Of a stretch of DNA of 64,000 nt, positions 1 through 64,000 are shown one piece after another. Made by a program: the position numbers and the translations under genes. The notes beneath the pieces are model-generated. The model ran no database searches, had not been told where the DNA came from, and worked only from the letters and a program-made list of their open reading frames with translations. The DNA comes from Oceanobacillus oncorhynchi (GTDB taxonomy: Bacteria; Bacillota; Bacilli; Bacillales; Amphibacillaceae), in the NCBI RefSeq assembly GCF_000821065.1, contig NZ_CDGG01000001.1, positions 3,968,001 to 4,032,000 on the forward strand, written 5' to 3'. Position 1 is the first letter of the stretch. Every line of letters begins with the position of its first letter.

Positions 1-239
1 CGTTTCACGTAATAATTGTCAGAGTCAGGGGCCTGGAATACAATCACATCAAACCGGTCTATTGAAGCTACTTTATTAACAATGATTTTATCCTGATCGA
101 AAAAAGTGGGCTGCATCGATTCACCCCATACGACCGAAGGAGCTAAAAGGAAATTTTTAACAATAAATAATCCGATAACAACAAAAAGAATAATTCTGCA
201 AAGCAAATAGAATTCTTTCTTTATTGCGCTCCGCTCCAT
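1..239 (-). CDS. Signal peptidase I, N-terminal part (cut by window edge)
   Basis: Type I signal peptidase, which removes signal peptides from secreted proteins at the outer face of the membrane. Only about 79 residues are inside the window; the rest lies beyond base 1. I translated it directly from the minus strand. After a basic start comes a membrane anchor (about residues 10-32), then the GESMQPT motif with the catalytic Ser at residue 41, and FDVIVFQAP followed by YYVKR with the general-base Lys at residue 79. The ATG at 239 has a strong AAAGGAGGT site just upstream. A second, complete signal peptidase lies at 12256-12804, so this is one of at least two paralogues (Sip-type, as in B. subtilis). 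Which Sip it corresponds to cannot be told from the fragment. Confidence 0.88.
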   Translation of the reverse strand, partial: MERSAIKKEFYLLCRIILFVVIGLFIVKNFLLAPSVVWGESMQPTFFDQDKIIVNKVASIDRFDVIVFQAPDSDNYYVK

Positions 240-390
240 ACTGGGCACCTCCTTTAAACAAATACTCTCTTCTTTTATTATACAATATAAGCAGGAGAAT
301 GGAACGATATATATTTATATATTCTAAAATTATTCTATACATAGGGGTGAATAAAGTCCCTAAGAAAGGATGTTCCAAACGTACAATCAT

Positions 391-430
391 AAAAAACATG
401 CGTCAGTAATAAATCAGACACATGTTTTTT
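391..430. terminator. Bidirectional terminator after the GH13-like gene
   Basis: Near-perfect stem: A-tract plus CATG and GTC on the left, matching GAC, CATG and a T-tract on the right, with a short AT-rich loop. It lies just downstream of the minus-strand GH13-like gene (stop at 471), and the A and T tracts on both sides allow function in either direction. Confidence 0.8.
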
Positions 431-470
431 ATGCAGTTATATTTCAAATTCACCAAGGTAATTAACAGTA

Positions 471-1970
471 TTAATTGTCTGCATGCTCTCTTTGCTTCTG
501 CTTTCTTTTTAATAGTACAACAGCAATCACAAATAATAAAAGAACAGAAATAATAAAGCCGATAAATAACCAATTAAAGCCTTTATCTTCTTCTAAAAGA
601 TAGACTTCTACAGATTCTCTCGGTATTCCAATCCGATAATTGCCCTCTTCATTTTCACGGACTAAATTATCCTCTAAAATACCGGTCAGCTGCATACCAG
701 ATTCTAAATTAGTTTCATCAATATATGCTGATTCACTTCCGTTATTAATAGCGACATACATCACTTCGTCTTCATAGCTGCGGCGGAAAACCAGCATGGA
801 TGCTTCGGAGCCGACATATTCAAAATCTCCCAACCTTAATGCCGGAAATTCATTGTGCAGCGCAGCAATACGCTTATGAAACTCCCTTAAATCTTCATCT
901 CCGCTATTAAAAGGAACAAGCCGCTGCGATTCTTCCGCATCCATTCCGTACATGGGAAGCTCTGTCCCCTGCGTTACCATTGTTGCCCCCGGTGTAGTAT
1001 ACATATAGGTCAAGGCAAGCGTCCAAGCAGTGACAGCATTACGTTGATTCTCTGAAAAGATATTTGTAAAACGTTCTTGTTGAAGGCCGTCGATTTGCTT
1101 ATAAAAATCGGTCAGCCTTTGTTCTTCCCACGCATCAAAAATGGCTGAAACATCCTGATCGCTATCTGCAAATGTTTCGCTTAATACTTGATTGAAACCC
1201 GGATAATTGATGAGATCGAGGGATGTATTTTCCATTAACGAAGCTGCTTCATCAATCGTTGCCGCACTTGTATCACCAATCAGATAAAAATCAGGACGGT
1301 TTTCTTTCAAAGCTGCTGTCAGCTCTTCGACAAATGGCTGCGGCGCCATGTCTGCATCATGAAGCTTAAATCCATCCACTTCGGTTTCTTCCTGCCAATA
1401 TCTCGCAGCGTCTAATACATATTCCGCAGCCTCCGGATTTGTTAAATCAAATTGAACTGTTTCTGACAGCCATTCGTCATTTGATTCAGGTGCTCCAAGC
1501 CACCAATCTTCCTTGTCCGCATCATCTGTTAACGGACTGGTATCCGCAGCATAATTAAATACAAAATCAATCATTATTTTCATATCACGATTATGCACTT
1601 CGGATACAAGACGCTCAAAATCTTCCATTGTTCCAAATTGCGGATTGATCTCATAAAAATCATTGATCCAATAACCATGATATCCTCTTTCTTTATTTTC
1701 CGTAATCGGACTCAGGGAAATCGTGGTAATTCCAATATCCTGCAAATCATCTAATTTATTTATAATTCCCTGAAAGTCCCCTCCATGGTAATGATAAGGA
1801 TCGTTAATATCTAATTCTCCTTCAATTTCCGTATCCCCATTATTAAAGCGGTCAATCAATACCTGATAAAATACTTCATTATGTATATCTTCGTCCTGTG
1901 CATGTACCGGTATTTGCATGATAAACATACTGATAACAGCAGCAAATCCAATACTTATTTTTTTAATCAT
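471..1970 (-). CDS. Membrane-anchored GH13 alpha-amylase-like protein, probable pseudoenzyme
   Basis: A 499-residue exported protein of the GH13 alpha-amylase fold. The ATG at 1970 is chosen because GGGGGA lies just upstream and a typical signal peptide follows (KK, hydrophobic core, likely cleavage after VHA at about residue 24). The N-terminal FYQVLIDRF block and the YHGGDFQGI segment are typical of GH13. The catalytic regions are degenerate: region I reads DFVFNY (135-140, His replaced by Tyr), region II reads GFKLHDAD (200-207, nucleophile Asp position is His204), region III reads IGDT (231-234, acid Glu is Asp233), and region IV reads ENQR (307-310, where NHD is expected). Residues 465-490 form a C-terminal membrane helix followed by a basic tail, so the protein is probably tethered outside the cell. 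Fold assignment is firm. Loss of glycosidase activity is inference; a binding or scaffold role is possible. Confidence 0.85.
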   Translation of the reverse strand: MIKKISIGFAAVISMFIMQIPVHAQDEDIHNEVFYQVLIDRFNNGDTEIEGELDINDPYHYHGGDFQGIINKLDDLQDIGITTISLSPITENKERGYHGYWINDFYEINPQFGTMEDFERLVSEVHNRDMKIMIDFVFNYAADTSPLTDDADKEDWWLGAPESNDEWLSETVQFDLTNPEAAEYVLDAARYWQEETEVDGFKLHDADMAPQPFVEELTAALKENRPDFYLIGDTSAATIDEAASLMENTSLDLINYPGFNQVLSETFADSDQDVSAIFDAWEEQRLTDFYKQIDGLQQERFTNIFSENQRNAVTAWTLALTYMYTTPGATMVTQGTELPMYGMDAEESQRLVPFNSGDEDLREFHKRIAALHNEFPALRLGDFEYVGSEASMLVFRRSYEDEVMYVAINNGSESAYIDETNLESGMQLTGILEDNLVRENEEGNYRIGIPRESVEVYLLEEDKGFNWLFIGFIISVLLLFVIAVVLLKRKQKQREHADN

Positions 1971-2092
1971 AGATTTTCCCCCAATGATAATAAAACTGTA
2001 ATTACGATTCCACCCTTGTTTTATTATCACTTATTTTCTAAAAAAATCATACCTTGATTGGAATGATGTAAAAAAGCGTTCACAATTAAACA

Positions 2093-2450
2093 GAAAAAAC
2101 AAGAACACCACTATCTTTAAAACATTGGTGTTCTCGCCAAGGAGATGTCCGCTACGACGGTTTTCGATGGGGCGAGTAATCGCAATGGTTTTCGGTGGGA
2201 CGAGTAATCGCAGTCCCAGTCCCAGCCCCAGGAAGTCGCTTTCCGCGGGCAACGGCTCAGCCGCACGGTAAGAAAATCGCTTCCTGTTCAGGTCTACCTG
2301 TTGCTTTTCCCGCAGGAGTCGACAACATCCGCTCCCATCTTTGAAAAGATATGTTTTATTTGCTTTCTTTCAAAGAAATGAAGCTGATTCTAGCGGAGTA
2401 TTTTTTCCGTAGCGGCTATTTCCAGCTATTTTTATAAACATTCTTATTTT
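2093..2450 (+). repeat. Dispersed intergenic repeat, copy A
   Basis: The first of four elements sharing both ends and a core. The left end holds a small hairpin (AGAACACC near 2103 against GGTGTTCT near 2126). The core runs from about 2231 (GGAAGTCGCTTTCCGCGGGC) to GTTGCTTTTCCCGCAGGAG near 2311-2329. The shared TTTCTTTCAAAGAAATGAAG tract lies near 2365, and the right end is GCGGCTATTT...TTCTTATTTT. Compared with copies B-D it carries an extra block of about 74 bp at 2157-2230, inside the left part. No credible ORF spans it. It lies between two minus-strand genes. Confidence 0.8.
2157..2230 (+). repeat. Inserted hairpin module inside repeat copy A
   Basis: A block built from two near-repeats of TGGGgCGAGTAATCGCA followed by GTCCCAGTCCCAG. 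Copies B-D have no sequence here: their GCTACG or GCTGCG joins directly to GGGAAGTC. The same module occurs in copy D after ATTCTAGC, and in the diverged element at 11.6-12.2 kb in both orientations. Within it CGA-gtaa-TCG and GGGAC...GTCCC can pair. Confidence 0.7.
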
Positions 2451-2455
2451 AAAAT

Positions 2456-2486
2456 AAAGTGCCTCGGCAATGGACCAAGGCACTTT
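2456..2486 (-). terminator. Terminator downstream of the YisL-like gene
   Basis: AAAGTGCCT...AGGCACTTT stem with a short loop. On the minus strand it is followed by a T-rich stretch. It lies 65 bp past the stop codon of the gene ending at 2552. Confidence 0.75.
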
Positions 2487-2551
2487 GTCTCCTCCTGTTC
2501 GTCGAGAATGTATTACACTATCCTCACAGGAGTGTTCGTCATCCTCTTATT

Positions 2552-2923
2552 TTAGAAATAAAAACCCATTGGAAGACGGAAAAAGCCTAAAACAATAACA
2601 ATAATCAGTGCGATAAAGAATTGAATCCATTTGCCGGTTACTGCTTTTCCTTTTTTCGTAGAAACCAGAATTCCTTCCATTACCACAACAATCCAAAGAC
2701 CGGCAAGTGCTTTTACAATAGCTTCCCCAAGAAGCGGCATGCCATAGCCTTGAATATAGTCCCAAGTTAATAATCCACCGGTAACGATGATAAACAAATA
2801 CACAAGTCGTAAAATCATATGAACAATGGTTGCAGGCTTGTTACTGTTTTTCTTGTAAAGGGCTAAAGCTACTAAAAATAGAATCAGACCCAGCGCCCAC
2901 GATGTAATATGCATATGCGTCAT
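2552..2923 (-). CDS. yisL: YisL-family (UPF0344) membrane protein
   Basis: A 123-residue integral membrane protein with four hydrophobic segments (about residues 8-24, 33-55, 66-88 and 99-120) and few charged residues outside the loops. Length and pattern (MHITSWALG at the start, LITWDY-like loop in the middle) match the YisL/UPF0344 family of Bacillaceae, whose function is unknown. GGAGGGAACATGA precedes the ATG. In B. subtilis yisL also lies in the addAB neighbourhood, which supports the assignment. The gene appears monocistronic, with a terminator downstream. Confidence 0.8.
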   Translation of the reverse strand: MTHMHITSWALGLILFLVALALYKKNSNKPATIVHMILRLVYLFIIVTGGLLTWDYIQGYGMPLLGEAIVKALAGLWIVVVMEGILVSTKKGKAVTGKWIQFFIALIIVIVLGFFRLPMGFYF

Positions 2924-3067
2924 TCATGTTCCCTCCTTCAATTTTATAAATACATGTCATCATCATCTGTCATATTTCACAAAAATGACTAATAATTCGT
3001 TTATAATGATACCATTTTCTTCCCTAAGATGACATTTAAACGTATCTTTGTCAACAAATTGCCATGA

Positions 3068-4225
3068 TTAGCGTTTCATTGGCTGTAATTTTTTATACGT
3101 AATGGATCGCCATGCCCATTCCACGGGACCAAACCGAAAATATCGAAGCCAGATCATACTTCCGATAATCTGTAAGCAGAAAATCACAATCACGAGACCG
3201 ATTTGATGAACGGGCCGGATTTCCCCGTATAATCCAAAACCGATGCCATAGAAAAGCCAAAAAGAGATAATCGATTGCAGCAAGTAATTAGATAATGCCA
3301 TTTTTCCGATCGGCTTCAGGACACCAAGTACCTTCTGCGCCCTATCCTTCTCCCATAATAATGTAATCGACGTCAGGTAGAAGACGGCCGATGCCGTCCC
3401 GCCAATATTATCCTGAACTAGACTAAACCAGAGCGGGTTGCCAAATGTATACGGTCCTATCTTAAATACGATGAACACAACTAGAGAAATAACCCAAACC
3501 TTTTTCAATATTCCCTTATGGACAAGCGGCTCATGAAACCATCTCTTTCTTGCTAAGTACATCCCAAATAAAAACAGCGGCAGGAAAATAAAAGGAAACA
3601 GGAAAAAGCTGAAAATCCCGTTTGATAACTGCCAATCCTGAAAATTCTGCGCCAGAATAATGGAAAAATCATTGGATTGATAGCTTTGAAAAGCTTGGTT
3701 TATTTCCGCTGTATAACTTATATCAATAAAATTCCTTGCCGCATACTGCAGACCTGTCAAGGCAAGGGTAGATGCACCTAATAAACCAATCGCCCAGCCC
3801 ATTAAAACCTTCTCCCCGCTGTATAAGAAGAATAATAGCAAAAATCCCATTGTTCCATAAGTCAGAAGAATATCTCCGCTCCATATCGCAAAGGCGTGAA
3901 TGATTCCAAAAATAATCAACACTCCCAGCCTGCGTCCAAAAAAGCCGTATGGAGAAATATCCTTTTTATCTAAGCTGTCCTTTTGAATTTGAATCCCAAA
4001 ACCAAAAAGAATCGAAAACAGCGTGTAAAAGCTCGCTTGAAAGAAAATATCAATAAAAAACAAGCTGTACTGATCTATTTTAGCCGTCCAGGCATCCTCT
4101 GCTCCGCCATAGAGAAAATAAGGAGCAGAAAATGCTCCTATATTGACCATAAATATTCCAAAAATCGCAAAGCCTCTTGCTGCATCTATCCATTCTAATC
4201 GTTTGTTTCCCTGATAAGGTTGCAC
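3068..4225 (-). CDS. DUF418/YeiB-type polytopic membrane protein
   Basis: A 385-residue membrane protein with about nine or ten hydrophobic segments. It begins with RLEWIDAARGFAIFGIFMVN, the signature of the YeiB/DUF418 family. The C-terminal half holds GKMALSNYLLQSII and the closing GPVEWAWRSITY, which mark the DUF418 domain. The family is linked to acyltransferase-3-like membrane proteins, and no reaction is firmly assigned. The start is GTG, six bases after AAGGGGAG, and that site overlaps the stop region of addA (stop at 4229). It is therefore probably translated from the addBA transcript, although nothing in its sequence suggests a role in recombination. Confidence 0.85.
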   Translation of the reverse strand: MQPYQGNKRLEWIDAARGFAIFGIFMVNIGAFSAPYFLYGGAEDAWTAKIDQYSLFFIDIFFQASFYTLFSILFGFGIQIQKDSLDKKDISPYGFFGRRLGVLIIFGIIHAFAIWSGDILLTYGTMGFLLLFFLYSGEKVLMGWAIGLLGASTLALTGLQYAARNFIDISYTAEINQAFQSYQSNDFSIILAQNFQDWQLSNGIFSFFLFPFIFLPLFLFGMYLARKRWFHEPLVHKGILKKVWVISLVVFIVFKIGPYTFGNPLWFSLVQDNIGGTASAVFYLTSITLLWEKDRAQKVLGVLKPIGKMALSNYLLQSIISFWLFYGIGFGLYGEIRPVHQIGLVIVIFCLQIIGSMIWLRYFRFGPVEWAWRSITYKKLQPMKR

Positions 4226-4228
4226 CGG

Positions 4229-7200
4229 CTACTCCCCTTTGATAAGCAGTCCTTTTGAAAAGAAATAGAGATAGGTTTCCTCCACAGGCTGCTTCCAGAT
4301 TTCTTCTATAGCGTATCGATAAAGCTCAAGCTGGGTCTTATATCGTTTTTTCAATTTTTCTTCCAATTTCTCTGACATTTCTTCTGTAATCCGGTCTGTT
4401 TTATAATCAAGAATAATCCAGCCGTTTTCTGAAGGGATAATACAGTCAATAACTCCCTGGATCAACACTTTTTCTGAGGAGGCCCCCTGCCAGTCAGCAT
4501 ATACCTTTTCGGCCGGCAGCATTAAACTGAATGGCACTTCCTTATACAACTTTTTCTTATCAAAAATCTTTTGTGCAATAGCGGATTCTAAAAATGCGAT
4601 AATATCCGAAGTGGATACACTTTCTGCTTCTGCAGCTGTCATTTTCTCCTCCTGCACCAGTTTTTCAATAAATTCCTCTACTTCTTCATTTGCAAGCATG
4701 CCTTTTAGAGGAAGATGCTGCATCACGGTATGAAGTGCGGTCCCTTTTTCGGCCGGTGTTAATTTCTTTTCCGCTTGCATAAATCTTGGTCTTTTCGTAA
4801 TTGGAGCCTTCGTCGCTGCAGGAAGCATTTTTTCATCACTATACGTATCCTTCTGCTCCTGCTGACGTTTCAACTCGGTTACAGATTGCTTCGCACGTGA
4901 ATGAGCAGCTTCCTGATAAGGATACTGATAAGAAAGACGGTGATCCACCCAAGCATCTAACGCTTTATCTTTCTGTTCAATCGGATCCCAATTTCTGATA
5001 TGCGTTTTTAAGGCATCCTGTTTCTCCTGTACCCGATTTTCAAAGGCAACGATATCCTGACGTGGATAAATATTTGCCTCCCACTTGGACGCATCCTGCG
5101 TAATCGCAGATAAAACCTGATTACCTATCTCCTCTTCCCGCAGGACTTGTCCCTGCGGATGACGGATAAGCGCAGGGCCAATCCAATCCAGATAAGCCTT
5201 TGCTCCAACCCGGAAATAAGCCGGCAGCACCCAGTCTGGATGGTGTGCAATCCAGGACCATGCTGCTTTCCGCTTCTCCGCCGAATCCACTGTCCCTACC
5301 ATAAACAGCTTCTCTTCCGCACGTGTCAAGGCAACATACAATAGACGAATTTCTTCAGATAATTGTTCTCTCCTGATTTTTTCCCGCATCGCATGATAAA
5401 ACAACGTAGAATATTGAATTCGTTTCTCGGGATCAATAAATTTACTGGCAAAGCCCAAATCCTTATGAAGCAGATACTTTTGATTTAAATCCATCATATT
5501 AAACGATTTGCCAATGCCGCCGAGGATAACGACCGGGAATTCCAGTCCTTTACTTTTATGAATCGTCATTATCCGGACAACATCTTCCTGCTCACTGAGT
5601 GCACGGGCAGCACCTAAGTCCTTTTGCTCTTCTTCCATTCTTTCAATGAATCGCAAGAAGCGGTATAAACCGCGAAAGGACGTTTCTTCATAGCTTCTTG
5701 CCCGGTCATACAGCGCCCGTAAATTTGCCTGACGCTGCTTCCCTCCAGGGATACCGCCGACAAAATCATAGTAGCCGGTCTCCCGGTAAATCTGCCAAAT
5801 CAATTCCGAGAGCGCTCCCTGCTGGGCAGATAACCTTAAATTATCCAGCAGCTCTTGAAACTCCTTTAATTGCTCAGTTACGCTGTTATCTTCTTTTGCC
5901 ATGTATGCTAAGAGAGCATCATAAAAATTACCGTGACGATCAGCTAAGCGGATAGCCGCTAAATCATTTTCCTGCAGCCCGACGATAGGCGACCGCAGTA
6001 CTGCAGCCAGCGGAATATCCTGACGCGGATTATCAACAGTCTTTAATAAACTGATCATGACTCTGATTTCAATCGCTTCAAAATAGCCAGAGGTCAGTTC
6101 AGCATAGACAGGTATACCTTGTTTTTTCAGCTCGTCCATAATTACCGGGGCCCATGTCATTGAACGCATTAAAATAACAATATCCCGGTACATCAAATTA
6201 CGGTGCTGCCCTTTTCCTTTATCCACCACCTGCATCGGTGTTCCATTTTCTCCGGTACCAATCCATTCCTGTATTTTTTTAGCATAGGCGCGCGCTTCAA
6301 TTTGCGCCTTTTCTAAATCTTCCTCTGTTTCTTCTCCTCCATCGGATTTCTGTCCCTGTGGAGAATCAATCAGCAGCAATTCCGGATTAGAGTCGAATGG
6401 AAATTCATCGTACATGCGGTTACCATAAATCAATTCAGCATCCTCATCATAGGCAATATCCCCGACCGATTCATCGAACAGCTGACGGAATAAATAGTTT
6501 GCACCAATCAACACTTCTCCCCGGCTCCGGAAATTCCGGTTAAGATCAATTCTTTCTGCGGGATCATCGTTTGCGGCAAATTGTTTATATTTTTCGATAA
6601 ACAGGGAAGGCTCTGCATGACGAAACCCATAGATACTTTGCTTCACATCGCCAACCATAAACATATTCCCATTATCTTCCGGGTTGCGGACTAATTGCAG
6701 AATACTTTCCTGCACCAGGTTCGTATCCTGATATTCATCAACGAGTACCTCTTTAAACTGCTTTTGCAGCTGGAAAGCAATCGAAGAAGCCTGTCTGCTG
6801 TTATCCTCTGGATTTGTCTCTGTTAAAATGTCCAGACAATAATGCTCCAAATCATTAAAATCAACGATAGCCTGTTCTTTTTTTCGATTTTGAAACTTAT
6901 CCATATAGTCTTCTACCATCAAGGTCATTTGTTTCAAAACAGGTGCCATTTCCTGCATATCCTGAATATGAGCAGGCAAGCTGCGGACAAACCATTTTTC
7001 CTTCATCTTGTCCCATCTGTCCTTGACTTTTTTCCGAAAATCCTTCACTTGCTCCCGTTTCTCTGGATTATCGTCTGCTTTTTTTCTGGATAAAGCAGCA
7101 AACTTTGCATCTTGGACAAATTGGTGTAATGCCTCCCAATGCGTTATTTTTTCCATCGCTGTATCCAGTATCGCCGTATCCTTTTCCAAAGCATCCAGAT

Positions 7201-7945
7201 AATGATACGGTCCATCCGGCTCTCTTGCCACAGCAATAGCTAATGCATTCTCCTGCTTCATCGCTTCTAATTGACCCGATATTTCTTCCTTCACCTCCTG
7301 AATCCAGGGGATGGTCTCTTCCGTCCAATTCTCATCTATTTCATAATTAGCCGTCAGCTGGTGCAGCCATGCTTTGGGTGATGGATGCTGGACTGCAAAA
7401 TTTGCCGTCCGTAAAATTAACTCTTCCACATCTCTGTCACTTCGGTCATTAGAAAAGCGGTTCACCACTTCAAAGAACGTTTCCTGCTCCGTATTCGAAT
7501 CATCATACCAGCCCTCCAGCAGCTCATCCAGAACCTCCCGTTTGATCATATCCATCTCTACCTCATCGGCAATCCGGAAAGAAGGATCCAGCTCGATCAT
7601 ATAGGCATTTTTTCGTACAATATCTAAACAAAAAGAGTGTAATGTCGAAATAGAAGCTCTCTGTAATAAGGACAGCTGCTTTTTTAAATGAAGTGATCCA
7701 GGCTTTTCAGCCAGAGCCTTTTCTAACGCTGCTCCAACTCTCGCCCGCATTTCCTGGGCAGCAGCATTTGTAAACGTAACGACGAGTAATTCATCGATAT
7801 TAATTGCATCTTCTTCCTTTAATAACTTCTGAATAATACGTTCTACAAGGACAGCTGTTTTTCCGGAACCAGCTGCTGCGGCTACAAGGATATCCGTGCC
7901 GCTTTGATAAATTGCCCGTTCCTGTTCCTGTGTCCATTTAACCAC
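4229..7945 (-). CDS. addA: AddA, helicase-nuclease subunit of the AddAB complex
   Basis: A 1238-residue UvrD-like helicase with a C-terminal RecB-type nuclease domain. It resects double-strand breaks to feed RecA, doing the job of RecBCD. Walker A AAGSGKT is at residues 24-30, the DEYQDT motif II near 403, helicase motif VI LLYVALTRAEEKL near 871, and the nuclease signature GVIDCI...ILDYKTDR with downstream QLELY at about 1162-1200. The length matches the family. Start is GTG with GGGAGGGG upstream, and it overlaps the end of addB by 8 bp, so the two subunits are translationally coupled. All catalytic motifs of this subunit look intact. Confidence 0.97.
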   Translation of the reverse strand: MVKWTQEQERAIYQSGTDILVAAAAGSGKTAVLVERIIQKLLKEEDAINIDELLVVTFTNAAAQEMRARVGAALEKALAEKPGSLHLKKQLSLLQRASISTLHSFCLDIVRKNAYMIELDPSFRIADEVEMDMIKREVLDELLEGWYDDSNTEQETFFEVVNRFSNDRSDRDVEELILRTANFAVQHPSPKAWLHQLTANYEIDENWTEETIPWIQEVKEEISGQLEAMKQENALAIAVAREPDGPYHYLDALEKDTAILDTAMEKITHWEALHQFVQDAKFAALSRKKADDNPEKREQVKDFRKKVKDRWDKMKEKWFVRSLPAHIQDMQEMAPVLKQMTLMVEDYMDKFQNRKKEQAIVDFNDLEHYCLDILTETNPEDNSRQASSIAFQLQKQFKEVLVDEYQDTNLVQESILQLVRNPEDNGNMFMVGDVKQSIYGFRHAEPSLFIEKYKQFAANDDPAERIDLNRNFRSRGEVLIGANYLFRQLFDESVGDIAYDEDAELIYGNRMYDEFPFDSNPELLLIDSPQGQKSDGGEETEEDLEKAQIEARAYAKKIQEWIGTGENGTPMQVVDKGKGQHRNLMYRDIVILMRSMTWAPVIMDELKKQGIPVYAELTSGYFEAIEIRVMISLLKTVDNPRQDIPLAAVLRSPIVGLQENDLAAIRLADRHGNFYDALLAYMAKEDNSVTEQLKEFQELLDNLRLSAQQGALSELIWQIYRETGYYDFVGGIPGGKQRQANLRALYDRARSYEETSFRGLYRFLRFIERMEEEQKDLGAARALSEQEDVVRIMTIHKSKGLEFPVVILGGIGKSFNMMDLNQKYLLHKDLGFASKFIDPEKRIQYSTLFYHAMREKIRREQLSEEIRLLYVALTRAEEKLFMVGTVDSAEKRKAAWSWIAHHPDWVLPAYFRVGAKAYLDWIGPALIRHPQGQVLREEEIGNQVLSAITQDASKWEANIYPRQDIVAFENRVQEKQDALKTHIRNWDPIEQKDKALDAWVDHRLSYQYPYQEAAHSRAKQSVTELKRQQEQKDTYSDEKMLPAATKAPITKRPRFMQAEKKLTPAEKGTALHTVMQHLPLKGMLANEEVEEFIEKLVQEEKMTAAEAESVSTSDIIAFLESAIAQKIFDKKKLYKEVPFSLMLPAEKVYADWQGASSEKVLIQGVIDCIIPSENGWIILDYKTDRITEEMSEKLEEKLKKRYKTQLELYRYAIEEIWKQPVEETYLYFFSKGLLIKGE

Positions 7946-10900
7946 GGATTTCCCCTCCCTTTAGCCGTTCAATCACTTCTTTTTCTTTCATATTTGCTAT
8001 TTTTCTATAATTATTTCCTTCTAACGCAGGATCGAACTGACAAACTGCATGAAAAGGACAATACGTACATGCTTCGGTCTCTTTTTTCAGAAACGGATTA
8101 ATTTCTACTCCGCCTGAAGTCATATCCAGTCCTGCCTGCTTCAGTAATCCATGGATATGATTTTTCAATTGTTCAAATGTATCTTCATCCGCAATTTTCG
8201 AATTGCTGTTGAATGTACCATCTTTTTTCAGTCCGGCAGGAATAATATGACTGTTCCCAGATTCTAATGACTCATCCATCATTCTGGCGATGTCCTCATC
8301 AGATAAGAGCAGTCCTCTCATTTTATAAGACTTAAAGATTTGCTCCTCGATATCGCTGTCTAATTTCTCTTTATCCATATTGATCATTGGATTATGCACA
8401 TGGAAATAAAGAACGCCTGCCGGGCTCGCCTGCTGACCGAGCCATTTTTCGGAATGAGTCAGTACAACATCTAAATACGTCAGCATTTGCAGGGCAAGTC
8501 CATAGTAAACTTCCAATAAATCCAGCGCACGGGAGCTTGATTTATAGTCGATAATCCGTAAATATAAATCCTGATGAAGCTGTGCTTTATCTACCCGGTC
8601 AATTCTTCCGCGCAGCAGCAGTTCATACCCATTTTCAAGCGGCAAAATAAGCGGAGGCAGCGGGCTATCCTTCTCTCCAAAGCTGAGTTCAAGACCAATT
8701 GGGCTGAAATCTGTCTGTCTTGCCTGCTCACTTAATATAAATGCTGCCCTGGCAATAATCTCCTCCAGCTTTTGCTGAATAAATGTGTAACGGTTCGAGC
8801 TGTGCAAGATTTGATGCTGCAGTACGGGAGATAATTTCTGGATTGCCCGGTGTGCATAATTTGCCGATGTCTCCCTGGTAAGCTGCTTAAAGTCTGTTTT
8901 TTCATTTTGAACCCACTCTGTAATGAGGCGTAATGCTTCGTGGAATAATTGTCCGATATCCGGAGCATCCAATTTATATGTTTCTCTTTCTTTCAAATTC
9001 AAGCTGTAACGGGCAAAATGCTGGTACGAACATCTGTAATAAGATTCCAGACGGCTGACGCTTGCCTTGATTTGTTTTGGATAAAGTTCTTCCGCTGTTT
9101 CCTTTTTTAAATGCTCCGGCTGGTTTTTATAAAATAAGCCTTGTAATATGCGATAGGTCATACGGTATTTCGGCTGATTTTTTACATACCAATTATATAC
9201 AGCAAACCAGGCATGATCTATTTCATAGCCGCGCTGCAATCTTGCAAATTGCGTTGTCAGAGCTGCTCTTGTTTTCGTTTTGGTCGTAATAAATCGCGTT
9301 GTATCCGCAGTATCCTCCACATCTTGAAATAATACATGCTCTTGCGTTGCCGGAAACAGGCCTTCTATTCGATGAACAACCTGAGAAGGGACCTTCGCTT
9401 TTCCTTCCTCATCACTAATTGGATAACTAATCATCAGCTTATCCTTTGCTACAGTTAAAGATAAATAGATATAAAACCAATCATCCAGCAGCTGTCGTTT
9501 TCCATTATCCGCAAGCTTCAAGCCATTTTGCTCCAGCAAATCTCTTTCTTCATCGTCAATCATGCCATCAATTGTCGGCTTCATTGGCCATATTCCTTCA
9601 TTCACACCAAGTAAAAACATGCAACGGACATCAGACATTCTTGACCTGTCAATCGTTCCTACTAACACATGATCCATGGTCGGGGGCACATGTGAAAATT
9701 CCAAAGCTTCTGCGCCGGCATTGATGGAAGCATTGAAAGTAGTCATATCCATTTCTTCGTCACCAGCTATTTCTACCATTTCATCCATTAATTGGAGCAC
9801 TGCATCCCAGACCTGCTGCTGCTCCCTTCCTCTTTCAGGAATGCCCTGTTCATCGAAGGATGCACGCATTTCTTCCAGCTTTTCGGGTGCGCCTAGCGAT
9901 TCCAGCCAAATAAAAATAGCTTCACAGCGCTCTTTTACACTTCCTGCTGCACGAAAGCTTTCATCAAAAGGACGGAGTGCATGCGTTATTTGGTTGCGAT
10001 AACGATTGATTTTGTCCTGCATCTCCCTTTCCGTGTTTGTCTGCGCAGCCTGTTCAAAGCCGCGGAAACGTTGATATTTCCAAGGTTTATCATCTAACCA
10101 CTGCTTCCGGTAACGAATACCATATTCTATCGTATAGTTCTCTAATTGATCAATGGCGTCACTGGTTAAAGGAAACTCCTCATCACTGGCAGGGATAAAG
10201 CCGGTTTTTAAAACCCGGAAAATGGCATCGGAACGCCAGCCATTTTCAATTGCCTCCAGCATCGAACGAATCAGTTCAATCAATGGGTGATGCAGCATCG
10301 AACGCTTCTGGTCAATAAAAACAGGAATATCATAATCGCCAAAAATCGTTTCTATTAAATCATCATATACATCCGGCTGTCTTACTAAAATGGAAATATC
10401 CCGATAGCGGTATTCTTCGTCTCTGACAAGGGAAAGAATTTCTCCCGCAACACCCTCTACTTCTGCACGCGGATGCACTGCTTCAGCTATTTGAATCGGA
10501 GCCTCCCCTTTGTATTCCGGTAAAGGCCGTACGTCAAAATTCTGTTCTAAGTGAGCAAAGTAGGCACGCTCTTTAAACTGATCCTTTGCCGGATCTAAAT
10601 AAACAGACTGTTCCAGCGAAATACCGTTCTCTTCCGCTGCAGCTGTTAATTGGTGATGGGTTTGATTCGTCTGGTAGAAGATATCCAGTTCCTCCAGATT
10701 CTCTGTGGCTGTCGGATCTAATGTCAAACCAATATGAACCTGCGCACATTTCTTCATTAATTCCGTGATTACGGACAGCTCCTGCGGCGTAAAGCGGTGG
10801 AAGCCGTCAATATAAATATGTGCTCCTTCCAGCGTGCTTGCCTGCGGAATTTTTTCCATTAATATCTGCAGTCTGTCTTCACTGTCCATATACATATGCT

Positions 10901-11435
10901 GCAGCTGGTTAAGAAGCTGTTCATAAATGTAAATGAAATCATCCAATTTTCGGACTAACCCTGTTTCCGAGGGAGATTGATGCACAAATTTATTGAATTG
11001 CTCCTGCTGTAACCGAAGTGCATCAGGTGTAATTTCATATCGCTTAAATTCTTGAATAACAGATTCTAACTGGTCCAAAAATCCTTGTTTTTTGATTGCT
11101 TTTTGAAAAGCCATCCAATCTCCGCTTTTTTCAGCAATGATTTTCCGAAGCATCATTTGGGTTCCAACCGAACTGATAAAAGGCTTTAATCCGCCCCCTG
11201 TTTCCTGTAAAATCCGCCATGCAAGCCGTGAAAAACTGGCAACCTGCGCCCGGATACTCCCATTTAAATGCTCCCGGCTGAATAAAGCTGTTTCTAATTG
11301 AAAGGTCATTTGATCCGGTACAATATAAAAAATAGCCGGACCAATCGGCTCCTTTTGCAGACGATGTTCAATATCCTTCATCATCCACTCGCTTTTATCT
11401 GTACCGGACCTGCCTAAAATAAATCGCACAGTCAA
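7938..11435 (-). CDS. addB: AddB, nuclease subunit of the AddAB complex
   Basis: A 1165-residue partner of AddA that contributes the second nuclease and the Chi-scanning, iron-sulfur-containing module. I place the start at a TTG (11435) because AAAGGAG lies 11 bases upstream; the in-frame GTG four codons earlier abuts the ribosome site. This gives a length close to B. subtilis AddB. The C-terminal nuclease has GRIDRVD and IIDYKSS (about residue 962). Four cysteines for the iron-sulfur cluster are visible: one in YRCSYQ near 801, then C-x2-C-x5-C near 1121-1130. The N-terminal Walker A reads GRSGTDKS (residues 8-15), with Asp where the family normally has Gly before the Lys. Confidence 0.97.
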   Translation of the reverse strand: MTVRFILGRSGTDKSEWMMKDIEHRLQKEPIGPAIFYIVPDQMTFQLETALFSREHLNGSIRAQVASFSRLAWRILQETGGGLKPFISSVGTQMMLRKIIAEKSGDWMAFQKAIKKQGFLDQLESVIQEFKRYEITPDALRLQQEQFNKFVHQSPSETGLVRKLDDFIYIYEQLLNQLQHMYMDSEDRLQILMEKIPQASTLEGAHIYIDGFHRFTPQELSVITELMKKCAQVHIGLTLDPTATENLEELDIFYQTNQTHHQLTAAAEENGISLEQSVYLDPAKDQFKERAYFAHLEQNFDVRPLPEYKGEAPIQIAEAVHPRAEVEGVAGEILSLVRDEEYRYRDISILVRQPDVYDDLIETIFGDYDIPVFIDQKRSMLHHPLIELIRSMLEAIENGWRSDAIFRVLKTGFIPASDEEFPLTSDAIDQLENYTIEYGIRYRKQWLDDKPWKYQRFRGFEQAAQTNTEREMQDKINRYRNQITHALRPFDESFRAAGSVKERCEAIFIWLESLGAPEKLEEMRASFDEQGIPERGREQQQVWDAVLQLMDEMVEIAGDEEMDMTTFNASINAGAEALEFSHVPPTMDHVLVGTIDRSRMSDVRCMFLLGVNEGIWPMKPTIDGMIDDEERDLLEQNGLKLADNGKRQLLDDWFYIYLSLTVAKDKLMISYPISDEEGKAKVPSQVVHRIEGLFPATQEHVLFQDVEDTADTTRFITTKTKTRAALTTQFARLQRGYEIDHAWFAVYNWYVKNQPKYRMTYRILQGLFYKNQPEHLKKETAEELYPKQIKASVSRLESYYRCSYQHFARYSLNLKERETYKLDAPDIGQLFHEALRLITEWVQNEKTDFKQLTRETSANYAHRAIQKLSPVLQHQILHSSNRYTFIQQKLEEIIARAAFILSEQARQTDFSPIGLELSFGEKDSPLPPLILPLENGYELLLRGRIDRVDKAQLHQDLYLRIIDYKSSSRALDLLEVYYGLALQMLTYLDVVLTHSEKWLGQQASPAGVLYFHVHNPMINMDKEKLDSDIEEQIFKSYKMRGLLLSDEDIARMMDESLESGNSHIIPAGLKKDGTFNSNSKIADEDTFEQLKNHIHGLLKQAGLDMTSGGVEINPFLKKETEACTYCPFHAVCQFDPALEGNNYRKIANMKEKEVIERLKGGEIRG

Positions 11436-11557
11436 TCTGATACACACTCCTTTTTAGTGGTATATGTATGGATTACGGATAACCTTCTGCAAATTTCCCG
11501 CAGAAAGCAGTTTCGTTATTGTTTGTTTCACATTATACCTTACTTGCCTCAAAACAA

Positions 11558-11593
11558 AAGCTTCTATCCTTATTTTATCAAAGATAGAAGCTT
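11558..11593 (-). terminator. Hairpin terminator upstream of addB
   Basis: AAGCTTCTATC pairs perfectly with GATAGAAGCTT. On the minus strand it is followed by TTTTGTTTTG. It would stop leftward transcripts entering from the signal peptidase side before addB. Confidence 0.75.
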
Positions 11594-11624
11594 GTTCCTA
11601 ATAAAAGTAATTTATCGCAGTGTA

Positions 11625-12165
11625 ACTGGCTGAGACTGGGACGGCGATTACCAATGTTGACATGTTAACGCGACCGCTGCGGAAAAACACTACGCTTTCC
11701 ATGGGCTTGCGCTCAGCCTCCTCGAAAAAAAGAAGTTCACTTTTTTTCTGCGGGGTCTTCACACTGGGACTGCGATTACTCGCCCCAGCGAAAACCATTG
11801 TGCTTTCCCATAGGAGTCTACGTATTTTTCCTCCGCTAGATAGTTTTATTGCTATCTGTTTTAAATTTAAGAAAATTAATTAACCTGACTGACAACATTG
11901 CTACGATTGCTAGCCCCACCGAAGGGCTTTTGTAAGACTCCTGCTTCCAGAAATGACGAATACATGTTATTGCTAAGCGGGAGATCCAACAGCCAGTAAC
12001 GGTCCAATTCGTTCCGGCCTACAGGATGTAGGTCACAAAGGGGTTGCGACAACGCTTTTTGATGGGGTGAGTAATCGCAGCCCCAGGACGTCGCGAACTT
12101 AGCCTTTGTTCCTTTAGTCCTTCAGTGGGGGGACGGAGCACCCCCACCGAAGGAAGTTTCATTTT
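11625..12165 (+). repeat. Diverged relative of the dispersed repeat family (copy E) and gene-free stretch
   Basis: An intergenic stretch of about 0.5 kb built from the same modules as copies A-D but rearranged. GCTTTCCATGGGCTTGCGCT and CAGCCTCCTCG lie near 11695-11725 and TGCGGGGTCTTCAC near 11751. The TGGGGCGAGTAATCGCA-type module appears reversed near 11763-11803 and forward near 12053-12090. It also holds the hairpin CCTACA-gga-TGTAGG (about 12018-12032) and a GC-rich stem near 12118-12150 (TTCAGTGGGGG against CCCCCACCGAA). No coding frame persists through it. Confidence 0.6.
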
Positions 12166-12255
12166 ATTTTCATCTGTTTCATGCCTGCACTAAAATGGTG
12201 AATGCTAGGATTGTTCATACATCTTACACGAACATATACCTGCTTTCCATCCGTC

Positions 12256-12804
12256 TTAGTGCGGCTGCTTAAATAACTGTGTTATCGGCCAATACGTCAC
12301 ATCCACCTTGCCAACTACTTCCTCTACAGGGACGAAGCCGATTGATCTGCTGTCTAAGCTGTCTCTGCGGTTATCCCCTAATACAAACAGTTCATCTTCC
12401 GGCACCGTTTGTTCCCCAGTCACCTGCAAAAGTGTAAAGTCTTCTGTCAAAGGTGTCGCTTCCGTCTTTTCTTTTTCTTCCTGCAGAAAATCCTCAGGGA
12501 TATACTCGCCATTTACATATAATTGGTCATCCTTGTATTCTACTTTTTCTCCCGGAAGCCCGACAACCCGTTTTACATAATCATTTTCTTCCGAGGCATG
12601 AAATACAATCACATCAAAACGGTAAATATCTGAAATATCACTTGTAAACGTATTAACCATCATTAAATTTCCGTCATACAGTGTGGGTTCCATGGATTTT
12701 CCGTTAACCACATAGTTTTCGAATAAAAATGTCCGGATAAGTAAAAACACAGCGATTAACAAAACAGCGACAATAGAAACTCTTACATAGTTATATTTTT
12801 TCAC
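12256..12804 (-). CDS. sipT: Signal peptidase I
   Basis: A complete 182-residue type I signal peptidase. One N-terminal membrane anchor (about residues 8-26) is followed by NGKSMEPT with nucleophile Ser37, FDVIVFHAS, and NDYVKRVVGLPGE with general-base Lys78. The C-terminal block is LGDNRRDSLDSRSIGFV. It acts outside the membrane on exported preproteins. Start is GTG with GAAGGAAG upstream. It lies beside the YhjE-like gene, as sipV does in B. subtilis, so orthology to sipV rather than sipT is possible; the symbol is a family-level choice. It is a paralogue of the truncated gene at the left window edge. Confidence 0.93.
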   Translation of the reverse strand: MKKYNYVRVSIVAVLLIAVFLLIRTFLFENYVVNGKSMEPTLYDGNLMMVNTFTSDISDIYRFDVIVFHASEENDYVKRVVGLPGEKVEYKDDQLYVNGEYIPEDFLQEEKEKTEATPLTEDFTLLQVTGEQTVPEDELFVLGDNRRDSLDSRSIGFVPVEEVVGKVDVTYWPITQLFKQPH

Positions 12805-12959
12805 TGTTATTCTTCCTTCGCTTTAGTTTAATTATTAATATCATACCCCAAAGCAAAGAACTTTAACCTTTTATCCGCAGACAGTATTCGTTTAATTTAA
12901 AAAAATATATGAACGTCTTTTTATTCTTTTTGTTATACTAGCTGATTTGACTTCTGTTA

Positions 12960-13598
12960 CTATACTTGATGCTTGTCCACCTTTTTTTGAAGTCTTTTCT
13001 CTAAATACTTGCCGAACACCCAAAAAATGATAATACCTATTCCCACTAAAATGGTCCGTACCGGATTTTGTGCAAATTCCATAATACTGGAGCCAATATA
13101 AGAAATAGAAAAAATCATCACGGTCTTCCCTAACAGCACCGCTAATAAAAATGGGTAGAAACTGATTTTTGACAGCCCGGCCACCACATTAATAACAGAT
13201 GATGGAGAAAATGGGAAACATAATAATAAAAACAAAGGTCCAAAGCCATGCCGTTCTACCCAATTCGTAATCCTGGACACCTGCTTGTTATGGCGTATCC
13301 GTTTTAAGAGTCTTGTATTTCCTAAACGCCGGATAACAAGGAACACTAGAACAGCACCTAAACTGGCACCAAGCCAAGAATAGAGAAAACCCTCAAACAA
13401 GCCGTAAGCAGCAGCATTTCCGAGTACAAATACAATAAGCGGCAAAAATGGTAAAAAAGCTTCAAAAAAAGGAAGCGCAATACCAGGCAACGGACCGAGC
13501 CCTTCATATTGCTCCAACAGCTGGCGGATAAATTCCTCCCAGCCTTCTTCTTTTAGAAATGTCTGCCAATTTGAAAATGTAATATTCATTACGTACAT
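12960..13598 (-). CDS. yhjE: TVP38/TMEM64 (VTT-domain) membrane protein, YhjE-like
   Basis: A 212-residue DedA/VTT-related membrane protein of the TVP38/TMEM64 family. Hydrophobic segments lie at about 45-65, 70-95, 135-160, 165-185 and 190-205. The family-typical LLCFPFSPSSVINVVAGLSK block is in the middle of the protein. The ATG at 13598 is preferred because GAGGGAG lies nine bases upstream; the frame opens 18 bases earlier at a TTG without a site. Known relatives contribute to membrane homeostasis, possibly lipid scrambling; the substrate here is unknown. Pairing with a signal peptidase gene matches yhjE-sipV of B. subtilis. Confidence 0.82.
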   Translation of the reverse strand: MYVMNITFSNWQTFLKEEGWEEFIRQLLEQYEGLGPLPGIALPFFEAFLPFLPLIVFVLGNAAAYGLFEGFLYSWLGASLGAVLVFLVIRRLGNTRLLKRIRHNKQVSRITNWVERHGFGPLFLLLCFPFSPSSVINVVAGLSKISFYPFLLAVLLGKTVMIFSISYIGSSIMEFAQNPVRTILVGIGIIIFWVFGKYLEKRLQKKVDKHQV

Positions 13599-13979
13599 AC
13601 GGTCAGTCTCCCTCAAAATTCCAACAATCTTATTGATGATTATATGCTACTGCAGTTTTTTTGAAAAGTATAAACTTCTCTGCCCAATGAAACTCAATCT
13701 ATCACCAGGGTACCCTATTATAATTATATTTATTATCATCATGAATGGAAGCAGAGAAAGTTTTATAATCATATTCTTAAGCAATAACATTATTTTATGC
13801 AGAGGCCTGCCAAAATACCGGCTTTTATTCTAGGTAGCTTTATATTATTATGACTGAAGTTGGCTGAGGTGATTTTGAGAGGAGACTGAGGAAAAAGCAG
13901 AAAAACGAAGATAAAGTAACAACTCTTCTAATCATTTATTATCTCTTAATCCCATTTGAAATCCTGTACTGCAGGGTTA
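13599..13979. other. Gene-free stretch between comK and the yhjE-like gene
   Basis: About 380 AT-rich bases. I see no coding frame with a ribosome site, no convincing terminator hairpin for comK, and none of the dispersed repeat modules. It probably carries the promoter of the yhjE-like gene, but no clear -35/-10 pair could be read. Confidence 0.4.
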
Positions 13980-14444
13980 CTAAAATGCACTGCCCCGCTC
14001 ATCCATAAGATAGCGTATATGAGCGGTACGCTGTATTTGATTAATAACGATGCCGTGAGAAATATCCAATGTGATGCTTCGTCCATTTTTAAATAAAATT
14101 TCCGTCGATTTACTATCTATTCTTTTAACATCTTCAATATGAGTATGTGATATCCAGGAACAGCTCTCATGGGATGGAGATTTTGTGGGAAAGAAATACA
14201 TTTTATTTCTTGGATCAATCGGTATTGGAGTTTTATGTGTAATGTGGGATATACTTTTGATGCCATTTTGCCGGCCTTTTAAATCAGATCCAAAATATGC
14301 GCATGCGTATTCAATCACTTTAGTCGGCCTGCCTTTTAATACATACTCTACTTCATCTTCTAAAATACGGGTGATATTCTTTCCATTTTCGTCCTTATCC
14401 GACAATATTGCCATCGTATAAGGGGTGATTTCTCTCATTTGCAT
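13980..14444 (-). CDS. comK: ComK-family competence transcription factor, short form
   Basis: ComK is the master activator of late competence genes in B. subtilis. The 154-residue product aligns along most of its length with ComK: AYFGSDLKGRQNG, ISHITHKTPIPIDPRNKMYF, FPT and SCSWISHTHIEDVKRI match the conserved core, and NQIQRTAHIRYLMDER the region near the C-terminus. It stops there. The last 35 or so residues of B. subtilis ComK, including the FMLYPK peptide bound by the MecA adaptor, are absent, and no frameshifted remnant is visible downstream. The start has AAGGAGG nine bases upstream. Promoter TATAAT lies near 14491 with a very A/T-rich tract upstream. It may be one of two ComK paralogues, or a constitutively stable form. 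Confidence 0.85.
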   Translation of the reverse strand: MQMREITPYTMAILSDKDENGKNITRILEDEVEYVLKGRPTKVIEYACAYFGSDLKGRQNGIKSISHITHKTPIPIDPRNKMYFFPTKSPSHESCSWISHTHIEDVKRIDSKSTEILFKNGRSITLDISHGIVINQIQRTAHIRYLMDERGSAF

Positions 14445-14490
14445 TTTATTTTTCCTCCTTATTCCCTAGTGATATGGATGAGTTAAAAGT

Positions 14491-14555
14491 ATTATAGCAC
14501 CAAACTGAGGAAAAAGAAATAATTATTTTAAAAATTTTGCATTATTTTAAAAAAC
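14491..14555 (-). promoter_or_regulatory. comK promoter with A/T-rich upstream tract
   Basis: On the minus strand a TATAAT (14491-14496) is preceded by no good -35, as is usual for comK promoters. Immediately upstream (about 14508-14555) run alternating A and T tracts that resemble ComK boxes (AAAA-N5-TTTT), although no exact copy was found. Positive autoregulation is therefore plausible but unproven. Confidence 0.45.
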
Positions 14556-14596
14556 AAAGAAAATTCAGGTGTTAAATTCTAGAATTAATATCGACA

Positions 14597-14645
14597 AAAA
14601 ACTTCATTCTGCGCAGAGCTCTTAACGCTTCAGAATGAAGTTTTA
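14597..14645 (-). terminator. Terminator downstream of lplJ
   Basis: Perfect 14-bp stem AAAACTTCATTCTG / CAGAATGAAGTTTT with a 19-nt loop. On the minus strand T residues end the stem. Confidence 0.8.
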
Positions 14646-14673
14646 TTAAATGATTCGTATTCTGCTAGAAATT

Positions 14674-15669
14674 TTAGTAAAGCAATTCTAGAAATTCTTC
14701 TTTAGAAATTCTGCCAAGATAATGGGAGACATCAACCTGATCTACAGCTTCTTTGACAGCATCGCGGTTATGGCGGATACCGGTCAGTGCATCTTCTAAT
14801 ACTTTTACATCGCCCAAGCCAAAGAAATCGCCAAAGATGGTACAATTTTCAATGATGCCTTTCTTCACATCTAAACGAACATCAACAAGCCCGCCTGGGA
14901 ATTTTTTAGACTCCTGATAGTTAAATGAAGGAGATTTTCCATAGTTCCATTCCCATTGCTGATAACGTTTTTCGGAAATCTCATGAATTTTTGCCCAGTC
15001 TTCATCGGTTAATACATATTGCGGTACATCGTTAACGTCTTCCACATCAAAAATATAGCGTAAAATCAATTCCTTAAATTCATCCATAGATATTGGGCTG
15101 TCCAGATATTCAGCAATATTTGCCACGCGGCTGCGAATTGATTTAATTCCTTTTGATTCAATTTTAATCTTTTTCACCTTTAACGCTTTAGTTAACTCTT
15201 CTAATTGGGAATCCAGCATTAACGTTCCATGGCTGAACATACGGCCGCGGGTAGAGAACATCGCATTGCCAGATATTTTTCTTCCCTCTACAGCTAAATC
15301 ATTTCTTCCTTGCAATTCAACCGGCACACCGATGTTATTCAAAGCATCGACAACTGGCTGTGTAAATTTAGCGAAATTCTGAAAGCTGTTGCCATCATCC
15401 TTCGTAATAAAGCTGAAATTTAAATTTTGTTCATCATGGTAAACTGCGCCGCCGCCGGAAAGACGTCGAACAACTTTAATTCCTTGTTCATCCACATAAT
15501 CCGTATTAATCTCTTCAATTGTATTTTGATTTCGTCCGATAATAATAGAAGGACTGTTTACATAAAATAAGAGGTATGTATCTTTCTCACCAAAATTTTC
15601 AAGAATATATTCTTCAATAGCCAGATTAATTTGAGGGTCTGTGATTCCTTTATTATCAATAAATTTCAA
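14674..15669 (-). CDS. lplJ: Lipoate-protein ligase LplJ
   Basis: A 331-residue lipoate-protein ligase that activates free lipoate with ATP and attaches it to E2 and GcvH lipoyl domains. The N-terminal domain shows RRLSGGGAVYHD (68-79), the lipoyl-AMP-binding RRxxGGGxVxHD motif, and GRKISGNAMF with the adenylate-binding Lys. A C-terminal accessory domain (about 250-331) contains KKGIIENCTIFGDFF. Length equals B. subtilis LplJ. The start is TTG, with GGAGGAATAG upstream. In B. subtilis lplJ lies beside yhfI and yhfH, exactly as here. Confidence 0.95.
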   Translation of the reverse strand: MKFIDNKGITDPQINLAIEEYILENFGEKDTYLLFYVNSPSIIIGRNQNTIEEINTDYVDEQGIKVVRRLSGGGAVYHDEQNLNFSFITKDDGNSFQNFAKFTQPVVDALNNIGVPVELQGRNDLAVEGRKISGNAMFSTRGRMFSHGTLMLDSQLEELTKALKVKKIKIESKGIKSIRSRVANIAEYLDSPISMDEFKELILRYIFDVEDVNDVPQYVLTDEDWAKIHEISEKRYQQWEWNYGKSPSFNYQESKKFPGGLVDVRLDVKKGIIENCTIFGDFFGLGDVKVLEDALTGIRHNRDAVKEAVDQVDVSHYLGRISKEEFLELLY

Positions 15670-15822
15670 CTTACTATTCCTCCCTTTATTTTCACTATTT
15701 TTATTCTAACGTATAAATTATTGCAAATCAAAACTTCTACCTGCAAATAGGCGTTTAAAAAGCCCGATGATAACTCGTCACCTTGAAAACCTATAACAGC
15801 TTTACTGAACACCTCTTATAAG

Positions 15823-16551
15823 TTACTTCCAAACATACCCTTCCTCTGCTAATATAACCGGACCTGTATATATTTGTTCAGCTTCCTCCTTCAACTGTTC
15901 TAGTACACCAAACTGAGGCAGGTGGCTAAGCACTAATTTTCCCACATTTGCAGCCTGCGCAATGCCGGCAGCTTCCTCACTATTCATGTGTCCGGCTGCT
16001 GTTCCATCCTGTTCTTTAAAATAATTGCAATCTGTTATAAGTACATCCGCATCTTTTGCGAATGGAATCCACACTTCTGTGTAGCTGCTGTCTGCAGTAT
16101 ATACAATCGTCTTTTTCCCGTCCGTAATACGCATGCCAAAGCATGGAACTGGATGCGCTGTTCTTAGAAATGTAATGGAAAAAGGCCCTATTTTCAATTC
16201 TTCCTCCGGGTTATAAGCAACCCCCTCTGTATACTGGTGGGACAAGGACGAGAAGCCTTCTTCATCTTCTGTATGTCCATATATTTTTAGTTTTTTTTCA
16301 TTATTATGCACATAATAATCAATCAGTTTTCCATATTGGAGTACACCGATATCTGCTACATGATCATGGTGATAATGCGATAAAATCACTGCATCCAGTT
16401 CAGGTACAGATGTGAATTTCTGCAGCTTGGACAGGGCTCCGCTCCCCATATCCAGCACCAATTTATAATCGTCTTTTTCTAATAAATAGCTTGAAGTAGC
16501 GCCATCTTTATTTGGATAGCCGCCCCAAAAGCCGATAATAGTTAATTGCAT
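15823..16551 (-). CDS. yhfI: Metallo-beta-lactamase-fold hydrolase, YhfI-like
   Basis: A 242-residue hydrolase with the RNase Z/PhnP-like MBL fold. The zinc motif HYHHDH is at residues 59-64. Further metal ligands are offered by RTAHPVPCFGMRI (His near 131), YTADSSY, ITDCNYF, GHMNSEEAA and LSHLPQFG. Substrate unknown; relatives act on phosphodiester or cyclic nucleotide-type bonds. AAGGAG lies upstream of the ATG. It sits between lplJ and yhfH as in B. subtilis, with the latter divergent. Confidence 0.85.
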   Translation of the reverse strand: MQLTIIGFWGGYPNKDGATSSYLLEKDDYKLVLDMGSGALSKLQKFTSVPELDAVILSHYHHDHVADIGVLQYGKLIDYYVHNNEKKLKIYGHTEDEEGFSSLSHQYTEGVAYNPEEELKIGPFSITFLRTAHPVPCFGMRITDGKKTIVYTADSSYTEVWIPFAKDADVLITDCNYFKEQDGTAAGHMNSEEAAGIAQAANVGKLVLSHLPQFGVLEQLKEEAEQIYTGPVILAEEGYVWK

Positions 16552-16598
16552 CTTAAAAACAGCTCCTTAAAATTTTTAAAAATTGTAGCAATACAGTG

Positions 16599-16627
16599 TT
16601 GACATCAATATTCTGTTATAGTACAAT
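16599..16627 (+). promoter_or_regulatory. Sigma-A promoter of yhfH
   Basis: TTGACA (16599-16604), 17-bp spacer, TACAAT (16622-16627), about 35 bp ahead of the yhfH start. Very close to consensus, suggesting strong expression of a tiny protein. Confidence 0.75.
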
Positions 16628-16663
16628 ACTTTTAAATCATTTAAAACATTAGGAGGAATCGAA

Positions 16664-16795
16664 ATGACTGGAATTATCGAATTTTTTAAAAATCTGCCAA
16701 AGAAGAAATGTGCAAAATGTGGAAATGCAATGGTAAATGAAAAGGCAGATTGTTATGGCAACATTTGTGACGATTGCGATTATCCAGGGCGTTAA
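16664..16795 (+). CDS. yhfH: YhfH-like small zinc-ribbon-type protein
   Basis: A 43-residue protein read directly from the sequence. AGGAGGAATC lies just upstream of the ATG. It has KKKCAKCGNAM and then CYGNICDDCDYPGR: two CxxC pairs (C16/C19 and C35/C38) plus an extra Cys at residue 30, fitting a small zinc ribbon. Length, cysteine pattern and place beside yhfI and lplJ match B. subtilis YhfH (about 46 residues). Function unknown. It has its own strong promoter and terminator, so it is expressed alone. Confidence 0.85.
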   Translation: MTGIIEFFKNLPKKKCAKCGNAMVNEKADCYGNICDDCDYPGR

Positions 16796-16886
16796 TAGAT
16801 GTTACCAGTAAAACGATTAGTAAGGCATTACTGTTATTCTCGCTCTGTTTAATATGAAGAATTCCCATAAGTTATATCCTTCTCCT

Positions 16887-16919
16887 GAATAGCCTGTACT
16901 CGGCTATTCTCTTTTTTTT
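16887..16919 (+). terminator. Terminator of yhfH
   Basis: GAATAGCC / GGCTATTC stem with a 7-nt loop, followed by TCTTTTTTTT. Classic rho-independent terminator, about 90 bp after the yhfH stop. Confidence 0.88.
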
Positions 16920-17069
16920 GCACATTTATTGCTTCTGTGATAAAACGCTATAAATTTCCCCTTCTGTGTACTATAATTAATTAGGTAATCGAATTAATGG
17001 CTAACATATTGCTGTATCTATATTTTCTTTGATAGACAGTAATATTTCAAGCATTTGGGAGGAATGACA

Positions 17070-18884
17070 ATGATAGAAGAAAGCAGAAGATATCGAAAAG
17101 ATGTGCCTGTTGAACAGACATGGGATTTAACAGATCTTTTTCCTGACAAAAAAAGCTGGGAGAAAGCATTGAAGGACATTGTCGAAGAAGCTGATCAAAT
17201 TACCACTTTTAAAGGAAAGCTTTCTGAAAATGCAAACACTTTATTACAAGCTATTAACTCTGTAGAAGCTTACCAGCAGAAGGTTATTCATGTTGCCGTT
17301 TATGCAAATTTATTAGTAAGTGCAGACGGGAGCGATCCTGTGAATCAGGGGGCTGCTGCAAAGAGCGGGGCTGCACTTGCTGCAATCCGCTCCAAGATTT
17401 CTTTCTTTGAAACAGAGCTTCTTAACCTGACTTCATCTGAAATCGAGCAGTTTATAGAAGATGAGCCTGGACTTGAAACATACCGGAAATATTTGTTTGA
17501 TATTTTAGAGCAGAAGGAGCATATTCTCTCACCTGAATTAGAGGAGGCTTTATCTGCGCTGGGTGAAGTTTTAGAAGCTCCACACAATATCTTTTCACGA
17601 AGCAAACAGTCCGATATACAGTTCAAAAGTGTAACAGACAGTCAGGGAAAAACACAGCCAATGAGTGAACCGTTATACGAAGAAAGTTATGAGTATTCAG
17701 AGGATACTGTATTGAGAAGGAACGCCTATGAGTCCTTTATAGAAACATTGGAACAATATAAAAATACGTATGCTGCTGCCTATCAGACAGAGATTACAAA
17801 ACAGGTACAGCTTTCCAAGTTAAGAAAATATGATTCTGTCACGGATATGCTTTTAGCACCACAGCAGGCAACCACGGAAATGTATCATAATCAATTAGAT
17901 GTTATCCAGGAAAAATTAGCTCCGCACATGCAGAAGTACGCGAAATTACTAAAAGAAAAGCTCGGGCTGGAAGAATTGCGATTCTGTGATTTAAAAGCTC
18001 CGCTGGACCCTGCGTTTAATCCGAGTACATCCTATGAAGAGGCTTCCGAGACCATTTTAAACGCACTCGATATCATGGGGCCGGAATATATCGAAGGAAT
18101 GAAAAAAGCATTATCAGACCGTTGGGTAGACCGTGCTGAAAATGTTGGTAAGGCAAGCGGCGCATTCTGTTCGAGCCCATACGGAGCACATCCATATATT
18201 CTGGTGACCTGGGCCGATAAAATGCGCAACGCCTTTATTCTTGCACATGAATTAGGGCATGCCGGTCACTTCTATTTAGCCGGTAAAAATCAGACGCTTT
18301 TTAATACACGACCGTCAACTTATTTTATTGAAGCACCTTCTACATTAAATGAACTGCTGCTTGCTGATCATTTAATGCACGCAAACAAAGATAATCCGCG
18401 GATGAAACGCTGGGTGATTACCCAATTATTGGGGACCTATTATCATAACTTTATTACACATCTATTAGAAGGCGCATTCCAGCGTAAGGTTTATGATTTG
18501 GCTGAAAAAGGTACTCCGTTAACAGCTGATGTTTTATGCAGAGAGAAACGTCAAGTATTAGAATCCTTCTGGGGAGACACCGTCACTTTTGATAATGGTG
18601 CAGGCTTAACATGGATGCGCCAGCAGCATTACTATATGGGTCTGTATCCATATACCTACTCTGCCGGTTTAACCGTCTCAACAACCATGGCTAAGCGGAT
18701 TCGTGAGGAAGGACAGCCTGCTGTGGATGACTGGTTAAACGTCTTAAAATCAGGCGGTACCAAGCGCCCGCTTGAGTTAATTAACGATGCAGGCATTGAT
18801 ATGTCCAATCCAAAAAATATCGAGATTGCGGTGGATTATGTCGGTTCATTAATCGATAAGTTAATCGAAAGCTATTCGGAATAA
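17070..18884 (+). CDS. pepF: Oligoendopeptidase F
   Basis: A 604-residue M3-family metallopeptidase that cleaves short peptides in the cytoplasm. The zinc-binding HELGH motif is at residues 393-397, with a second ligand Glu expected in IEAPSTLNEL downstream. The N-terminal PVEQTWDLTDLFPD and the C-terminal YYMGLYPYTYSAGLTVS are typical of PepF. I use the ATG at 17070: TTGGGAGGA ends a few bases before it, and an ATG two codons earlier is too close to that site. Appears monocistronic, with a terminator shared with the convergent acetyltransferase gene. Confidence 0.95.
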   Translation: MIEESRRYRKDVPVEQTWDLTDLFPDKKSWEKALKDIVEEADQITTFKGKLSENANTLLQAINSVEAYQQKVIHVAVYANLLVSADGSDPVNQGAAAKSGAALAAIRSKISFFETELLNLTSSEIEQFIEDEPGLETYRKYLFDILEQKEHILSPELEEALSALGEVLEAPHNIFSRSKQSDIQFKSVTDSQGKTQPMSEPLYEESYEYSEDTVLRRNAYESFIETLEQYKNTYAAAYQTEITKQVQLSKLRKYDSVTDMLLAPQQATTEMYHNQLDVIQEKLAPHMQKYAKLLKEKLGLEELRFCDLKAPLDPAFNPSTSYEEASETILNALDIMGPEYIEGMKKALSDRWVDRAENVGKASGAFCSSPYGAHPYILVTWADKMRNAFILAHELGHAGHFYLAGKNQTLFNTRPSTYFIEAPSTLNELLLADHLMHANKDNPRMKRWVITQLLGTYYHNFITHLLEGAFQRKVYDLAEKGTPLTADVLCREKRQVLESFWGDTVTFDNGAGLTWMRQQHYYMGLYPYTYSAGLTVSTTMAKRIREEGQPAVDDWLNVLKSGGTKRPLELINDAGIDMSNPKNIEIAVDYVGSLIDKLIESYSE

Positions 18885-18949
18885 TTTGTTTTAAATTTTA
18901 ATGCTTTCTATCTAACTTGACAACAATCGTAATAGCAGTCCCAGCTCCG

Positions 18950-18990
18950 CCAAAAAGCCAGACAGGTATTATGCCAGTCTGGCTTTTTGG
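18950..18990. terminator. Bidirectional terminator between pepF and the acetyltransferase gene
   Basis: Perfect stem CCAAAAAGCCAGAC / GTCTGGCTTTTTGG around a 13-nt loop, with A and T tracts on both sides, between convergent genes. A fragment resembling the repeat module (AATAGCAGTCCCAG) lies just left of it. Confidence 0.88.
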
Positions 18991-19011
18991 TATTTTTGGA
19001 AAAGCTGCGCC

Positions 19012-19581
19012 TCACCTGTCCCACTCGGCTCGCAATATCCCATATACTTCCCGGTCATGAATCGTATCCCCTATCACTTCATCCGCCCGTATGGTTCCTT
19101 CATGTTTAAAACCCAGTCTTTCAGGGACCGCCGCACTTTTTTTATTCTTTACGGCTGTTTTAATCTCCACTTTATTTAATTCCAATTCGTGAAATGCATA
19201 ATTCACCATTGCAGCACAGGTAAGTGTCATGATTCCTTTATTTGTATATGCTTCTCCAAGCCAGTATCCAATTTCCGTTTTCTTTACTTTCCAATCAAAA
19301 TATAAGAAACCGATGGACCCGGCTAATTTTTCCTTATACCATATCCCGGCCCAAAAGCCCTCTTTATTTACGAAACGAAATAAGGACCTTTTAATAAAAC
19401 TTTTGGAATCCTCCATCTGATTGGTTACAGACGGAAAGGATAACCAGTTGCTTAAAAAATCTTTGTTGGCGCTGACTAAATCAAATAAGTTTTCTGCATC
19501 GTTTTCTTCCAGCAACGAAATCATGATCTCTGGATTGACTTGATTATATAGCAGCTGCTCCCCCTCCTCCTTCTCGTTCAT
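19012..19581 (-). CDS. GNAT acetyltransferase, RimJ/RimL type
   Basis: A protein of up to 189 residues with the RimJ/RimL-like fold: WAGIWYKEKLAGSIGF, the KKTEIGYWLGEAYTNKGIMT block that carries the acetyl-CoA loop, ELNKVEIKTAVKNKKS and RLGFKHEGTIR. Similar proteins acetylate N-terminal residues of ribosomal proteins or small molecules; the substrate here is unknown. The start is uncertain. An ATG opens the frame at 19581 without a clear site, while a very strong AAGGAGGAGGGG lies inside the first codons, so translation may begin further in. ATG residue 20 lacks its own site. Confidence 0.82.
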   Translation of the reverse strand: MNEKEEGEQLLYNQVNPEIMISLLEENDAENLFDLVSANKDFLSNWLSFPSVTNQMEDSKSFIKRSLFRFVNKEGFWAGIWYKEKLAGSIGFLYFDWKVKKTEIGYWLGEAYTNKGIMTLTCAAMVNYAFHELELNKVEIKTAVKNKKSAAVPERLGFKHEGTIRADEVIGDTIHDREVYGILRAEWDR

Positions 19582-19680
19582 TCGCGTTTAAGCTTCACGT
19601 TTTTTCATGATAAACGAATGCCTTTTTTTAAAACAAGTTATTTTCTTCATTCTATCACTTATTTACTTCTGTCCATAAGA

Positions 19681-19717
19681 AAAACAGCTACAGAAACAAA
19701 TATTCCATAGCTGTTTT
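19681..19717 (-). terminator. Terminator of the hemEHY region
   Basis: AAAACAGCTA / TAGCTGTTTT stem. On the minus strand the stem ends in TTTTTC, just past the hemY stop. Confidence 0.8.
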
Positions 19718-19733
19718 AAATCATATATCCAAC

Positions 19734-21140
19734 TTATTTATTTTGAGTCAATGCTTCTATTGCCAATTCTGCACCCTTTTGTCCGTGCTCAATACAATCC
19801 GGAAGTCCTGTACCGTCATAGGAGCTGCCAATCAGCTCCAGGTTTGGAAGCTGGCTGGCTACATAATCGCGGACCCTGCTGACAAGCTCTAAATGCCCTG
19901 TGTGGTACTGTGGTCTTGCCTCAATAAATCTAGTAATCTCATAAAATAAAGGCTTTCCCTTTACTTTCATTACTTTATTTAAATCCTTCAAGACAATATC
20001 CACAAGCGTCTCGTCTGATTCTTTTACAATCTCCTGATCATCAGGTTTTCCGACATAACAGCGCAATAAAGCTTTCCCTGCAGGTGCAGTTCCTTCCCAT
20101 TTACGATGGGTCCACGTGCATGCAGTGAAGCGGTAATTACTATTTCTAGTAACCAAAAACCCGGTTCCATCTAAATCACGCTTAATTTGTTTTTCATCAA
20201 AAGCAAGTACGACATTTGCTGTGGATGTCGCCGGAATAGCATATAATTCCTGCAGCGGAGCATGCTTACTCAGCATTCCGGGAACCTGAGTATGCGGAAC
20301 TGCTGCTAAAACAAAATCTGCTGCTAACACCTCTCCTGAATCTAATAGAAGATGATACCCTGTTTCCTTCTTCTCTATATGATTCACTTTATTTTCACGG
20401 AGAATTTTCACCGTATCCAGCTTTGCTTCAAGCGCATCAACAAGCTTCTGTAAACCGTTTGTAAAAGAGAAAAACTGTCCTTGGGCAGGCTTACTGTTTT
20501 TTGCCGGTTTCGACATGGTCTTACGGAGACCTTTCATAACACTGCCATATTCCTGCTCCATTTTTCCAAAAACAGGGTATATTGCCTCCAGACTCATTTG
20601 ATCAATATCACCAGAATGAATTCCGGAAAGCAGCGGATCAATTTGATTAACTACCACTTGGTCCCCAAAACGGCGACGCATAAAATGTCCTAATGATTCG
20701 TCCCCGGACCGTTTTTTTCTTGGTATAATCAGATCCATTAATCCACGGATTTTACCTGTCAACGTAAAGGAATTTGAACGCAGAAGCGGTCCAACTTCTT
20801 TTGGCACACCCATAAATGCACCCTTTGGCATTTTATGCAGCCGATTTTTAATCAGCATAAAGGACTGCCCGGTAGAATTACGTCTTGTTTGATCAAGTAT
20901 ACCCAATTCCTCTGCCAAATTCATTGCAGCCGGTTTACGTGCTAAAAGTGAGTCTGGTCCTTTCTCAATCGTAAACCCGTCTCTTTTTATCGTATGAATG
21001 CGTCCTCCCAGCCGGTTAGAACCTTCCACTAATGTAATATCAATTGGAAGGTTTGCTGATTTCACTTGTTTTTGCAAGTGATAGGCGGCTGATAAACCTG
21101 TCATCCCGCCGCCGACAATTACTACTTTTTTTCTATCCAT
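19734..21140 (-). CDS. hemY: HemY/CgoX, coproporphyrinogen III oxidase (protoporphyrinogen oxidase type)
   Basis: A 468-residue FAD enzyme that oxidises the porphyrinogen ring. In Firmicutes the coproporphyrin-dependent route makes coproporphyrin III its product. The N-terminal KKVVIVGGGMTGLSAAYHL is the dinucleotide-binding GxGxxG motif, followed by EGSNRLGGRI. The C-terminal IGSSYDGTGLPDCIEHG is the FAD-closing motif. The ATG at 21140 overlaps the hemH stop codon (TGATG), so the two are translationally coupled. Last gene of the hemEHY order, followed by a terminator. Confidence 0.96.
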   Translation of the reverse strand: MDRKKVVIVGGGMTGLSAAYHLQKQVKSANLPIDITLVEGSNRLGGRIHTIKRDGFTIEKGPDSLLARKPAAMNLAEELGILDQTRRNSTGQSFMLIKNRLHKMPKGAFMGVPKEVGPLLRSNSFTLTGKIRGLMDLIIPRKKRSGDESLGHFMRRRFGDQVVVNQIDPLLSGIHSGDIDQMSLEAIYPVFGKMEQEYGSVMKGLRKTMSKPAKNSKPAQGQFFSFTNGLQKLVDALEAKLDTVKILRENKVNHIEKKETGYHLLLDSGEVLAADFVLAAVPHTQVPGMLSKHAPLQELYAIPATSTANVVLAFDEKQIKRDLDGTGFLVTRNSNYRFTACTWTHRKWEGTAPAGKALLRCYVGKPDDQEIVKESDETLVDIVLKDLNKVMKVKGKPLFYEITRFIEARPQYHTGHLELVSRVRDYVASQLPNLELIGSSYDGTGLPDCIEHGQKGAELAIEALTQNK

Positions 21141-22075
21141 CAGGAAGCACACTTTACTTTCTTTAATACAACATTTGCTAATGTTTCAATAAATGCTGGG
21201 TGAGCGTTTGGCATCTCCGGACGGTAGTAGCTTGCTCCAATCTCATCACAGACTACTTTACATTCATAATCATTATCGTATAGCACCTCAAGATGATCTG
21301 CTACAAATCCGACAGGTGTATATATAAATGCTTTGTACCCTTCTTTGTTATACAATTCACGAGTTAAATCCTGTACATCTGGACCAAGCCAAGGATCTGG
21401 TGTGTTCCCTTCACTTTGCCAGCCTACTTCATAATTTTTCACATTAGCAGCCTCTGCTATTAATTGTGCTGTTTCCTCTAACTGCTGTTTGTACGGATCG
21501 CCATTTTGAAGAATTTTCTCCGGCAAACTATGGGCAGATACGATTAATACCGCATTCTTTTTTTCTTCGGCAGGCATTTCTGCAAAGGTATTTTGCACAC
21601 CTTTTGCCCAGAAGTCAATAAACCCTGGTTCCGTATACCAATCCTGTACAGATTCAATGTTTATACCATGTTTTTCAGCAGTACTATTCGCCCGTTCGTT
21701 ATATGATTTCACGCTGAATGTAGAATAATGTGGCGCTAAAACAATGGAAACTGCTTCTTCAATACCGTCTTTTGCCATTTCCTCTACGGCATCCTCAATA
21801 AATGGAGCAATATGCTTTAAACCGATATATGCTTTAAATTCAAATTCATCCTGTACTTCATTCAGCTTGTTTTCTAAAGCATTTGTTTGTTCCTTTGTTA
21901 TTTTTGCTAAAGGGGAAATGCCGCCAATTGCTTCATAACGATCCTTTAAATCCTGTAAGGCTTCTGGATCAGGTTTTCTGCCGTGACGAATATGTGTGTA
22001 GTAAGGTTCAATATCTTCTTCTTTATATGGCGTACCGTATGCCATTACTAATAATCCTAATTTCTTTTTTTCCAT
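21140..22075 (-). CDS. hemH: Ferrochelatase HemH/CpfC
   Basis: A 311-residue ferrochelatase that inserts iron into coproporphyrin (Firmicute route). [11 protein letters not shown] at the start, [15 protein letters not shown], the active-site [31 protein letters not shown] and [17 protein letters not shown] (catalytic Glu) are the family blocks. I use the ATG at 22075, eight bases after CGAGGTG; an in-frame TTG two codons earlier is too near. Coupled to hemY by a 1-base stop-start overlap. A strong GC-rich hairpin separates it from hemE. Confidence 0.96.
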
Positions 22076-22165
22076 TTCCAATACACCTCGTTACATTTTG
22101 TTATTCCGTAGTTAGAAACTATACCATTTTATACATCTGTTTGACAGATAGGATTTAACTGTTTG

Positions 22166-22188
22166 ACCCGGGCTTCATTAGCCCGGGT
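22166..22188 (-). other. GC-rich hairpin between hemE and hemH
   Basis: Perfect 9-bp stem ACCCGGGCT / AGCCCGGGT with a 5-nt loop, directly after the hemE stop. On the minus strand it is followed by CAAACAG rather than a T-run, so it is not a standard terminator. It could attenuate, or protect the 3' end of the hemE transcript. Confidence 0.65.
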
Positions 22189-22195
22189 TTGTTCC

Positions 22196-23233
22196 TCAAT
22201 TTTGGTTGGAATAGCTGTGAATAAAATCTGTCAGCCGTTTTAAGGTTTCCGGCTTAATATCAGGAGTAACACCATGACCAAGGTTAAAGACATAGCCTTC
22301 TGTGTTCATTCCTTGATCAAGAATCGCTTTCGTTCTTTTTTCAATTGTCTCCCAATTACTAAGTAAAATTGCAGGGTCCAGATTTCCTTGTAGTGCTTTC
22401 GTTACACCTAAGCTTCTCGCTTCTTCCACGGAAGTGCGCCAATCCAGGCCAATGACATCGACAGGCAGGTCATTCCACTCGAGCAGAAGATGTCTTGCTC
22501 CTACACCAAAGGTAATCAGCGGTACATCATATTTTTTTAACGCTGAAAAAATATCCATCATGACTGGTTTCATAAAATAACGGTAATCTTCCACGTTTAA
22601 TGCGCCGACCCAAGAATCAAAGATTTGAATCGCACTTGCACCAGCTTTAATTTGCGCTTCTGCATAACGAATAATCATTTTTGACAATTTATCCATTAAT
22701 GCAAACCAAGTCTGTGGTTCACGATACATTAACGCTTTTGTTTTCGTATAGTTTTTTGAAGGTCCGCCTTCAATCATATAGCTCGCTAATGTAAACGGCG
22801 CTCCGGAAAAGCCGATCAATGGTACATCAAGCTGTTCCTCTGTCAGCAGGCGTATGGTATCCAGCACATAAGGAACATCACTTTCCGGATTGATCTCACC
22901 AAGCTTTTCTATATCCTGCATACTCCGGATTGGCTGGTCGATCACTGGTCCAATTCCGCTTTTGATTTCTACATCTACCCCGATAGCCGGCAGAGGCGTC
23001 ATAATATCCTTATAAAGAATCGCCGCATCCACTCCGTAATTTTCTACCGGAAGTCTTGTAACATAAGCACAAAGCTCCGGCTGATGAGTAATTTCAAACA
23101 GGGAATATTTTTCTTTTAATGCCCGGTATTCTGGTTGGGACCTTCCAGCCTGGCGCATAAACCAAGCTGGCGTGTAGTCTGTTTTCTTTCCGCGATATGC
23201 GTCTAAAATAGTTGTATTTTTTACTTTTGCCAT
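22196..23233 (-). CDS. hemE: Uroporphyrinogen decarboxylase HemE
   Basis: A 345-residue enzyme that removes four carboxyl groups from uroporphyrinogen III to give coproporphyrinogen III. The signature [16 protein letters not shown] near residues 22-37 holds the substrate-binding Arg residues. [39 protein letters not shown] and [10 protein letters not shown] are the further family blocks. AAAGGATGAACGTTGC precedes the ATG. First gene of the hem group; promoter elements lie near 23293-23322. Confidence 0.97.
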
Positions 23234-23292
23234 GCAACGTTCATCCTTTATATTCTTTTTCCATCTCTAACTATATCTATTTATCGCATTTC

Positions 23293-23348
23293 TGTATAGG
23301 GTTACGATTTGTTTGTCATCAAATTGTCTCATTTTATAATCATTCTAA
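23293..23348 (-). promoter_or_regulatory. Candidate hemE promoter with PerR-box-like palindrome
   Basis: On the minus strand TTGATG (23317-23322) and TATACA (23293-23298) are 18 bp apart. Just upstream, 23334-23348 reads TTATAATCATTCTAA, which differs at one position from the PerR box TTATAATnATTATAA. The box lies upstream of the -35, so a simple blocking role is not obvious. Confidence 0.4.
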
Positions 23349-23377
23349 AAAGATATTTCTTATAAAACGAAACTTCA

Positions 23378-23515
23378 CTCAGTAGGAGTTTTGTTCTTCT
23401 CCCACTGGGTTAGCCTAAGTGATTCAGGGAGTTAGCGTCCGTTATCTCCCGCATAAATAAATTTATCTTTACGCTTTTTTTTGAGGCGAGATTTTACGGA
23501 CGGTTCTCTGTGATA
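23378..23515. repeat. Paired inverted repeats downstream of pbpF
   Basis: Two hairpin-forming segments between pbpF and hemE. CAGTAGGAG / CTCCCACTG pair around a 10-nt loop near 23379-23408. GTCCGTTATCTCCCGC near 23438-23453 pairs with GCGAGATTTTACGGAC near 23486-23501 with two mismatches or bulges. The right-hand one may end pbpF transcripts. No ORF is present. Confidence 0.55.
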
Positions 23516-23533
23516 AAACGAACCGGCAAGATA

Positions 23534-25735
23534 TTAGAAAAAGGATACGGATGTGGAATGAGAACCTTCCATATTGGTAATGGGATCAACCGGAACGACA
23601 TAATACGTTTCGTTGCGGAACCAAACATCATCAACGATAAATTCTGTTTCTCCTTCCACTTCTCCGACCAGCTCATCTGTACCTTCTTCTTCTTTATAAA
23701 TACGGTAGACGACTCGATCATCTGTGGAGCCTTCCCAGCTAAGCTTTCCTTTCAATAAAGCAAATCCGCCAAAGGTATAGCTTGCATCTACATGCTCGAT
23801 GACTGGTAAATCAATCGGCTCCGGCAAAGCTTCTACACCTTCTGGCATCTCAAAGGACGCTGTTAATCCAGAACCCGTCTGGTTATCGATATCGGTCAAT
23901 ATTTTTTTGGTCAAGGACGTCGGGTAAGAACTTCCTCCTGTCAAATAATGCTCTGCATCAGACCGATCATAGCCCATCCACATAGCCGTAACATAATCGG
24001 GTGTATAGCCTACAAACCAGGCATCCTTTGACGCTCCGTCAACAGCTGGATGCTGTGTTGTTCCTGTTTTCCCAGCAAGCTCCTTACCATAGTAGCCGGA
24101 GCTTGCTGTCCCTGTCCGGACGGTTTCTTTAAGCATTTCTGTCATATCCCAGGCAACCTGCGGGGTAAATACTTCTTCGCTGCTTGATTCCGACTGATAA
24201 ATAATTTCCCCGTTACGGTCTTTTATCTCCGCTATTGCTGTCGCTTTCGACATTTCTCCATTATTTGCAAAGGTCTGGAAGCTTTGGGCCATTTGCAGCG
24301 GCGTGACCCCTTTATTTAAACCTCCCAGTGCAATCGACAATCCTTTATCCTCGATTGGCATCCCCATTTTCTCCAGATAGGATTTCGAATTGTCTATTCC
24401 AATTTCGTTAAGCAGCCAGACTGCAGAGGTATTTGTTGATTCAACAATCGCTTGATAAATCGTTATGTTATTCTTATATTCTCCACTAACATTGGTTGCT
24501 TCATACCCGTCTATATCCATATATTGATCAGGGATAATTGTATAAGGATTATACTCGTCTTCCTGCATCAACGCAGGTCCATACACAGCAACTGGTTTAA
24601 AGGTTGACCCCGGCTGCCGCTGTACATTTGTCCGGTTTAAATCACCAAAGCTATAATCCCGTCCGCCGATAGCCGAGACAATATGTCCGTTATTCTTATC
24701 CAGCATAACAAAGGCTCCCTCTGTCCCCTCTGTATTCCCAGGGAAGAAAGCATCCTCTTGAAAGTTCTGATAAGCAACCTGCTGAAAATCTTCATTCATA
24801 TAGACAGTAATATCATAGCCTCCGCTTTGCAATTCGGCAAAGCTTAAGTCATGCGCTTCCGCAGCCTCTTTTATAGCAATATCAACATAGCTGTCGACCC
24901 AGGGATTCGTTCCTCTTTCTTCTTCTTTCAGATTGATTCCTAATCCTTTTTCCTGCTCTGCAGCCATTGTTTCTTCATCTATAAAGCCGGCTGATTCCAT
25001 GGTCATTAAAACAACATTTCTGCGCTCTGCTGCTTTATCAGGATGATTTAAAGGCGAATATCCATTGGGTGCCTTCATTAACCCGGCAAGCAGTGCTCCC
25101 TCAGATATCGTTAACTCATCAACATCTTTTGAAAAGAAATATTCTGAAGCCTTCTGCAGGCCATATACTCCCTCTCCAAAGTAAACCTGGTTCACATATA
25201 ACTCTAATATCTCGTCCTTGCTGAGTCTGCGCTCCAGATAAAGTGACGCCATCATTTCTTTTATTTTTCTTGTCCAGGATTTATCATTTGACAAAAAAAG
25301 ATTTTTAGATAATTGCTGTGTGATGGTGCTTCCGCCCTCTACTTTGCTTCTCGCTAAAATATCACGGTAAACAGCTCTGCTGATCGACTGCAGATCAATT
25401 CCCTGATGCTCATAAAACCGGCGATCTTCCACTGCAACAAATGCTTCCAGAACATGGTCTGGTATATGGTCTGTTGAAACATACTCTCTGTTCTCGTTGT
25501 ATAATGTCCGGATAACTTCTCCATTCTCTGTGCGGATAGTGGTCGTCAAATCAAGCTGTAAATCTTCCTCATTGGCAATCATTTTCCCGCCTAAAATGAG
25601 CAGACCATAGCCGCTTAATAATAAAAGAAAAACAGCAGCGACGGCTATTCCCAGCCATTTGATTTTTTGTCGAAAAACATTCTTCTGCTGTTTTTTGCGT
25701 TCGTTTCTTTTTTCATTTCTTCGCTCGCTTCTCAT
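23534..25735 (-). CDS. pbpF: Class A penicillin-binding protein (PBP1A/PbpF type)
   Basis: A 733-residue bifunctional peptidoglycan synthase. A basic cytoplasmic start and one membrane helix (about 27-50) anchor it. The glycosyltransferase domain has AVEDRRFYEHQG (Glu103) and ITQQLSKNLFLS. The transpeptidase domain shows SxxK as STFKP near 376, SxN as STN near 431 and KTGTT near 556. The last 80 or so residues form a fibronectin-like tail. GAGGTG lies upstream of the ATG. Its position before hemE and beside hmoB equals pbpF of B. subtilis, a sporulation/germination-related PBP; that role here is inferred. Confidence 0.94.
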   Translation of the reverse strand: MRSERRNEKRNERKKQQKNVFRQKIKWLGIAVAAVFLLLLSGYGLLILGGKMIANEEDLQLDLTTTIRTENGEVIRTLYNENREYVSTDHIPDHVLEAFVAVEDRRFYEHQGIDLQSISRAVYRDILARSKVEGGSTITQQLSKNLFLSNDKSWTRKIKEMMASLYLERRLSKDEILELYVNQVYFGEGVYGLQKASEYFFSKDVDELTISEGALLAGLMKAPNGYSPLNHPDKAAERRNVVLMTMESAGFIDEETMAAEQEKGLGINLKEEERGTNPWVDSYVDIAIKEAAEAHDLSFAELQSGGYDITVYMNEDFQQVAYQNFQEDAFFPGNTEGTEGAFVMLDKNNGHIVSAIGGRDYSFGDLNRTNVQRQPGSTFKPVAVYGPALMQEDEYNPYTIIPDQYMDIDGYEATNVSGEYKNNITIYQAIVESTNTSAVWLLNEIGIDNSKSYLEKMGMPIEDKGLSIALGGLNKGVTPLQMAQSFQTFANNGEMSKATAIAEIKDRNGEIIYQSESSSEEVFTPQVAWDMTEMLKETVRTGTASSGYYGKELAGKTGTTQHPAVDGASKDAWFVGYTPDYVTAMWMGYDRSDAEHYLTGGSSYPTSLTKKILTDIDNQTGSGLTASFEMPEGVEALPEPIDLPVIEHVDASYTFGGFALLKGKLSWEGSTDDRVVYRIYKEEEGTDELVGEVEGETEFIVDDVWFRNETYYVVPVDPITNMEGSHSTSVSFF

Positions 25736-25853
25736 AAGTTCACCTCAAGTAGCATATACGCATTCATTATACGTTATTCTCATCTTTTGATAAAGAATGG
25801 ACATCCTTAAATTACAAGTACATTCGACAAAAGGGTATTATTTTCAATATTAT

Positions 25854-25881
25854 TTGTATTTGTGTACAATTTAATTATAAG
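25854..25881 (+). promoter_or_regulatory. Probable promoter of hmoB
   Basis: TTGTAT (25854-25859), 16-bp spacer, TATAAG (25876-25881), about 40 bp ahead of the start codon. No clear Fur box was seen around it. Confidence 0.45.
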
Positions 25882-25921
25882 TAGATATTCAAAGAAGGTC
25901 GACAATTGAAGGAGGAATTTT

Positions 25922-26419
25922 ATGAAAGCATTTATGTCCAGAGGAACGATTCATTTTTTAGAAACATTGGAGAAAAAAAATAAGCATATTGACTTTTACT
26001 TTATCGCCAGTAATGATGGCGGTATCGCCTATTATGAAAACAGCTCTAAAAATATTTTTTCAGCCGGTCAAGCCTTTGATGTATTAAAATCGGTTGGCGA
26101 ATTATCTAAGGAAGGGTATGTGGTTATGAATCATCTCCCTATCTCAGAAGACAGCAGCCCCGCCTTTGAATATCGTATGAAGCATAGTGACAGCGGCATT
26201 GAAAAAATGGAAGGCTTTCAAGCATGGCGTTTTTTACGTCAGGAAAAATCAAGTAAATATGTGGTTTTAACACAGTGGAAATCGTTTGCTGATTTTGAGA
26301 ACTGGAAAAACTCCGATCAATTTAAAAAAGCTCATGATTCGCAGCAGGCAAAACAGCCGAGTTACTTTATGGAGCGTCCGTTTGTTATTTCAGGGCATAT
26401 GCATGAGAAGGAAGAATAA
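25922..26419 (+). CDS. hmoB: Haem-degrading monooxygenase HmoB (YhgC)
   Basis: A 165-residue antibiotic-biosynthesis-monooxygenase (ABM) fold protein matching HmoB in length and layout. The C-terminal ABM domain (about 65-160) has EGFQAWRFLRQEKSSKYVVL, TQWKSFADFENW and the closing YFMERPFVISGH. HmoB opens haem to release iron. GGAGGAATTTT precedes the ATG. In B. subtilis the gene also flanks pbpF and the hem genes, so synthesis and breakdown of haem are adjacent. Divergent from pbpF. Confidence 0.92.
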   Translation: MKAFMSRGTIHFLETLEKKNKHIDFYFIASNDGGIAYYENSSKNIFSAGQAFDVLKSVGELSKEGYVVMNHLPISEDSSPAFEYRMKHSDSGIEKMEGFQAWRFLRQEKSSKYVVLTQWKSFADFENWKNSDQFKKAHDSQQAKQPSYFMERPFVISGHMHEKEE

Positions 26420-26494
26420 ATACAGAAAACGAACATCTATGCAGCAGGTTGTTTTCGGACAATTCCCTTTAATAATCGTTTCATCAAGAAAAAC

Positions 26495-26998
26495 CAAGAA
26501 TACCGCTTTGTTTTTAAAACATCAGTGTTCTCGCCAAAGAGATGTCCGCTACGGGAAGTCGCTTTCCGCGGGCAACGTTCAGCCGCACGGTAAGAAAACC
26601 GCTTCCTGCTTAGGTCTCCACCTGTTGCTTTTCCCGCAGGAGTCGGTTTCCCTCCGCTCCCATCTTTGAAGAAATATGTTTCATTTGCTTTCTTTCAAAG
26701 AAAAGAAGCTGATTCTAGCGACGCTTTTTGATGGGACGAGTAATCGCAGTCCCAGTCCCAGAAGAAATACACGGAGACTCCTGTGGGAATGCGCAGGGTG
26801 AAGACCTAAGCAGGAAAAAAGTGAACTCCTTTTTTTTCTACCCTCAGGGCATAAGTGCGACTTTAGCTCTGTCTGCGCCTGTCGGCTTGCCAATTGCTAA
26901 GTCTTCTTTAGAGGAGGCTGAGCTCAAGCCCACGGAAAGTGTAATGTATTTCTGGAGCGGCTATCCTTAACATTTTATACTTTCTTATTCTAAAAAAA
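26495..26998 (+). repeat. Dispersed intergenic repeat, copy B
   Basis: Same left end (AAGAATACCGC...AAAACATCAGTGTTCTCGCC), core (GGGAAGTCGCTTTCCGCGGG near 26554 to GTTGCTTTTCCCGCAGGAG near 26624), CTTTCTTTCAAAGAAAAGAAG and right end (GGAGCGGCTAT...TTCTTATTCTA) as the other copies. Between CGACGCTTTTTGATGGGACG and the right end it carries a segment shared with copy C (AGAAATACACGGAGACTCC, then GCATAAGTGCGACTTTAGC and TGCCAATTGCTAAGTCTTC). It fills the gap between convergent hmoB and liaR. Confidence 0.82.
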
Positions 26999-27025
26999 GT
27001 TGTTCCCCTGCGGACAACCTTTTTT
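26992..27025 (-). terminator. Terminator of the liaFSR genes
   Basis: AAGTTGTTC / GGACAACCTT stem (one G.T pair). On the minus strand it is followed by a run of seven T. It lies 30 bp past the liaR stop and touches the right end of repeat copy B. Confidence 0.8.
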
Positions 27026-27054
27026 GTTGGTGGCGTATCTTCATGTGAAGCGAA

Positions 27055-27696
27055 TCAATCTCCTGCTGTTTTAAATAATTGATTCCTGTGTACGTAAACA
27101 GCAGCCTGGGTTCTGTCATTCACTTCCAGCTTACTTAAAATATTGCTTACATGTGTTTTCACCGTTTTAATTCCGATATAGAGTTTTTCACTGATTTCTT
27201 GATTGGTCATTCCATCCCCAATACACAGCAGCACTTCTAATTCCCGTTCGGTCAAATCTTCATGGGGTTTTTTCGCAGGGGTGCGAAAACGGTTCATCAT
27301 TGTGTTAGCAACCTTTGGTTCAATCACATTTTCATCTTTGGCTGCTTTTCGTACAGCTTCTGCAATTTCCTGTGCATTAGAGGTTTTCAGCAAATAGCTG
27401 AATGCTCCTGCTTCCAAGGCAGGGATTACCTGTTCATTATCATAATAGGATGTCAAAATAATCACCTTGCATTCTGGATAAGAAGTCATGATCTGTCTGG
27501 TTGCTTCGATACCATTTCCATTTTCCATAATTAAATCCATCAGCACGACTTCGGGCTTCTCCTGGATAACAAGCTCAGCTCCTTTAAATCCGCTGTCCGC
27601 CTGCCCTGCAATTTCAATATCATCCTCCGTCTGTAAAAAAGAAATAATTCCTTTACGCACTACATCATGATCATCAATGACAACTACACGAATCAT
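27055..27696 (-). CDS. liaR: LiaR-type (NarL/LuxR) response regulator
   Basis: A 213-residue two-component regulator. The receiver domain has acidic VVIDDHD at the start and the phosphorylation site Asp54 in VLMDLIMENG, with Lys in LLKTS near 104. The C-terminal LuxR-type HTH (about 147-205) reads LTERELEVLLCIGDGMTNQEI and KTVKTHVSNILSKL. AAAGGGGAG precedes the ATG. It follows the matching kinase and a LiaF protein, an order that marks the LiaFSR/VraSR system, which responds to cell-wall antibiotics acting on lipid II. Target promoters are not identifiable here. Confidence 0.93.
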   Translation of the reverse strand: MIRVVVIDDHDVVRKGIISFLQTEDDIEIAGQADSGFKGAELVIQEKPEVVLMDLIMENGNGIEATRQIMTSYPECKVIILTSYYDNEQVIPALEAGAFSYLLKTSNAQEIAEAVRKAAKDENVIEPKVANTMMNRFRTPAKKPHEDLTERELEVLLCIGDGMTNQEISEKLYIGIKTVKTHVSNILSKLEVNDRTQAAVYVHRNQLFKTAGD

Positions 27697-27713
27697 AATA
27701 CATTCTCCCCTTT

Positions 27714-28772
27714 TTAATTCCCCTGATTGGGAATTCGAATATAAATATATGTACCCTGCCCTTCTTTGGAACGAATGGTAAATGTTCCACCTAATTCTTC
27801 GCTGCGTTCCTTCATTGTTTTCAGACCATAAGAAGCTTTATTATTCTGCTGATCATCTGATTCAAAGCCGATGCCATCATCTTCAATACGGACATAAAGC
27901 TCTTCTTGCCTCTGTTTTATTTCTACCTGAACCATATTTGCATTCGCATGCCGCAGGATGTTCGATAAGGATTCCTGAATAATTCGAAAAATGTGCTCCT
28001 CGACTACTTCTTTTAAATCTAAGCCTTCATCCATATCGATTTGGAATGTCAGATTGCTTTTTTGTTCTAAAGCATCGATTAATTTCTGAATGCCTTCTTC
28101 TAACGTTTCTCCGCCGGTAAGATAAACCGGCCGTAAATGAAGCAATAATGCACGCATTTCCGCCTGTGCCTGATGCGCAGAATGTACGACTTCCTCCATT
28201 TGTTCTTTCGCTGTAGCAGGATTTTTATCAAATAGCTTTAATGCTGTCTCTGATAGCATTGCCAGCCCAAAAAGCTCCTGGCTGACAGCATCATGAAGGT
28301 CCCGGGCAATCCGCTGCCGTTCTTCAATAACTGCTGCTTTATGTGCTGATTTCGCATAATCTGATTTCTCATCGGCCATCCGCTGTAAGGACTCCACTTG
28401 CCGTTGCAATTTATCTCCTAAATCATTCAGCTCAGCAATAATTCGATCTGTTTCATCCACATCCTCATGAACATTCGTGATTTTAGAAGTATAATTTCCG
28501 TTGGCAAATTGCTTAATTTGGATGGAGATAGCATCTAAACGAATTTTTAATAAATTACCGATTTGTGTAAATCCGGCCTGCAGGGACAAAATAAATCCAA
28601 TGATAATATATAAGCCGATAAATAAAAAGATACTTTGTGCCGTTAGCCAGTCCGGCTCCAAAATAACAAATAAGGATAGAATAATAGCCAGCAGGATGCA
28701 TGTTGTTAAAAATAAAACATAAAGATGAGATTTTATAAAGCTGAATCGGATACTTTTTCCCCAACGTTTCAT
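27714..28772 (-). CDS. liaS: LiaS-type sensor histidine kinase
   Basis: A 352-residue membrane kinase of the HisKA_3 family. Two membrane helices (about 14-38 and 45-66) enclose almost no extracellular loop, as in intramembrane-sensing kinases. A HAMP-like region leads to the phospho-acceptor His160 in QRIARDLHDAVSQELF. The ATPase domain has the N-box (IIQESLSNILRHA), and the G-box region includes DDGIGF and GTYIYIRIPNQ. It phosphorylates LiaR (gene 17 bp downstream), and LiaF (upstream) is its known inhibitor in B. subtilis. Confidence 0.93.
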   Translation of the reverse strand: MKRWGKSIRFSFIKSHLYVLFLTTCILLAIILSLFVILEPDWLTAQSIFLFIGLYIIIGFILSLQAGFTQIGNLLKIRLDAISIQIKQFANGNYTSKITNVHEDVDETDRIIAELNDLGDKLQRQVESLQRMADEKSDYAKSAHKAAVIEERQRIARDLHDAVSQELFGLAMLSETALKLFDKNPATAKEQMEEVVHSAHQAQAEMRALLLHLRPVYLTGGETLEEGIQKLIDALEQKSNLTFQIDMDEGLDLKEVVEEHIFRIIQESLSNILRHANANMVQVEIKQRQEELYVRIEDDGIGFESDDQQNNKASYGLKTMKERSEELGGTFTIRSKEGQGTYIYIRIPNQGN

Positions 28773-28790
28773 TTTCTCCCCCCTCCCATC

Positions 28791-29570
28791 TTATACTCGA
28801 TCTACCCGAATAGAGCCTGCCTTTAAGCGAATGTCGATAAATAATTTTTTGGTAGCAGTTTCAAACTGATCCGTTTTATAAAACAAGGATGTATTGATTC
28901 CTGTCGATTCCTCATCCAAAATATTGATATCTCCAGCCTTAGCTGCTGCTTTGGCTTGAAATTCCACTTCTCCGGGAATCAGGATAGTGACATCGCCCGC
29001 CAGCGAACGAATATTTATTTCTGTTTCTTCATCCGGGATATACGCATCAGTCAGGTCTAAATAAAAATTGCCTACCATGGTGCTAATATTCATCGGCTCC
29101 AAATTCCAGTTTCCCTTCTTCTCCATATCACCTATCGTGAATGTTGCATCATTCTTTTTAGGTTCAGAGAAGGCATACCAGCGATCTTTTTTTTGTTTTT
29201 TCGAACTGCCGCTGTACACAGTCAAAAAATGAAGTCCGCGAAATAGACTGATTCCTATAAAAATCAGAATCAGCGGCCAGAGCTTAAACACATTCCAAAA
29301 TGTAAAATCAACCAGCCCAAACCGATCTGCTAACAAGAGTCCTCCAAAAATGAGCAAGAACGTGCCTATCATCCACCTGCCGCCTTTTCTGATTACAGCA
29401 CTTCCCAGCAGCACAGCTCCGGCAACCACAAAGAATAATGGATAAATATATGTCCAGCCAAAATTTAATTCAAAACCATCTATATTTAAACTGTTTACAA
29501 TTAACATGATTCCAATCCAAATGAAGCAAATTGCTATAAAATAAGAAAAAACTCTCCTCATGTGTTTCAT
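28791..29570 (-). CDS. liaF: LiaF-type inhibitor of the envelope-stress kinase
   Basis: About 259 residues. Four hydrophobic segments in the first 125 residues are followed by a basic linker (SSKKQKKDRW) and a C-terminal cytoplasmic domain (about 140-259) with NISTMVGNFYLDLTDAYIPD, INIRSLAGDVTILIPG and RLKAGSIRVDRV, the LiaF C-terminal signature. LiaF keeps LiaS inactive without stress. The start is uncertain: AAAGGGG lies only three bases before the ATG at 29570 and 12 before an ATG at 29561. Gene order liaF-liaS-liaR is conserved; liaIH is not upstream here. Confidence 0.9.
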   Translation of the reverse strand: MKHMRRVFSYFIAICFIWIGIMLIVNSLNIDGFELNFGWTYIYPLFFVVAGAVLLGSAVIRKGGRWMIGTFLLIFGGLLLADRFGLVDFTFWNVFKLWPLILIFIGISLFRGLHFLTVYSGSSKKQKKDRWYAFSEPKKNDATFTIGDMEKKGNWNLEPMNISTMVGNFYLDLTDAYIPDEETEINIRSLAGDVTILIPGEVEFQAKAAAKAGDINILDEESTGINTSLFYKTDQFETATKKLFIDIRLKAGSIRVDRV

Positions 29571-29613
29571 CAACCCCTTTCTCTATGACTCTATTTTACT
29601 TCAGAATAGGATT

Positions 29614-29643
29614 AAAAGAGAACCAGCTTAAGCAGGTTCTCTT
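29614..29643 (-). terminator. Terminator overlapping the end of the PAP2 gene
   Basis: GAGAACC / GGTTCTC stem whose left arm (minus strand) includes the last two sense codons (Pro and Ala) and whose loop holds the TAA stop, followed by TTTT. It would separate the PAP2 transcript from liaF. Confidence 0.7.
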
Positions 29644-30278
29644 CTCCGTCTTAAGTCTGAGACGTTTTTATCTATACGAATATAAATATAAAGCAGCGCA
29701 AAACCAATTGTAAATCCGGCGATAATATCTGTTATATAATGTACATTAATAAAATAGCGGCTGATTCCGATTAAACAAACGAGCATTCCTGATAGAATCT
29801 GCACCGTCAGCTTTCCTTTCTCTGAATGTATTTTTTTACATAGTAAATAAGCCAGCAGCCCGTAAAAAACCATGGAAATCATACTGTGTCCCGATGGAAA
29901 ACTAAATCCTTCAGCATTTAAAGTAACAGAGACACTCGGCCTTTCTCTGGCTACAAGCTGCTTTATCCATGTATTAAGTAAATGCGCAAATAACGTTCCT
30001 CCTAAAAGCAGCAGCGCCGGATACCAATGCTTATACAACAGCATAAGTCCTGCCGCTGCAGCAATGGCTATCGGGATAAGCACATGCGAAGAGCCTAACT
30101 CCGTAATCACTCTAAAAAAATCAAATAAACCTGTTCCATGCACATGAGGAACGATTCCTCTGGTCCATTGATCGGTATATGGCAAAATATCACGTTTTAT
30201 TTGTATTATCCAGACAATACTAAGTAAACAAGCAGCCATCCATACGCTGAACAAAACTGCTGCTGTTTTATTTTTCAT
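29628..30278 (-). CDS. PAP2-family membrane phosphatase
   Basis: A 216-residue integral membrane phosphatase with about six membrane helices. The three PAP2 motifs are present: KQLVARERP (K-x6-RP), PSGHS, and SRYFINVHYITDI (SR-x5-H-x3-D). Such enzymes dephosphorylate undecaprenyl pyrophosphate or phosphatidic-acid-type lipids. Its position upstream of liaFSR, a system sensing lipid-II-cycle stress, fits an undecaprenyl pyrophosphatase role, but that is inference. The ATG has GGAGAG upstream. Divergent from the ferritin-like gene. Confidence 0.88.
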   Translation of the reverse strand: MKNKTAAVLFSVWMAACLLSIVWIIQIKRDILPYTDQWTRGIVPHVHGTGLFDFFRVITELGSSHVLIPIAIAAAAGLMLLYKHWYPALLLLGGTLFAHLLNTWIKQLVARERPSVSVTLNAEGFSFPSGHSMISMVFYGLLAYLLCKKIHSEKGKLTVQILSGMLVCLIGISRYFINVHYITDIIAGFTIGFALLYIYIRIDKNVSDLRRRREPA

Positions 30279-30321
30279 ATAATCTCTCCTTTTCTGTTCT
30301 CTTTTTTTATGCTAAACAGGT

Positions 30322-30350
30322 TTGACAAAAATAACAATGGGAAATATATA
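30322..30350 (+). promoter_or_regulatory. Sigma-A promoter of the ferritin-like gene
   Basis: TTGACA (30322-30327), 17-bp spacer, TATATA (30345-30350), about 37 bp before the start codon. Confidence 0.7.
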
Positions 30351-30386
30351 TAAAGAAGTAAAAATCATAAAGAAGGGTGATAAAGT

Positions 30387-30821
30387 ATGGATGCAAAATT
30401 ACAAGAATTAATTGACGGGTTAAATGAAGATTTATCGAATGAATACGCTGCAGCTATCCAGTATACGTACAGCGCATCCGTTGTCTCAGGTTTATACAGG
30501 TCCGCGCTGAAACCATTTTTTGAATCAGAAATAACAGACGAATTAGGACATGCACTTTATTTATCCGAAAAAATCAAATCACTTGGCGGCACTCCGACTA
30601 CAGAAGCAGCTTCTGTACCGCAGCCTTCCCAAGTTGTAGATTTATTGAAGGCTTCCCTTCAATCTGAGACAGATACGATCAAGCGCTATGAAAAAAGAAA
30701 AGCACAGGCTGAGGAACTGGGGCTGACAGAGCTGGTTGTGAAATTAGAGGACTTGATCTCTGATGAAACACATCATAAAGAAGAAATAGAGAGACTATTA
30801 GAAGACCCGCGTATCCATTAA
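30387..30821 (+). CDS. Ferritin-like (bacterioferritin-type) protein
   Basis: A 144-residue four-helix ferritin-like protein. Diiron-type ligands lie in register: Glu19 (LSNEYAAAIQY), Glu52 and His55 (DELGHA), Glu94 (SETDTIKRY), Glu127 and His130 (SDETHHKEE). Together they give the ExxH pairs of the ferritin/rubrerythrin superfamily. No rubredoxin domain or haem-ligand Met of classical Bfr is obvious. Probable role: iron handling or oxidative stress protection. GAAGGGTGAT lies upstream of the ATG. It has its own promoter and terminator. Confidence 0.85.
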   Translation: MDAKLQELIDGLNEDLSNEYAAAIQYTYSASVVSGLYRSALKPFFESEITDELGHALYLSEKIKSLGGTPTTEAASVPQPSQVVDLLKASLQSETDTIKRYEKRKAQAEELGLTELVVKLEDLISDETHHKEEIERLLEDPRIH

Positions 30822-30847
30822 GAACAATTGATATGAACTTCTTCCTG

Positions 30848-30879
30848 ACCATGAAGCGATTACTGCTTCATGGTTTTTA
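30848..30879 (+). terminator. Terminator of the ferritin-like gene
   Basis: ACCATGAAGC / GCTTCATGGT stem with a 7-nt loop, followed by TTTT, 26 bp after the stop codon. Confidence 0.88.
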
Positions 30880-30994
30880 TATTGCAGACATAAGCAAGTA
30901 TTTTTATCCTCGAAATATTTGTTCTACAGCTGCATGGATTAGTGATATAATGAAAGAGATTGAAATTAGAAGGCTTTTCTCTATTTTTCGTAAG

Positions 30995-31155
30995 CTCAAC
31001 TTTCGCACATTAAAAAGTAACTTTATTTCCATAGAAACAGGAGTTAATCTCCAAAAAGGCCGGATATTTAACCAAAAAGCAAGCATGGTAATCGAAAACA
31101 TGTTCATTCTGGAATAGCATGATATATATGCTTATTCTTAGGTGCGAAAGTTGAG
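30995..31155. mobile_element. Putative MITE-like element with 14-bp terminal inverted repeats
   Basis: CTCAACTTTCGCAC (30995-31008) is exactly mirrored by GTGCGAAAGTTGAG (31142-31155), enclosing 133 bp with no convincing gene. A frame crosses it (30833-31117) but begins inside the upstream terminator and has no ribosome site. No target duplication is seen. It could be a miniature transposon or a remnant, or the arms could form a long-range stem. It abuts the ribosome site of the amidohydrolase gene. Confidence 0.45.
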
Positions 31156-31188
31156 TCACAAGGCTATCAATTGAAAGAGGTGATTAAC

Positions 31189-32364
31189 ATGTTATCAGCA
31201 ATTCATTCACTCCTTGATAACACATATGAAGAAATGGTAGACATCCGCAGATATTTGCATCAGCATCCTGAGCTGTCATTTCAAGAAACAGAAACTGCTA
31301 AATACATCGCAAACTATTATGAAAAATTAGGTATTCCATATGAAAAAAATGTTGGCGGTAACGGTATTGTAGCAACATTAAAAGGGGCAAAGCCGGGCAA
31401 AACCGTTGCTTTCCGGGCTGACTTTGATGCACTGCCGATACAGGATGAGAAGGATGTTCCCTATAAATCCCAGATTCCGGGTGTTATGCATGCTTGCGGT
31501 CATGACGGACATACTGCTACCCTGCTTACCTTTGCAAAAGTAATGCAGCAGTTTCAAAATGACTTGGAAGGAAGTATTGTCTTTATTCATCAGCATGCAG
31601 AAGAATATGCTCCCGGCGGGGCGAAACCGATTGTTGAAGCTGGTGCTCTGAAAGATGTAGATGCTGTATTTGGCACACACTTATGGGCAACCCTGCCGCT
31701 TGGAAGTATTTATTCTACACATCAGGCAATCATGGCAGGTACGGACCGGTTTGAAATTACGATTCAGGGAAAGGGCGGTCACGGCGCTATTCCGCAAGAT
31801 ACAAAGGATGCCATCGTGATTGGTGCTGAGGCAGTTTCCCAACTCCAGCAAATTGTGAGCAGACGATTAAGCCCATTATCATCTGCCGTTATCTCAATTG
31901 GTATTTTTGAAGCAGGGAATGCCTTTAACATCATTGCCGACCAGTCTAAATTGGTCGGAACCGTCAGACATTTCGATACAGCAGTGCAAGAAAAAATCAT
32001 TCAAGAAATGGAGCAGATTCTAAAAGGGGTTTGCGATTCTTTCGGCGCTTCCTATACGTTTGACTATGTTAAAGGATATCCGCCGGTTATCAATCATCCA
32101 GAGCAGACAGATCTTGTCCTTCAGACAACAAAGGAAATTGACGGTGTAGACATTGCCGCGATTACAGATCCGTTAATGGTCGGAGAAGATTTCGCTTATT
32201 ATTTATTAGAAAAACCAGGTGCTTTCTTCCTGACAGGTGCGAATCTGGAGGGAAATGATTATCCGCATCATCATCCGAGGTTTGATATTGATGAAAAAGC
32301 AATGCTTATAGCTGCAAAAGCTTTTGCAAATATTTATTTGACCTATCAGGAACAAGCCAAATAA
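31189..32364 (+). CDS. yhaA: M20-family amidohydrolase (YhaA-like)
   Basis: A 391-residue M20 peptidase/aminoacylase that hydrolyses N-acyl amino acid-type amides. DIRRYLHQHPELSF is the family's N-terminal signature. The metal site residues are in ACGHDGHTA (Cys/His) and HQHAEEYAPGGAK. A dimerisation/lid domain lies at about 180-290 (GKGGHGAIPQ), and the C-terminal metal ligand His in PHHHPRFDID. The ATG at 31189 follows AAAGAGGTGATTAAC; an in-frame TTG six codons upstream is inside the ribosome site. YhaA lies beside ecsB in B. subtilis, as here. Substrate unknown. Confidence 0.9.
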   Translation: MLSAIHSLLDNTYEEMVDIRRYLHQHPELSFQETETAKYIANYYEKLGIPYEKNVGGNGIVATLKGAKPGKTVAFRADFDALPIQDEKDVPYKSQIPGVMHACGHDGHTATLLTFAKVMQQFQNDLEGSIVFIHQHAEEYAPGGAKPIVEAGALKDVDAVFGTHLWATLPLGSIYSTHQAIMAGTDRFEITIQGKGGHGAIPQDTKDAIVIGAEAVSQLQQIVSRRLSPLSSAVISIGIFEAGNAFNIIADQSKLVGTVRHFDTAVQEKIIQEMEQILKGVCDSFGASYTFDYVKGYPPVINHPEQTDLVLQTTKEIDGVDIAAITDPLMVGEDFAYYLLEKPGAFFLTGANLEGNDYPHHHPRFDIDEKAMLIAAKAFANIYLTYQEQAK

Positions 32365-32404
32365 AACAAGCTGACGAGGCTATTCTCTCGTCAGCTTGTT
32401 TTTT
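32364..32404. terminator. Bidirectional terminator between yhaA-like and ecsB
   Basis: Perfect 15-bp stem AAACAAGCTGACGAG / CTCGTCAGCTTGTTT with T-runs on the plus side, between convergent genes. The left arm touches the amidohydrolase stop codon. Confidence 0.88.
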
Positions 32405-33623
32405 ATACCTTATCCAGTTTAGGTTGCACGTAGAATGTTACGTATGCCCAGACAAAAGCAAGACCGCCAATTAATACAATAATACTCCCCAGCCACTCAA
32501 GCTGAAAAATAAATAAGAAGGTAAAAGCAAATGCCTGCATATAGCCGAGCTTGCGAATAATTTTAATCACTGCATCCAGTTTTAATCCGGGCTTCAGCGG
32601 ATACAGATCCAGCCACATTTGCGTACGATGATGGTGATATAGAGCCATCATCTGAAAAACACTCAAATAAATAAACAGAATAGCAAATAATAGCTTTATC
32701 CAGACATTAGGAATGACCCAGATGAAAATACCGCCGATTACCACAAGCCGGAGATACATCCCTAAATAATCTCCGCTGCGGAGAAAAGAAATCTGATACA
32801 AGTAATCATAGGCAGCTGAACGCTCGAATGGGATTCTGCTGATAAAGGTCTTTGTCAGCCATTCTCTTCTTTTTACTTTATTCTTCAAATGCGGAACATC
32901 CGCAAATAAATTCGCAATCCGGTAAAAGGATTGCAGGCGGATTTGGTCCTTTTCTATTAACAATTCCCAAATAATGCCCGGCTGTTTTGCTGCCACAATA
33001 AAATCATATACAATTACAAGAAGCAGCAATACGATCGTTATCACAGCGTATAATGCCTGTCCTTCAATCACAAAGTAGGCTGTTACAATATTAAGCAGTG
33101 TACGTGCTGTTAAATCAATGGTTCGCAAACTCTTCTCTCTTACCTTCAGCATATTCCAGTTTGCCAGCATATTCATGCCTTTAAAAACCAGAAATAACAG
33201 AAGCGTAACAAGGTATATGCTTCCTGCCCGTCCGCTGAAACTGGCGAAATAAAGCGGACTGAATGCAGCCGCTGCAAGTACAATGAGGTACGTCTGGATC
33301 GCAAAGCTGTAAATCAAGCTATTACGGAAATACGATCCCATCTGCTGCTCAGCAGCAATAAGAAACACCAAATCCGGCTCCTGCAATAATGTGCGGATTG
33401 GATTATAGCTGATCAGCAATCCTAAAACAATTCCCATGATGATTCCAGTCGGAAAATTCTCCGGTAATTGTTCCAGCCACTGCTGATAATAATAAGCAGT
33501 TGCAGCAATGAAAAAAAACATGGCAAATGCAATATGTCCGTTGAACATATATTTTAAATATCTGCTTAAATTTTTGACATGGGAAGATAAACGTTTTTTA
33601 TAAAGTGCGTGCGAATCAAACAT
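32403..33623 (-). CDS. ecsB: EcsB, ABC transporter membrane subunit
   Basis: A 406-residue membrane protein of the EcsB family with about eight to ten membrane segments. It begins FDSHALYKKRLSSHVKNLSRYLKY; NPIRTLLQEPDLVFLI and RREWLTKTFISRIPFERS are further blocks typical of EcsB. Together with EcsA it forms an exporter needed in B. subtilis for secretion, competence and intramembrane protease (RasP) activity. The ATG at 33623 has GGAAG six bases upstream and overlaps the end of ecsA by 8 bases. The third gene of the B. subtilis cluster, ecsC, is absent downstream. Confidence 0.93.
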   Translation of the reverse strand: MFDSHALYKKRLSSHVKNLSRYLKYMFNGHIAFAMFFFIAATAYYYQQWLEQLPENFPTGIIMGIVLGLLISYNPIRTLLQEPDLVFLIAAEQQMGSYFRNSLIYSFAIQTYLIVLAAAAFSPLYFASFSGRAGSIYLVTLLLFLVFKGMNMLANWNMLKVREKSLRTIDLTARTLLNIVTAYFVIEGQALYAVITIVLLLLVIVYDFIVAAKQPGIIWELLIEKDQIRLQSFYRIANLFADVPHLKNKVKRREWLTKTFISRIPFERSAAYDYLYQISFLRSGDYLGMYLRLVVIGGIFIWVIPNVWIKLLFAILFIYLSVFQMMALYHHHRTQMWLDLYPLKPGLKLDAVIKIIRKLGYMQAFAFTFLFIFQLEWLGSIIVLIGGLAFVWAYVTFYVQPKLDKV

Positions 33624-34359
33624 GATCATCTTCCTTTGTCAGCTGTACATATAAATCATCCAAAGTCGCCCCTGGCATCTGGAATTGCATGCGAAGCTCC
33701 TCTAATGTTCCTTCCGCACGTAATTTTCCATCATGTAAAATAAGAAAACGGTCACAGTATCTCTCCGCTGTTGCCAGAATATGCGTGGACATTAAGACGC
33801 CTGCCCCCTGCTTTTTCATCGAGTCCATCATCTGCAGATAAGACTGGATACCTAATGGATCCAGACCAACAAATGGCTCATCCACAATATAAAGCGGCGG
33901 TTCAATCAGAAAAGCACACATAATCATAACCTTCTGCCGCATTCCTTTTGAGAAATGGACCGGGAACCAATTCAATTTCTTTTCTAACCGAAACTCTTTT
34001 AAAAGCTTAGGCAGCCTCTGCTCAAACACCTCTTCTTCAATTCCGTAGGCCATGGCTGTCAGCCTGAGATGTTCATATAAAGTCAGCTCATCGTACAGGA
34101 TAGGCATCTCCGGAATGTATGCCATCTGGTTACGATACCCTTCAGGATCATCCTGAAAGCTTTTCCCCTCTACCTGTACCTCCCCTTTTTTTGGCTGCAT
34201 CAGACCGATAATGTGCTTAATGGTTGTACTTTTTCCAGCACCGTTTAATCCAATCAGCCCGACGATTTCTCCTTTATTTAAATCAAATGATATATCGTGC
34301 AGTACATTTTTATGGGTATAGCCTCCATACAAGTTTTCAATATGTAATAAGGAACTCAC
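33616..34359 (-). CDS. ecsA: EcsA, ABC transporter ATPase
   Basis: A 247-residue ATPase. Walker A GLNGAGKST is at 37-45, a degenerate signature HFSKGMRQKVMI near 138-149, Walker B PLYIVDEPFVGLDP near 155-168, and the switch His in MSTHIL near 192. Start is GTG with GGGGGTTAACAAG upstream. Partner of EcsB; divergently transcribed from hit as in B. subtilis. Downstream effects in B. subtilis include protein secretion and RasP function. Confidence 0.95.
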   Translation of the reverse strand: MSSLLHIENLYGGYTHKNVLHDISFDLNKGEIVGLIGLNGAGKSTTIKHIIGLMQPKKGEVQVEGKSFQDDPEGYRNQMAYIPEMPILYDELTLYEHLRLTAMAYGIEEEVFEQRLPKLLKEFRLEKKLNWFPVHFSKGMRQKVMIMCAFLIEPPLYIVDEPFVGLDPLGIQSYLQMMDSMKKQGAGVLMSTHILATAERYCDRFLILHDGKLRAEGTLEELRMQFQMPGATLDDLYVQLTKEDDHV

Positions 34360-34483
34360 CTTGTTAACCCCCTTTGTTCACTAATCTGATTTTATCATCA
34401 TTCGAAGAAGATTCCAAAATGAACCGTTCTACAAATTACGGGAAGTTTTTTAGACATCCTTTAACAAGTTTAATACAGAACCC

Positions 34484-34513
34484 TTTACTTTACCCGGTCC
34501 AACTCTATACAAT
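34484..34513 (+). promoter_or_regulatory. Probable promoter of hit
   Basis: TTTACT (34484-34489), 18-bp spacer, TACAAT (34508-34513), about 44 bp before the start codon. Confidence 0.5.
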
Positions 34514-34556
34514 AGATAAAAGATTACATTTTAAATTAGATAGGGAGGAACAAAAG

Positions 34557-34988
34557 ATGGCACATGAAGATTGTATTTTTTGCAAAATTATCGATGGAGA
34601 CATTCCCTCTGCCAAAGTTTACGAGGATGATAAGGTTTATGCTTTCCTCGATATCAGTCAAGTAACCAAAGGGCATACACTTGTTATTCCTAAAGAACAC
34701 ACTAAGAATATTTATGAAACACCGCCAGAAACAGCAAAAGAATTATTCAGTAGAATACCCGTTATTGCTAACGCTATTCGCGATGCCTATCAGCCATTAG
34801 GAATCAATCTGCTTAATAATAACGAACCGGTTGCTGAGCAGTCAGTCTTCCATCTGCACGTTCATTTAATTCCGCGCTACGGCGATGGAGATGGGTACAC
34901 ACCAAATTGGATAACGCATACAGAGGATTACACATCAGATGATTTACAGGCGGTTGCAAAAGCAATCAATGAGCAAATCAAACACTAG
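34557..34988 (+). CDS. hit: HIT-family nucleotide hydrolase
   Basis: A 143-residue histidine-triad protein. CIFCKIIDGDIPSAKVYEDD at the start (with the CxxC zinc pair) and the triad HLHVHLIPR (His99, His101, His103) are diagnostic. HIT proteins hydrolyse adenosine phosphoramidates or related nucleotides. The frame opens further upstream, but the ATG at 34557 has GGGAGGAACAAAAG in front and matches the family start MAHEDCIFC, so I use it. Divergent from ecsA, as in B. subtilis. Confidence 0.94.
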   Translation: MAHEDCIFCKIIDGDIPSAKVYEDDKVYAFLDISQVTKGHTLVIPKEHTKNIYETPPETAKELFSRIPVIANAIRDAYQPLGINLLNNNEPVAEQSVFHLHVHLIPRYGDGDGYTPNWITHTEDYTSDDLQAVAKAINEQIKH

Positions 34989-35076
34989 AAACAATCCATT
35001 TCGTTCTTTTTATTTTCAACAGCATTTGATATACTGACTATAACCTTTCGCGGCTGGCGATGAGCGCACAACCGGA

Positions 35077-35114
35077 AAGCAGAGTATAGAAAAGTAGAGG
35101 AGAGTTAAGTAATG
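35077..35114 (+). promoter_or_regulatory. TRAP-binding-site-like leader overlapping the trpP start
   Basis: Seven NAG triplets at exact 5-nt spacing: AAG 35077, GAG 35082, TAG 35087, AAG 35092, GAG 35097, GAG 35102, AAG 35107. The next step is the ATG at 35112. The two-base spacers are CA, TA, AA, TA, GA, TT and TA. This is the layout recognised by TRAP (MtrB), and the triplets at 35097-35104 are the ribosome binding site itself. Tryptophan-bound TRAP would block translation of trpP, as known in B. subtilis. Confidence 0.75.
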
Positions 35115-35633
35115 AAGACAAAAATTTTAACCATTCTTGCCCTTTTGGTAAGTATCGGAACCGTACTGCATTTTGTAATGCCCCCGCTATTATTTGGTGT
35201 AAAGCCTGATATGATGCTGGCAATGATGTTTTTAGGTATTATTTTATTCCCTAAATGGAATTATGTTATTCTGCTTGCATTTGCAACAGGTGCTATTTCC
35301 GCATTGACCACAGCGGCTCCGGGAGGGCAAATTGCCAACCTGATTGATAAACCGTTGACAGCAGTTGCTTTCTTTCTGTTATTTTTGCTGGTAAGAAAGC
35401 AGATGAATACAAAAGTAACAGCTTCTGTATTAACATTTGCCGGGACACTGATCAGCGGCAGTATCTTTTTATCTGTTGCGCTTTTCTTCTTAGGATTCTT
35501 AGAAGGCGGTTTTCTTGCTTTATTTGCAGCTGTTGTTCTTCCAGCAGCAGTAATGAATACCGTTATCATGCTGGTTGTTTATCCAATTGTAGAGGGAATT
35601 ATGAAGCGAAGTAAAGTAGCTGCGGTTTCGTAA
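35112..35633 (+). CDS. trpP: Tryptophan transporter TrpP
   Basis: A 173-residue integral membrane protein with five or six hydrophobic segments, matching TrpP (YhaG) of B. subtilis in length and in blocks such as FGVKPDMMLAMMFLGIILFP and TTAAPGGQIANLIDKP. It imports tryptophan. The start codon is inside a run of NAG triplets that would let TRAP shut off translation when tryptophan is abundant. Followed by its own terminator and then yhaH. Confidence 0.92.
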   Translation: MKTKILTILALLVSIGTVLHFVMPPLLFGVKPDMMLAMMFLGIILFPKWNYVILLAFATGAISALTTAAPGGQIANLIDKPLTAVAFFLLFLLVRKQMNTKVTASVLTFAGTLISGSIFLSVALFFLGFLEGGFLALFAAVVLPAAVMNTVIMLVVYPIVEGIMKRSKVAAVS

Positions 35634-35679
35634 AGGAGATCAGAGAGTTAAAAATACTTTCAGCTCTTCTTTGTCTTCC

Positions 35680-35720
35680 GAAGCATTCGTTCCATTTTAA
35701 ATTGGAGCGAATGCTTTTTC
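35680..35720 (+). terminator. Terminator of trpP
   Basis: AAGCATTCGTTCCA / TGGAGCGAATGCTT stem with one mismatch, followed by TTTCC. About 45 bp after the stop. Confidence 0.82.
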
Positions 35721-35917
35721 CATTCTAAAAAAGTATATTTATCATATCTTATCTATTTTGTGTTAAAATAAAGATAGTAAAAAAACATTCATACTAGCAG
35801 AAATTGATTCTTTTTCCTATAATATGTATATTGCATTTATTTTGCAGGAAGATGTTTAAGTACATATCGTAAAAGGAAAAGGTATATGTGAAAGAAGAAA
35901 GGAGTGCATTTCCTATT

Positions 35918-36289
35918 ATGTCTAAGAAAAAATCATTAACCCTGGGTTTTATCGTTGGAGCATCTGTCAGTGCTGGCATTGCACTATTAAGCACACCTGA
36001 ATCAGGCAAGGATGTTCGTGTAAGAGTCAAAAATCAATCCTTAGAATTAAAAGAACTATTGATGAATTTAAAAGAAGACAGCATTCGAATCAAAGAGCAG
36101 CTGCTTCGAACTTCTAAAGAAGGTGCTGTTTTAGTCAAAGAATTGACGGAAGAAATGCGAAAATCCGTTGAAGACTGGAAAAACGCTGTAGAACCTCAGC
36201 AGGATAATATTCACCAGTCACTGGAACAAATTGAATCAAGTATCCGTGAATTAGAAGAAAAACTTAAAAACACAAATGCCAATTCATAG
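35918..36289 (+). CDS. yhaH: YtxH-domain protein, YhaH-like
   Basis: A 123-residue protein with one N-terminal membrane helix (SLTLGFIVGASVSAGIALLS), then the YtxH-type PESGKDVRVRVK turn, and a long charged coiled-coil tail (about 35-120). It matches B. subtilis YhaH in position and layout. Such proteins are stress-related membrane proteins of unknown biochemical role. The ATG at 35918 lies 13 bases after AAAGGAG, a long spacing; an in-frame GTG at 35888 (ten extra residues) behind AAAAGGAAAAGG is an alternative start. Confidence 0.8.
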   Translation: MSKKKSLTLGFIVGASVSAGIALLSTPESGKDVRVRVKNQSLELKELLMNLKEDSIRIKEQLLRTSKEGAVLVKELTEEMRKSVEDWKNAVEPQQDNIHQSLEQIESSIRELEEKLKNTNANS

Positions 36290-36293
36290 AAAG

Positions 36294-36338
36294 AAAGCTT
36301 TTGCTGGCAAAATTCCGCTGGTAAAAGCTTTTTTTTAC
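36294..36338 (+). terminator. Terminator of yhaH
   Basis: AAAGCTTTTGC...GTAAAAGCTTT stem with inner TGGC/GCTG pairing, followed by a run of T. Confidence 0.8.
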
Positions 36339-36512
36339 TTTATTACAGCATGCGTGTCCGCAGCCTCTCTATCGCAATCATAAAAATATGGTTTTACAGG
36401 AAGAGAAAAAACGTGATTTACTCTATTAAGTTGCGCTTTATGACTGTTCAATGCGATTTGTTTTTGATAGAGTTAGAGAAGTAGCATTATTGTAAAGGGG
36501 CGTACATAGAAC

Positions 36513-36698
36513 ATGGCTATTTTTTATATCATTTTTGGTTTTTTTATATTACTTATTTTTAATGTGATGATTAGTGCTTTAAGTACAAAAATGGAGCTTT
36601 CCAAGCAAAAATCAGAAAGAATGGATCGGGTTACGAATATGATATTGGTAGCTATGCTAGTTTGTTCTTATCTGCGTGTTTTAAATGTGACAGTTTAA
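36513..36698 (+). CDS. Small membrane protein of unknown function
   Basis: A 61-residue ORF with two hydrophobic segments: residues 3-22 (FYIIFGFFILLIFNVMISAL) and a weaker one at 43-60 after a charged turn (KMELSKQKSERMDRVTNM). GTAAAGGGGCGT lies 14 bases before the ATG, rather far. It occupies the slot where B. subtilis has hpr (scoC) and yhaI upstream of prsA. I do not recognise the family. Coding character is moderate: the hydrophobic-charged pattern is coherent and there is no competing ORF. Confidence 0.55.
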   Translation: MAIFYIIFGFFILLIFNVMISALSTKMELSKQKSERMDRVTNMILVAMLVCSYLRVLNVTV

Positions 36699-36812
36699 TG
36701 TGATTTTTTAGTAAAAAGTTGAAAATAATTATTTAAACTGGAAAAGTATGATATATTAATCATGGTAAACAATAAAAGTAAGATGAGAAAAGAGTAGAGG
36801 TGTGTATCAGAC

Positions 36813-37712
36813 ATGAAAAAATGGACATTAGCAGCAACAATATCTGCCAGTGTGCTTGCATTGGCTGCATGTAATTCTTCCGATGATGAAGTGGTCGCGA
36901 CTACAGACGCAGGCGACGTCACAAAAGAAGAGTTTTATGATGAATTAAAAGAACGTAATGGAGAAGCTGTTCTTGAAGAGCTTGTTACCATAAAAGTGTT
37001 AGAAGACCAATACGAAGTGACTGACGAGCAAGTAGATGAAGAAATCGATACCATGAAAAATGAACTTGGCGAAGATGAATTTGATTCCATGGTGGCTCAG
37101 CAATTCGGTGATGAAGAAGAACTTAGAGATTTAGTCTATGTAGGAATGCTTCAGGAAGCCGCTATTTCTGAAGATATGGAAATTACGGATGAAGAGCTGA
37201 AGGATTACTATGACAGAAAGAATTCAGAAGTAGATGCACAGCATATTCTTGTGCAGGATGAAGAAACAGCAAATGAAGTAAAAGAAAAATTAGATGATGG
37301 GGAAGAGTTTGAAGACCTTGCTTCAGAATACTCAACAGATGGCAGTGCAGAAGACGGCGGTAATCTTGGTTACTTCTCTGCCGGCGATATGATTCCTGAG
37401 TTTGAAGAAGTTGCATTCTCTATGGAACCAGGTGAAATCAGCGACCCTGTGCAATCTCAATTTGGTTTCCATATCATCAAAGTAAATGATGTACGTGAAA
37501 AAGAAGAATCCATTGGCGATTTTGAAGAATTAAAAGATGAATTAAGAAGCGAACTCGTTCTTCAACAAGCAAATCAGGAAGATATTCAAGCAAAACTTCA
37601 AAATTTAATTGAAGATGCGAATGTAGATATCTCTGCTGAAGGACTTGAAGATTTATTTGAACAGCCTTCTGAAGAAGAGCAGCCTGCAGAAGACACGGAA
37701 TCTGAACAATAA
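36813..37712 (+). CDS. prsA: PrsA foldase lipoprotein
   Basis: A 299-residue lipoprotein that helps exported proteins fold at the outer face of the membrane. The signal peptide ends in the lipobox LALAAC with lipidated Cys20. A parvulin-type PPIase domain (about 140-235) shows [37 protein letters not shown] and [10 protein letters not shown]. The N- and C-terminal arms are very acidic, which suits a saline or alkaline habitat (inference). A GAGTAGAGGTGTGT site precedes the ATG. Followed by a bidirectional terminator shared with yhaL. Confidence 0.96.
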
Positions 37713-37752
37713 AAAAATCGCTATCCATTTTGAAAATGGGTAGCGATTTTTT
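37711..37752. terminator. Bidirectional terminator between prsA and yhaL
   Basis: AAAAAAATCGCTATCCATTT and AAATGGGTAGCGATTTTTT form a long stem with one bulge, between convergent genes. Confidence 0.88.
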
Positions 37753-37759
37753 CATTTTA

Positions 37760-37936
37760 TTACTGCTCTCTTTTTTTCAATCGTTCCTTTTGAATACGTT
37801 CCATATATATCTTACCTTCTCGTTCAATAAACTGCCGATCCAGCTTTCTTTCAGCTAAAAACGCACGCACTGCCATATATCCGCTGAATAAAATTAACAG
37901 AATCACTGCAAAGACCCAAATTGGAATCGAGCTCAT
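37760..37936 (-). CDS. yhaL: YhaL-like sporulation-associated small membrane protein
   Basis: A 58-residue protein: one membrane helix (IPIWVFAVILLILFSGYMAV, residues 4-23) followed by a strongly basic and acidic helix ending KERLKKREQ. Length and its place between prsA and yhaM match YhaL, a sporulation-related protein of unknown mechanism. The frame is open further upstream, but the ATG at 37936 has AAGGGGGATTTAAG directly before it. Confidence 0.82.
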   Translation of the reverse strand: MSSIPIWVFAVILLILFSGYMAVRAFLAERKLDRQFIEREGKIYMERIQKERLKKREQ

Positions 37937-38039
37937 CTTAAATCCCCCTTGTCCACTCCTTAATAAATATATATGAACAAGTAAATAGAAAATGACATAA
38001 TCTTCACAGCAATCCGATGGATTCAATATTTTTTAAGAG

Positions 38040-38984
38040 CTACTCAAAGGAAGGCTTGTAGAAAGAGCGATTGTCCATTGCAAAAAGCCGCTCTGTAAAT
38101 TCGCCCGGCTGCACCTTATCCAGTGCTTTATCCAGCATATTCATTTTTGCATCAATCAAATCAATTAAATGCAACAGTTCAGCTTCCTTGACCATTGGAG
38201 GCTTCGGACTGCCCCATTCTGCTTTTCCATGATGACTTAAAATCAAGTGCTGTAAAATAAGCACCTCTTCCTTATCCTCTACTTGCAGCTCCTTCGCCAT
38301 TTCTGCTATCTCTTCTACCATAATGGTAATATGTCCAAGCAATTTTCCTTCCAGCGTATATGTTGTTGACACGACACCAGATAATTCCTTTATTTTTCCG
38401 ATATCATGCAGGATAATACCTGCATATAATAAATCTTTATTGATGGAGGGATACAGTTCATGAAGCTGACGGGCAACCCCCACCATGCTGACAATATGAT
38501 AGGCGAGCCCTGATGCGACATCATGATGATTTTTCGCAGCAGCCGGATAAATGAGTAATTCATGCTGATATTTTTTTACAAACCCCCGCACAATACGCTG
38601 CAACGTTGGGTTCTTCATTTCAAAAATAGCTTCTGTCAGCTTTTCTCCCAGCTCTTCTTTGCCTACGGGAGCCTTACCGACAAAGTCACTGACCTGAACC
38701 TGATCTGTTTCCTGAGATAAGCGGATGGAATGAATGCGTAGTTGATTTTTCCCCCGAAATTGATTAATATCTCCCGTTACATGGATAATCTGCTCGCCAA
38801 CCAGGTTCTCTTCATCTTCTTTGGTAGCATCCCACAGCTTCGATTCTATCTCGCCAGATTCATCTCGAAGCATTAACGTTAAAAATGGTTTTCCGTTGCT
38901 GGTCGTACCCTTCGTAGCATCATTGATCAATAAAAATCCTTCAAATTTATCACCGACTGTTAAATTTGCGATTCCTTTTTTCAT
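38040..38984 (-). CDS. yhaM: 3'-5' exoribonuclease YhaM
   Basis: A 314-residue nuclease. An N-terminal OB-fold (about 10-95, with [21 protein letters not shown]) is followed by an HD domain with HDIGKIKEL near residue 193, upstream His in [13 protein letters not shown], and [13 protein letters not shown]. It trims RNA 3' ends and can act on DNA. GGAGGGAGG precedes the ATG. Last gene of the yhaO-yhaN-yhaM group, 18 bases after yhaN, so probably co-transcribed. Confidence 0.94.
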
Positions 38985-39002
38985 TTTTTTCCTCCCTCCA
39001 AA

Positions 39003-41954
39003 TCAAGCATCCCTAGTATTAAGATGAATGATTTCTCCATTTGCAGCTTCAGCCAGCTCTCTATGGCATGTAAATACAATAACCTGCTGATTTTCCGCCA
39101 TCCGCTCCAGTACCTGTTGCATACGTTCTGAACGTTTCCCGTCAAAATGCACTAAAACATCGTCCATCAGAAATGGCAGACCGCTCGCTTTTGCCATCAC
39201 CTCATTAATCGCAAGGCGCAGGGAAATATAAAGCTGATCTCTTGTTCCCTGAGAAAGCTCCTCCACGCGAAACCGCCGTTTTTCCCTGCTGTTTTCTACT
39301 TGAAAAGGCTGCTCTGCTGCAGGTGAATATATTGTATCATATTGATTTCTAGTAATCTCTTTAAAATAGATTTGGGCGGTTTCAATTACAAGCGACAAGT
39401 ATTTATCCTTGTATTGGCTTTTCGCAGCAGCCAGCATCCGTAAAGCTGTTTTTTGTACAGCCCAGGTTCTGACCAAGTCCTCCAGTTCTTCCTTCTCCAT
39501 TGCCAGCTGGTGCATTTGCAGAGATATATCCTCCGCTCTTTCCAGCTGTTCAATACGTAATTTCAATTCTGCCTGCTGACTCTTTAGTTGTTCTAACGCT
39601 TCTTCCTCATCCGCTAAAGCCAGCTCTAATTCTTTTTTCTTTTTATAATGGTCAGCACCCTCTATGGAAACATTTATCCATTCCTGCTGCCATTTCTCCG
39701 GAAGCAGGATGTGGATTCTTTCTCTCAGTTCTTCTTGTCTGGCGTACAGTTTATTATATTGTTCTTTTCTTGTCTTCTTTTCAAAATAAACTTCTACAGA
39801 CTCCACTTCTGCCATATTTAACAGTTTATCTATTTCTTTCTTATCATGGTTTCTTTTTTGGATGAAAGCTGCCTGTTTATTGCTGGTGTCCTTTATAAAT
39901 TGATTCAGCTGCTGAAGCTCATGCTGGCGCTGCTGTTCTTGCTGTTCTATTTCTTCAAGGGCATGCATTATTTCATCCATATGAGTCTGCTCCGCCAGCC
40001 CTTTATGCTTCAGCCAACTCTTGGCCTGGTCTGAAAACTGCTCTATCCGTTCTTTTACTCTGACTAATCCTGTATAGATATGCTGCTTTTCATTCGTCAG
40101 CTGAAGCAGCTTTTGTAATAAATGGTAAATATCCTGCCAATAAAAGACATCGATGGATTGTAAAAATGGAAACTGATTTTGCTGCTTCCGTCTGCCCTCT
40201 TCTAATTTATTTTGCTGCTTGATTAGGTTAGATTCAGCCGTACCCTTCACTTTTAGCTGATGAATCGTTTCTCGTAACGTCTCATTTAAAGCAGAGAGCT
40301 TACTGCGCAATATTTGCTGCTTTTCCAAAATTTCCTGTGCTTCCAGATATTCTGCTTCTGTCACGTCCATTTCCTGTTCAGAGGGGGCGGTCTGCCGGCT
40401 TTCCTGCTGCTGTTTTAATTTTTGGATATCCTGCTGTTGTACATGCCGGAAATAATATATACCAATTCCGCCTGCCAGGCTTAATAAAAAAAGCCACGGC
40501 ATGCTTCCTGCATATCCAATAAAGGCTGCTGCCAAGGAAATCCCTATTCCAACAGCTGTAAATCTTTTTGTTTGCTTCTGCTTCTCTTCTATCATTTGAC
40601 CAAGCATTTGATGCATATACTGTTGCTGTGTTTCGCTGCGTTGATTGGTCTGGTGATAAGCTTGGATCCGCTGTTTTAATTCATCTACGTGCACGTCAGC
40701 AAGCAGTTCTTTTTCTGCTTGCTTCTGCTCCTCCTCCATTCGTGCTTTTTCCTGGGCCAAATGGTCTTTCTGCTGTTGATTATCAGCGATGCTTTTTTGT
40801 ACATTTCCCAGCTCTTCACGTAATGCCGCCCATTCCTTTTCAAGATAAAACGGTAATTCCAGCTGTTCTAAATCTTCAGCGGTTATACGAATCTGCTTTT
40901 CCTGAATCATCTCTGTAATTTCACGGGCTTTATACTGATAATCCTCTTCCAACGTTTTCTTTCGTTCTATCATAAAGGTTATTTCTGCTTTTTGATTCAG
41001 GAAATGATTTAATTTTTCTTTTTCTCCGTCCTGCAGGGAAATCGTTTCTAAATCTTGTTTTTTCTCCATATACGTGTCTAAGGTAGCCTGATGGGAGCTG
41101 ATTTCTCTGTCTGCCTGATTCATATCTGCATGGATTGTCTCTATTTGCTTCTGATAATCTAATGAAAAATCACGGACATCCGCCAGTTTTTGCAATTCTT
41201 CGGAAACACGAAGCATTTCTTTTCGTATAGGCAGTATTTTTTCCAGCTGCTTTTCTCTTTCCAGCTGTTCATTTTTCTCTGCAATCTGCTCTTTTTTCAA
41301 CCTATGTTTATTTTCCAATGCACGCATTTTTTCTATTTGTTCTTTATATGATTTTTCCAGCTGCTTGCTTTCTCCAGTCTGTTTATCTTTGATTCGTAAC
41401 GCACTTAGTTTTTCATTGATAACCGGCTTGGTGCCAGAAGGCTTAAATTGCTTCTGCAGCTCTGCCTGCAGCTTCTTTTCCACTTTATAAATCGCTGTTG
41501 AACCTGTTAAACCGACACTTAATAGAAGCTCACTGATATCCGATTCATTCATATCCTGCATCACGGTTAAATCTTGATTAGAAAAGGAATAAATCGATTG
41601 AAAGGTTTCCAGATTCATATTTCCCAAAAAAGCTCCGAACCAGGTCATGTCTCTTTCCGCTCCAACGTTATCAAAGCATCTGACCTCAGACGCATCCAAC
41701 CGTTCAATCATTATATTTCCTTCCGCAGGATGCTCTAATATCATCCTTCCTCCTAATTTACTGCTGGTTTTGGGACGATAAAAATCACATTGCTTTTTGG
41801 ACATTCCAAAAAGCATATATAAAATAAATTGATGCAGGGTTGTCTTCCCGGCTTCATTATCGCCTAAGAGCGTTATCAAATTAGAACCAGAGAAGGAGAA
41901 AGACTGGTCGACCCATCTGCCAAAGCCGTAAATCGTAATTTCCTTTATCCTCAC
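39003..41954 (-). CDS. yhaN: YhaN, SMC-like ATPase paired with the YhaO nuclease
   Basis: A 983-residue RecF/SMC-like ATPase. Walker A GDNEAGKT is at 31-38. Long coiled coils (about 175-450 and 510-850) flank a hydrophobic stretch (about 465-505, GIGISLAAAFIG and WLFLLSLAGGIGIYYF), unusual in SbcC-type proteins but typical of this family. The C-terminal head has VEELSQGTRDQLYISLRLA (signature) and GLPFLMDDVLVHFD (Walker B). Start is GTG with AAGGAGAG upstream, overlapping the yhaO stop by 4 bases. Probably forms a DNA end-processing complex with YhaO; function inferred by analogy to SbcCD. Confidence 0.92.
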   Translation of the reverse strand: MRIKEITIYGFGRWVDQSFSFSGSNLITLLGDNEAGKTTLHQFILYMLFGMSKKQCDFYRPKTSSKLGGRMILEHPAEGNIMIERLDASEVRCFDNVGAERDMTWFGAFLGNMNLETFQSIYSFSNQDLTVMQDMNESDISELLLSVGLTGSTAIYKVEKKLQAELQKQFKPSGTKPVINEKLSALRIKDKQTGESKQLEKSYKEQIEKMRALENKHRLKKEQIAEKNEQLEREKQLEKILPIRKEMLRVSEELQKLADVRDFSLDYQKQIETIHADMNQADREISSHQATLDTYMEKKQDLETISLQDGEKEKLNHFLNQKAEITFMIERKKTLEEDYQYKAREITEMIQEKQIRITAEDLEQLELPFYLEKEWAALREELGNVQKSIADNQQQKDHLAQEKARMEEEQKQAEKELLADVHVDELKQRIQAYHQTNQRSETQQQYMHQMLGQMIEEKQKQTKRFTAVGIGISLAAAFIGYAGSMPWLFLLSLAGGIGIYYFRHVQQQDIQKLKQQQESRQTAPSEQEMDVTEAEYLEAQEILEKQQILRSKLSALNETLRETIHQLKVKGTAESNLIKQQNKLEEGRRKQQNQFPFLQSIDVFYWQDIYHLLQKLLQLTNEKQHIYTGLVRVKERIEQFSDQAKSWLKHKGLAEQTHMDEIMHALEEIEQQEQQRQHELQQLNQFIKDTSNKQAAFIQKRNHDKKEIDKLLNMAEVESVEVYFEKKTRKEQYNKLYARQEELRERIHILLPEKWQQEWINVSIEGADHYKKKKELELALADEEEALEQLKSQQAELKLRIEQLERAEDISLQMHQLAMEKEELEDLVRTWAVQKTALRMLAAAKSQYKDKYLSLVIETAQIYFKEITRNQYDTIYSPAAEQPFQVENSREKRRFRVEELSQGTRDQLYISLRLAINEVMAKASGLPFLMDDVLVHFDGKRSERMQQVLERMAENQQVIVFTCHRELAEAANGEIIHLNTRDA

Positions 41955-43165
41955 TTTGCTCTCTCCTTCCGCAATAGCGTATTCAGCAACTTATAAGCAT
42001 CCGATTTAATTATCTGTTCCTCTTCCTCCGACAGAGGGGATAAAAACTTTCGCGCATCCTTGTGATGATAAATTTCATTTAATCCTTCCTGAATAAATGC
42101 CATATCAGCTTCTTCTAATATATCTTCTAAAAAAGCGTCTTTCAGCTGAGCTGGTTCTTCCTCCAAAACAAGCTGATAACGGTAAATATACTGCCATGGA
42201 AAAGCTTCTGTCAAAGATTCATTTATCACTTCAACTAACTCTTGAACAAGGATATCATCCGGGGAAAATGCATCATTTTCTCTTGCAGTTATGTTCAAAT
42301 ACAATAAGCTTGGAACACTGTGTTCCGGCAATTGCCTCATAATGGCTTTTTCTGCTTGAGAAGGAGTGAGACAATCCCGAATGTCCACCTGTGCTTCTTC
42401 ATAACGGATTGCCTGAAGCGGCAGGAAGGTTTGCTTTACCTGATGTCTGCTTAAGTTAACCAGATAACAGCCTTTTTCTCCCGTCTCCTTTCGGTGCCTC
42501 CCTTGTATATTGCCCGGATAAATAACCGGAGGATCTGTATGGAGCTGCTGCCGTTTATGTATATGGCCCAATGCCCAATAATCCATGCGTTTGTTTAACA
42601 GGTCTTTCAGCTGGAATGGCGCATAAGAGTCGTGCTCTGTATTTGTTGCCACGCTGCCATGCAGCATAGCGATATGAAGTGGAAATTCATCCTCTGTCCG
42701 TTCATATTCTGAAGATTTATTTTCATATACAGCTCTATTTTCATAGCTGAATCCGTATATAGCCGCAGCCGCTTCTCCATTCTTATAAAAAGGAATAGAT
42801 GTTACGGATTCATCAGGAAAGATATATACATTATCGGGGTATTCCACGACAAAGGCATCCCCTTTTCTGAAATCATGGTTTCCATAAGATAAAAATACTG
42901 CAATATTTTCATCGGCCAGCCTTTCAAATGCGCGTCGCAGTCTTATTTGCGCTTTTAAGCTTTGTGATTCTTGATCGTACAGATCACCTGTTAATAAAAC
43001 AAAATCTACCTTATTGTTTATCGCTTCATCAACCAGGTGATTCAAAGCAGTAAATGTGCTTTCTTGAATTTCTTTAAATAGATTGGCAGGCACATGCCTC
43101 AGGCCTTTAAATAAGCTGTCTAAATGTAAATCAGCTGCATGAATAAAAGTAACTGCTGCATTCAC
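41951..43165 (-). CDS. yhaO: YhaO, Mre11/SbcD-like DNA nuclease
   Basis: A 404-residue calcineurin-type phosphoesterase. Metal motifs are in order: FIHAADLHLDS (Asp12, His14), LLTGDLYDQ, SYGNHDFRKGD, MLHGSV, and ALGHIHKRQ. It is the nuclease partner of the SMC-like protein encoded next. I take the GTG at 43165 because GGGAG ends eight bases before it; a GTG three codons earlier overlaps that site. The stop overlaps the yhaN start. Confidence 0.93.
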   Translation of the reverse strand: MNAAVTFIHAADLHLDSLFKGLRHVPANLFKEIQESTFTALNHLVDEAINNKVDFVLLTGDLYDQESQSLKAQIRLRRAFERLADENIAVFLSYGNHDFRKGDAFVVEYPDNVYIFPDESVTSIPFYKNGEAAAAIYGFSYENRAVYENKSSEYERTEDEFPLHIAMLHGSVATNTEHDSYAPFQLKDLLNKRMDYWALGHIHKRQQLHTDPPVIYPGNIQGRHRKETGEKGCYLVNLSRHQVKQTFLPLQAIRYEEAQVDIRDCLTPSQAEKAIMRQLPEHSVPSLLYLNITARENDAFSPDDILVQELVEVINESLTEAFPWQYIYRYQLVLEEEPAQLKDAFLEDILEEADMAFIQEGLNEIYHHKDARKFLSPLSEEEEQIIKSDAYKLLNTLLRKERAK

Positions 43166-43258
43166 TGTCTCCACTCCCAGTTTTATGATATCCTTATTTT
43201 AACAGAGGCAATAACAGAATGCACGTTCTATCCGCTGATTATTCTCCAGCACAATAAA

Positions 43259-43285
43259 AAAAGCCTACCGTACGTGTAGACTTTT
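43259..43285 (-). terminator. Terminator of csoR
   Basis: AAAAGcCTAC / GTAGaCTTTT stem with one mismatch. On the minus strand it is followed by TTTTTT. Confidence 0.7.
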
Positions 43286-43300
43286 ATCATGATTTATTTA

Positions 43301-43600
43301 TTATTTTGTAAACTGATTCAGCACATCCATCAGTTCGTCAATTGCTTCATCGCCTTCTCCAGATTTCACAGCATCGCTGACACAATGCTTGATGTGACGT
43401 TCAGCAACTTCAAATCCAACACGCTTTAACGCGGAATTAATCGCACTGATTTGAACAAGAATATCTACACAGTATCTATCTTCATCAATCATCTTTTGAA
43501 TACCGCGGACCTGACCTTCAATTCGTTTTAAACGATTTGTCACTGCTTTTTTCTCGGCATCTGTTCTTGGTTTCAATGTATGCTCATGTAAGGAATCCAT
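43301..43600 (-). CDS. csoR: CsoR-family copper-type metal-sensing repressor
   Basis: A 99-residue all-helical repressor. RLKRIEGQVRGIQKMIDEDRYC is the family signature. The Cu(I) ligand set Cys44, His69 and Cys73 (RYCVDIL; RHIKHC) is complete, which favours copper sensing over the nickel or persulfide types. AAAGGAGG precedes the ATG. It is a single-gene unit with its own promoter, operator and terminator. No copZ, copA or other copper gene lies in the window, so it must act in trans. Confidence 0.92.
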   Translation of the reverse strand: MDSLHEHTLKPRTDAEKKAVTNRLKRIEGQVRGIQKMIDEDRYCVDILVQISAINSALKRVGFEVAERHIKHCVSDAVKSGEGDEAIDELMDVLNQFTK

Positions 43601-43627
43601 CGTATCCCTCCTTTAATCTTCTCTTTT

Positions 43628-43656
43628 AATATACCACCCTACCGTATATATGTCAA
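43628..43656 (-). promoter_or_regulatory. csoR promoter with embedded CsoR-type operator
   Basis: On the minus strand TTGACA (43651-43656), 17-bp spacer, TATATT (43628-43633). The spacer holds a GC-rich block between inverted TATAC/GTATA arms (43630-43648, TATACCACCCTACCGTATA). The ACCCTAC element resembles known CsoR operators. Autorepression is the simple reading. Confidence 0.65.
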
Positions 43657-43817
43657 TGCAGAAGACTTCTGCTTAAAAGTCCATTATATCATTAATCAAA
43701 ATAAAACGTATCCTGAACAGGAGTTATTTTTAGAGTCTGTTTCTATAGGTTTGTATAAATCATCCTGCTGATAATTTCTTCCGGTTCAACCATCATTATC
43801 TTTCCCGTTACTCCTTT

Positions 43818-43860
43818 AAAATAACCGCTTCATATGCCACACAGGCAAAGCGGTTATTTT
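43818..43860 (-). terminator. Terminator of the yhaQP transcript
   Basis: AAAATAACCGCTT / AAGCGGTTATTTT perfect stem. Inside it TGCC / GGCA also pairs. It lies 17 bp past the yhaP stop. Confidence 0.85.
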
Positions 43861-43876
43861 AAAATCAATCATACAG

Positions 43877-45130
43877 CTATTCTTTTTTTGATAAATTGAT
43901 GGCACGTTTAAAATCTTTTAACGATCCTGATTTGCCATACATCAGTACCCCGCCTTTGTATACGCGGGCTGCCAATGCAGCAAACAAAGCAATCGTTACA
44001 ATCATAATCCCGATAGACAAACCAATTTCCCAAAATGGGATATTGAGCATACCGATACGTAAAAACATTATCATCGGCGTAAAGAATGGGATATAGGATG
44101 TCACCGTAATCAATGTTGATTCAGGCATACCCAGACCTGTCATTGCAATGACAAAGGCAATGACAATCAGCATCGTCATCGGCATAATCAATTGATTAAC
44201 ATCCTCAATCCGGCTGACTAACGATCCGAGCATGGCCGCCAGAGTTGCATAGAGGAAATAGCCTAATAGGAAAAAGACAATTGCATAAATGTAAATAACC
44301 GGATCATTATCCATAATTCCCATTACTTCAAAAAATTCCCCTGCTGCAGAATCTTGATTTGCTTGAATGGCAAAGTAACCTCCGCCCAGCAGGATAATCA
44401 TTTGTGTCAATCCTAACAAAGCAATCCCGACAATCTTTCCAAACATATGCATCATAGGCGGAGCACTGGAGATAAGAAGCTCCATGACGCGGGATGATTT
44501 TTCTGTTGCAACATCTGTAGCAATCATCTGACCGTATAGAAGAACGGTCATATACAGAACAAACAGCATGACATATACCAGACCTCGAGATTGATTCATT
44601 TCTTCTGCTGTTCTGGCACTGTCATCCAGCTGCTCTGTCTGCAGGCTCACCGGGGCATAAATCATATCTAACGTTTGCTGGTCAATTCCCGCCTCCTGCG
44701 TTCCAACAACCACCTTCAGCTGCTGCAAAATCTGCTCAATTTCTACCTGTTCGCCCGTTTCCGAAATACGGTTCGCATAATAGTCTCCTTCGGGCAGATT
44801 ATTTTCATCGGCAGCAATGACAAGCAAGCCATCATATTCTTCAGCAGAGACTGCATCCTTCGCTTCTTCCTCTGTTCCTTCAAAATTCTCAAAGGCAATT
44901 CCGGCGCCTTCACTTATCCCTTCCCCCTGCAAATAATCACCGTATATTCCGGATTCATCGATGACAAGCACTTGATCCGATTCTTCATCACCTGAAAACA
45001 TATCAATAATAGAGGATATATTTGCAAAACCAATAATGATAGCTAATGTAATTGCCGTGGTAATAATAAATGATTTCGATTTTACCCGCGAAAGATACGT
45101 ATGACCAACAATCGTCCAGAATTTATTCAT
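43877..45130 (-). CDS. yhaP: YhaP, ABC exporter membrane subunit (NatB-like)
   Basis: A 417-residue ABC-2 type permease of the NatB family. One N-terminal helix (about 20-40, SKSFIITTAITLAIIIGF) is followed by an extracellular domain rich in acidic residues (about 45-180) and five or six helices in the C-terminal half (from GLVYVMLFVLYMTVLLYG on). The ATG overlaps the end of yhaQ. AGGTAGGTG lies upstream. In B. subtilis NatAB exports sodium; here the substrate is unknown. Confidence 0.9.
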   Translation of the reverse strand: MNKFWTIVGHTYLSRVKSKSFIITTAITLAIIIGFANISSIIDMFSGDEESDQVLVIDESGIYGDYLQGEGISEGAGIAFENFEGTEEEAKDAVSAEEYDGLLVIAADENNLPEGDYYANRISETGEQVEIEQILQQLKVVVGTQEAGIDQQTLDMIYAPVSLQTEQLDDSARTAEEMNQSRGLVYVMLFVLYMTVLLYGQMIATDVATEKSSRVMELLISSAPPMMHMFGKIVGIALLGLTQMIILLGGGYFAIQANQDSAAGEFFEVMGIMDNDPVIYIYAIVFFLLGYFLYATLAAMLGSLVSRIEDVNQLIMPMTMLIVIAFVIAMTGLGMPESTLITVTSYIPFFTPMIMFLRIGMLNIPFWEIGLSIGIMIVTIALFAALAARVYKGGVLMYGKSGSLKDFKRAINLSKKE

Positions 45131-46016
45131 AGGAAGCACCTACCTTTTCAATAAAGATATCATTTAAAGAAGGCTCTTCAATTTCAAATTTCCGGACAAA
45201 GCCTTTCCCTTGCAGCTCTGAAAATATATCTTGTGCAATTTGTTCATCCTCAATCTGCAATGCACATCCATCCGGCAGTTCTTTATAAGAAGCCACACCT
45301 TGATAATTCTTTAAAAATTCTGTTGAAAAATCACCGCGGATATCAAGATTTTTCTTTCCAAAGCTGTGTTTGATTTCGCGTAAGGAGCCATGAACAACTG
45401 GCGTTCCTTTTTGCAGAATACAGATATGCTGGCACATTTCCTCGACATGCTCCATCTGGTGAGAAGAGAAAACAATCGACGTCCCCTGATTTTTTAAATC
45501 TTTGACAGCATTTTTCAGCATTTCTACATTGACTGGATCTAATCCAGAAAATGGCTCATCTAATATTAACAGTTTAGGCTCATGAATCACGGCAGAAATA
45601 AACTGTATTTTCTGTTGATTCCCTTTAGACAGCTCCTGCACTTTTTTATCTAAGTACTCCGGTACTTTAAACCGTTCCAGCCATTCATCCAGCTTTTTAA
45701 GAACCTCTTGTTTTTTCATTCCCCGCAGCCGTCCTAAATAAATAATTTGCTCTTTCACCGTTAATTTCGGATACAGCCCTCTTTCTTCCGGCAAATACCC
45801 AATTAAATGACTCTCATTATAAGAAATCGGGCCGCCGTCCCAGGTAATATCGCCGGATGTTTTATCCAGCAGGCCGAGAATCATACGAAATGTTGTTGTT
45901 TTGCCTGCCCCGTTTCCGCCTAAAAACCCAAACATTTCTCTTTCAGGAATTTCCAGAGATAAATTGTTTACTGCAGTATGATTTCCAAACCGTTTTGTGA
46001 CATTTGATAGCTTTAG
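45123..46016 (-). CDS. yhaQ: YhaQ, ABC exporter ATPase (NatA-like)
   Basis: A 297-residue ATPase: Walker A GGNGAGKTT (34-42), signature ELSKGNQQKIQF near 133-144, Walker B KLLILDEPFSGLDP near 153-166, His switch SSHQMEH. The C-terminal 80 residues form the extra domain common in drug and sodium exporters. I choose the GTG at 46016, eight bases after GGGAG; the open frame continues 11 codons upstream. Coupled to yhaP by an 8-base overlap. Confidence 0.92.
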   Translation of the reverse strand, partial: LKLSNVTKRFGNHTAVNNLSLEIPEREMFGFLGGNGAGKTTTFRMILGLLDKTSGDITWDGGPISYNESHLIGYLPEERGLYPKLTVKEQIIYLGRLRGMKKQEVLKKLDEWLERFKVPEYLDKKVQELSKGNQQKIQFISAVIHEPKLLILDEPFSGLDPVNVEMLKNAVKDLKNQGTSIVFSSHQMEHVEEMCQHICILQKGTPVVHGSLREIKHSFGKKNLDIRGDFSTEFLKNYQGVASYKELPDGCALQIEDEQIAQDIFSELQGKGFVRKFEIEEPSLNDIFIEKVGASYE

Positions 46017-46204
46017 CACATACTTCTCTCCCTTCTGTTGACTATACAATTGAACGAATCAAAAGGTTCATATAACTTTTCAAATTTTTATTCATCCACT
46101 TGTTATACGTACAAACATATCCATTCGTTTCATTTTTTTATTATATCTATCCTGTTTACTATCATTACCTCCCCGGCGCTTCTATCTAAATCATTATGAT
46201 TAGA

Positions 46205-46808
46205 AAACCAAGAGCACAACTTGGTCTTTAAATCACCAGTGTCCTCGCCGAAGCGATGTCCGCTGCGGGAAGTCGCTTTCCGCGGGCAACGGATCAGCCT
46301 CCTCGGAAGAAAATCACTTCCTGCGGGGTCTTCACCTGTTGCTTTTCCCGCAGGAGTCGGCTTCCCTCCGCTCCCATCTAAGAAGAATTATGTTTTATTT
46401 GCTTTCTTTCAAAGAAATGAAGCTAATTCTAGCGACGCTTTTTGATGGGACGAGTAATCGCAGTCCCAGAAGAAATACACGGAGACTCCTGTGGGAATGC
46501 GCAGGGTGAAGACCCCGCAGGAAAAAAGTGAATTTCTTTTTTTCTACCCTCAGAGCATAAGTGCGACTTTAGCTCTGTCTGCGCCTGTCGGCTTGCCAAT
46601 TGCTAAGTCTTCTTTTCACCCTCGGGGCATAAGTGCGACTTTAGCTCTGTCTGCGCCTGTCGGCTTGCCAATTGCTAAGTCTTCTTTAGAGGAGATGAGC
46701 TCGGGCCCATGGAAAGTGGAGTTTATTTCTGGGGCCTAAGATTACTCACCCCATGAAACCCGTTGGAGCGGCTATATTCAGCATTTTTTATATACTTCTT
46801 ATTCTTCA
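46205..46808 (+). repeat. Dispersed intergenic repeat, copy C
   Basis: The longest copy. Same left end (AAGAGCACAACTTGGTCTTT), core (GGGAAGTCGCTTTCCGCGGG near 46268 to GTTGCTTTTCCCGCAGGAG near 46338), CTTTCTTTCAAAGAAATGAAG, GATGGGACGAGTAATCGCAG module and right end (GGAGCGGCTAT...CTTCTTATTCTT). It contains a tandem duplication (46546-46687) of a segment present once in copy B. It lies between divergent yhaQ and yhzD, about 28 bp upstream of the yhzD promoter. Confidence 0.85.
46546..46687 (+). repeat. 72-bp tandem duplication inside repeat copy C
   Basis: Two 70-base units, at 46546-46615 and 46618-46687, differing at only two positions near their start (CTCAGAGC versus CTCGGGGC). Each contains GCATAAGTGCGACTTTAGC and TGCCAATTGCTAAGTCTTC. 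Copy B has a single unit. A recent duplication is indicated. Confidence 0.9.
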
Positions 46809-46836
46809 AGAAAAAATGAATACCAATTCATAACTA

Positions 46837-46866
46837 TTGCAAGAAGTATTTCATCTGTTTTATAAT
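46837..46866 (+). promoter_or_regulatory. Promoter of yhzD
   Basis: TTGCAA (46837-46842), 18-bp spacer, TATAAT (46861-46866), about 38 bp before the start codon. Confidence 0.6.
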
Positions 46867-46904
46867 TTAGAGTAAAGCGATTACATTTTGGAGGAGGTCA
46901 TTCG

Positions 46905-47090
46905 ATGGGGACATATTATTTAACGGTATTTTCACAATCAGGAGAAAAACTGCTTGATACACAATTTGATGCTTCCACGCATGCAGAAGCAAAGGAAATT
47001 GGAAAGGAAAAGCTGGATAAAGAGGGGTACGCTGAACATACACATCGATGTGTCAGCCCAAATGCTAAGCTGGTGCTCTTTCATCGTTAA
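46905..47090 (+). CDS. yhzD: YhzD-like small protein
   Basis: A 61-residue soluble protein. YYLTVFSQSGEKLLDTQFDA, the acidic-basic helix EAKEIGKEKLDKEGY and the ending RCVSPNAKLVLFHR match the YhzD family of Bacillaceae in length and pattern. Function unknown. GGAGGAGGTCATTCG precedes the ATG. The neighbour yheA is the same as in B. subtilis. Confidence 0.8.
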   Translation: MGTYYLTVFSQSGEKLLDTQFDASTHAEAKEIGKEKLDKEGYAEHTHRCVSPNAKLVLFHR

Positions 47091-47099
47091 AAAGTTAAA

Positions 47100-47137
47100 A
47101 TCCCTGCTGCTGCAAAAGGTAAAGCAGCGGCAGGGAT
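47100..47137 (-). terminator. Terminator of yheA
   Basis: ATCCCTGCTGCTGC pairs with GCAGCGGCAGGGAT (one mismatch). On the minus strand TTTTAACTTTTT follows. It lies between the convergent yhzD and yheA. Confidence 0.78.
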
Positions 47138-47152
47138 GTATCCGTTCATTTT

Positions 47153-47500
47153 TTATTCAGCTGCACCATAAAGTTCTTCTAATGGTTTTGTAATGGTTTG
47201 AGAGATTTCATTAATCACATTGTTTAGTTTCTGCTCTTCTTCCATTAATTTTGAGATGGCATCATGCTGTTGAACCGTCTCAACGATTTGTCTTGCTTTT
47301 TCAATTTCTTCTTCAGAAATATCTTGACCTTGCATATGCTTTTCCTGCAGGTTTAATTGTGTTTCACGGAAGTTTTCAAACATTTGCTTTGCAATTTCGT
47401 CAGACATTACTGCTTCATAAGCTTGTTTTAAATCCTGAAATTCTTTGCTTTCACGAAGTGCTTGTTCTAATTGATTTGCTTGTTCTTGTAAATTTGACAT
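47153..47500 (-). CDS. yheA: YheA/YmcA-family (UPF0342) protein
   Basis: A 115-residue all-helical, very acidic protein. SNLQEQANQLEQALRESKEF, DLKQAYEAVMSDEIAKQMFE and FRETQLNLQEKHMQGQDISE are characteristic of the YheA/YmcA (com_ylbF) family. Paralogues YlbF-YmcA-YaaT control RNase Y processing and development; YheA itself has no assigned role. The ATG at 47500 follows GAAGGAGGAGTTATATTA; the upstream open frame is not translated in my reading. Confidence 0.87.
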   Translation of the reverse strand: MSNLQEQANQLEQALRESKEFQDLKQAYEAVMSDEIAKQMFENFRETQLNLQEKHMQGQDISEEEIEKARQIVETVQQHDAISKLMEEEQKLNNVINEISQTITKPLEELYGAAE

Positions 47501-47664
47501 TAATATAACTCCTCCTTCATCGTCTCTTGCTACTATAACAAAGCTGTTAACGTATGTATAGCCATATCTATTTAATGGATTAAAAAATAAATCCTGCATT
47601 TTCATAGTATAATAAAAGCAGCATGCAATAGAACTGCTATCTCAGTTTAAAAGGAGGAATACGA

Positions 47665-48564
47665 TTGCATTTACAACGATTGAAGAAGCTTTACCCCAGT
47701 TTGACAGAGCTTCCCAAAAACCAGAAAGAAGTAAACCCTGATTTTAAGTGGTACCAACTGGAAAATACCGTTATCGGTATTGATAATAAAGAATTAACAG
47801 ACAGAGATAAAATCCTTCTGGGCACTTTTCTTACTTCTTACCATGTTCAGTTGCCCATTCAAACACCTAAAGAAAAACAGTGGGAAGCACGGATTCACCG
47901 GCAAAAAGACGCAAACCTTGGTAAAGCCGGGCGCTACCGTTATATTTTTTTTCGAATCGAACAAGGACAGATTGATACAAATGTATTCAGAAAAACGTTA
48001 CAGGAATTTTTTTCAGGAGATTTATCTATATTATGGAATCATACAAATGAAGGGTTTATTATCGAGGAACCGGCCAGTTTTTTAGAGGAGGGCATCACTT
48101 ATCACCAGATCGCCGATACATTAACAGGTGAATTATATGTGAAAATCATGTTTTTCATCGGCCCCTACTTAGAAAATGATAAAGACTTGGCAGACTGCAT
48201 AGAGCAAATTACCACCATGGCAGAGAGAAGCTTTCGAAAAATGGACACAGCTGTGATTGATTATACCGAGGTATACCCTTCGTTTCTTATTGAAATTCTT
48301 TCCCATAAGCAACGGCAGCAATTAAGTGAATGGGTTTTGAAAGAGTTTTTAACAGACTTGGAGGCTTTAGAAACGATTCGAATGTTTATTCAATGTAATT
48401 TAAATGTATCTGAAACAGCAAAGAATTTATATATCCACAGGAACAGCCTGCAGTATCGACTCGATAAATTTTATGAAAGTACAGGCATTGATATCAAGCA
48501 GTTTGATAATGCATTTACCGTTTATTTAGCCATTTTAGCAAATATGCACAATATCCAGTCATAA
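47665..48564 (+). CDS. PucR/CdaR-type transcriptional regulator
   Basis: A 299-residue protein with a C-terminal PucR-type helix-turn-helix (about 245-292): IRMFIQCNLNVSETAKNLYI, HRNSLQYRLDKFYESTGIDI. The N-terminal 230 residues resemble no ligand domain I can name. The start is TTG, with AAAAGGAGGAATACGA upstream. It lies directly before the msmX-like gene in the same direction, with 110 bp between. It may therefore sense sugar state and control the shared sugar ATPase; that is inference. Confidence 0.8.
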   Translation: MHLQRLKKLYPSLTELPKNQKEVNPDFKWYQLENTVIGIDNKELTDRDKILLGTFLTSYHVQLPIQTPKEKQWEARIHRQKDANLGKAGRYRYIFFRIEQGQIDTNVFRKTLQEFFSGDLSILWNHTNEGFIIEEPASFLEEGITYHQIADTLTGELYVKIMFFIGPYLENDKDLADCIEQITTMAERSFRKMDTAVIDYTEVYPSFLIEILSHKQRQQLSEWVLKEFLTDLEALETIRMFIQCNLNVSETAKNLYIHRNSLQYRLDKFYESTGIDIKQFDNAFTVYLAILANMHNIQS

Positions 48565-48622
48565 TTTTGTGCAACATCTCCATATTGTTTTTACAGCTTT
48601 TTCAGTAAAATTAAAAACATAA

Positions 48623-48637
48623 GAAAAACGCTTTCAT
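48623..48637 (+). promoter_or_regulatory. Weak cre-like site upstream of the msmX-like gene
   Basis: GAAAAACGCTTTCAT, whose right half fits the CcpA box and whose left half has two mismatches. It lies about 40 bp before the start codon. Catabolite control of the sugar ATPase is possible. Confidence 0.3.
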
Positions 48638-48675
48638 TTTATTTTAACACTAAATCATTTTAAGGAGATGTCATC

Positions 48676-49773
48676 ATGGCAGAATTAAAATTAAATCATA
48701 TTCAAAAGAAATACGATAAGGATGTATTAGCGGTAAAAGATTTCAACTTACATATTCAAGATAAGGAATTTATTGTATTTGTCGGGCCATCCGGGTGCGG
48801 GAAATCAACTACATTGCGCATGATTGCCGGCTTGGAAGAAATATCTGACGGGGAACTGTATATTGATGAGAAATTAATGAATGATGTTTCACCAAAAGAT
48901 CGAGATATCGCAATGGTATTCCAAAACTATGCCTTATACCCTCATATGAATGTATATGATAATATGGCATTCGGACTTAAGCTTCGCAAATTTAAAAAAG
49001 AAGAAATCAAAAAACGTGTTGATCAAGCGGCTAAAATTTTAGGATTAGAAGCATACTTAGACAGAAAACCAAAAGCATTATCCGGCGGACAAAGACAGCG
49101 TGTTGCTTTAGGACGTGCGATTGTCCGGGATGCCAAGGTATTCCTGATGGACGAACCTTTATCTAACCTGGATGCAAAATTGCGTGTGCAAATGCGTGCA
49201 GAGATCCAAAAGCTGCACCAGCGACTGCAAACCACAACTATCTATGTGACTCACGACCAGACCGAAGCAATGACAATGGCAACAAGACTCGTTGTAATGA
49301 AAGATGGTGTTATTCAGCAGGTTGGTGCTCCTAAGGATGTGTATGACTTACCGGAAAACATTTTTGTAGGCGGGTTTATCGGATCTCCATCTATGAATTT
49401 CTTTACTGGCACATTGCAGGGAGACAAGTTCCAAATCGGTGACCATTCCTTCCTGATTCCGCAGCCAAAGCTTGCACCGCTGAAAGAACAGGGCTATGAA
49501 GGAAAAGAGCTGACTATCGGTGTTCGTCCGGAAGATATTCATGATGAATTAGTCTTCTTAGAATCCTCTCCTGAGTCTAAATTGACAGCCAAAATTGAGG
49601 TTGCGGAATTGATGGGAGCAGAATCTATTCTTTATTCCAGTATCGATAATCAAGAATTTGTTGCGCGCGTCGATTCTCGTGCAGATATTCAAGGCGGGGA
49701 TGAATTAGAGCTTTCCTTTGATATGAATAAGGTCCACTTCTTTGATAATGAGAGTGAACAGCGGATACGTTAA
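48676..49773 (+). CDS. msmX: MsmX/UgpC-type multiple-sugar ABC ATPase
   Basis: A 365-residue ATPase of the CUT1 sugar-import family. Walker [10 protein letters not shown] (37-45), Q-loop [11 protein letters not shown], signature [14 protein letters not shown] near 135-148, Walker [16 protein letters not shown] near 154-168, His switch VTHDQTEAM, and a C-terminal regulatory TOBE region (about 240-365, [11 protein letters not shown]). No membrane or binding protein is adjacent, matching MsmX, a shared ATPase that powers several sugar importers. GGAGATGTCATC precedes the ATG. Confidence 0.93.
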
Positions 49774-49789
49774 GACAGAAGATATTGGT

Positions 49790-49820
49790 AAAGGGGAACT
49801 CATTATAAGTTCCCCTTTTT
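49790..49820 (+). terminator. Terminator of the msmX-like gene
   Basis: AAAGGGGAACT / AGTTCCCCTTT stem followed by TT, 17 bp past the stop; the A-tract also suits the convergent SASP gene. Confidence 0.85.
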
Positions 49821-49846
49821 AGCCAGTAATATTTTATTTAATAAAA

Positions 49847-50041
49847 TTATTTACCATGCATTTGTTGTTGAGCAGTCTGCACTAGGCGTTTTGTGATTTC
49901 TCCACCTACAGAACCGTTTGCACGAGAAGTTGAATCTGCACCAAGGTTTACACCAAATTCTTGAGCGATTTCATATTTCATTTGATCAAGAGCTTGTTGT
50001 ACTCCAGGCACTACTAATTGGTTTGAATTGTTGTTTGCCAT
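49847..50041 (-). CDS. Alpha/beta-type small acid-soluble spore protein
   Basis: A 64-residue SASP that coats and protects spore [23 protein letters not shown], the GPR protease site [29 protein letters not shown] and LVQTAQQQM match the family along the full length. The ATG at 50041 has a strong AGGAGGTGATAATC before it. Expression is expected in the forespore under sigma-G, but no clear sigma-G promoter could be read upstream. Confidence 0.96.
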
Positions 50042-50110
50042 GATTATCACCTCCTGTACAAGTATCTTCTGCAGTTTCGTCCAACTTATGATAGCTAATT
50101 TTTGGAAATT

Positions 50111-50146
50111 AAAAAAGCTGAACCCTATGCATGGATTCAGCTTTTT
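50111..50146 (-). terminator. Terminator of fumC
   Basis: AAAAAAGCTGAA / TTCAGCTTTTT stem with additional CC/GG pairing in the loop, about 40 bp past the fumC stop. Confidence 0.85.
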
Positions 50147-50187
50147 GATTGCTTCATGTTCGTATTCAAAAGTACTGCTTTCTAAGC

Positions 50188-51573
50188 TTATTTGGGATGT
50201 GTCATTTCCTCTGGTCTTACATACTCATCAAATTGTTCAGCAGTCAATAAACCAAGCCTAACTGCTGTCTCTTTTAATGTTGCATTATCTGCAAATGCTG
50301 TTTTGGCGATTTTTGCAGCATTTTCATAACCGATATGCGGGTTTAAAGCAGTTACCAGCATTAATGATCCATGCAGGTTTTTCTCAATTTGCTCCAGGTC
50401 CGCTTCAATTCCGACCGCACAGCGCTCATCAAAGGAAAGAATGCTATCTGCCAGCAATTGGCTGGATTGCAGGAAGTTATAGGCAATCACCGGTTTAAAG
50501 ACGTTTAGTTCAAAATTCCCTTGACTGGCAGCAAATCCGATTGCCGCATCATTTCCCATCACCTGTGTCGCTACCATCGTTACGGCTTCACTTTGTGTCG
50601 GATTTACTTTTCCTGGCATGATCGAGCTTCCAGGCTCATTTGCCGGTATCGTAATTTCTCCAATACCACAACGCGGTCCGCTCGCTAACCAGCGTACATC
50701 ATTGGCAATTTTCATCATATCTGCAGCAAGACCTTTTAACGCCCCATGCGCATAAACCGTCTCATCATGGCTCGTTAATGCATGGAATTTGTTTTTAGCA
50801 GAAATAAATGTTTTATCAGTATATGCTGAAATAGCTTTACAAACCTTTTCTGAAAAATCCGGATGTGCATTTAAACCCGTTCCGACAGCTGTTCCACCGA
50901 TAGCCAGCTCCCGCAGATGTTCATTACTCTCTTTAATCATGGTGTATGATTTTTCTAACATCCGGTGCCAGCCGCTGATTTCCTGGCCTAACGTCAATGG
51001 GGTTGCATCCTGCAAGTGGGTCCGCCCTATTTTTACAATGTCCGTAAATTTATTTTGTTTTTCTTCCAGTGTGTCCTTGAGTTGCTTCACGGCAGGAAGT
51101 ACGGTATCTTCCAATTTCAATACAGCTGCTACATGCATCGCTGTAGGGTATGTATCATTTGAACTTTGTGATTTATTTACATCATCATTCGGATGAAGTT
51201 TTAACTCGCTCCCCTGCTCTTGAAGCCATTGATTACCAACATACGCCAATACTTCATTTACATTCATATTTGACTGTGTTCCGCTTCCTGTTTGCCATAC
51301 TACTAATGGAAAATGGTCATTTAATTTATCTGCTAATACTTGGTCTGCAGCATATTTTATTGCTTCCGCTTTTTCTTCCTCCATTAACCCCAGTTCAAAG
51401 TTGGCAACAGCTGTACTTCTTTTTAAAATTGCAAACGCTTTAATGATTTCGACAGGCATAGTTTCCTGACCAATCGGGAAATTCTGTTTACTGCGTTGTG
51501 TCTGCGCTCCCCAATATTTGTCGGCCGGCACCTTAATTTCTCCGATAGTATCTTTTTCAACACGATAATCCAT
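50188..51573 (-). CDS. fumC: Class II fumarate hydratase FumC
   Basis: A 461-residue fumarase of the TCA cycle (fumarate to malate, iron-independent). [15 protein letters not shown] at the start, [30 protein letters not shown] (catalytic His) and the fumarase/aspartase signature [13 protein letters not shown] near residue 318 are present. The ATG at 51573 has AAGGAGGAATTAGG in front; the longer open frame upstream is ignored. Appears monocistronic. Confidence 0.96.
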
Positions 51574-51735
51574 CCTAATTCCTCCTTGAACTTTTCCTCG
51601 AATCATATCTAGTGTATCAAATTTTTTGATTTTTTTCGATTTCTTTTTCATGATATGATAAGAATAAGCATATTTCCAGAGAATATCAGCTATTTTTACG
51701 TATACCAATTGAATTGAAGAAAGGAAGAATAAATC

Positions 51736-52650
51736 ATGCCGAATATCTGGACACATATTTTTTTCGCAGAAGATGCTTGCAATGCATTATCCTGGGATAT
51801 CCACCATTCCCCTTCCAGACATGCTCTCTTTCTAGGCGCTCAAGGACCTGACCCTTTCTTTTATTACCGATTCTGGCCATGGCTTTCCAGTCAAAAGACC
51901 GGACAGGAAATCGGCAACACATTGCACACAAAAGAATGCGGCCCTTTTCTAATATACCTGATTGAACAGGCTCAGGAAGGGTCTGATGAAGTAAAAGCCT
52001 ATGTGGCAGGTTTTATCACCCACCATCTGCTGGACCGTCATACACACCCTTATATCCATTACCGGGCCGGGTATCAGGGCAGTAAACACCAAAAGCTGGA
52101 AACCCTTATTGATACGAAAATGGCTTTAGACACACGTAAAATGGAACTGTGGAAGCATGCGGCATATGCAGAAATCAATGTTGGTGACACATTGCCTGTA
52201 TCCATTTTATACATATTAGATGATGCTATCCGCAGGTTTCACCCCGAATTATCTTTTCAGACGAAGGATATTCAGATTGCTTACCAGGATATGATTACTG
52301 CTCAAAAACTTTTTGCAGACCCGGGCGGCTGGAAAAATAAAATCTTAAAAGCTTTTATCAGTTCTTATTCTCATCAGCCCATCCATGAAAATATCGATTA
52401 TCTTAATGAAGAAAATAAGCTGTGGGTGCATGCAGCTACTGGAGAAAAACAGGAGGAAAGCTTTGCAGAGTTATATACGGATGCATTAAATGATGCTGTC
52501 AGCCTGCTTCCTTTGGTTACGGATTATTGGAATGAAGGCGGAGAATCAGTAAAAGCGCAGCTTATCCGCCGTATCGGCAATATTTCATATGATACCGGCA
52601 CACCTGTAGCGAATCATGATATAAACCGCTTTAGTGTACCAATTATATAA
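51736..52650 (+). CDS. Zinc-dependent phospholipase-C-like protein
   Basis: A 304-residue protein of the zinc-dependent phospholipase C family. Conserved features: [18 protein letters not shown] (N-terminal Trp and His), [14 protein letters not shown], the paired histidines [15 protein letters not shown] and [10 protein letters not shown]. No signal peptide is visible, unlike secreted phospholipases, so it may act inside on an unknown phosphoester. AAAGGAAGAATAAATC precedes the ATG. Divergent from fumC, convergent with the MFS gene. Confidence 0.82.
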
Positions 52651-52655
52651 GAAAA

Positions 52656-52700
52656 AGAAGCACATGCTCTTTGGTTCAAGACTCCTCTCAGCATGTGCTT
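52656..52700. terminator. Bidirectional terminator between PLC-like and UMF1 genes
   Basis: AAGCACATGCT / AGCATGTGCTT perfect 11-bp stem with a 21-nt loop, between convergent genes. Confidence 0.8.
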
Positions 52701-52704
52701 ATCT

Positions 52705-54015
52705 TTATTGCGGGCGTACGTTGACTTCCTCTTTTTTATTCGAAGCTCTCCTTGCCTCTTCTATTCCTTTATCAATATCCACGAATTTCAAGAGAATGAT
52801 TCCGATAATAAAGAAGAAAATAAGCGATAAAATGCCTAAGCGGCTGTTTCCCGTCAATTGTCCAATAAGCGCAAATATAAATGGGCCGACTACTGCCGCG
52901 AACTTGGATGAAATACCATAAAATCCAAAAAACTCCGCATGCTTTCCAGTTGGTATCATACGTCCAAAAATGGAGCGGCTCAATGATTGTGCTCCTCCTT
53001 GAACCATTCCTACAATAATTGCCAGCATATAAAAATGAAGAGCAGTGCTCATAAAATAACCAATAATGACTATTCCTAAATAGATGTACAATGTGATAAA
53101 TAATGCTTTCTTTGCTGTAATCTTTGTTGCCAGCCAACCGAAAAAGAAGGTAAATGGTATGCCGACAAATTGGGTAATCAATAACGCAATAATCAAATCA
53201 TTCTGACCAATCCCAATCTCACTTCCATAAACAGTTGCCATTCGGATGATGGTAGAAATTCCATCATTATAAAGCCAAAATGCAATCAGAAAAATAGCCA
53301 GCTGTTTAAATTGCTTTATCTCCCGGAAGGTGTTTCCGACTCTGGAAAAACCAATGGCTATATATGATTTTTCCCGCTTTACTTTCTCTTTTTTCTCTTC
53401 TTTTATATTTTTCAGGAGCGGAATCGTAAAAATCAGCCACCAGATACCTACAGAAGCAAGCGAAATTCTGGTTGCCCATTCTGTATCAGGAATCCCGAAC
53501 CAGGATGGGTTTAATATCATCATCACATTAACAGCTAATAAAATACCGCCTCCAATATATCCATAGGCAAAACCGCCTGATGATACTTTGTCCATCTCTT
53601 CTTTTTCAGCAATCTCCGGTAAAAATCCATCATAAAAAATATTACCGCCCGAAAATCCAATCGAACCAATAATGAATAATAAAGAGGCCAGTAAATAATC
53701 TCCCTCACTGATGAAGATCATTAAAATACTTGCAATAATCCCCATAAATGCGAAAAAACGAAGAAATTTTTTCTTTGCTGCTGAAAAATCACTGATGGCA
53801 CCAAGTATCGGTGCAAGAATAGCTACAATCAGCACAGAGATAGATTGTGAATATCCCCAATAGCTTGTTGCTAAATGATCATCCAGACCAGATGCAGCAA
53901 CTGTTGAATAATAAACGGGTAGTACTGCAGCCATCATCGTTGTTGCAAAAGCTGAATTCCCGAAATCGTACATCATCCAGCTGCGCTGTATTTTCTTTCT
54001 CGATTTTGCGTCCAC
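52705..54015 (-). CDS. MFS transporter of the UMF1 (Atg22-like) family
   Basis: A 436-residue carrier with about 12 membrane helices. RSWMMYDFGNSAFATTMMAA at the N-terminus is the Atg22/UMF1 signature. YWGYSQSISVLIVAILAPIL, GGFAYGYIGGGILL and MVQGGAQSLSRSIFGRMIP are further family blocks. Substrate unknown; relatives in B. subtilis (YxiO) are uncharacterised. The GTG at 54015 follows AAAGGAGGGGGATAAA; an in-frame ATG eight codons earlier lies ahead of that site and is disfavoured. Confidence 0.88.
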   Translation of the reverse strand: MDAKSRKKIQRSWMMYDFGNSAFATTMMAAVLPVYYSTVAASGLDDHLATSYWGYSQSISVLIVAILAPILGAISDFSAAKKKFLRFFAFMGIIASILMIFISEGDYLLASLLFIIGSIGFSGGNIFYDGFLPEIAEKEEMDKVSSGGFAYGYIGGGILLAVNVMMILNPSWFGIPDTEWATRISLASVGIWWLIFTIPLLKNIKEEKKEKVKREKSYIAIGFSRVGNTFREIKQFKQLAIFLIAFWLYNDGISTIIRMATVYGSEIGIGQNDLIIALLITQFVGIPFTFFFGWLATKITAKKALFITLYIYLGIVIIGYFMSTALHFYMLAIIVGMVQGGAQSLSRSIFGRMIPTGKHAEFFGFYGISSKFAAVVGPFIFALIGQLTGNSRLGILSLIFFFIIGIILLKFVDIDKGIEEARRASNKKEEVNVRPQ

Positions 54016-54206
54016 TTTATCCCCCTCCTTTACTTGCATTATAATGGATTTATTTGGTTAATCCTATCTATTTTTTTAATTTAATATTATTTCTTAAAAA
54101 AACCTATATTCCGTCTTTTCTGCATGCAGTATATGCTGACATGAATGTTCTCACAACTGCTATTTACTTGGAGCGTGCAAAAGATAACTGCCATACTCCA
54201 AATAAA

Positions 54207-54628
54207 AAAACAAGAATACCGCTTGGTCTTTAAAACATCGGTGTCCTTGTCGAAGAGATGTCCGCTACGGGAAGTCGCTTTCCGTGGGCAACGGCTCAGC
54301 CTCCTCGGAACAAAACCGCTTCCTCCGGGGTCTTCACCTGTTGCTTTTCCCGCAGTAGTCAACTTCCCTCCGCTCCCATCTAAGAATAAATATGTTTCAT
54401 TAGCTTTCTTATAAAGAAATAAAGCTAATTCTAGCGACGATTTTGATGGGGCGAGCAATCGCAATGGTTTTCGGTGGGACGAGTAATCGCAGTCCCAGTC
54501 CCAGCGGGAAGACCTCGCAGAAAAAAGCAAACTTTTTTTTTACTCTCGGGGCCTAAGATTACTCACCCCATGAAACCCATTGAATCGACTGCCTTCAACT
54601 TTTATAAGGTTTCTTATTCCTAAAAAAA
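54207..54628 (+). repeat. Dispersed intergenic repeat, copy D
   Basis: Same left end (AAGAATACCGCTTGGTCTTT), core (GGGAAGTCGCTTTCCGTGGG near 54269 to GTTGCTTTTCCCGCAGTAG near 54340) and right end (TTCTTATTCCTAAAAAAAAG). After ATTCTAGC it carries the full double module GATGGGGCGAGCAATCGCA plus GGTGGGACGAGTAATCGCAG that is found elsewhere in copy A. It lacks the ACACGGAGACTCC segment of B and C but shares GATTACTCACCCCATGAAAC with C. Confidence 0.82.
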
Positions 54629-54666
54629 AGGTATAGGCGCACTTGGTCTCAGGCACCTATACCTTT
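54626..54666 (-). terminator. Terminator of the IDEAL-domain gene
   Basis: AAAGGTATAGGcGC / GCaCCTATACCTTT stem. On the minus strand it continues into a T-run. It touches the right end of repeat copy D. Confidence 0.82.
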
Positions 54667-54670
54667 ATAG

Positions 54671-54907
54671 TTAATCTTCCCACACATATTGTTTATAAGC
54701 TTCACTATATTTTTTAAAATCTACATAATTATTTGTTTCAATGGCTTGATTTATTTCTTCTTCTAAATGAGATTTGTTCCATTTAAATACAAGTTCGTCC
54801 AATAATAATTGAGCAGCAAGCTTCTCTTCAAATGCCATTTCTTTTCGTGCTGTTAACGGTTCTCCTACATACTGAAAAAAACGGTATACGACTTTTTCTT
54901 GTTTCAT
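54671..54907 (-). CDS. IDEAL-domain protein
   Basis: A 78-residue charged helical protein. The C-terminal half, LLLDELVFKWNKSHLEEEIN, followed by QAIETNNYVDFKKYSEAYKQ, fits the IDEAL domain (short helix pair found in small Bacillaceae proteins). Known members are few and mostly uncharacterised. AAGGGGGAAACTTCC precedes the ATG. It is a single-gene unit followed by a terminator. Confidence 0.72.
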   Translation of the reverse strand: MKQEKVVYRFFQYVGEPLTARKEMAFEEKLAAQLLLDELVFKWNKSHLEEEINQAIETNNYVDFKKYSEAYKQYVWED

Positions 54908-55236
54908 GGAAGTTTCCCCCTTAAAGCCTTTTACCCATTATGCACAAACTTTCAATAAATTTCAACTTATAAATATTATCCATTTTTTTCTTATTTATTT
55001 TCATCTATGCAAGCGCCTTATTTTCTGAATCATTTTATATATAAAAAGAAACAATAAATACTGCCATAGCAATGATTGTTTCCCAAAGGAAAATATGCTT
55101 ACAATTCTCAATAACTCTTCCTGTGGTCTGTTATTTTTCTCTAGACCCACCAGTAAGTGATTTGATAGACTATATAAGCTAACTTGAATATGGTATGGAG
55201 ATATCTAGTTAATTTTAGAATATGGTGGGATTAAAG
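54908..55236. other. Gene-free stretch upstream of the CDF transporter
   Basis: About 330 AT-rich bases between divergent genes. No ORF with a ribosome site, no repeat module and no strong hairpin. A TTGATAGACTATATAAG stretch near 55161 may contribute promoter elements, but spacing does not fit a standard pair. Confidence 0.35.
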
Positions 55237-56118
55237 ATGAATAATCATAATGAAAACTTAAAAACCGGGGAAAAAGGAGCTTGGCTCAGCATCATCGCTT
55301 ATATCTTTTTAGCCATTTTAAAGCTTTATATTGCCTCCATCGGAAATTCAGAAGGGCTGCGCGCTGACGGTTTAAATAACTTTACCGATATTATTGCTTC
55401 CGTTGCTGTATTAGTCGGATTAAAAATAGCGGTCAAACCTGCAGATTCCGTCCACCGCTACGGCCATTACCGTGCAGAAAGTATCGCTTCTCTATTTGCC
55501 GCTTTTATTATGATGTTTATCGGCCTTCAAGTCATATTTACTGCAGGCCGGACACTTTATGCATCCGATTATGAACAGCCTGATATGCTGACAGCCTGGG
55601 TAGCTATATTCGCTGCATTGGTTATGCTGGGTGTCTTCCGTTATAATTTAAAACTGTCCAAAAAAATCGGAAGCAGTGCACTTTATGCGGCAGCAATGGA
55701 TAACCGTTCAGACGCTTTTGTAAGTATTGGCGTATTTATCGGCATTATCGGAGCCCAATTCGGACTATTTTGGTTAGATCCGATTGTAGCGATATTGGTC
55801 GGATTAATCATCTGCAAAACAGCATGGGATATTTTTAAAGATTCTACGGTTACGCTGACAGATGGATTTGATTATAAGAAATTAGATGAAATGAAGGAAG
55901 CTATCCGCACCTTTAAAAATGTACGGGAGGTTGTTGATATTAAAGGCCGTATTCATGGCAATCAAGAGCTTTTAGATATAACTATTTTAGTGGATCCCAC
56001 CTTAAATGTTGTTGACAGCCATGCTATCACAGAGCATATTGAGGAGTATCTTTACAAAGAATACGGAATAAATCACGCATTGATTCATATTGAACCTTAT
56101 GAAGAAAATAAAAAGTAA
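55237..56118 (+). CDS. Cation diffusion facilitator (CDF) transporter
   Basis: A 293-residue CDF-family metal/H+ antiporter. Five or six membrane helices (about 17-35, 45-62, 80-102, 112-132, 155-192) carry the paired metal-site Asp motifs ALGLRADGLNNFTDI-like (ADGLNNFTD) and AAMDNRSDAF. The C-terminal cytoplasmic domain (about 205-290) holds HGNQELLDITILVDP and HALIHIEP. Likely exports Mn, Zn or Fe; the ligand pattern does not decide which. The ATG at 55237 follows GGTGGGATTAAAG. Confidence 0.9.
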   Translation: MNNHNENLKTGEKGAWLSIIAYIFLAILKLYIASIGNSEGLRADGLNNFTDIIASVAVLVGLKIAVKPADSVHRYGHYRAESIASLFAAFIMMFIGLQVIFTAGRTLYASDYEQPDMLTAWVAIFAALVMLGVFRYNLKLSKKIGSSALYAAAMDNRSDAFVSIGVFIGIIGAQFGLFWLDPIVAILVGLIICKTAWDIFKDSTVTLTDGFDYKKLDEMKEAIRTFKNVREVVDIKGRIHGNQELLDITILVDPTLNVVDSHAITEHIEEYLYKEYGINHALIHIEPYEENKK

Positions 56119-56132
56119 ACTTCAGAAACAAG

Positions 56133-56172
56133 ATGAACCATTTTCTATATCCTTAGAGAATGGTTCATTTTA
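56133..56172 (+). terminator. Terminator of the CDF gene
   Basis: ATGAACCATTtTCT / AGAGAATGGTTCAT stem with an 8-nt loop, followed by TTTAAT. Confidence 0.82.
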
Positions 56173-56569
56173 ATATTTGTATTTTCCTTTTTTATAAAAT
56201 GAAGCTACATTTGCTCCTCTGTCAAAATAATTTCGTCCAATGTCGATAGCAGGAAAATTTCTCTGTTGTTCCTGTCGTCAAAGTTATCATTCGTTTTTTA
56301 CCTCTTCTGCCCCCTTCTACCCCTGACAGTGAATACTAACTAATTATGAATCCTCCTTCTAGTTCAAGTAAGGTCCTCATATCACGAACAAGTATTTCCA
56401 ACCTCCTTTCACGTACTCTATTTATTACAATCCAGGAGAAAAACGCTGCGTAATTTGACGAATTGTCAACACCCCTAGTATATTTAATAGGAATTACCGA
56501 AAACCATGATTTTTAAGTATTTCAATAATAATCAGCCTGGCCGGCAATATTCAATTATGGGAGGCAAAC
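56173..56569. other. Gene-free stretch upstream of the SEDS gene
   Basis: About 400 bases with no ORF that has a ribosome site and none of the repeat modules. It should hold the promoter for the small upstream ORF and the SEDS gene; no convincing -35/-10 pair was found. Confidence 0.35.
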
Positions 56570-56647
56570 ATGAACTGTTCTCAAAAAAGAGCATTCATGC
56601 ATGATTTTTATATAGTTAGGATGAGAATATGCTTTGGGCAAAAGTAA
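56570..56647 (+). CDS. Possible 25-codon upstream ORF overlapping the SEDS start
   Basis: An ATG at 56570 has GGGAGGCAAAC immediately before it and opens a 25-codon frame (MNCSQKRAFMHDFYIVRMRI, then CFGQK). It ends 19 bases inside the SEDS gene in another frame. The ribosome site is better than that of the SEDS gene itself, so translation of this peptide could control access to the downstream start. No homologue is recognised; it may equally be chance. Confidence 0.35.
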   Translation: MNCSQKRAFMHDFYIVRMRICFGQK

Positions 56648-57732
56648 AGAAAATGGACTTTTTGTTAATTGGTGCGGTAGGTATTTTATCAATTTTTGGA
56701 CTGTTGATGGTATACAGTGCAAGCTTTCCAATTGGACAAATGTACTATGATAGCGGAAATTACTTTTTTGTAAAACAGCTGCAATGGCTCTTAATCGGCA
56801 TAGCCTTCTTTACCTTGGCTGCGTTAATAAACCCTGCACTATATGCCAGATGGAGTCCCGCGCTTGTAATGCTCTCGTTAATTCTGCTAATAGCTGTTTT
56901 AATACCAAATATAGGAGTAGAACGCAACTTCTCCCAGCGCTGGATTGCGATTGGCGGATTTTTATTTCAGCCGTCAGAAGTGGTGAAGATATCCATGGTC
57001 ATTTACTTTGCCTCGATTTATGCAAAAAAACAGTCGTATATCAACCATTTCGTACATGGCGTCCTGCCTCCGGTCATCATCTTGCTGCTTGTTTTTTTAT
57101 TCATTTTATCACAGCCTGATTTAGGAGCAGCCGGAATTATTTTGGCCGCTTGCGGAATTATTGTTACATGCAGTGGTGTAAAAAAACGGCATATTTTTTT
57201 ATTGGGAAGTGTTGCTGCTGTAGGTACGGTTTACTTCGCCCTAAGCTCAGCCTATCGTTTGAATCGTTTGACTTCCTTCAGGCAGCCGTTTGAGGAGTTT
57301 TCAGAGAATGGCTACCAGCTTGCAAATTCTTTGCTTGCAATCAATAGCGGCGGATTAATGGGAAACGGAATAGGTAACAGTACACAAAAGCTCGGCTATC
57401 TCCCAGAAGCACATACCGATTTTATTATGGCAATTACGATAGAAGAGCTCGGAGCAGCAGGCTTACTGATAGTTCTTGCTTGCTATATGATTATCCTGTT
57501 TAGAGGTATCTTCATCGCCAAACAGCTGTCCAATTCCTTTTATCAATTACTGGCAATAGGAATCACTTTTCTGATTATGATCCAGGCAGTGATTAATTTA
57601 GGAGCGATTTCTGGTATGTTACCGATAACGGGAGTAACATTACCATTCGTCAGCTATGGAGGCTCTTCCATTATTATAATGATGGTTTGTGCCGGAATTC
57701 TTGTGAATTTGTCTGCGAAAAGAGAAAGCTAA
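56629..57732 (+). CDS. SEDS-family (FtsW/RodA/SpoVE) peptidoglycan polymerase
   Basis: A 367-residue membrane protein with about ten helices. LLMVYSASFPIGQ, FFVKQLQWLLIGIAFF, FLFQPSEVVKISMVIYFA, SQPDLGAAGIILAACG, the long GYQLANSLLAINSGGLMGNG loop and PEAHTDFIMAITIEELG (with catalytic-type Asp) are SEDS hallmarks, as is the final LPFVSYGGSS. It polymerises lipid II with a class B PBP. No PBP gene is adjacent, so division, elongation or sporulation role cannot be decided. Ribosome site AGGATGAGA is weak and lies inside a small upstream ORF. Confidence 0.9.
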   Translation: MLWAKVKKMDFLLIGAVGILSIFGLLMVYSASFPIGQMYYDSGNYFFVKQLQWLLIGIAFFTLAALINPALYARWSPALVMLSLILLIAVLIPNIGVERNFSQRWIAIGGFLFQPSEVVKISMVIYFASIYAKKQSYINHFVHGVLPPVIILLLVFLFILSQPDLGAAGIILAACGIIVTCSGVKKRHIFLLGSVAAVGTVYFALSSAYRLNRLTSFRQPFEEFSENGYQLANSLLAINSGGLMGNGIGNSTQKLGYLPEAHTDFIMAITIEELGAAGLLIVLACYMIILFRGIFIAKQLSNSFYQLLAIGITFLIMIQAVINLGAISGMLPITGVTLPFVSYGGSSIIIMMVCAGILVNLSAKRES

Positions 57733-57813
57733 GTCAACTTTTGAAAAAGGCATCATGTACACTTATTGTTCTCAAAAAATAAATACGTAAATAGCAATTA
57801 TTTGAATCTCTTA

Positions 57814-57843
57814 TTGACAATTCAAGTAAATTAATTGTATAGT
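57814..57843 (+). promoter_or_regulatory. Promoter of the T-box leader
   Basis: TTGACA (57814-57819), 18-bp spacer, TATAGT (57838-57843). Transcription would begin near 57850, just ahead of stem I. Confidence 0.75.
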
Positions 57844-57849
57844 CATTAT

Positions 57850-58075
57850 TAACAATTCAATCGTTTTGACAGTAAAAGTCCGCAGTAGATTATTATATGA
57901 CAGTTATTTAGAGACAAGGTGGCTGGTGCAAACCTTGGTATATAATAGTTGAATTACAGGCTTTATTTTAAAACCTGTCACTGAAATCAAGCGGATGTAC
58001 TTATGTGCATCAACTAGGGTGGTAACGCGGAGATTTACTTCGTCCCTTTCTATAGGGGCGGAGTTTTTTTATTGG
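57850..58075 (+). ncRNA. T-box leader, tyrosine specifier
   Basis: A T-box riboswitch upstream of the NhaC-family gene. Stem I features: AGTA near 57880, AGAGAC and GGTGGCTGGTGCAAACC (57918-57934), then GAAT followed by specifier TAC (57955-57957) and A. The T-box AGGGTGGTAACGCGG is at 58016-58030; its TGGT would pair with an ACCA acceptor end, fitting a tRNA with discriminator A, as tRNA-Tyr has. The terminator stem is at 58037-58070. Uncharged tRNA-Tyr should stabilise the antiterminator and allow expression. Confidence 0.85.
58037..58070 (+). terminator. Regulated terminator of the T-box
   Basis: ACTTCGTCCC / GGGGCGGAGT stem (two G.T pairs) followed by seven T. Mutually exclusive with the antiterminator that includes the T-box sequence. 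Confidence 0.85.
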
Positions 58076-58164
58076 TTTAAAACGATCATGCTGCAGCTTT
58101 TTACATTTCTTATAGAAAAATAGGCATATCTTATACATATGCAAAGCCAAGGAGGTAATTAAAA

Positions 58165-59529
58165 ATGAATTCAATTAAAGCAAAACACCACCCTTCATTA
58201 CTTGTTTCCGTCGTTTTCCTCATCCTGCTTGTGGGGATTATCAGCTTTTTTATGATTGGACTGGAAGCTGCACCGCATATTCCTATCCTTATCGCTATAT
58301 TTATTTTGGTTGGTTATGGATTATGGAATAAAATCACTTACCAATCTCTGCAAAAGGCGATGGGCTTAGGAGCCGGTTCTGCAATGGGAGCGGTATTCTT
58401 ATTCTTTGTAATTGGTATTCTAATCAGCAGCTGGATGATAAGCGGAACCATTCCTGTCTTGATGACAACTGGTTTATCTCTTATCTCAACTACATGGTTT
58501 TATGCGGTTGTTTTTGCTATTACCGGTATTATTGGTATCTCTTTAGGAAGCTCCCTGACTACTACTGCAACTGTCGGCGTTGCTCTGATAGGAATGGCCG
58601 GGGCGATGGACGCTTCTTTGGCGATTACAGCAGGAGCAATTGTTTCCGGAGCTTTCTTTGGTGATAAAATGTCTCCATTATCTGATACAACCAACCTTGC
58701 TTCAACGATCGTCGGTGTCGATTTATTTGAACATATTAAACATATTAGTTTAACAACGATTCCTGCATTTATTATTTCGTTTATTGCTTTTGCAATACTA
58801 TCACCAAGTGGCTCCCATGCCAGCAATAATATTGCACAGTATCAGGAGGCATTACAAGGAACAGGATTGATACATTGGAGTTCCTGGATCCCATTGATAG
58901 TATTGATTGGCTGTACAATTATTAAATTGTCTGCTTTCTTATCTTTATCTATAAGCAGTGTCGTTGCCAGTATCATTGCGATTGCTGTTAATAAATTTCC
59001 TTTAAGCGCTATTCCTGCTATCTGGTTTGGCGGCTATACTGGAAATTCTGATTTTGATCCTGTTAATGAATTAATTACAAAAGGCGGTCTGGAAAGCATG
59101 TTCTTCACGATCGCCCTTGTACTTCTCGCTTTAAGCTTTGGCGGATTATTGTTTGTTACTGGTATTTTGCCGGCCATTTTAGAAGCACTGCAAAAACGAC
59201 TTAAAAGAACAAGGTCCATCATCGCTTCCACTGCAGGGACGGCAATTGGGGTGAATGTTTTTATCGGGGAGCAGTATTTATCAATTCTGTTAACCGGCGA
59301 AACATTTCAGCAAATTTATGAAAGAGCCGGGCTAACGAAAAAAGCATTATCCCGTACGTTGGAAGATGCAGGAACAGTAATTAATCCGCTTGTTCCCTGG
59401 AGCGTATGCGGAGTGTTTATCGCAGATGTCTTAGGCATTCCTGTACTGACCTACCTGCCGTTTGCATTTTTCTGCCTGTTAAGTCCCGTGATTACTATTT
59501 TATTTGGAGCCCGAACAGCGAAAAAATAA
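58165..59529 (+). CDS. NhaC-family transporter under tyrosine T-box control
   Basis: A 454-residue membrane protein with about 11-12 helices of the NhaC Na+/H+ antiporter family: AMGLGAGSAMGAVFLFFVIG, SLGSSLTTTATVGVAL, SGAFFGDKMSPLSDTTNLAS and EDAGTVINPLVPWS are typical blocks. Because the gene is read through a tyrosine T-box, import of tyrosine (or a precursor) driven by sodium is more likely than plain sodium export. Comparative studies, as I recall them, predicted such a role for YheL-type NhaC proteins. AAGGAGGTAATTAAA precedes the ATG. Confidence 0.88.
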   Translation: MNSIKAKHHPSLLVSVVFLILLVGIISFFMIGLEAAPHIPILIAIFILVGYGLWNKITYQSLQKAMGLGAGSAMGAVFLFFVIGILISSWMISGTIPVLMTTGLSLISTTWFYAVVFAITGIIGISLGSSLTTTATVGVALIGMAGAMDASLAITAGAIVSGAFFGDKMSPLSDTTNLASTIVGVDLFEHIKHISLTTIPAFIISFIAFAILSPSGSHASNNIAQYQEALQGTGLIHWSSWIPLIVLIGCTIIKLSAFLSLSISSVVASIIAIAVNKFPLSAIPAIWFGGYTGNSDFDPVNELITKGGLESMFFTIALVLLALSFGGLLFVTGILPAILEALQKRLKRTRSIIASTAGTAIGVNVFIGEQYLSILLTGETFQQIYERAGLTKKALSRTLEDAGTVINPLVPWSVCGVFIADVLGIPVLTYLPFAFFCLLSPVITILFGARTAKK

Positions 59530-59533
59530 TCGA

Positions 59534-59586
59534 AAAAATACTCCCTAATGCGAAATTTCATGCTCACACATTAGGGAGTATTTTTA
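59534..59586. terminator. Bidirectional terminator between the NhaC and map genes
   Basis: AAAAATACTCCCTAATG / CATTAGGGAGTATTTTT long perfect stem; convergent genes on both sides. Confidence 0.88.
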
Positions 59587-60339
59587 TTATTTATCCTGCT
59601 CTGTTAAAATAATCGGCTCTTCCTTTGTAACAACGATTTGATGCTCAAACTGGGCGGAGCGTCCTTTATCAACCGTTCTTGCAGTCCAGCCATTATCATC
59701 CATCTTGCTGCGCCAGTCGCCTTCATTGATCATTGGCTCAATCGTAATAACCATTCCCTCTTTTAAACGAATGCCTTTATTTGGCAGTCCGTAATGTGGT
59801 ACATGCGGATCTTCATGAATCGTCGGTCCGATTCCATGGCCGGTAAAATCTCGCACAACAGAAAAACCTTCCGCCTCCGCATACGATTGAATCGCGTGGC
59901 CTATGTCACCCAAACGATTGCCGTGCTTTGCCTGAGCAAGACCTTTGTACAATGCTTCCTTCGTTACTTCAATCAGCTTCTGTCCTTTTTCGTCTACATT
60001 GCCGACAGCATATGTCCACGCAGAATCAGCCAAGCCTCCATTTAAATTAACAACCATATCAATAGTTACAATATCTCCGTCTTCTAAGGGTCTATCTGTT
60101 GGAAAGCCATGACAAATTTCATCATTTAAAGAAGCGCAAATCGCATAAGGATAGCCATTATAGCCTTTTTGCTCCGGCGTTGCTCCATGCTCTTCTAAAA
60201 ATCTTTCTACAAATGCGTCCAATTCGAGTGTTGTTACGCCCGGTTTAATCCGTTTTGCGATTTCTTTATGTGTGGCTACCAGCAAATCAGCTGCTTCCTG
60301 CATTTGCTGAACTTCCCGCTTACTTTTTCTTGTTATCAT
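59587..60339 (-). CDS. map: Type I methionine aminopeptidase
   Basis: A 250-residue enzyme that removes N-terminal Met from new proteins. The metal ligands of the family are visible in VTIDMVVNLNGGLADSAWTY (Asp pair), FTGHGIGPTIHEDP (His), ITIEPMIN (Glu) and the C-terminal AQFEHQIVV (Glu). GGAAGAAGAATGA precedes the ATG. It is a stand-alone gene here, not in the ribosomal operon, so it is probably a second map paralogue (YflG-like). Confidence 0.93.
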   Translation of the reverse strand: MITRKSKREVQQMQEAADLLVATHKEIAKRIKPGVTTLELDAFVERFLEEHGATPEQKGYNGYPYAICASLNDEICHGFPTDRPLEDGDIVTIDMVVNLNGGLADSAWTYAVGNVDEKGQKLIEVTKEALYKGLAQAKHGNRLGDIGHAIQSYAEAEGFSVVRDFTGHGIGPTIHEDPHVPHYGLPNKGIRLKEGMVITIEPMINEGDWRSKMDDNGWTARTVDKGRSAQFEHQIVVTKEEPIILTEQDK

Positions 60340-60688
60340 TCATTCTTCTTCCTTTCTGTCTTCTATATACACGATACTTTATAAGAAATCCATTAAATAT
60401 TAAATGAGGTTTCATACCCAGAGTCCATTGTAAATTCTAACACAACCTTTCTGAAACGAACAGTATCTTACCTTTGCTTGTATGAGCATTGCTCATTTTT
60501 TAAAAAGAAACCATACTGCTGGCTATTATTTGCAAGGTGATAAATCCAATCACCTTCGAAAAGAAAATGCCTTTTATTTCTTAAAGATGGGAAATTAATT
60601 TTGTGAAAATGCAGCCGCATGTTACGATAAGTTTATATTTACCTGACAATACAATTTCTAATATAAGTGTAGAAATGGAGGTTTTTGG
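60340..60688. other. Gene-free stretch between map and the ABC exporter genes
   Basis: About 350 bases between divergent genes. No ORF with a ribosome site, no repeat modules and no strong hairpin. Promoters of both flanking units should be here; none could be placed with confidence. Confidence 0.35.
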
Positions 60689-61414
60689 ATGATAGAAATT
60701 TCTCGAATCAATAAAAGCTTTGATGGACATCATCATATTATCCAAGATTTATCATTGACCATCCCAGATGGAAAAATCGTCGGCTTTCTTGGACCAAATG
60801 GCGCTGGGAAATCTACCACAATCAATATGATGACCGGTATCTTACCCATCGATAAAGGAACAATTACTTTAAATGGCATTGATATTGATAAAGAGCCCTT
60901 AAAGGCAAAAGAGATTTTTGGATTTGTTCCAGACCGTTCTGATATTTTTCTGAGGCTAAAAGGCTTGGAATACCTTAATTTTATTGCTGATATTTATCAG
61001 GTTCCTGAGGACGTGCGGCAGGAAAAGATAGCCTATTATACAAAACAATTTTCAATCGACCATGCCTTGGGAAATTATATTCAGAGTTACTCTCATGGAA
61101 TGCGGCAAAAAATAATGGTTACTTCTGTACTGCTGCACGATCCGGATATTTGGATTTTAGACGAACCATTAACTGGTCTGGATCCAAAATCGTCCTATGC
61201 TTTAAAACAAATGATGCGGGAGCACGCTGATAAAGGAAATACGGTTTTCTTCTCCAGCCATGGCCTGGAGGTCGTAGAACAGCTCTGTGATGAAGTGGCA
61301 ATTATTAATCACGGAGAGCTTTTATTTTATGGAACAATTGATGAACTGCAGGCAGAATATCAAACCGACCAATCTCTGGAAAATGTATTTTTGGAGCTAA
61401 CCAATGATGCGTAA
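60689..61414 (+). CDS. ABC exporter ATPase
   Basis: A 241-residue ATPase: Walker A GPNGAGKST (35-43), signature YSHGMRQKIMVTS near 134-146, Walker B DIWILDEPLTGLDPKS near 152-167, His switch FSSHGLEVVEQL. Typical of EcsA/bacitracin-type exporters. GGAGGTTTTTGG lies upstream. It overlaps the permease start by 11 bases, so the two are coupled. Substrate unknown. Confidence 0.9.
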   Translation: MIEISRINKSFDGHHHIIQDLSLTIPDGKIVGFLGPNGAGKSTTINMMTGILPIDKGTITLNGIDIDKEPLKAKEIFGFVPDRSDIFLRLKGLEYLNFIADIYQVPEDVRQEKIAYYTKQFSIDHALGNYIQSYSHGMRQKIMVTSVLLHDPDIWILDEPLTGLDPKSSYALKQMMREHADKGNTVFFSSHGLEVVEQLCDEVAIINHGELLFYGTIDELQAEYQTDQSLENVFLELTNDA

Positions 61415-63044
61415 TACATGGACAATTACAAAAATAATGTTAAGAATGCAGTATTCTTCAGCAGGCAAACAAAGTAATACATGGATTTATATTATTGTTT
61501 CCCTGATTCTTATTCCATTTTTTATTATGCTTATGCAAGGAATACATTCTATGGTTACACATGCTTATCACATGCTGGCTGAAGTAAACCAGGAAAGTAT
61601 GCTACTCGGTTTGGCATTGCTTTTTATTGCAGCTATCCTGTTTTTTCTTTCATTTATTATGATTTTATCTGCTTTTTATTTTTCTGATGATATTACAGCT
61701 TATATTCCACTGCCGGTACATCCTTATCAATTATTGGTTGGCAAAGCAGCAAATCCGCTAATTTATAATTATGGCATTGCAGCACTTTTATTTCTGCCAT
61801 TTTTATTTATGTATGGAAGTATCAGCAGTGCGCCTATTCTATTTTATGTCTATGGCTTCATTTTGTTTATCATTTTTCCAATTATTCCATTTAGTCTTGT
61901 AGCGGTTATCCTGATGTTTATCATGCGTTATGTCAATATCGCCAAAAACAAGGATCGCTCCAAAATCTTTATGGGTATCGGTTCCTTACTATTTGTTATT
62001 CTCGTTAACGTACTTGTTCGTCTCAACATGGACGATGCGGCAATGCTTGATACGTTTACGACCTATATGCAGGAGCAAGAAGGTTTACTGCGAATGATAA
62101 CCATGATCTTTCCACCGGCTTATTTCGGAGCAGGCAGTCTCCATTTTGCGGCTGATTGGTCCGGTCTTCTTTTCCTGCTTGCACTTCTGGCTGTGTTTAT
62201 CCTTTGTGTTCTCTTATTTATTTGGGCTGGACAGCGATTTTATTTGAAGGGTGTCCGGGGAATGAGTTCGGGAAGCAAAGGAAATTTATCAGCTAAAGCA
62301 TCTCAAAAATTAACACAGCAGCGTTCAATTTTAAAAACATATCTGCTGAAGGAATTTAAAATGATTTTTCGCACCCCTGCTTTTCTAATGCAGTGTGTCA
62401 TTCAGGCATTATTTTTCCCGGTATTTATAACGGTGATTCTATTTTTGGATATGGGAAATGATCTGGCAGCACTTGTCTCTGCTGCACCAGAAAAAAATCT
62501 TTTTCTGACCTTATTTATGATATCGATTTTTTTATTAAGTACCAATGTTACAGCCTCCACTGCTATTTCCAGAGAAGGAGCAAGCATAAAATTAAATTTA
62601 TTTTTGCCAATACCATTTCAGCATTTGATAAACGCAAAATTATATGTTGCCTATCTTATGTCTATGCTGCCGTTTTTATTGCTTATTGGTGTCGGCATTT
62701 ATGTAAACATTCCAATTCATATATTCATTGGCTGGATAGGAATTACCTTGCTGTATAATTGGTTAGCCGTCGTGATTAACTTCTTTATTGATGTCTATCA
62801 TCCAAAGCTTCACTGGACAGACGAACAGGAATTATTTAAAGGGAGATTCATCCCTTTCTTTATTTCGCTTGGACAAATTGCTCTTTTCGGGATGATAACG
62901 ATTATTCTTTGGAATATGAATATAACGAATGTTTATCTGATTATGCTTATTTTACTGCTTTCCACGTTCATTGTTACCGATATAGCACACATTTATTTAC
63001 GTAAAAAAGTATCGTTAAAAACATTGCAAAACCTGGGAAACTAA
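61404..63044 (+). CDS. ABC exporter membrane subunit
   Basis: A 546-residue permease with about 12 hydrophobic segments in two groups (about 28-205 and 255-530), separated by a charged linker with GVRGMSSGSKGNLSAKASQK. FSDDITAYIPLPVHPYQLLV and STAISREGASIKLNLFLPIP are typical of putative ABC-2-like exporters of Firmicutes (YthQ type). GGAGCTAACC precedes the ATG. Works with the ATPase just upstream; substrate unknown. Confidence 0.82.
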   Translation: MMRNTWTITKIMLRMQYSSAGKQSNTWIYIIVSLILIPFFIMLMQGIHSMVTHAYHMLAEVNQESMLLGLALLFIAAILFFLSFIMILSAFYFSDDITAYIPLPVHPYQLLVGKAANPLIYNYGIAALLFLPFLFMYGSISSAPILFYVYGFILFIIFPIIPFSLVAVILMFIMRYVNIAKNKDRSKIFMGIGSLLFVILVNVLVRLNMDDAAMLDTFTTYMQEQEGLLRMITMIFPPAYFGAGSLHFAADWSGLLFLLALLAVFILCVLLFIWAGQRFYLKGVRGMSSGSKGNLSAKASQKLTQQRSILKTYLLKEFKMIFRTPAFLMQCVIQALFFPVFITVILFLDMGNDLAALVSAAPEKNLFLTLFMISIFLLSTNVTASTAISREGASIKLNLFLPIPFQHLINAKLYVAYLMSMLPFLLLIGVGIYVNIPIHIFIGWIGITLLYNWLAVVINFFIDVYHPKLHWTDEQELFKGRFIPFFISLGQIALFGMITIILWNMNITNVYLIMLILLLSTFIVTDIAHIYLRKKVSLKTLQNLGN

Positions 63045-63049
63045 TTGAA

Positions 63050-63095
63050 AAAAGACGCCCTGGCAATTCATCCGCCAGGACGTCTTCTTGTTTTT
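63050..63095 (+). terminator. Terminator of the ABC exporter genes
   Basis: AAAGACGcCCTGGC / GCCAGGaCGTCTT stem (one mismatch) followed by CTTGTTTTT. Confidence 0.85.
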
Positions 63096-63205
63096 CAGCA
63101 AATAGGGCATTCGAGCAAAGGCTTGGGCGCCAGTGCATAAGAGATTTTTGAAAGCAGAAGCCCGCTTATCGAAATCCCTTTCACGAATACCAGGTTTTTT
63201 AATCA

Positions 63206-63352
63206 TTAACAGTAGTAGCCACCCGTGTAGCACTGGTTGCCGCCGGAGTATGCTGTTCCAATAATAATCAACAAAATAAATAACACAACTAATAACGCAA
63301 AGCCCGCTGAGCCAAAGCTTTGACGATTATCACAACATTCTTCTCTACCCAT
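63206..63352 (-). CDS. YjcZ-family small sporulation-type protein
   Basis: A 48-residue peptide read directly from the minus strand. MGREECCDNRQSFGSAGF is followed by a single membrane helix (about 18-33, ALLVVLFILLIIIGTAY) and the tail SGGNQCYTGGYYC. The GFALLVVLFILLIIIG core is the YjcZ-family hallmark; members are small spore-associated membrane peptides. The Cys pairs at both ends and GGYYC tail are notable. GAGGAGGTTATATACAC precedes the ATG, a strong site. Confidence 0.85.
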   Translation of the reverse strand: MGREECCDNRQSFGSAGFALLVVLFILLIIIGTAYSGGNQCYTGGYYC

Positions 63353-63646
63353 GTGTATATAACCTCCTCTATTCGAACTACTTTAACTTATGCAGCTTCA
63401 TTCAAATTGGGAAGGCGAATGACTATTTTTTTTGAAAAACTCCCCTTCGTTAAGCTTTACCTGGATGACCATATACTGATTCCAACGTGTCCGCACATCC
63501 TATGTATACTGACAAAGCGCTTCTAAACCCGAGCACTTTGATCCTGCACAATTTAAATTTTTACTATGCTGAAAAAAATTTTGACCAATAAGAAAAACCA
63601 CCTTCTAAAAAGTGGTTTTAGTGCTTGTCCATAAAATAATTATCAA
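63353..63646. other. Gene-free stretch between the YjcZ-like and yneF genes
   Basis: About 290 bases holding the yneF terminator (63594-63619) and presumably the promoter of the YjcZ-like gene. No further ORF with a ribosome site was seen. Confidence 0.4.
63594..63619 (-). terminator. Terminator of yneF
   Basis: AAAACCAC / GTGGTTTT stem. On the minus strand it is followed by TC and more T, about 28 bp past the yneF stop. Confidence 0.82.
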
Positions 63647-63874
63647 TTATTTCCCAGACTGATTCTGATTATTCATCGCCCGCATCATTTGATTAATTTT
63701 CTTCTGTGACGGCTTCTGGCCCATTTGCATCATCAATGTACGAAGCATTTGCTCATTTATTGGCGGATTCTTTTTCAAGTAGTTCATCATATATTTTCTA
63801 GCAATGAAAAATCCAAGAGCAACACCAGCAATTAAAGCTGCAATTGCAATTAATACTACCCATATCGTACTCAT
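63647..63874 (-). CDS. yneF: YneF-family (UPF0154) membrane protein
   Basis: A 75-residue protein with one N-terminal membrane helix (about 5-25, [20 protein letters not shown]) and the family-typical [20 protein letters not shown], then [20 protein letters not shown]. YneF proteins are universal in Bacilli but have no assigned function. GAAGGAGGAAATTTTG precedes the ATG. In B. subtilis the gene follows tkt; here the upstream neighbour is outside the window. Confidence 0.92.
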
Positions 63875-64000
63875 GTTACAAAATTTCCTCCTTCGTGTTG
63901 TCTCTAATACAGTATATTAGATTAGAGGAAATTATACAACACTTGACTTTCATCATTGAGCTCTTTTATAGATTTAGGAGAAATCCATCCATATTGTGGT

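What the first reader, a model, noticed from the sequence alone, without database searches (positions are those of the whole stretch)
2093..54628. Family of at least four large modular intergenic repeats with shared ends and one orientation
Elements near 2.1, 26.5, 46.2 and 54.2 kb start with the same AAGAAtACC...GGTGTTCTC hairpin. They share a core beginning GGGAAGTCGCTTTCCGCGGG or close to it and end in GGCTAT...TTCTTATTC. Lengths are about 358, 504, 604 and 422 bp. All four point the same way although flanking genes lie in convergent, divergent and tandem arrangements. No open frame is conserved. Four copies plus a diverged fifth in 64 kb is a high density. The ORFs that cross them encode related peptides only because the DNA is related. 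Similar GC-rich palindromic repeats occur across Bacillaceae as far as I recall, but I know of no assigned function.
Basis: partly seen in the sequence, partly recalled or inferred. Interest (0 to 1): 0.72.

Follow-up and report, generated by a model that had tools for sequence, protein, structure and literature searches.

The report
Terminator-targeting mosaic mobile repeats in Oceanobacillus
These repeats are copies of a gene-less jumping DNA element that tends to settle just behind the stop signals of bacterial genes, nearly always facing the same way relative to chromosome copying, which suggests it inserts into single-stranded DNA at the replication fork.

Summary
The four window elements (E1-E4) share both ends and one orientation. 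They belong to a family with at least 33 right-end matches in this Oceanobacillus chromosome. They are insertions: relatives have empty orthologous sites.

That strand is the lagging-strand template in 28 of 30 copies, against 68% of genes and 54% of terminator-like sites. No target-site duplication is seen in 30 copies. The right end is itself a hairpin plus TTTTTCTTA. One IS200 group in related genomes sits after terminators in 14 of 14 copies scored; another, 0 of 3.

Best explanation: non-autonomous elements moved by an IS200/IS605-like single-strand transposase. No partner with matching ends was found. Inner modules are shared with two other end types and include Rfam Bacillaceae-1 copies.

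The parts
2092..2451 (-). E1, type-1 element (active strand -), inserted after the terminator of the gene at 2552-2923(-)
   Evidence: empty site in G002, G008, G009; a different element at the same terminator in G015
2452..2490 (-). host intrinsic terminator behind which E1 sits (stem AAAGTGCC...GGCACTTT)
   Evidence: conserved in relatives without E1
11611..12172 (-). E5, diverged mosaic with other ends (TTTATCGCAGTGTAACTGG...) and the inner modules in part inverted
12018..12118 (-). Rfam RF01690 Bacillaceae-1 match inside E5, its loop split by a 35-nt insertion
   Evidence: 61.2 bits, gathering 35
12052..12086 (-). D-hairpin module inserted in the Bacillaceae-1 loop; the same hairpin also lies in E1-E4
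26486..26991 (-). E2, type-1 element, after the terminator of the gene at 27055-27696(-)
   Evidence: single-strand fold z -5.5
26992..27030 (-). host terminator next to E2 (AAAAAAAGTTGT...ACAACCTTTTTT on the + strand)
   Evidence: -9.1 kcal/mol
46201..46806 (-). E3, type-1 element between divergent genes; its left end lies in a T-tract behind a weak hairpin, not a strong terminator
   Evidence: hairpin -4.3; single-strand fold z -8.2
54203..54621 (-). E4, type-1 element, after a terminator (AAAAAAAAGGTATAGG...CCTATACC on the + strand)
   Evidence: empty in G002, G008, G009. Left out of the 30-copy set because the script picked a wrong left end
54622..54667 (-). host terminator next to E4
   Evidence: conserved in relatives without E4

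Best explanation
The four elements are copies of a non-autonomous mobile element that behaves like an IS200/IS605-family (Y1 HUH, single-strand 'peel and paste') derivative. Its left end AAGAATAAGAAAGTATA is joined 3' of a T-tract, preferably that of an intrinsic terminator; its right end is a hairpin (CCAAG-N7-CTTGG) followed by TTTTTCTTA, so the element ends in a mimic of its own target. Insertion takes place on the lagging-strand template, which gives the uniform orientation. Sitting behind terminators spares host genes. Shown: empty sites, site preference, one-sided target motif, lack of duplication, strand bias, module sharing. Inferred: the enzyme class, movement in trans, and recognition of target and right end by the same feature.
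For: Empty orthologous sites for E1-E4 and for two elements of another species. Hairpin of -8 kcal/mol or better next to the left end in 20 of 30 own copies, against 1 of 30 at the right end, 30 of 300 random and 56 of 300 T-tract-matched positions. In relatives 13 of 18 copies and 12 of 18 further left ends; two pairs among these are by their flanks the same old insertion, so they are not fully independent. T dominates positions -7 to -2 on the left flank only; no duplication for k=2-12, 0 of 30 perfect. Lagging-template orientation in 28 of 30 against 512 of 750 genes on the leading sense (binomial 0.0012); 19 of 20 at terminators against 309 of 572 terminator-like sites (8e-5), 9 of 10 elsewhere (0.006). 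In the own-genome hit lists 32 of 33 right ends (of) and 30 of 33 left ends (of) agree. In relatives 32 of 42 neighbouring copies on one contig agree in orientation; 12 of 20000 shuffles reach that. IS200 (Y1 transposase) copies of one group in related genomes have a terminator-like hairpin before the left end in 14 of 14 scored (one of 15 had no recognisable left end), and the right end of the G001 copies is also hairpin plus TTTT. A review states that IS200/IS605 orientation recapitulates replication direction and that insertion prefers the lagging template (PMC5371812, passages). Right-end sequence strongly conserved in most of 63 aligned copies.
Against: No autonomous element with these ends was found: the 20 Y1 loci show only weak 11-21-nt resemblances to the ends, and 24 ORFs in 18 regions picked for left ends without a listed right end gave no transposase family (3 of the 24 without any family; two regions hold long masked runs). 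The own genome has only three Y1 matches: one interrupted by a stop and two short fragments, one of them also with a stop. The left end has only a weak hairpin (by eye). Guide-to-cleavage-site pairing was not tested. Three copies of another IS200 subfamily are not next to hairpins (0 of 3). Ten of the 30 own copies lack a strong hairpin. Of 42 clusters with a right end, 33 have an annotated left end; some of the other nine do have one by eye or by regex, but at least 456587, 609756 and 4204672 seem to lack it, which single-strand transposition alone does not explain. Right-end copy 3664858, just beyond the skew switch, is oriented against the rule. A published H. hydrogeniformans IS605 set shows no strand bias (PMC7290912, passages), so bias is not universal in the family.
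Confidence: 0.66

Rival explanations
1. RNA-mediated insertion: a transcript whose 3' end is set by the right-end terminator is copied by a group IIC-intron-type reverse transcriptase, which also targets terminators.
For: Group IIC introns have a Rho-independent terminator stem-loop upstream of their insertion site (PMC7923331, passages), which resembles what is seen here. The right end looks like a terminator. A few copies have a right end but apparently no left end (456587, 609756, 4204672), as 5' truncation would give.
Against: No Rfam family except Bacillaceae-1 reaches threshold in the window, so no group II intron part is seen. 33 of 42 right-end clusters keep an annotated left end, and in relatives left ends without right ends also occur, so loss is not one-sided. 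IS200 copies in related genomes use the same kind of site. Presence of a reverse transcriptase gene in the genome was not searched.
Confidence: 0.12
2. Classic MITE moved by a DDE transposase with terminal inverted repeats and target duplication.
For: Two other end types carry the same inner modules; type 3 has inverted repeats and 8-bp duplications (TAACAAAT at 2762494, TTCTTTTT at 2187146; read by eye).
Against: Type 1 has 0 of 30 duplications and a one-sided target motif. The replication bias is strong in type 1, while type 3 shows 2 of 5 (read by eye).
Confidence: 0.08
3. Not mobile in itself: a functional structured RNA or chromosome-organising signal kept in leading sense by selection (double terminator, insulator or replication-strand signal).
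For: Long foldbacks (z -8.2 with 20 shuffles and -5.5 with 100), intergenic placement, strand bias, and an Rfam-listed module.
Against: Window sites are empty in relatives, the right end is found in only 7 of 28 congeneric genomes, and inner modules are shuffled, added or lost down to a 94-bp copy.
Confidence: 0.1

Closest known systems
IS200/IS605 family and its PATE derivatives (palindrome-associated transposable elements)
   Same: No target duplication, target motif on the left flank only, hairpin near the right end, lagging-template orientation, no internal gene; one IS200 group in related genomes uses the same kind of site
   Different: No matching transposase found, weak left-end hairpin, long mosaic interior shared with other element types, preference for a terminator hairpin plus T-tract
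Group IIC introns
   Same: Insertion just after intrinsic terminator hairpins
   Different: No ribozyme part seen, no gene inside; both ends kept in 33 of 42 right-end clusters
Rfam RF01690 Bacillaceae-1 RNA
   Same: Present as a module: 31 matches in this genome, several inside type-1, type-2, type-3 and E5 mosaics (V module and E5)
   Different: Listed as a candidate structured RNA (Weinberg 2010, table row); here it behaves as a repeated, nested module and can be split by another hairpin
REP/BIME and Bacillus cereus-group bcr repeats (recalled)
   Same: Many intergenic palindromic mosaics
   Different: Not compared by sequence here; RAYT association and bcr identity were not tested

Membership tests
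IS200/IS605-derived non-autonomous element (PATE-like) | no target-site duplication | tested here: met
   0 of 30 perfect at any k from 2 to 12; means lie within about two standard deviations of the shuffled pairs
IS200/IS605-derived non-autonomous element (PATE-like) | insertion 3' of a specific short motif on one flank only | tested here: met
   T in 23-28 of 30 at each of positions -7 to -2; right flank shows no motif at +1 to +6 and is A-rich further out. The motif is a T-tract rather than a fixed tetranucleotide
IS200/IS605-derived non-autonomous element (PATE-like) | subterminal hairpins at both ends | tested here: inconclusive
   Right end: CCAAG-N7-CTTGG in many of 63 aligned copies; left end: only a weak hairpin by eye
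IS200/IS605-derived non-autonomous element (PATE-like) | orientation follows replication (lagging-strand template) | tested here: met
   28 of 30, controls, hit lists, relatives
IS200/IS605-derived non-autonomous element (PATE-like) | Y1 HUH transposase with the same ends in the genome or a relative | tested here: not met
   no partner found, in a limited search. Hence 'works like', not filed as a member
IS200/IS605-derived non-autonomous element (PATE-like) | guide sequence pairing with cleavage sites | not tested
   no cleavage data; left-end guide not defined
Group IIC intron | insertion after a terminator stem-loop | tested here: met
   20 of 30 copies
Group IIC intron | catalytic domains V/VI and intron-encoded RT | tested here: not met
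   no such match in the window at Rfam gathering scores; no gene was found within the elements
DDE-type MITE | terminal inverted repeats with target duplication | tested here: not met
   for type 1; by-eye duplications exist for the type-3 relatives
RF01690 Bacillaceae-1 | covariance-model score over the gathering threshold | tested here: met
   window 12018-12118, 61.2 bits; applies to E5, not to E1-E4

The most novel reading that the evidence does not exclude
A single-strand transposition system that reads 'hairpin followed by T-tract' as its address, because this is also the shape of its own right end. Intrinsic terminators of the host then serve as genome-wide safe landing sites on the lagging template, and a mosaic of passenger hairpins, Rfam Bacillaceae-1 among them, spreads with it and with unrelated element ends.
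Probability: 0.43. Interest if true: 0.75.

Novelty: new variant of a known kind. Interest (0 to 1): 0.62.

Why it matters
It would give IS200-type transposition a structural target rule (terminator hairpin plus T-tract) that explains how such elements can reach high copy number without breaking genes, and it can be tested in closed genomes and at the bench. It also recasts the Bacillaceae-1 'RNA' as at least partly a mobile module, which matters for annotation, and it gives an intergenic marker of replication direction that indicates here a strongly asymmetric chromosome (dnaA near 0.09 Mb, skew switch between 3.42 and 3.66 Mb).

Tried and rejected
Autonomous partner: type-1 ends compared with 20 fetched Y1 loci (weak 11-21-nt matches only), left and right ends searched in relatives, and 18 regions picked by eye for left ends without a listed right end. 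Of those 18 regions 8 turned out to contain a right-end match after all (two of these belong to a second copy further on). 24 ORFs from 17 of these regions and their surroundings were scanned against Pfam: host-type families in 21, no family in 3, no transposase; not every ORF was scanned, and L285 and L295 hold 760 and 352 masked bases. Phage records: no match; plasmid records: five, with one core stretch at 75-79% in Priestia, Niallia and Radiobacillus. Recalled B. subtilis dif site: no match in the window. Paper searches listed nothing that I recognised as describing this family or IS200 targeting of terminators; I saw listings, and passages of four papers. Most subscription papers are not held.

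Rows dropped: the 30-copy set keeps copies with both ends matched by script (length under 750) and drops 4022196 (E4, wrong left end picked); E1 and copies such as 982874, 4061164 and 413983 fell out because one end was not matched. The orientation exceptions outside that set are 407627 and 1363916 (left ends) and 3664858 (right end, near the skew switch). One of 15 IS200 loci (L204) had no recognisable left end; IS605-type and other Y1 loci were not scored. In one search two of 20 regions had no left end, one counted region (L230) has a masked flank and counts as a miss, and one (L234) has a doubtful left end but counts as a hit. In one search the left end was misplaced in L279 and L294, which count as misses. 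L219/L224 and L281/L288 share their flanks, so they are not independent. One search uses the 80 right-end rows of five relatives and leaves out the single G002 row.

Weak points: genes are simple ORF calls; 'leading' rests on dnaA and GC skew in 40 sampled stretches plus the window, with the switch set at 3.54 Mb; the terminator score is a hairpin energy plus T-tract filter, not a trained predictor; hairpins were sought ending within about 16 nt of the junction for type 1 and 24 nt for IS200.
Full report
What was checked. The four elements at 2.1, 26.5, 46.2 and 54.2 kb are there with shared ends and one orientation. Used as queries in their own genome (4,608,004 bp, one contig; window at 3,968,001-4,032,000) E1 gives 91 and E3 96 matching pieces, with only 40 candidates scored in each search. 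All five window mosaics searched against 40 fetched stretches plus the window give 76 clusters of all end types. A right-end probe finds 33 copies here and copies in 7 of 28 genomes searched in the genus: own 33, then 25, 22, 21, 7, 5 and 1.

Anatomy. The 30 copies with both ends matched by script measure 94 to 655 bp. The inner order is largely collinear (d, c1, U repeated 0-3 times, H, c2, D, K, B) but modules come and go; the 94-bp copy has hardly any interior. The same inner series also sits between two other pairs of ends: type 2 (CTATATAAATTGAA...) and type 3 (GGCTCTTCACCAAAATCTATGG..., resembling ISL3-type ends as I recall, with 8-bp duplications by eye). Two elements fold as single strands far better than shuffles (z -8.2 with 20 shuffles, -5.5 with 100).

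Mobility. At the orthologous places the window elements are missing in each relative that could be compared: E1 in four, E2 in three, E3 in four and E4 in three genomes. The host terminator is conserved there at E1 and E4. In G015 a different mosaic (E5 type) sits at the E1 terminator, and in G009 an E5-type sits at the E2 terminator, so the same sites were hit independently. Two elements of another species also have empty sites in relatives; in one of them extra sequence beyond the right end is not explained. The closest full-length pair of type-1 copies in the own genome is 97% identical and the next 90%, so at most a little of the amplification looks recent.

Target. The left end follows T's at -7 to -2 (23-28 of 30 at each position), while the sequence just after the right end shows no motif, and no duplication is seen. 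A hairpin of -8 kcal/mol or better precedes the T-tract in 20 of 30 copies, against 1 of 30 for the other end, 30 of 300 random intergenic positions and 56 of 300 T-tract-matched positions (Fisher 9e-8 against the last). In relatives: 13 of 18 (one of the hits doubtful) and 12 of 18 (two misses by misplacement). Ten of the 30 own copies, E3 among them, sit without a strong hairpin.

Strand. dnaA lies at 90-92 kb on the minus strand and GC skew changes sign between 3.418 and 3.655 Mb. The active strand equals the lagging-strand template in 28 of 30 copies, against 512 of 750 genes in leading sense (0.0012). Target orientation alone does not explain this: terminator-like sites are 309 of 572 leading-sense, but 19 of 20 terminator-adjacent copies are (8e-5), and 9 of the 10 others (0.006). 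Where the gene on the terminator side points the other way, 6 of 7 copies are still lagging-template oriented (0.044). In the wider own-genome hit lists 32 of 33 right ends and 30 of 33 left ends agree. Exceptions seen: 0.646 and 3.048 Mb in the 30-copy set; left ends at 0.408 and 1.364 Mb and a right end at 3.665 Mb outside it. In the five relatives with more than one match, neighbouring copies on one contig agree in 32 of 42 pairs, reached by 12 of 20000 shuffles. The D-hairpin module alone is leading-sense in 67 of 87 pattern matches, but many lie inside the elements, so this is not independent. Type 3, with duplications, shows 2 of 5, and type 2 6 of 7 (read by eye; small numbers).

Link to IS200. 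Y1 transposase loci were fetched from relatives. In one group of IS200 copies, 14 of 14 with a recognisable left end (15 examined, six genomes) have a terminator-like hairpin and T-rich stretch before the element; the six near-identical copies of G001 are among them. The right end of the G001 copies is also a hairpin followed by TTTTGATT. Three loci of another IS200 subfamily, two of them relics in the own genome, are not next to such hairpins (0 of 3). IS605-type loci were not scored. A review states that IS200/IS605 insertion prefers the lagging template and that element orientation follows replication (PMC5371812, passages); another paper reports no strand bias in Halanaerobium (PMC7290912, passages). 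Group IIC introns are the known terminator-targeting precedent (PMC7923331, passages).

Mechanism. Most likely type-1 elements are moved in trans by an IS200-like Y1 transposase that joins the left end behind a hairpin plus T-tract on single-stranded lagging template. The right end has the same shape as the target; one copy (3890589) directly follows what looks like another element's right end. Enzyme identity and hairpin recognition are inferred. No partner with these ends was found, so I say 'works like', not 'is a member'. Of 42 right-end clusters 33 have an annotated left end; three or more of the rest seem truly truncated, which keeps an RNA-mediated route open.

Bacillaceae-1. RF01690 has 31 matches in the own genome, 29 over the cut-off. 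Six of the eight elements with a V module hold one of these matches by coordinates, in type-1, type-2 and type-3 contexts, and the window copy is split in its loop by the 35-nt D hairpin. The source paper lists it as a candidate structured RNA (PMC2864571, table row). At least part of this family is therefore a travelling module; whether any copy works as an RNA is open.

Noticed in passing
window 12018-12118; genome-wide: Rfam Bacillaceae-1 has 31 matches here, several nested in other repeats; in the window its loop is interrupted by a 35-nt hairpin module.
   Followed up: partly
own genome, about 0.09 Mb and 3.42-3.66 Mb: dnaA and the GC-skew switch divide the chromosome very unequally (about 3.4 against 1.1 Mb): a real asymmetry, a rearrangement or an assembly effect.
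   Followed up: no
own genome 1331763, 2074929, 2187146, 2762494: MITE-like elements with ends GGCTCTTCACCAAAATCTATGG and, where read, 8-bp duplications carry the same inner modules as the terminator-targeting family.
   Followed up: partly
own genome 495943, 1030844, 2196085, 2665700, 4481811, 4491789: A third end type (CTATATAAATTGAA...TTCAATTTATATAG) with the same core; the element at 646015 holds such a core between type-1 ends.
   Followed up: partly
L196-L203, L205, L206, L215, L085, L098, L100: IS200 copies in related genomes sit directly behind terminator-like hairpins, apparently a target preference of some IS200 subfamilies.
   Followed up: partly
L243 (G008) around 2540; own 422729 and 2319288: A further, different insertion whose end resembles a repeat with CTCAACTTTCGCACC appears at the same kind of terminator site.
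   Followed up: no
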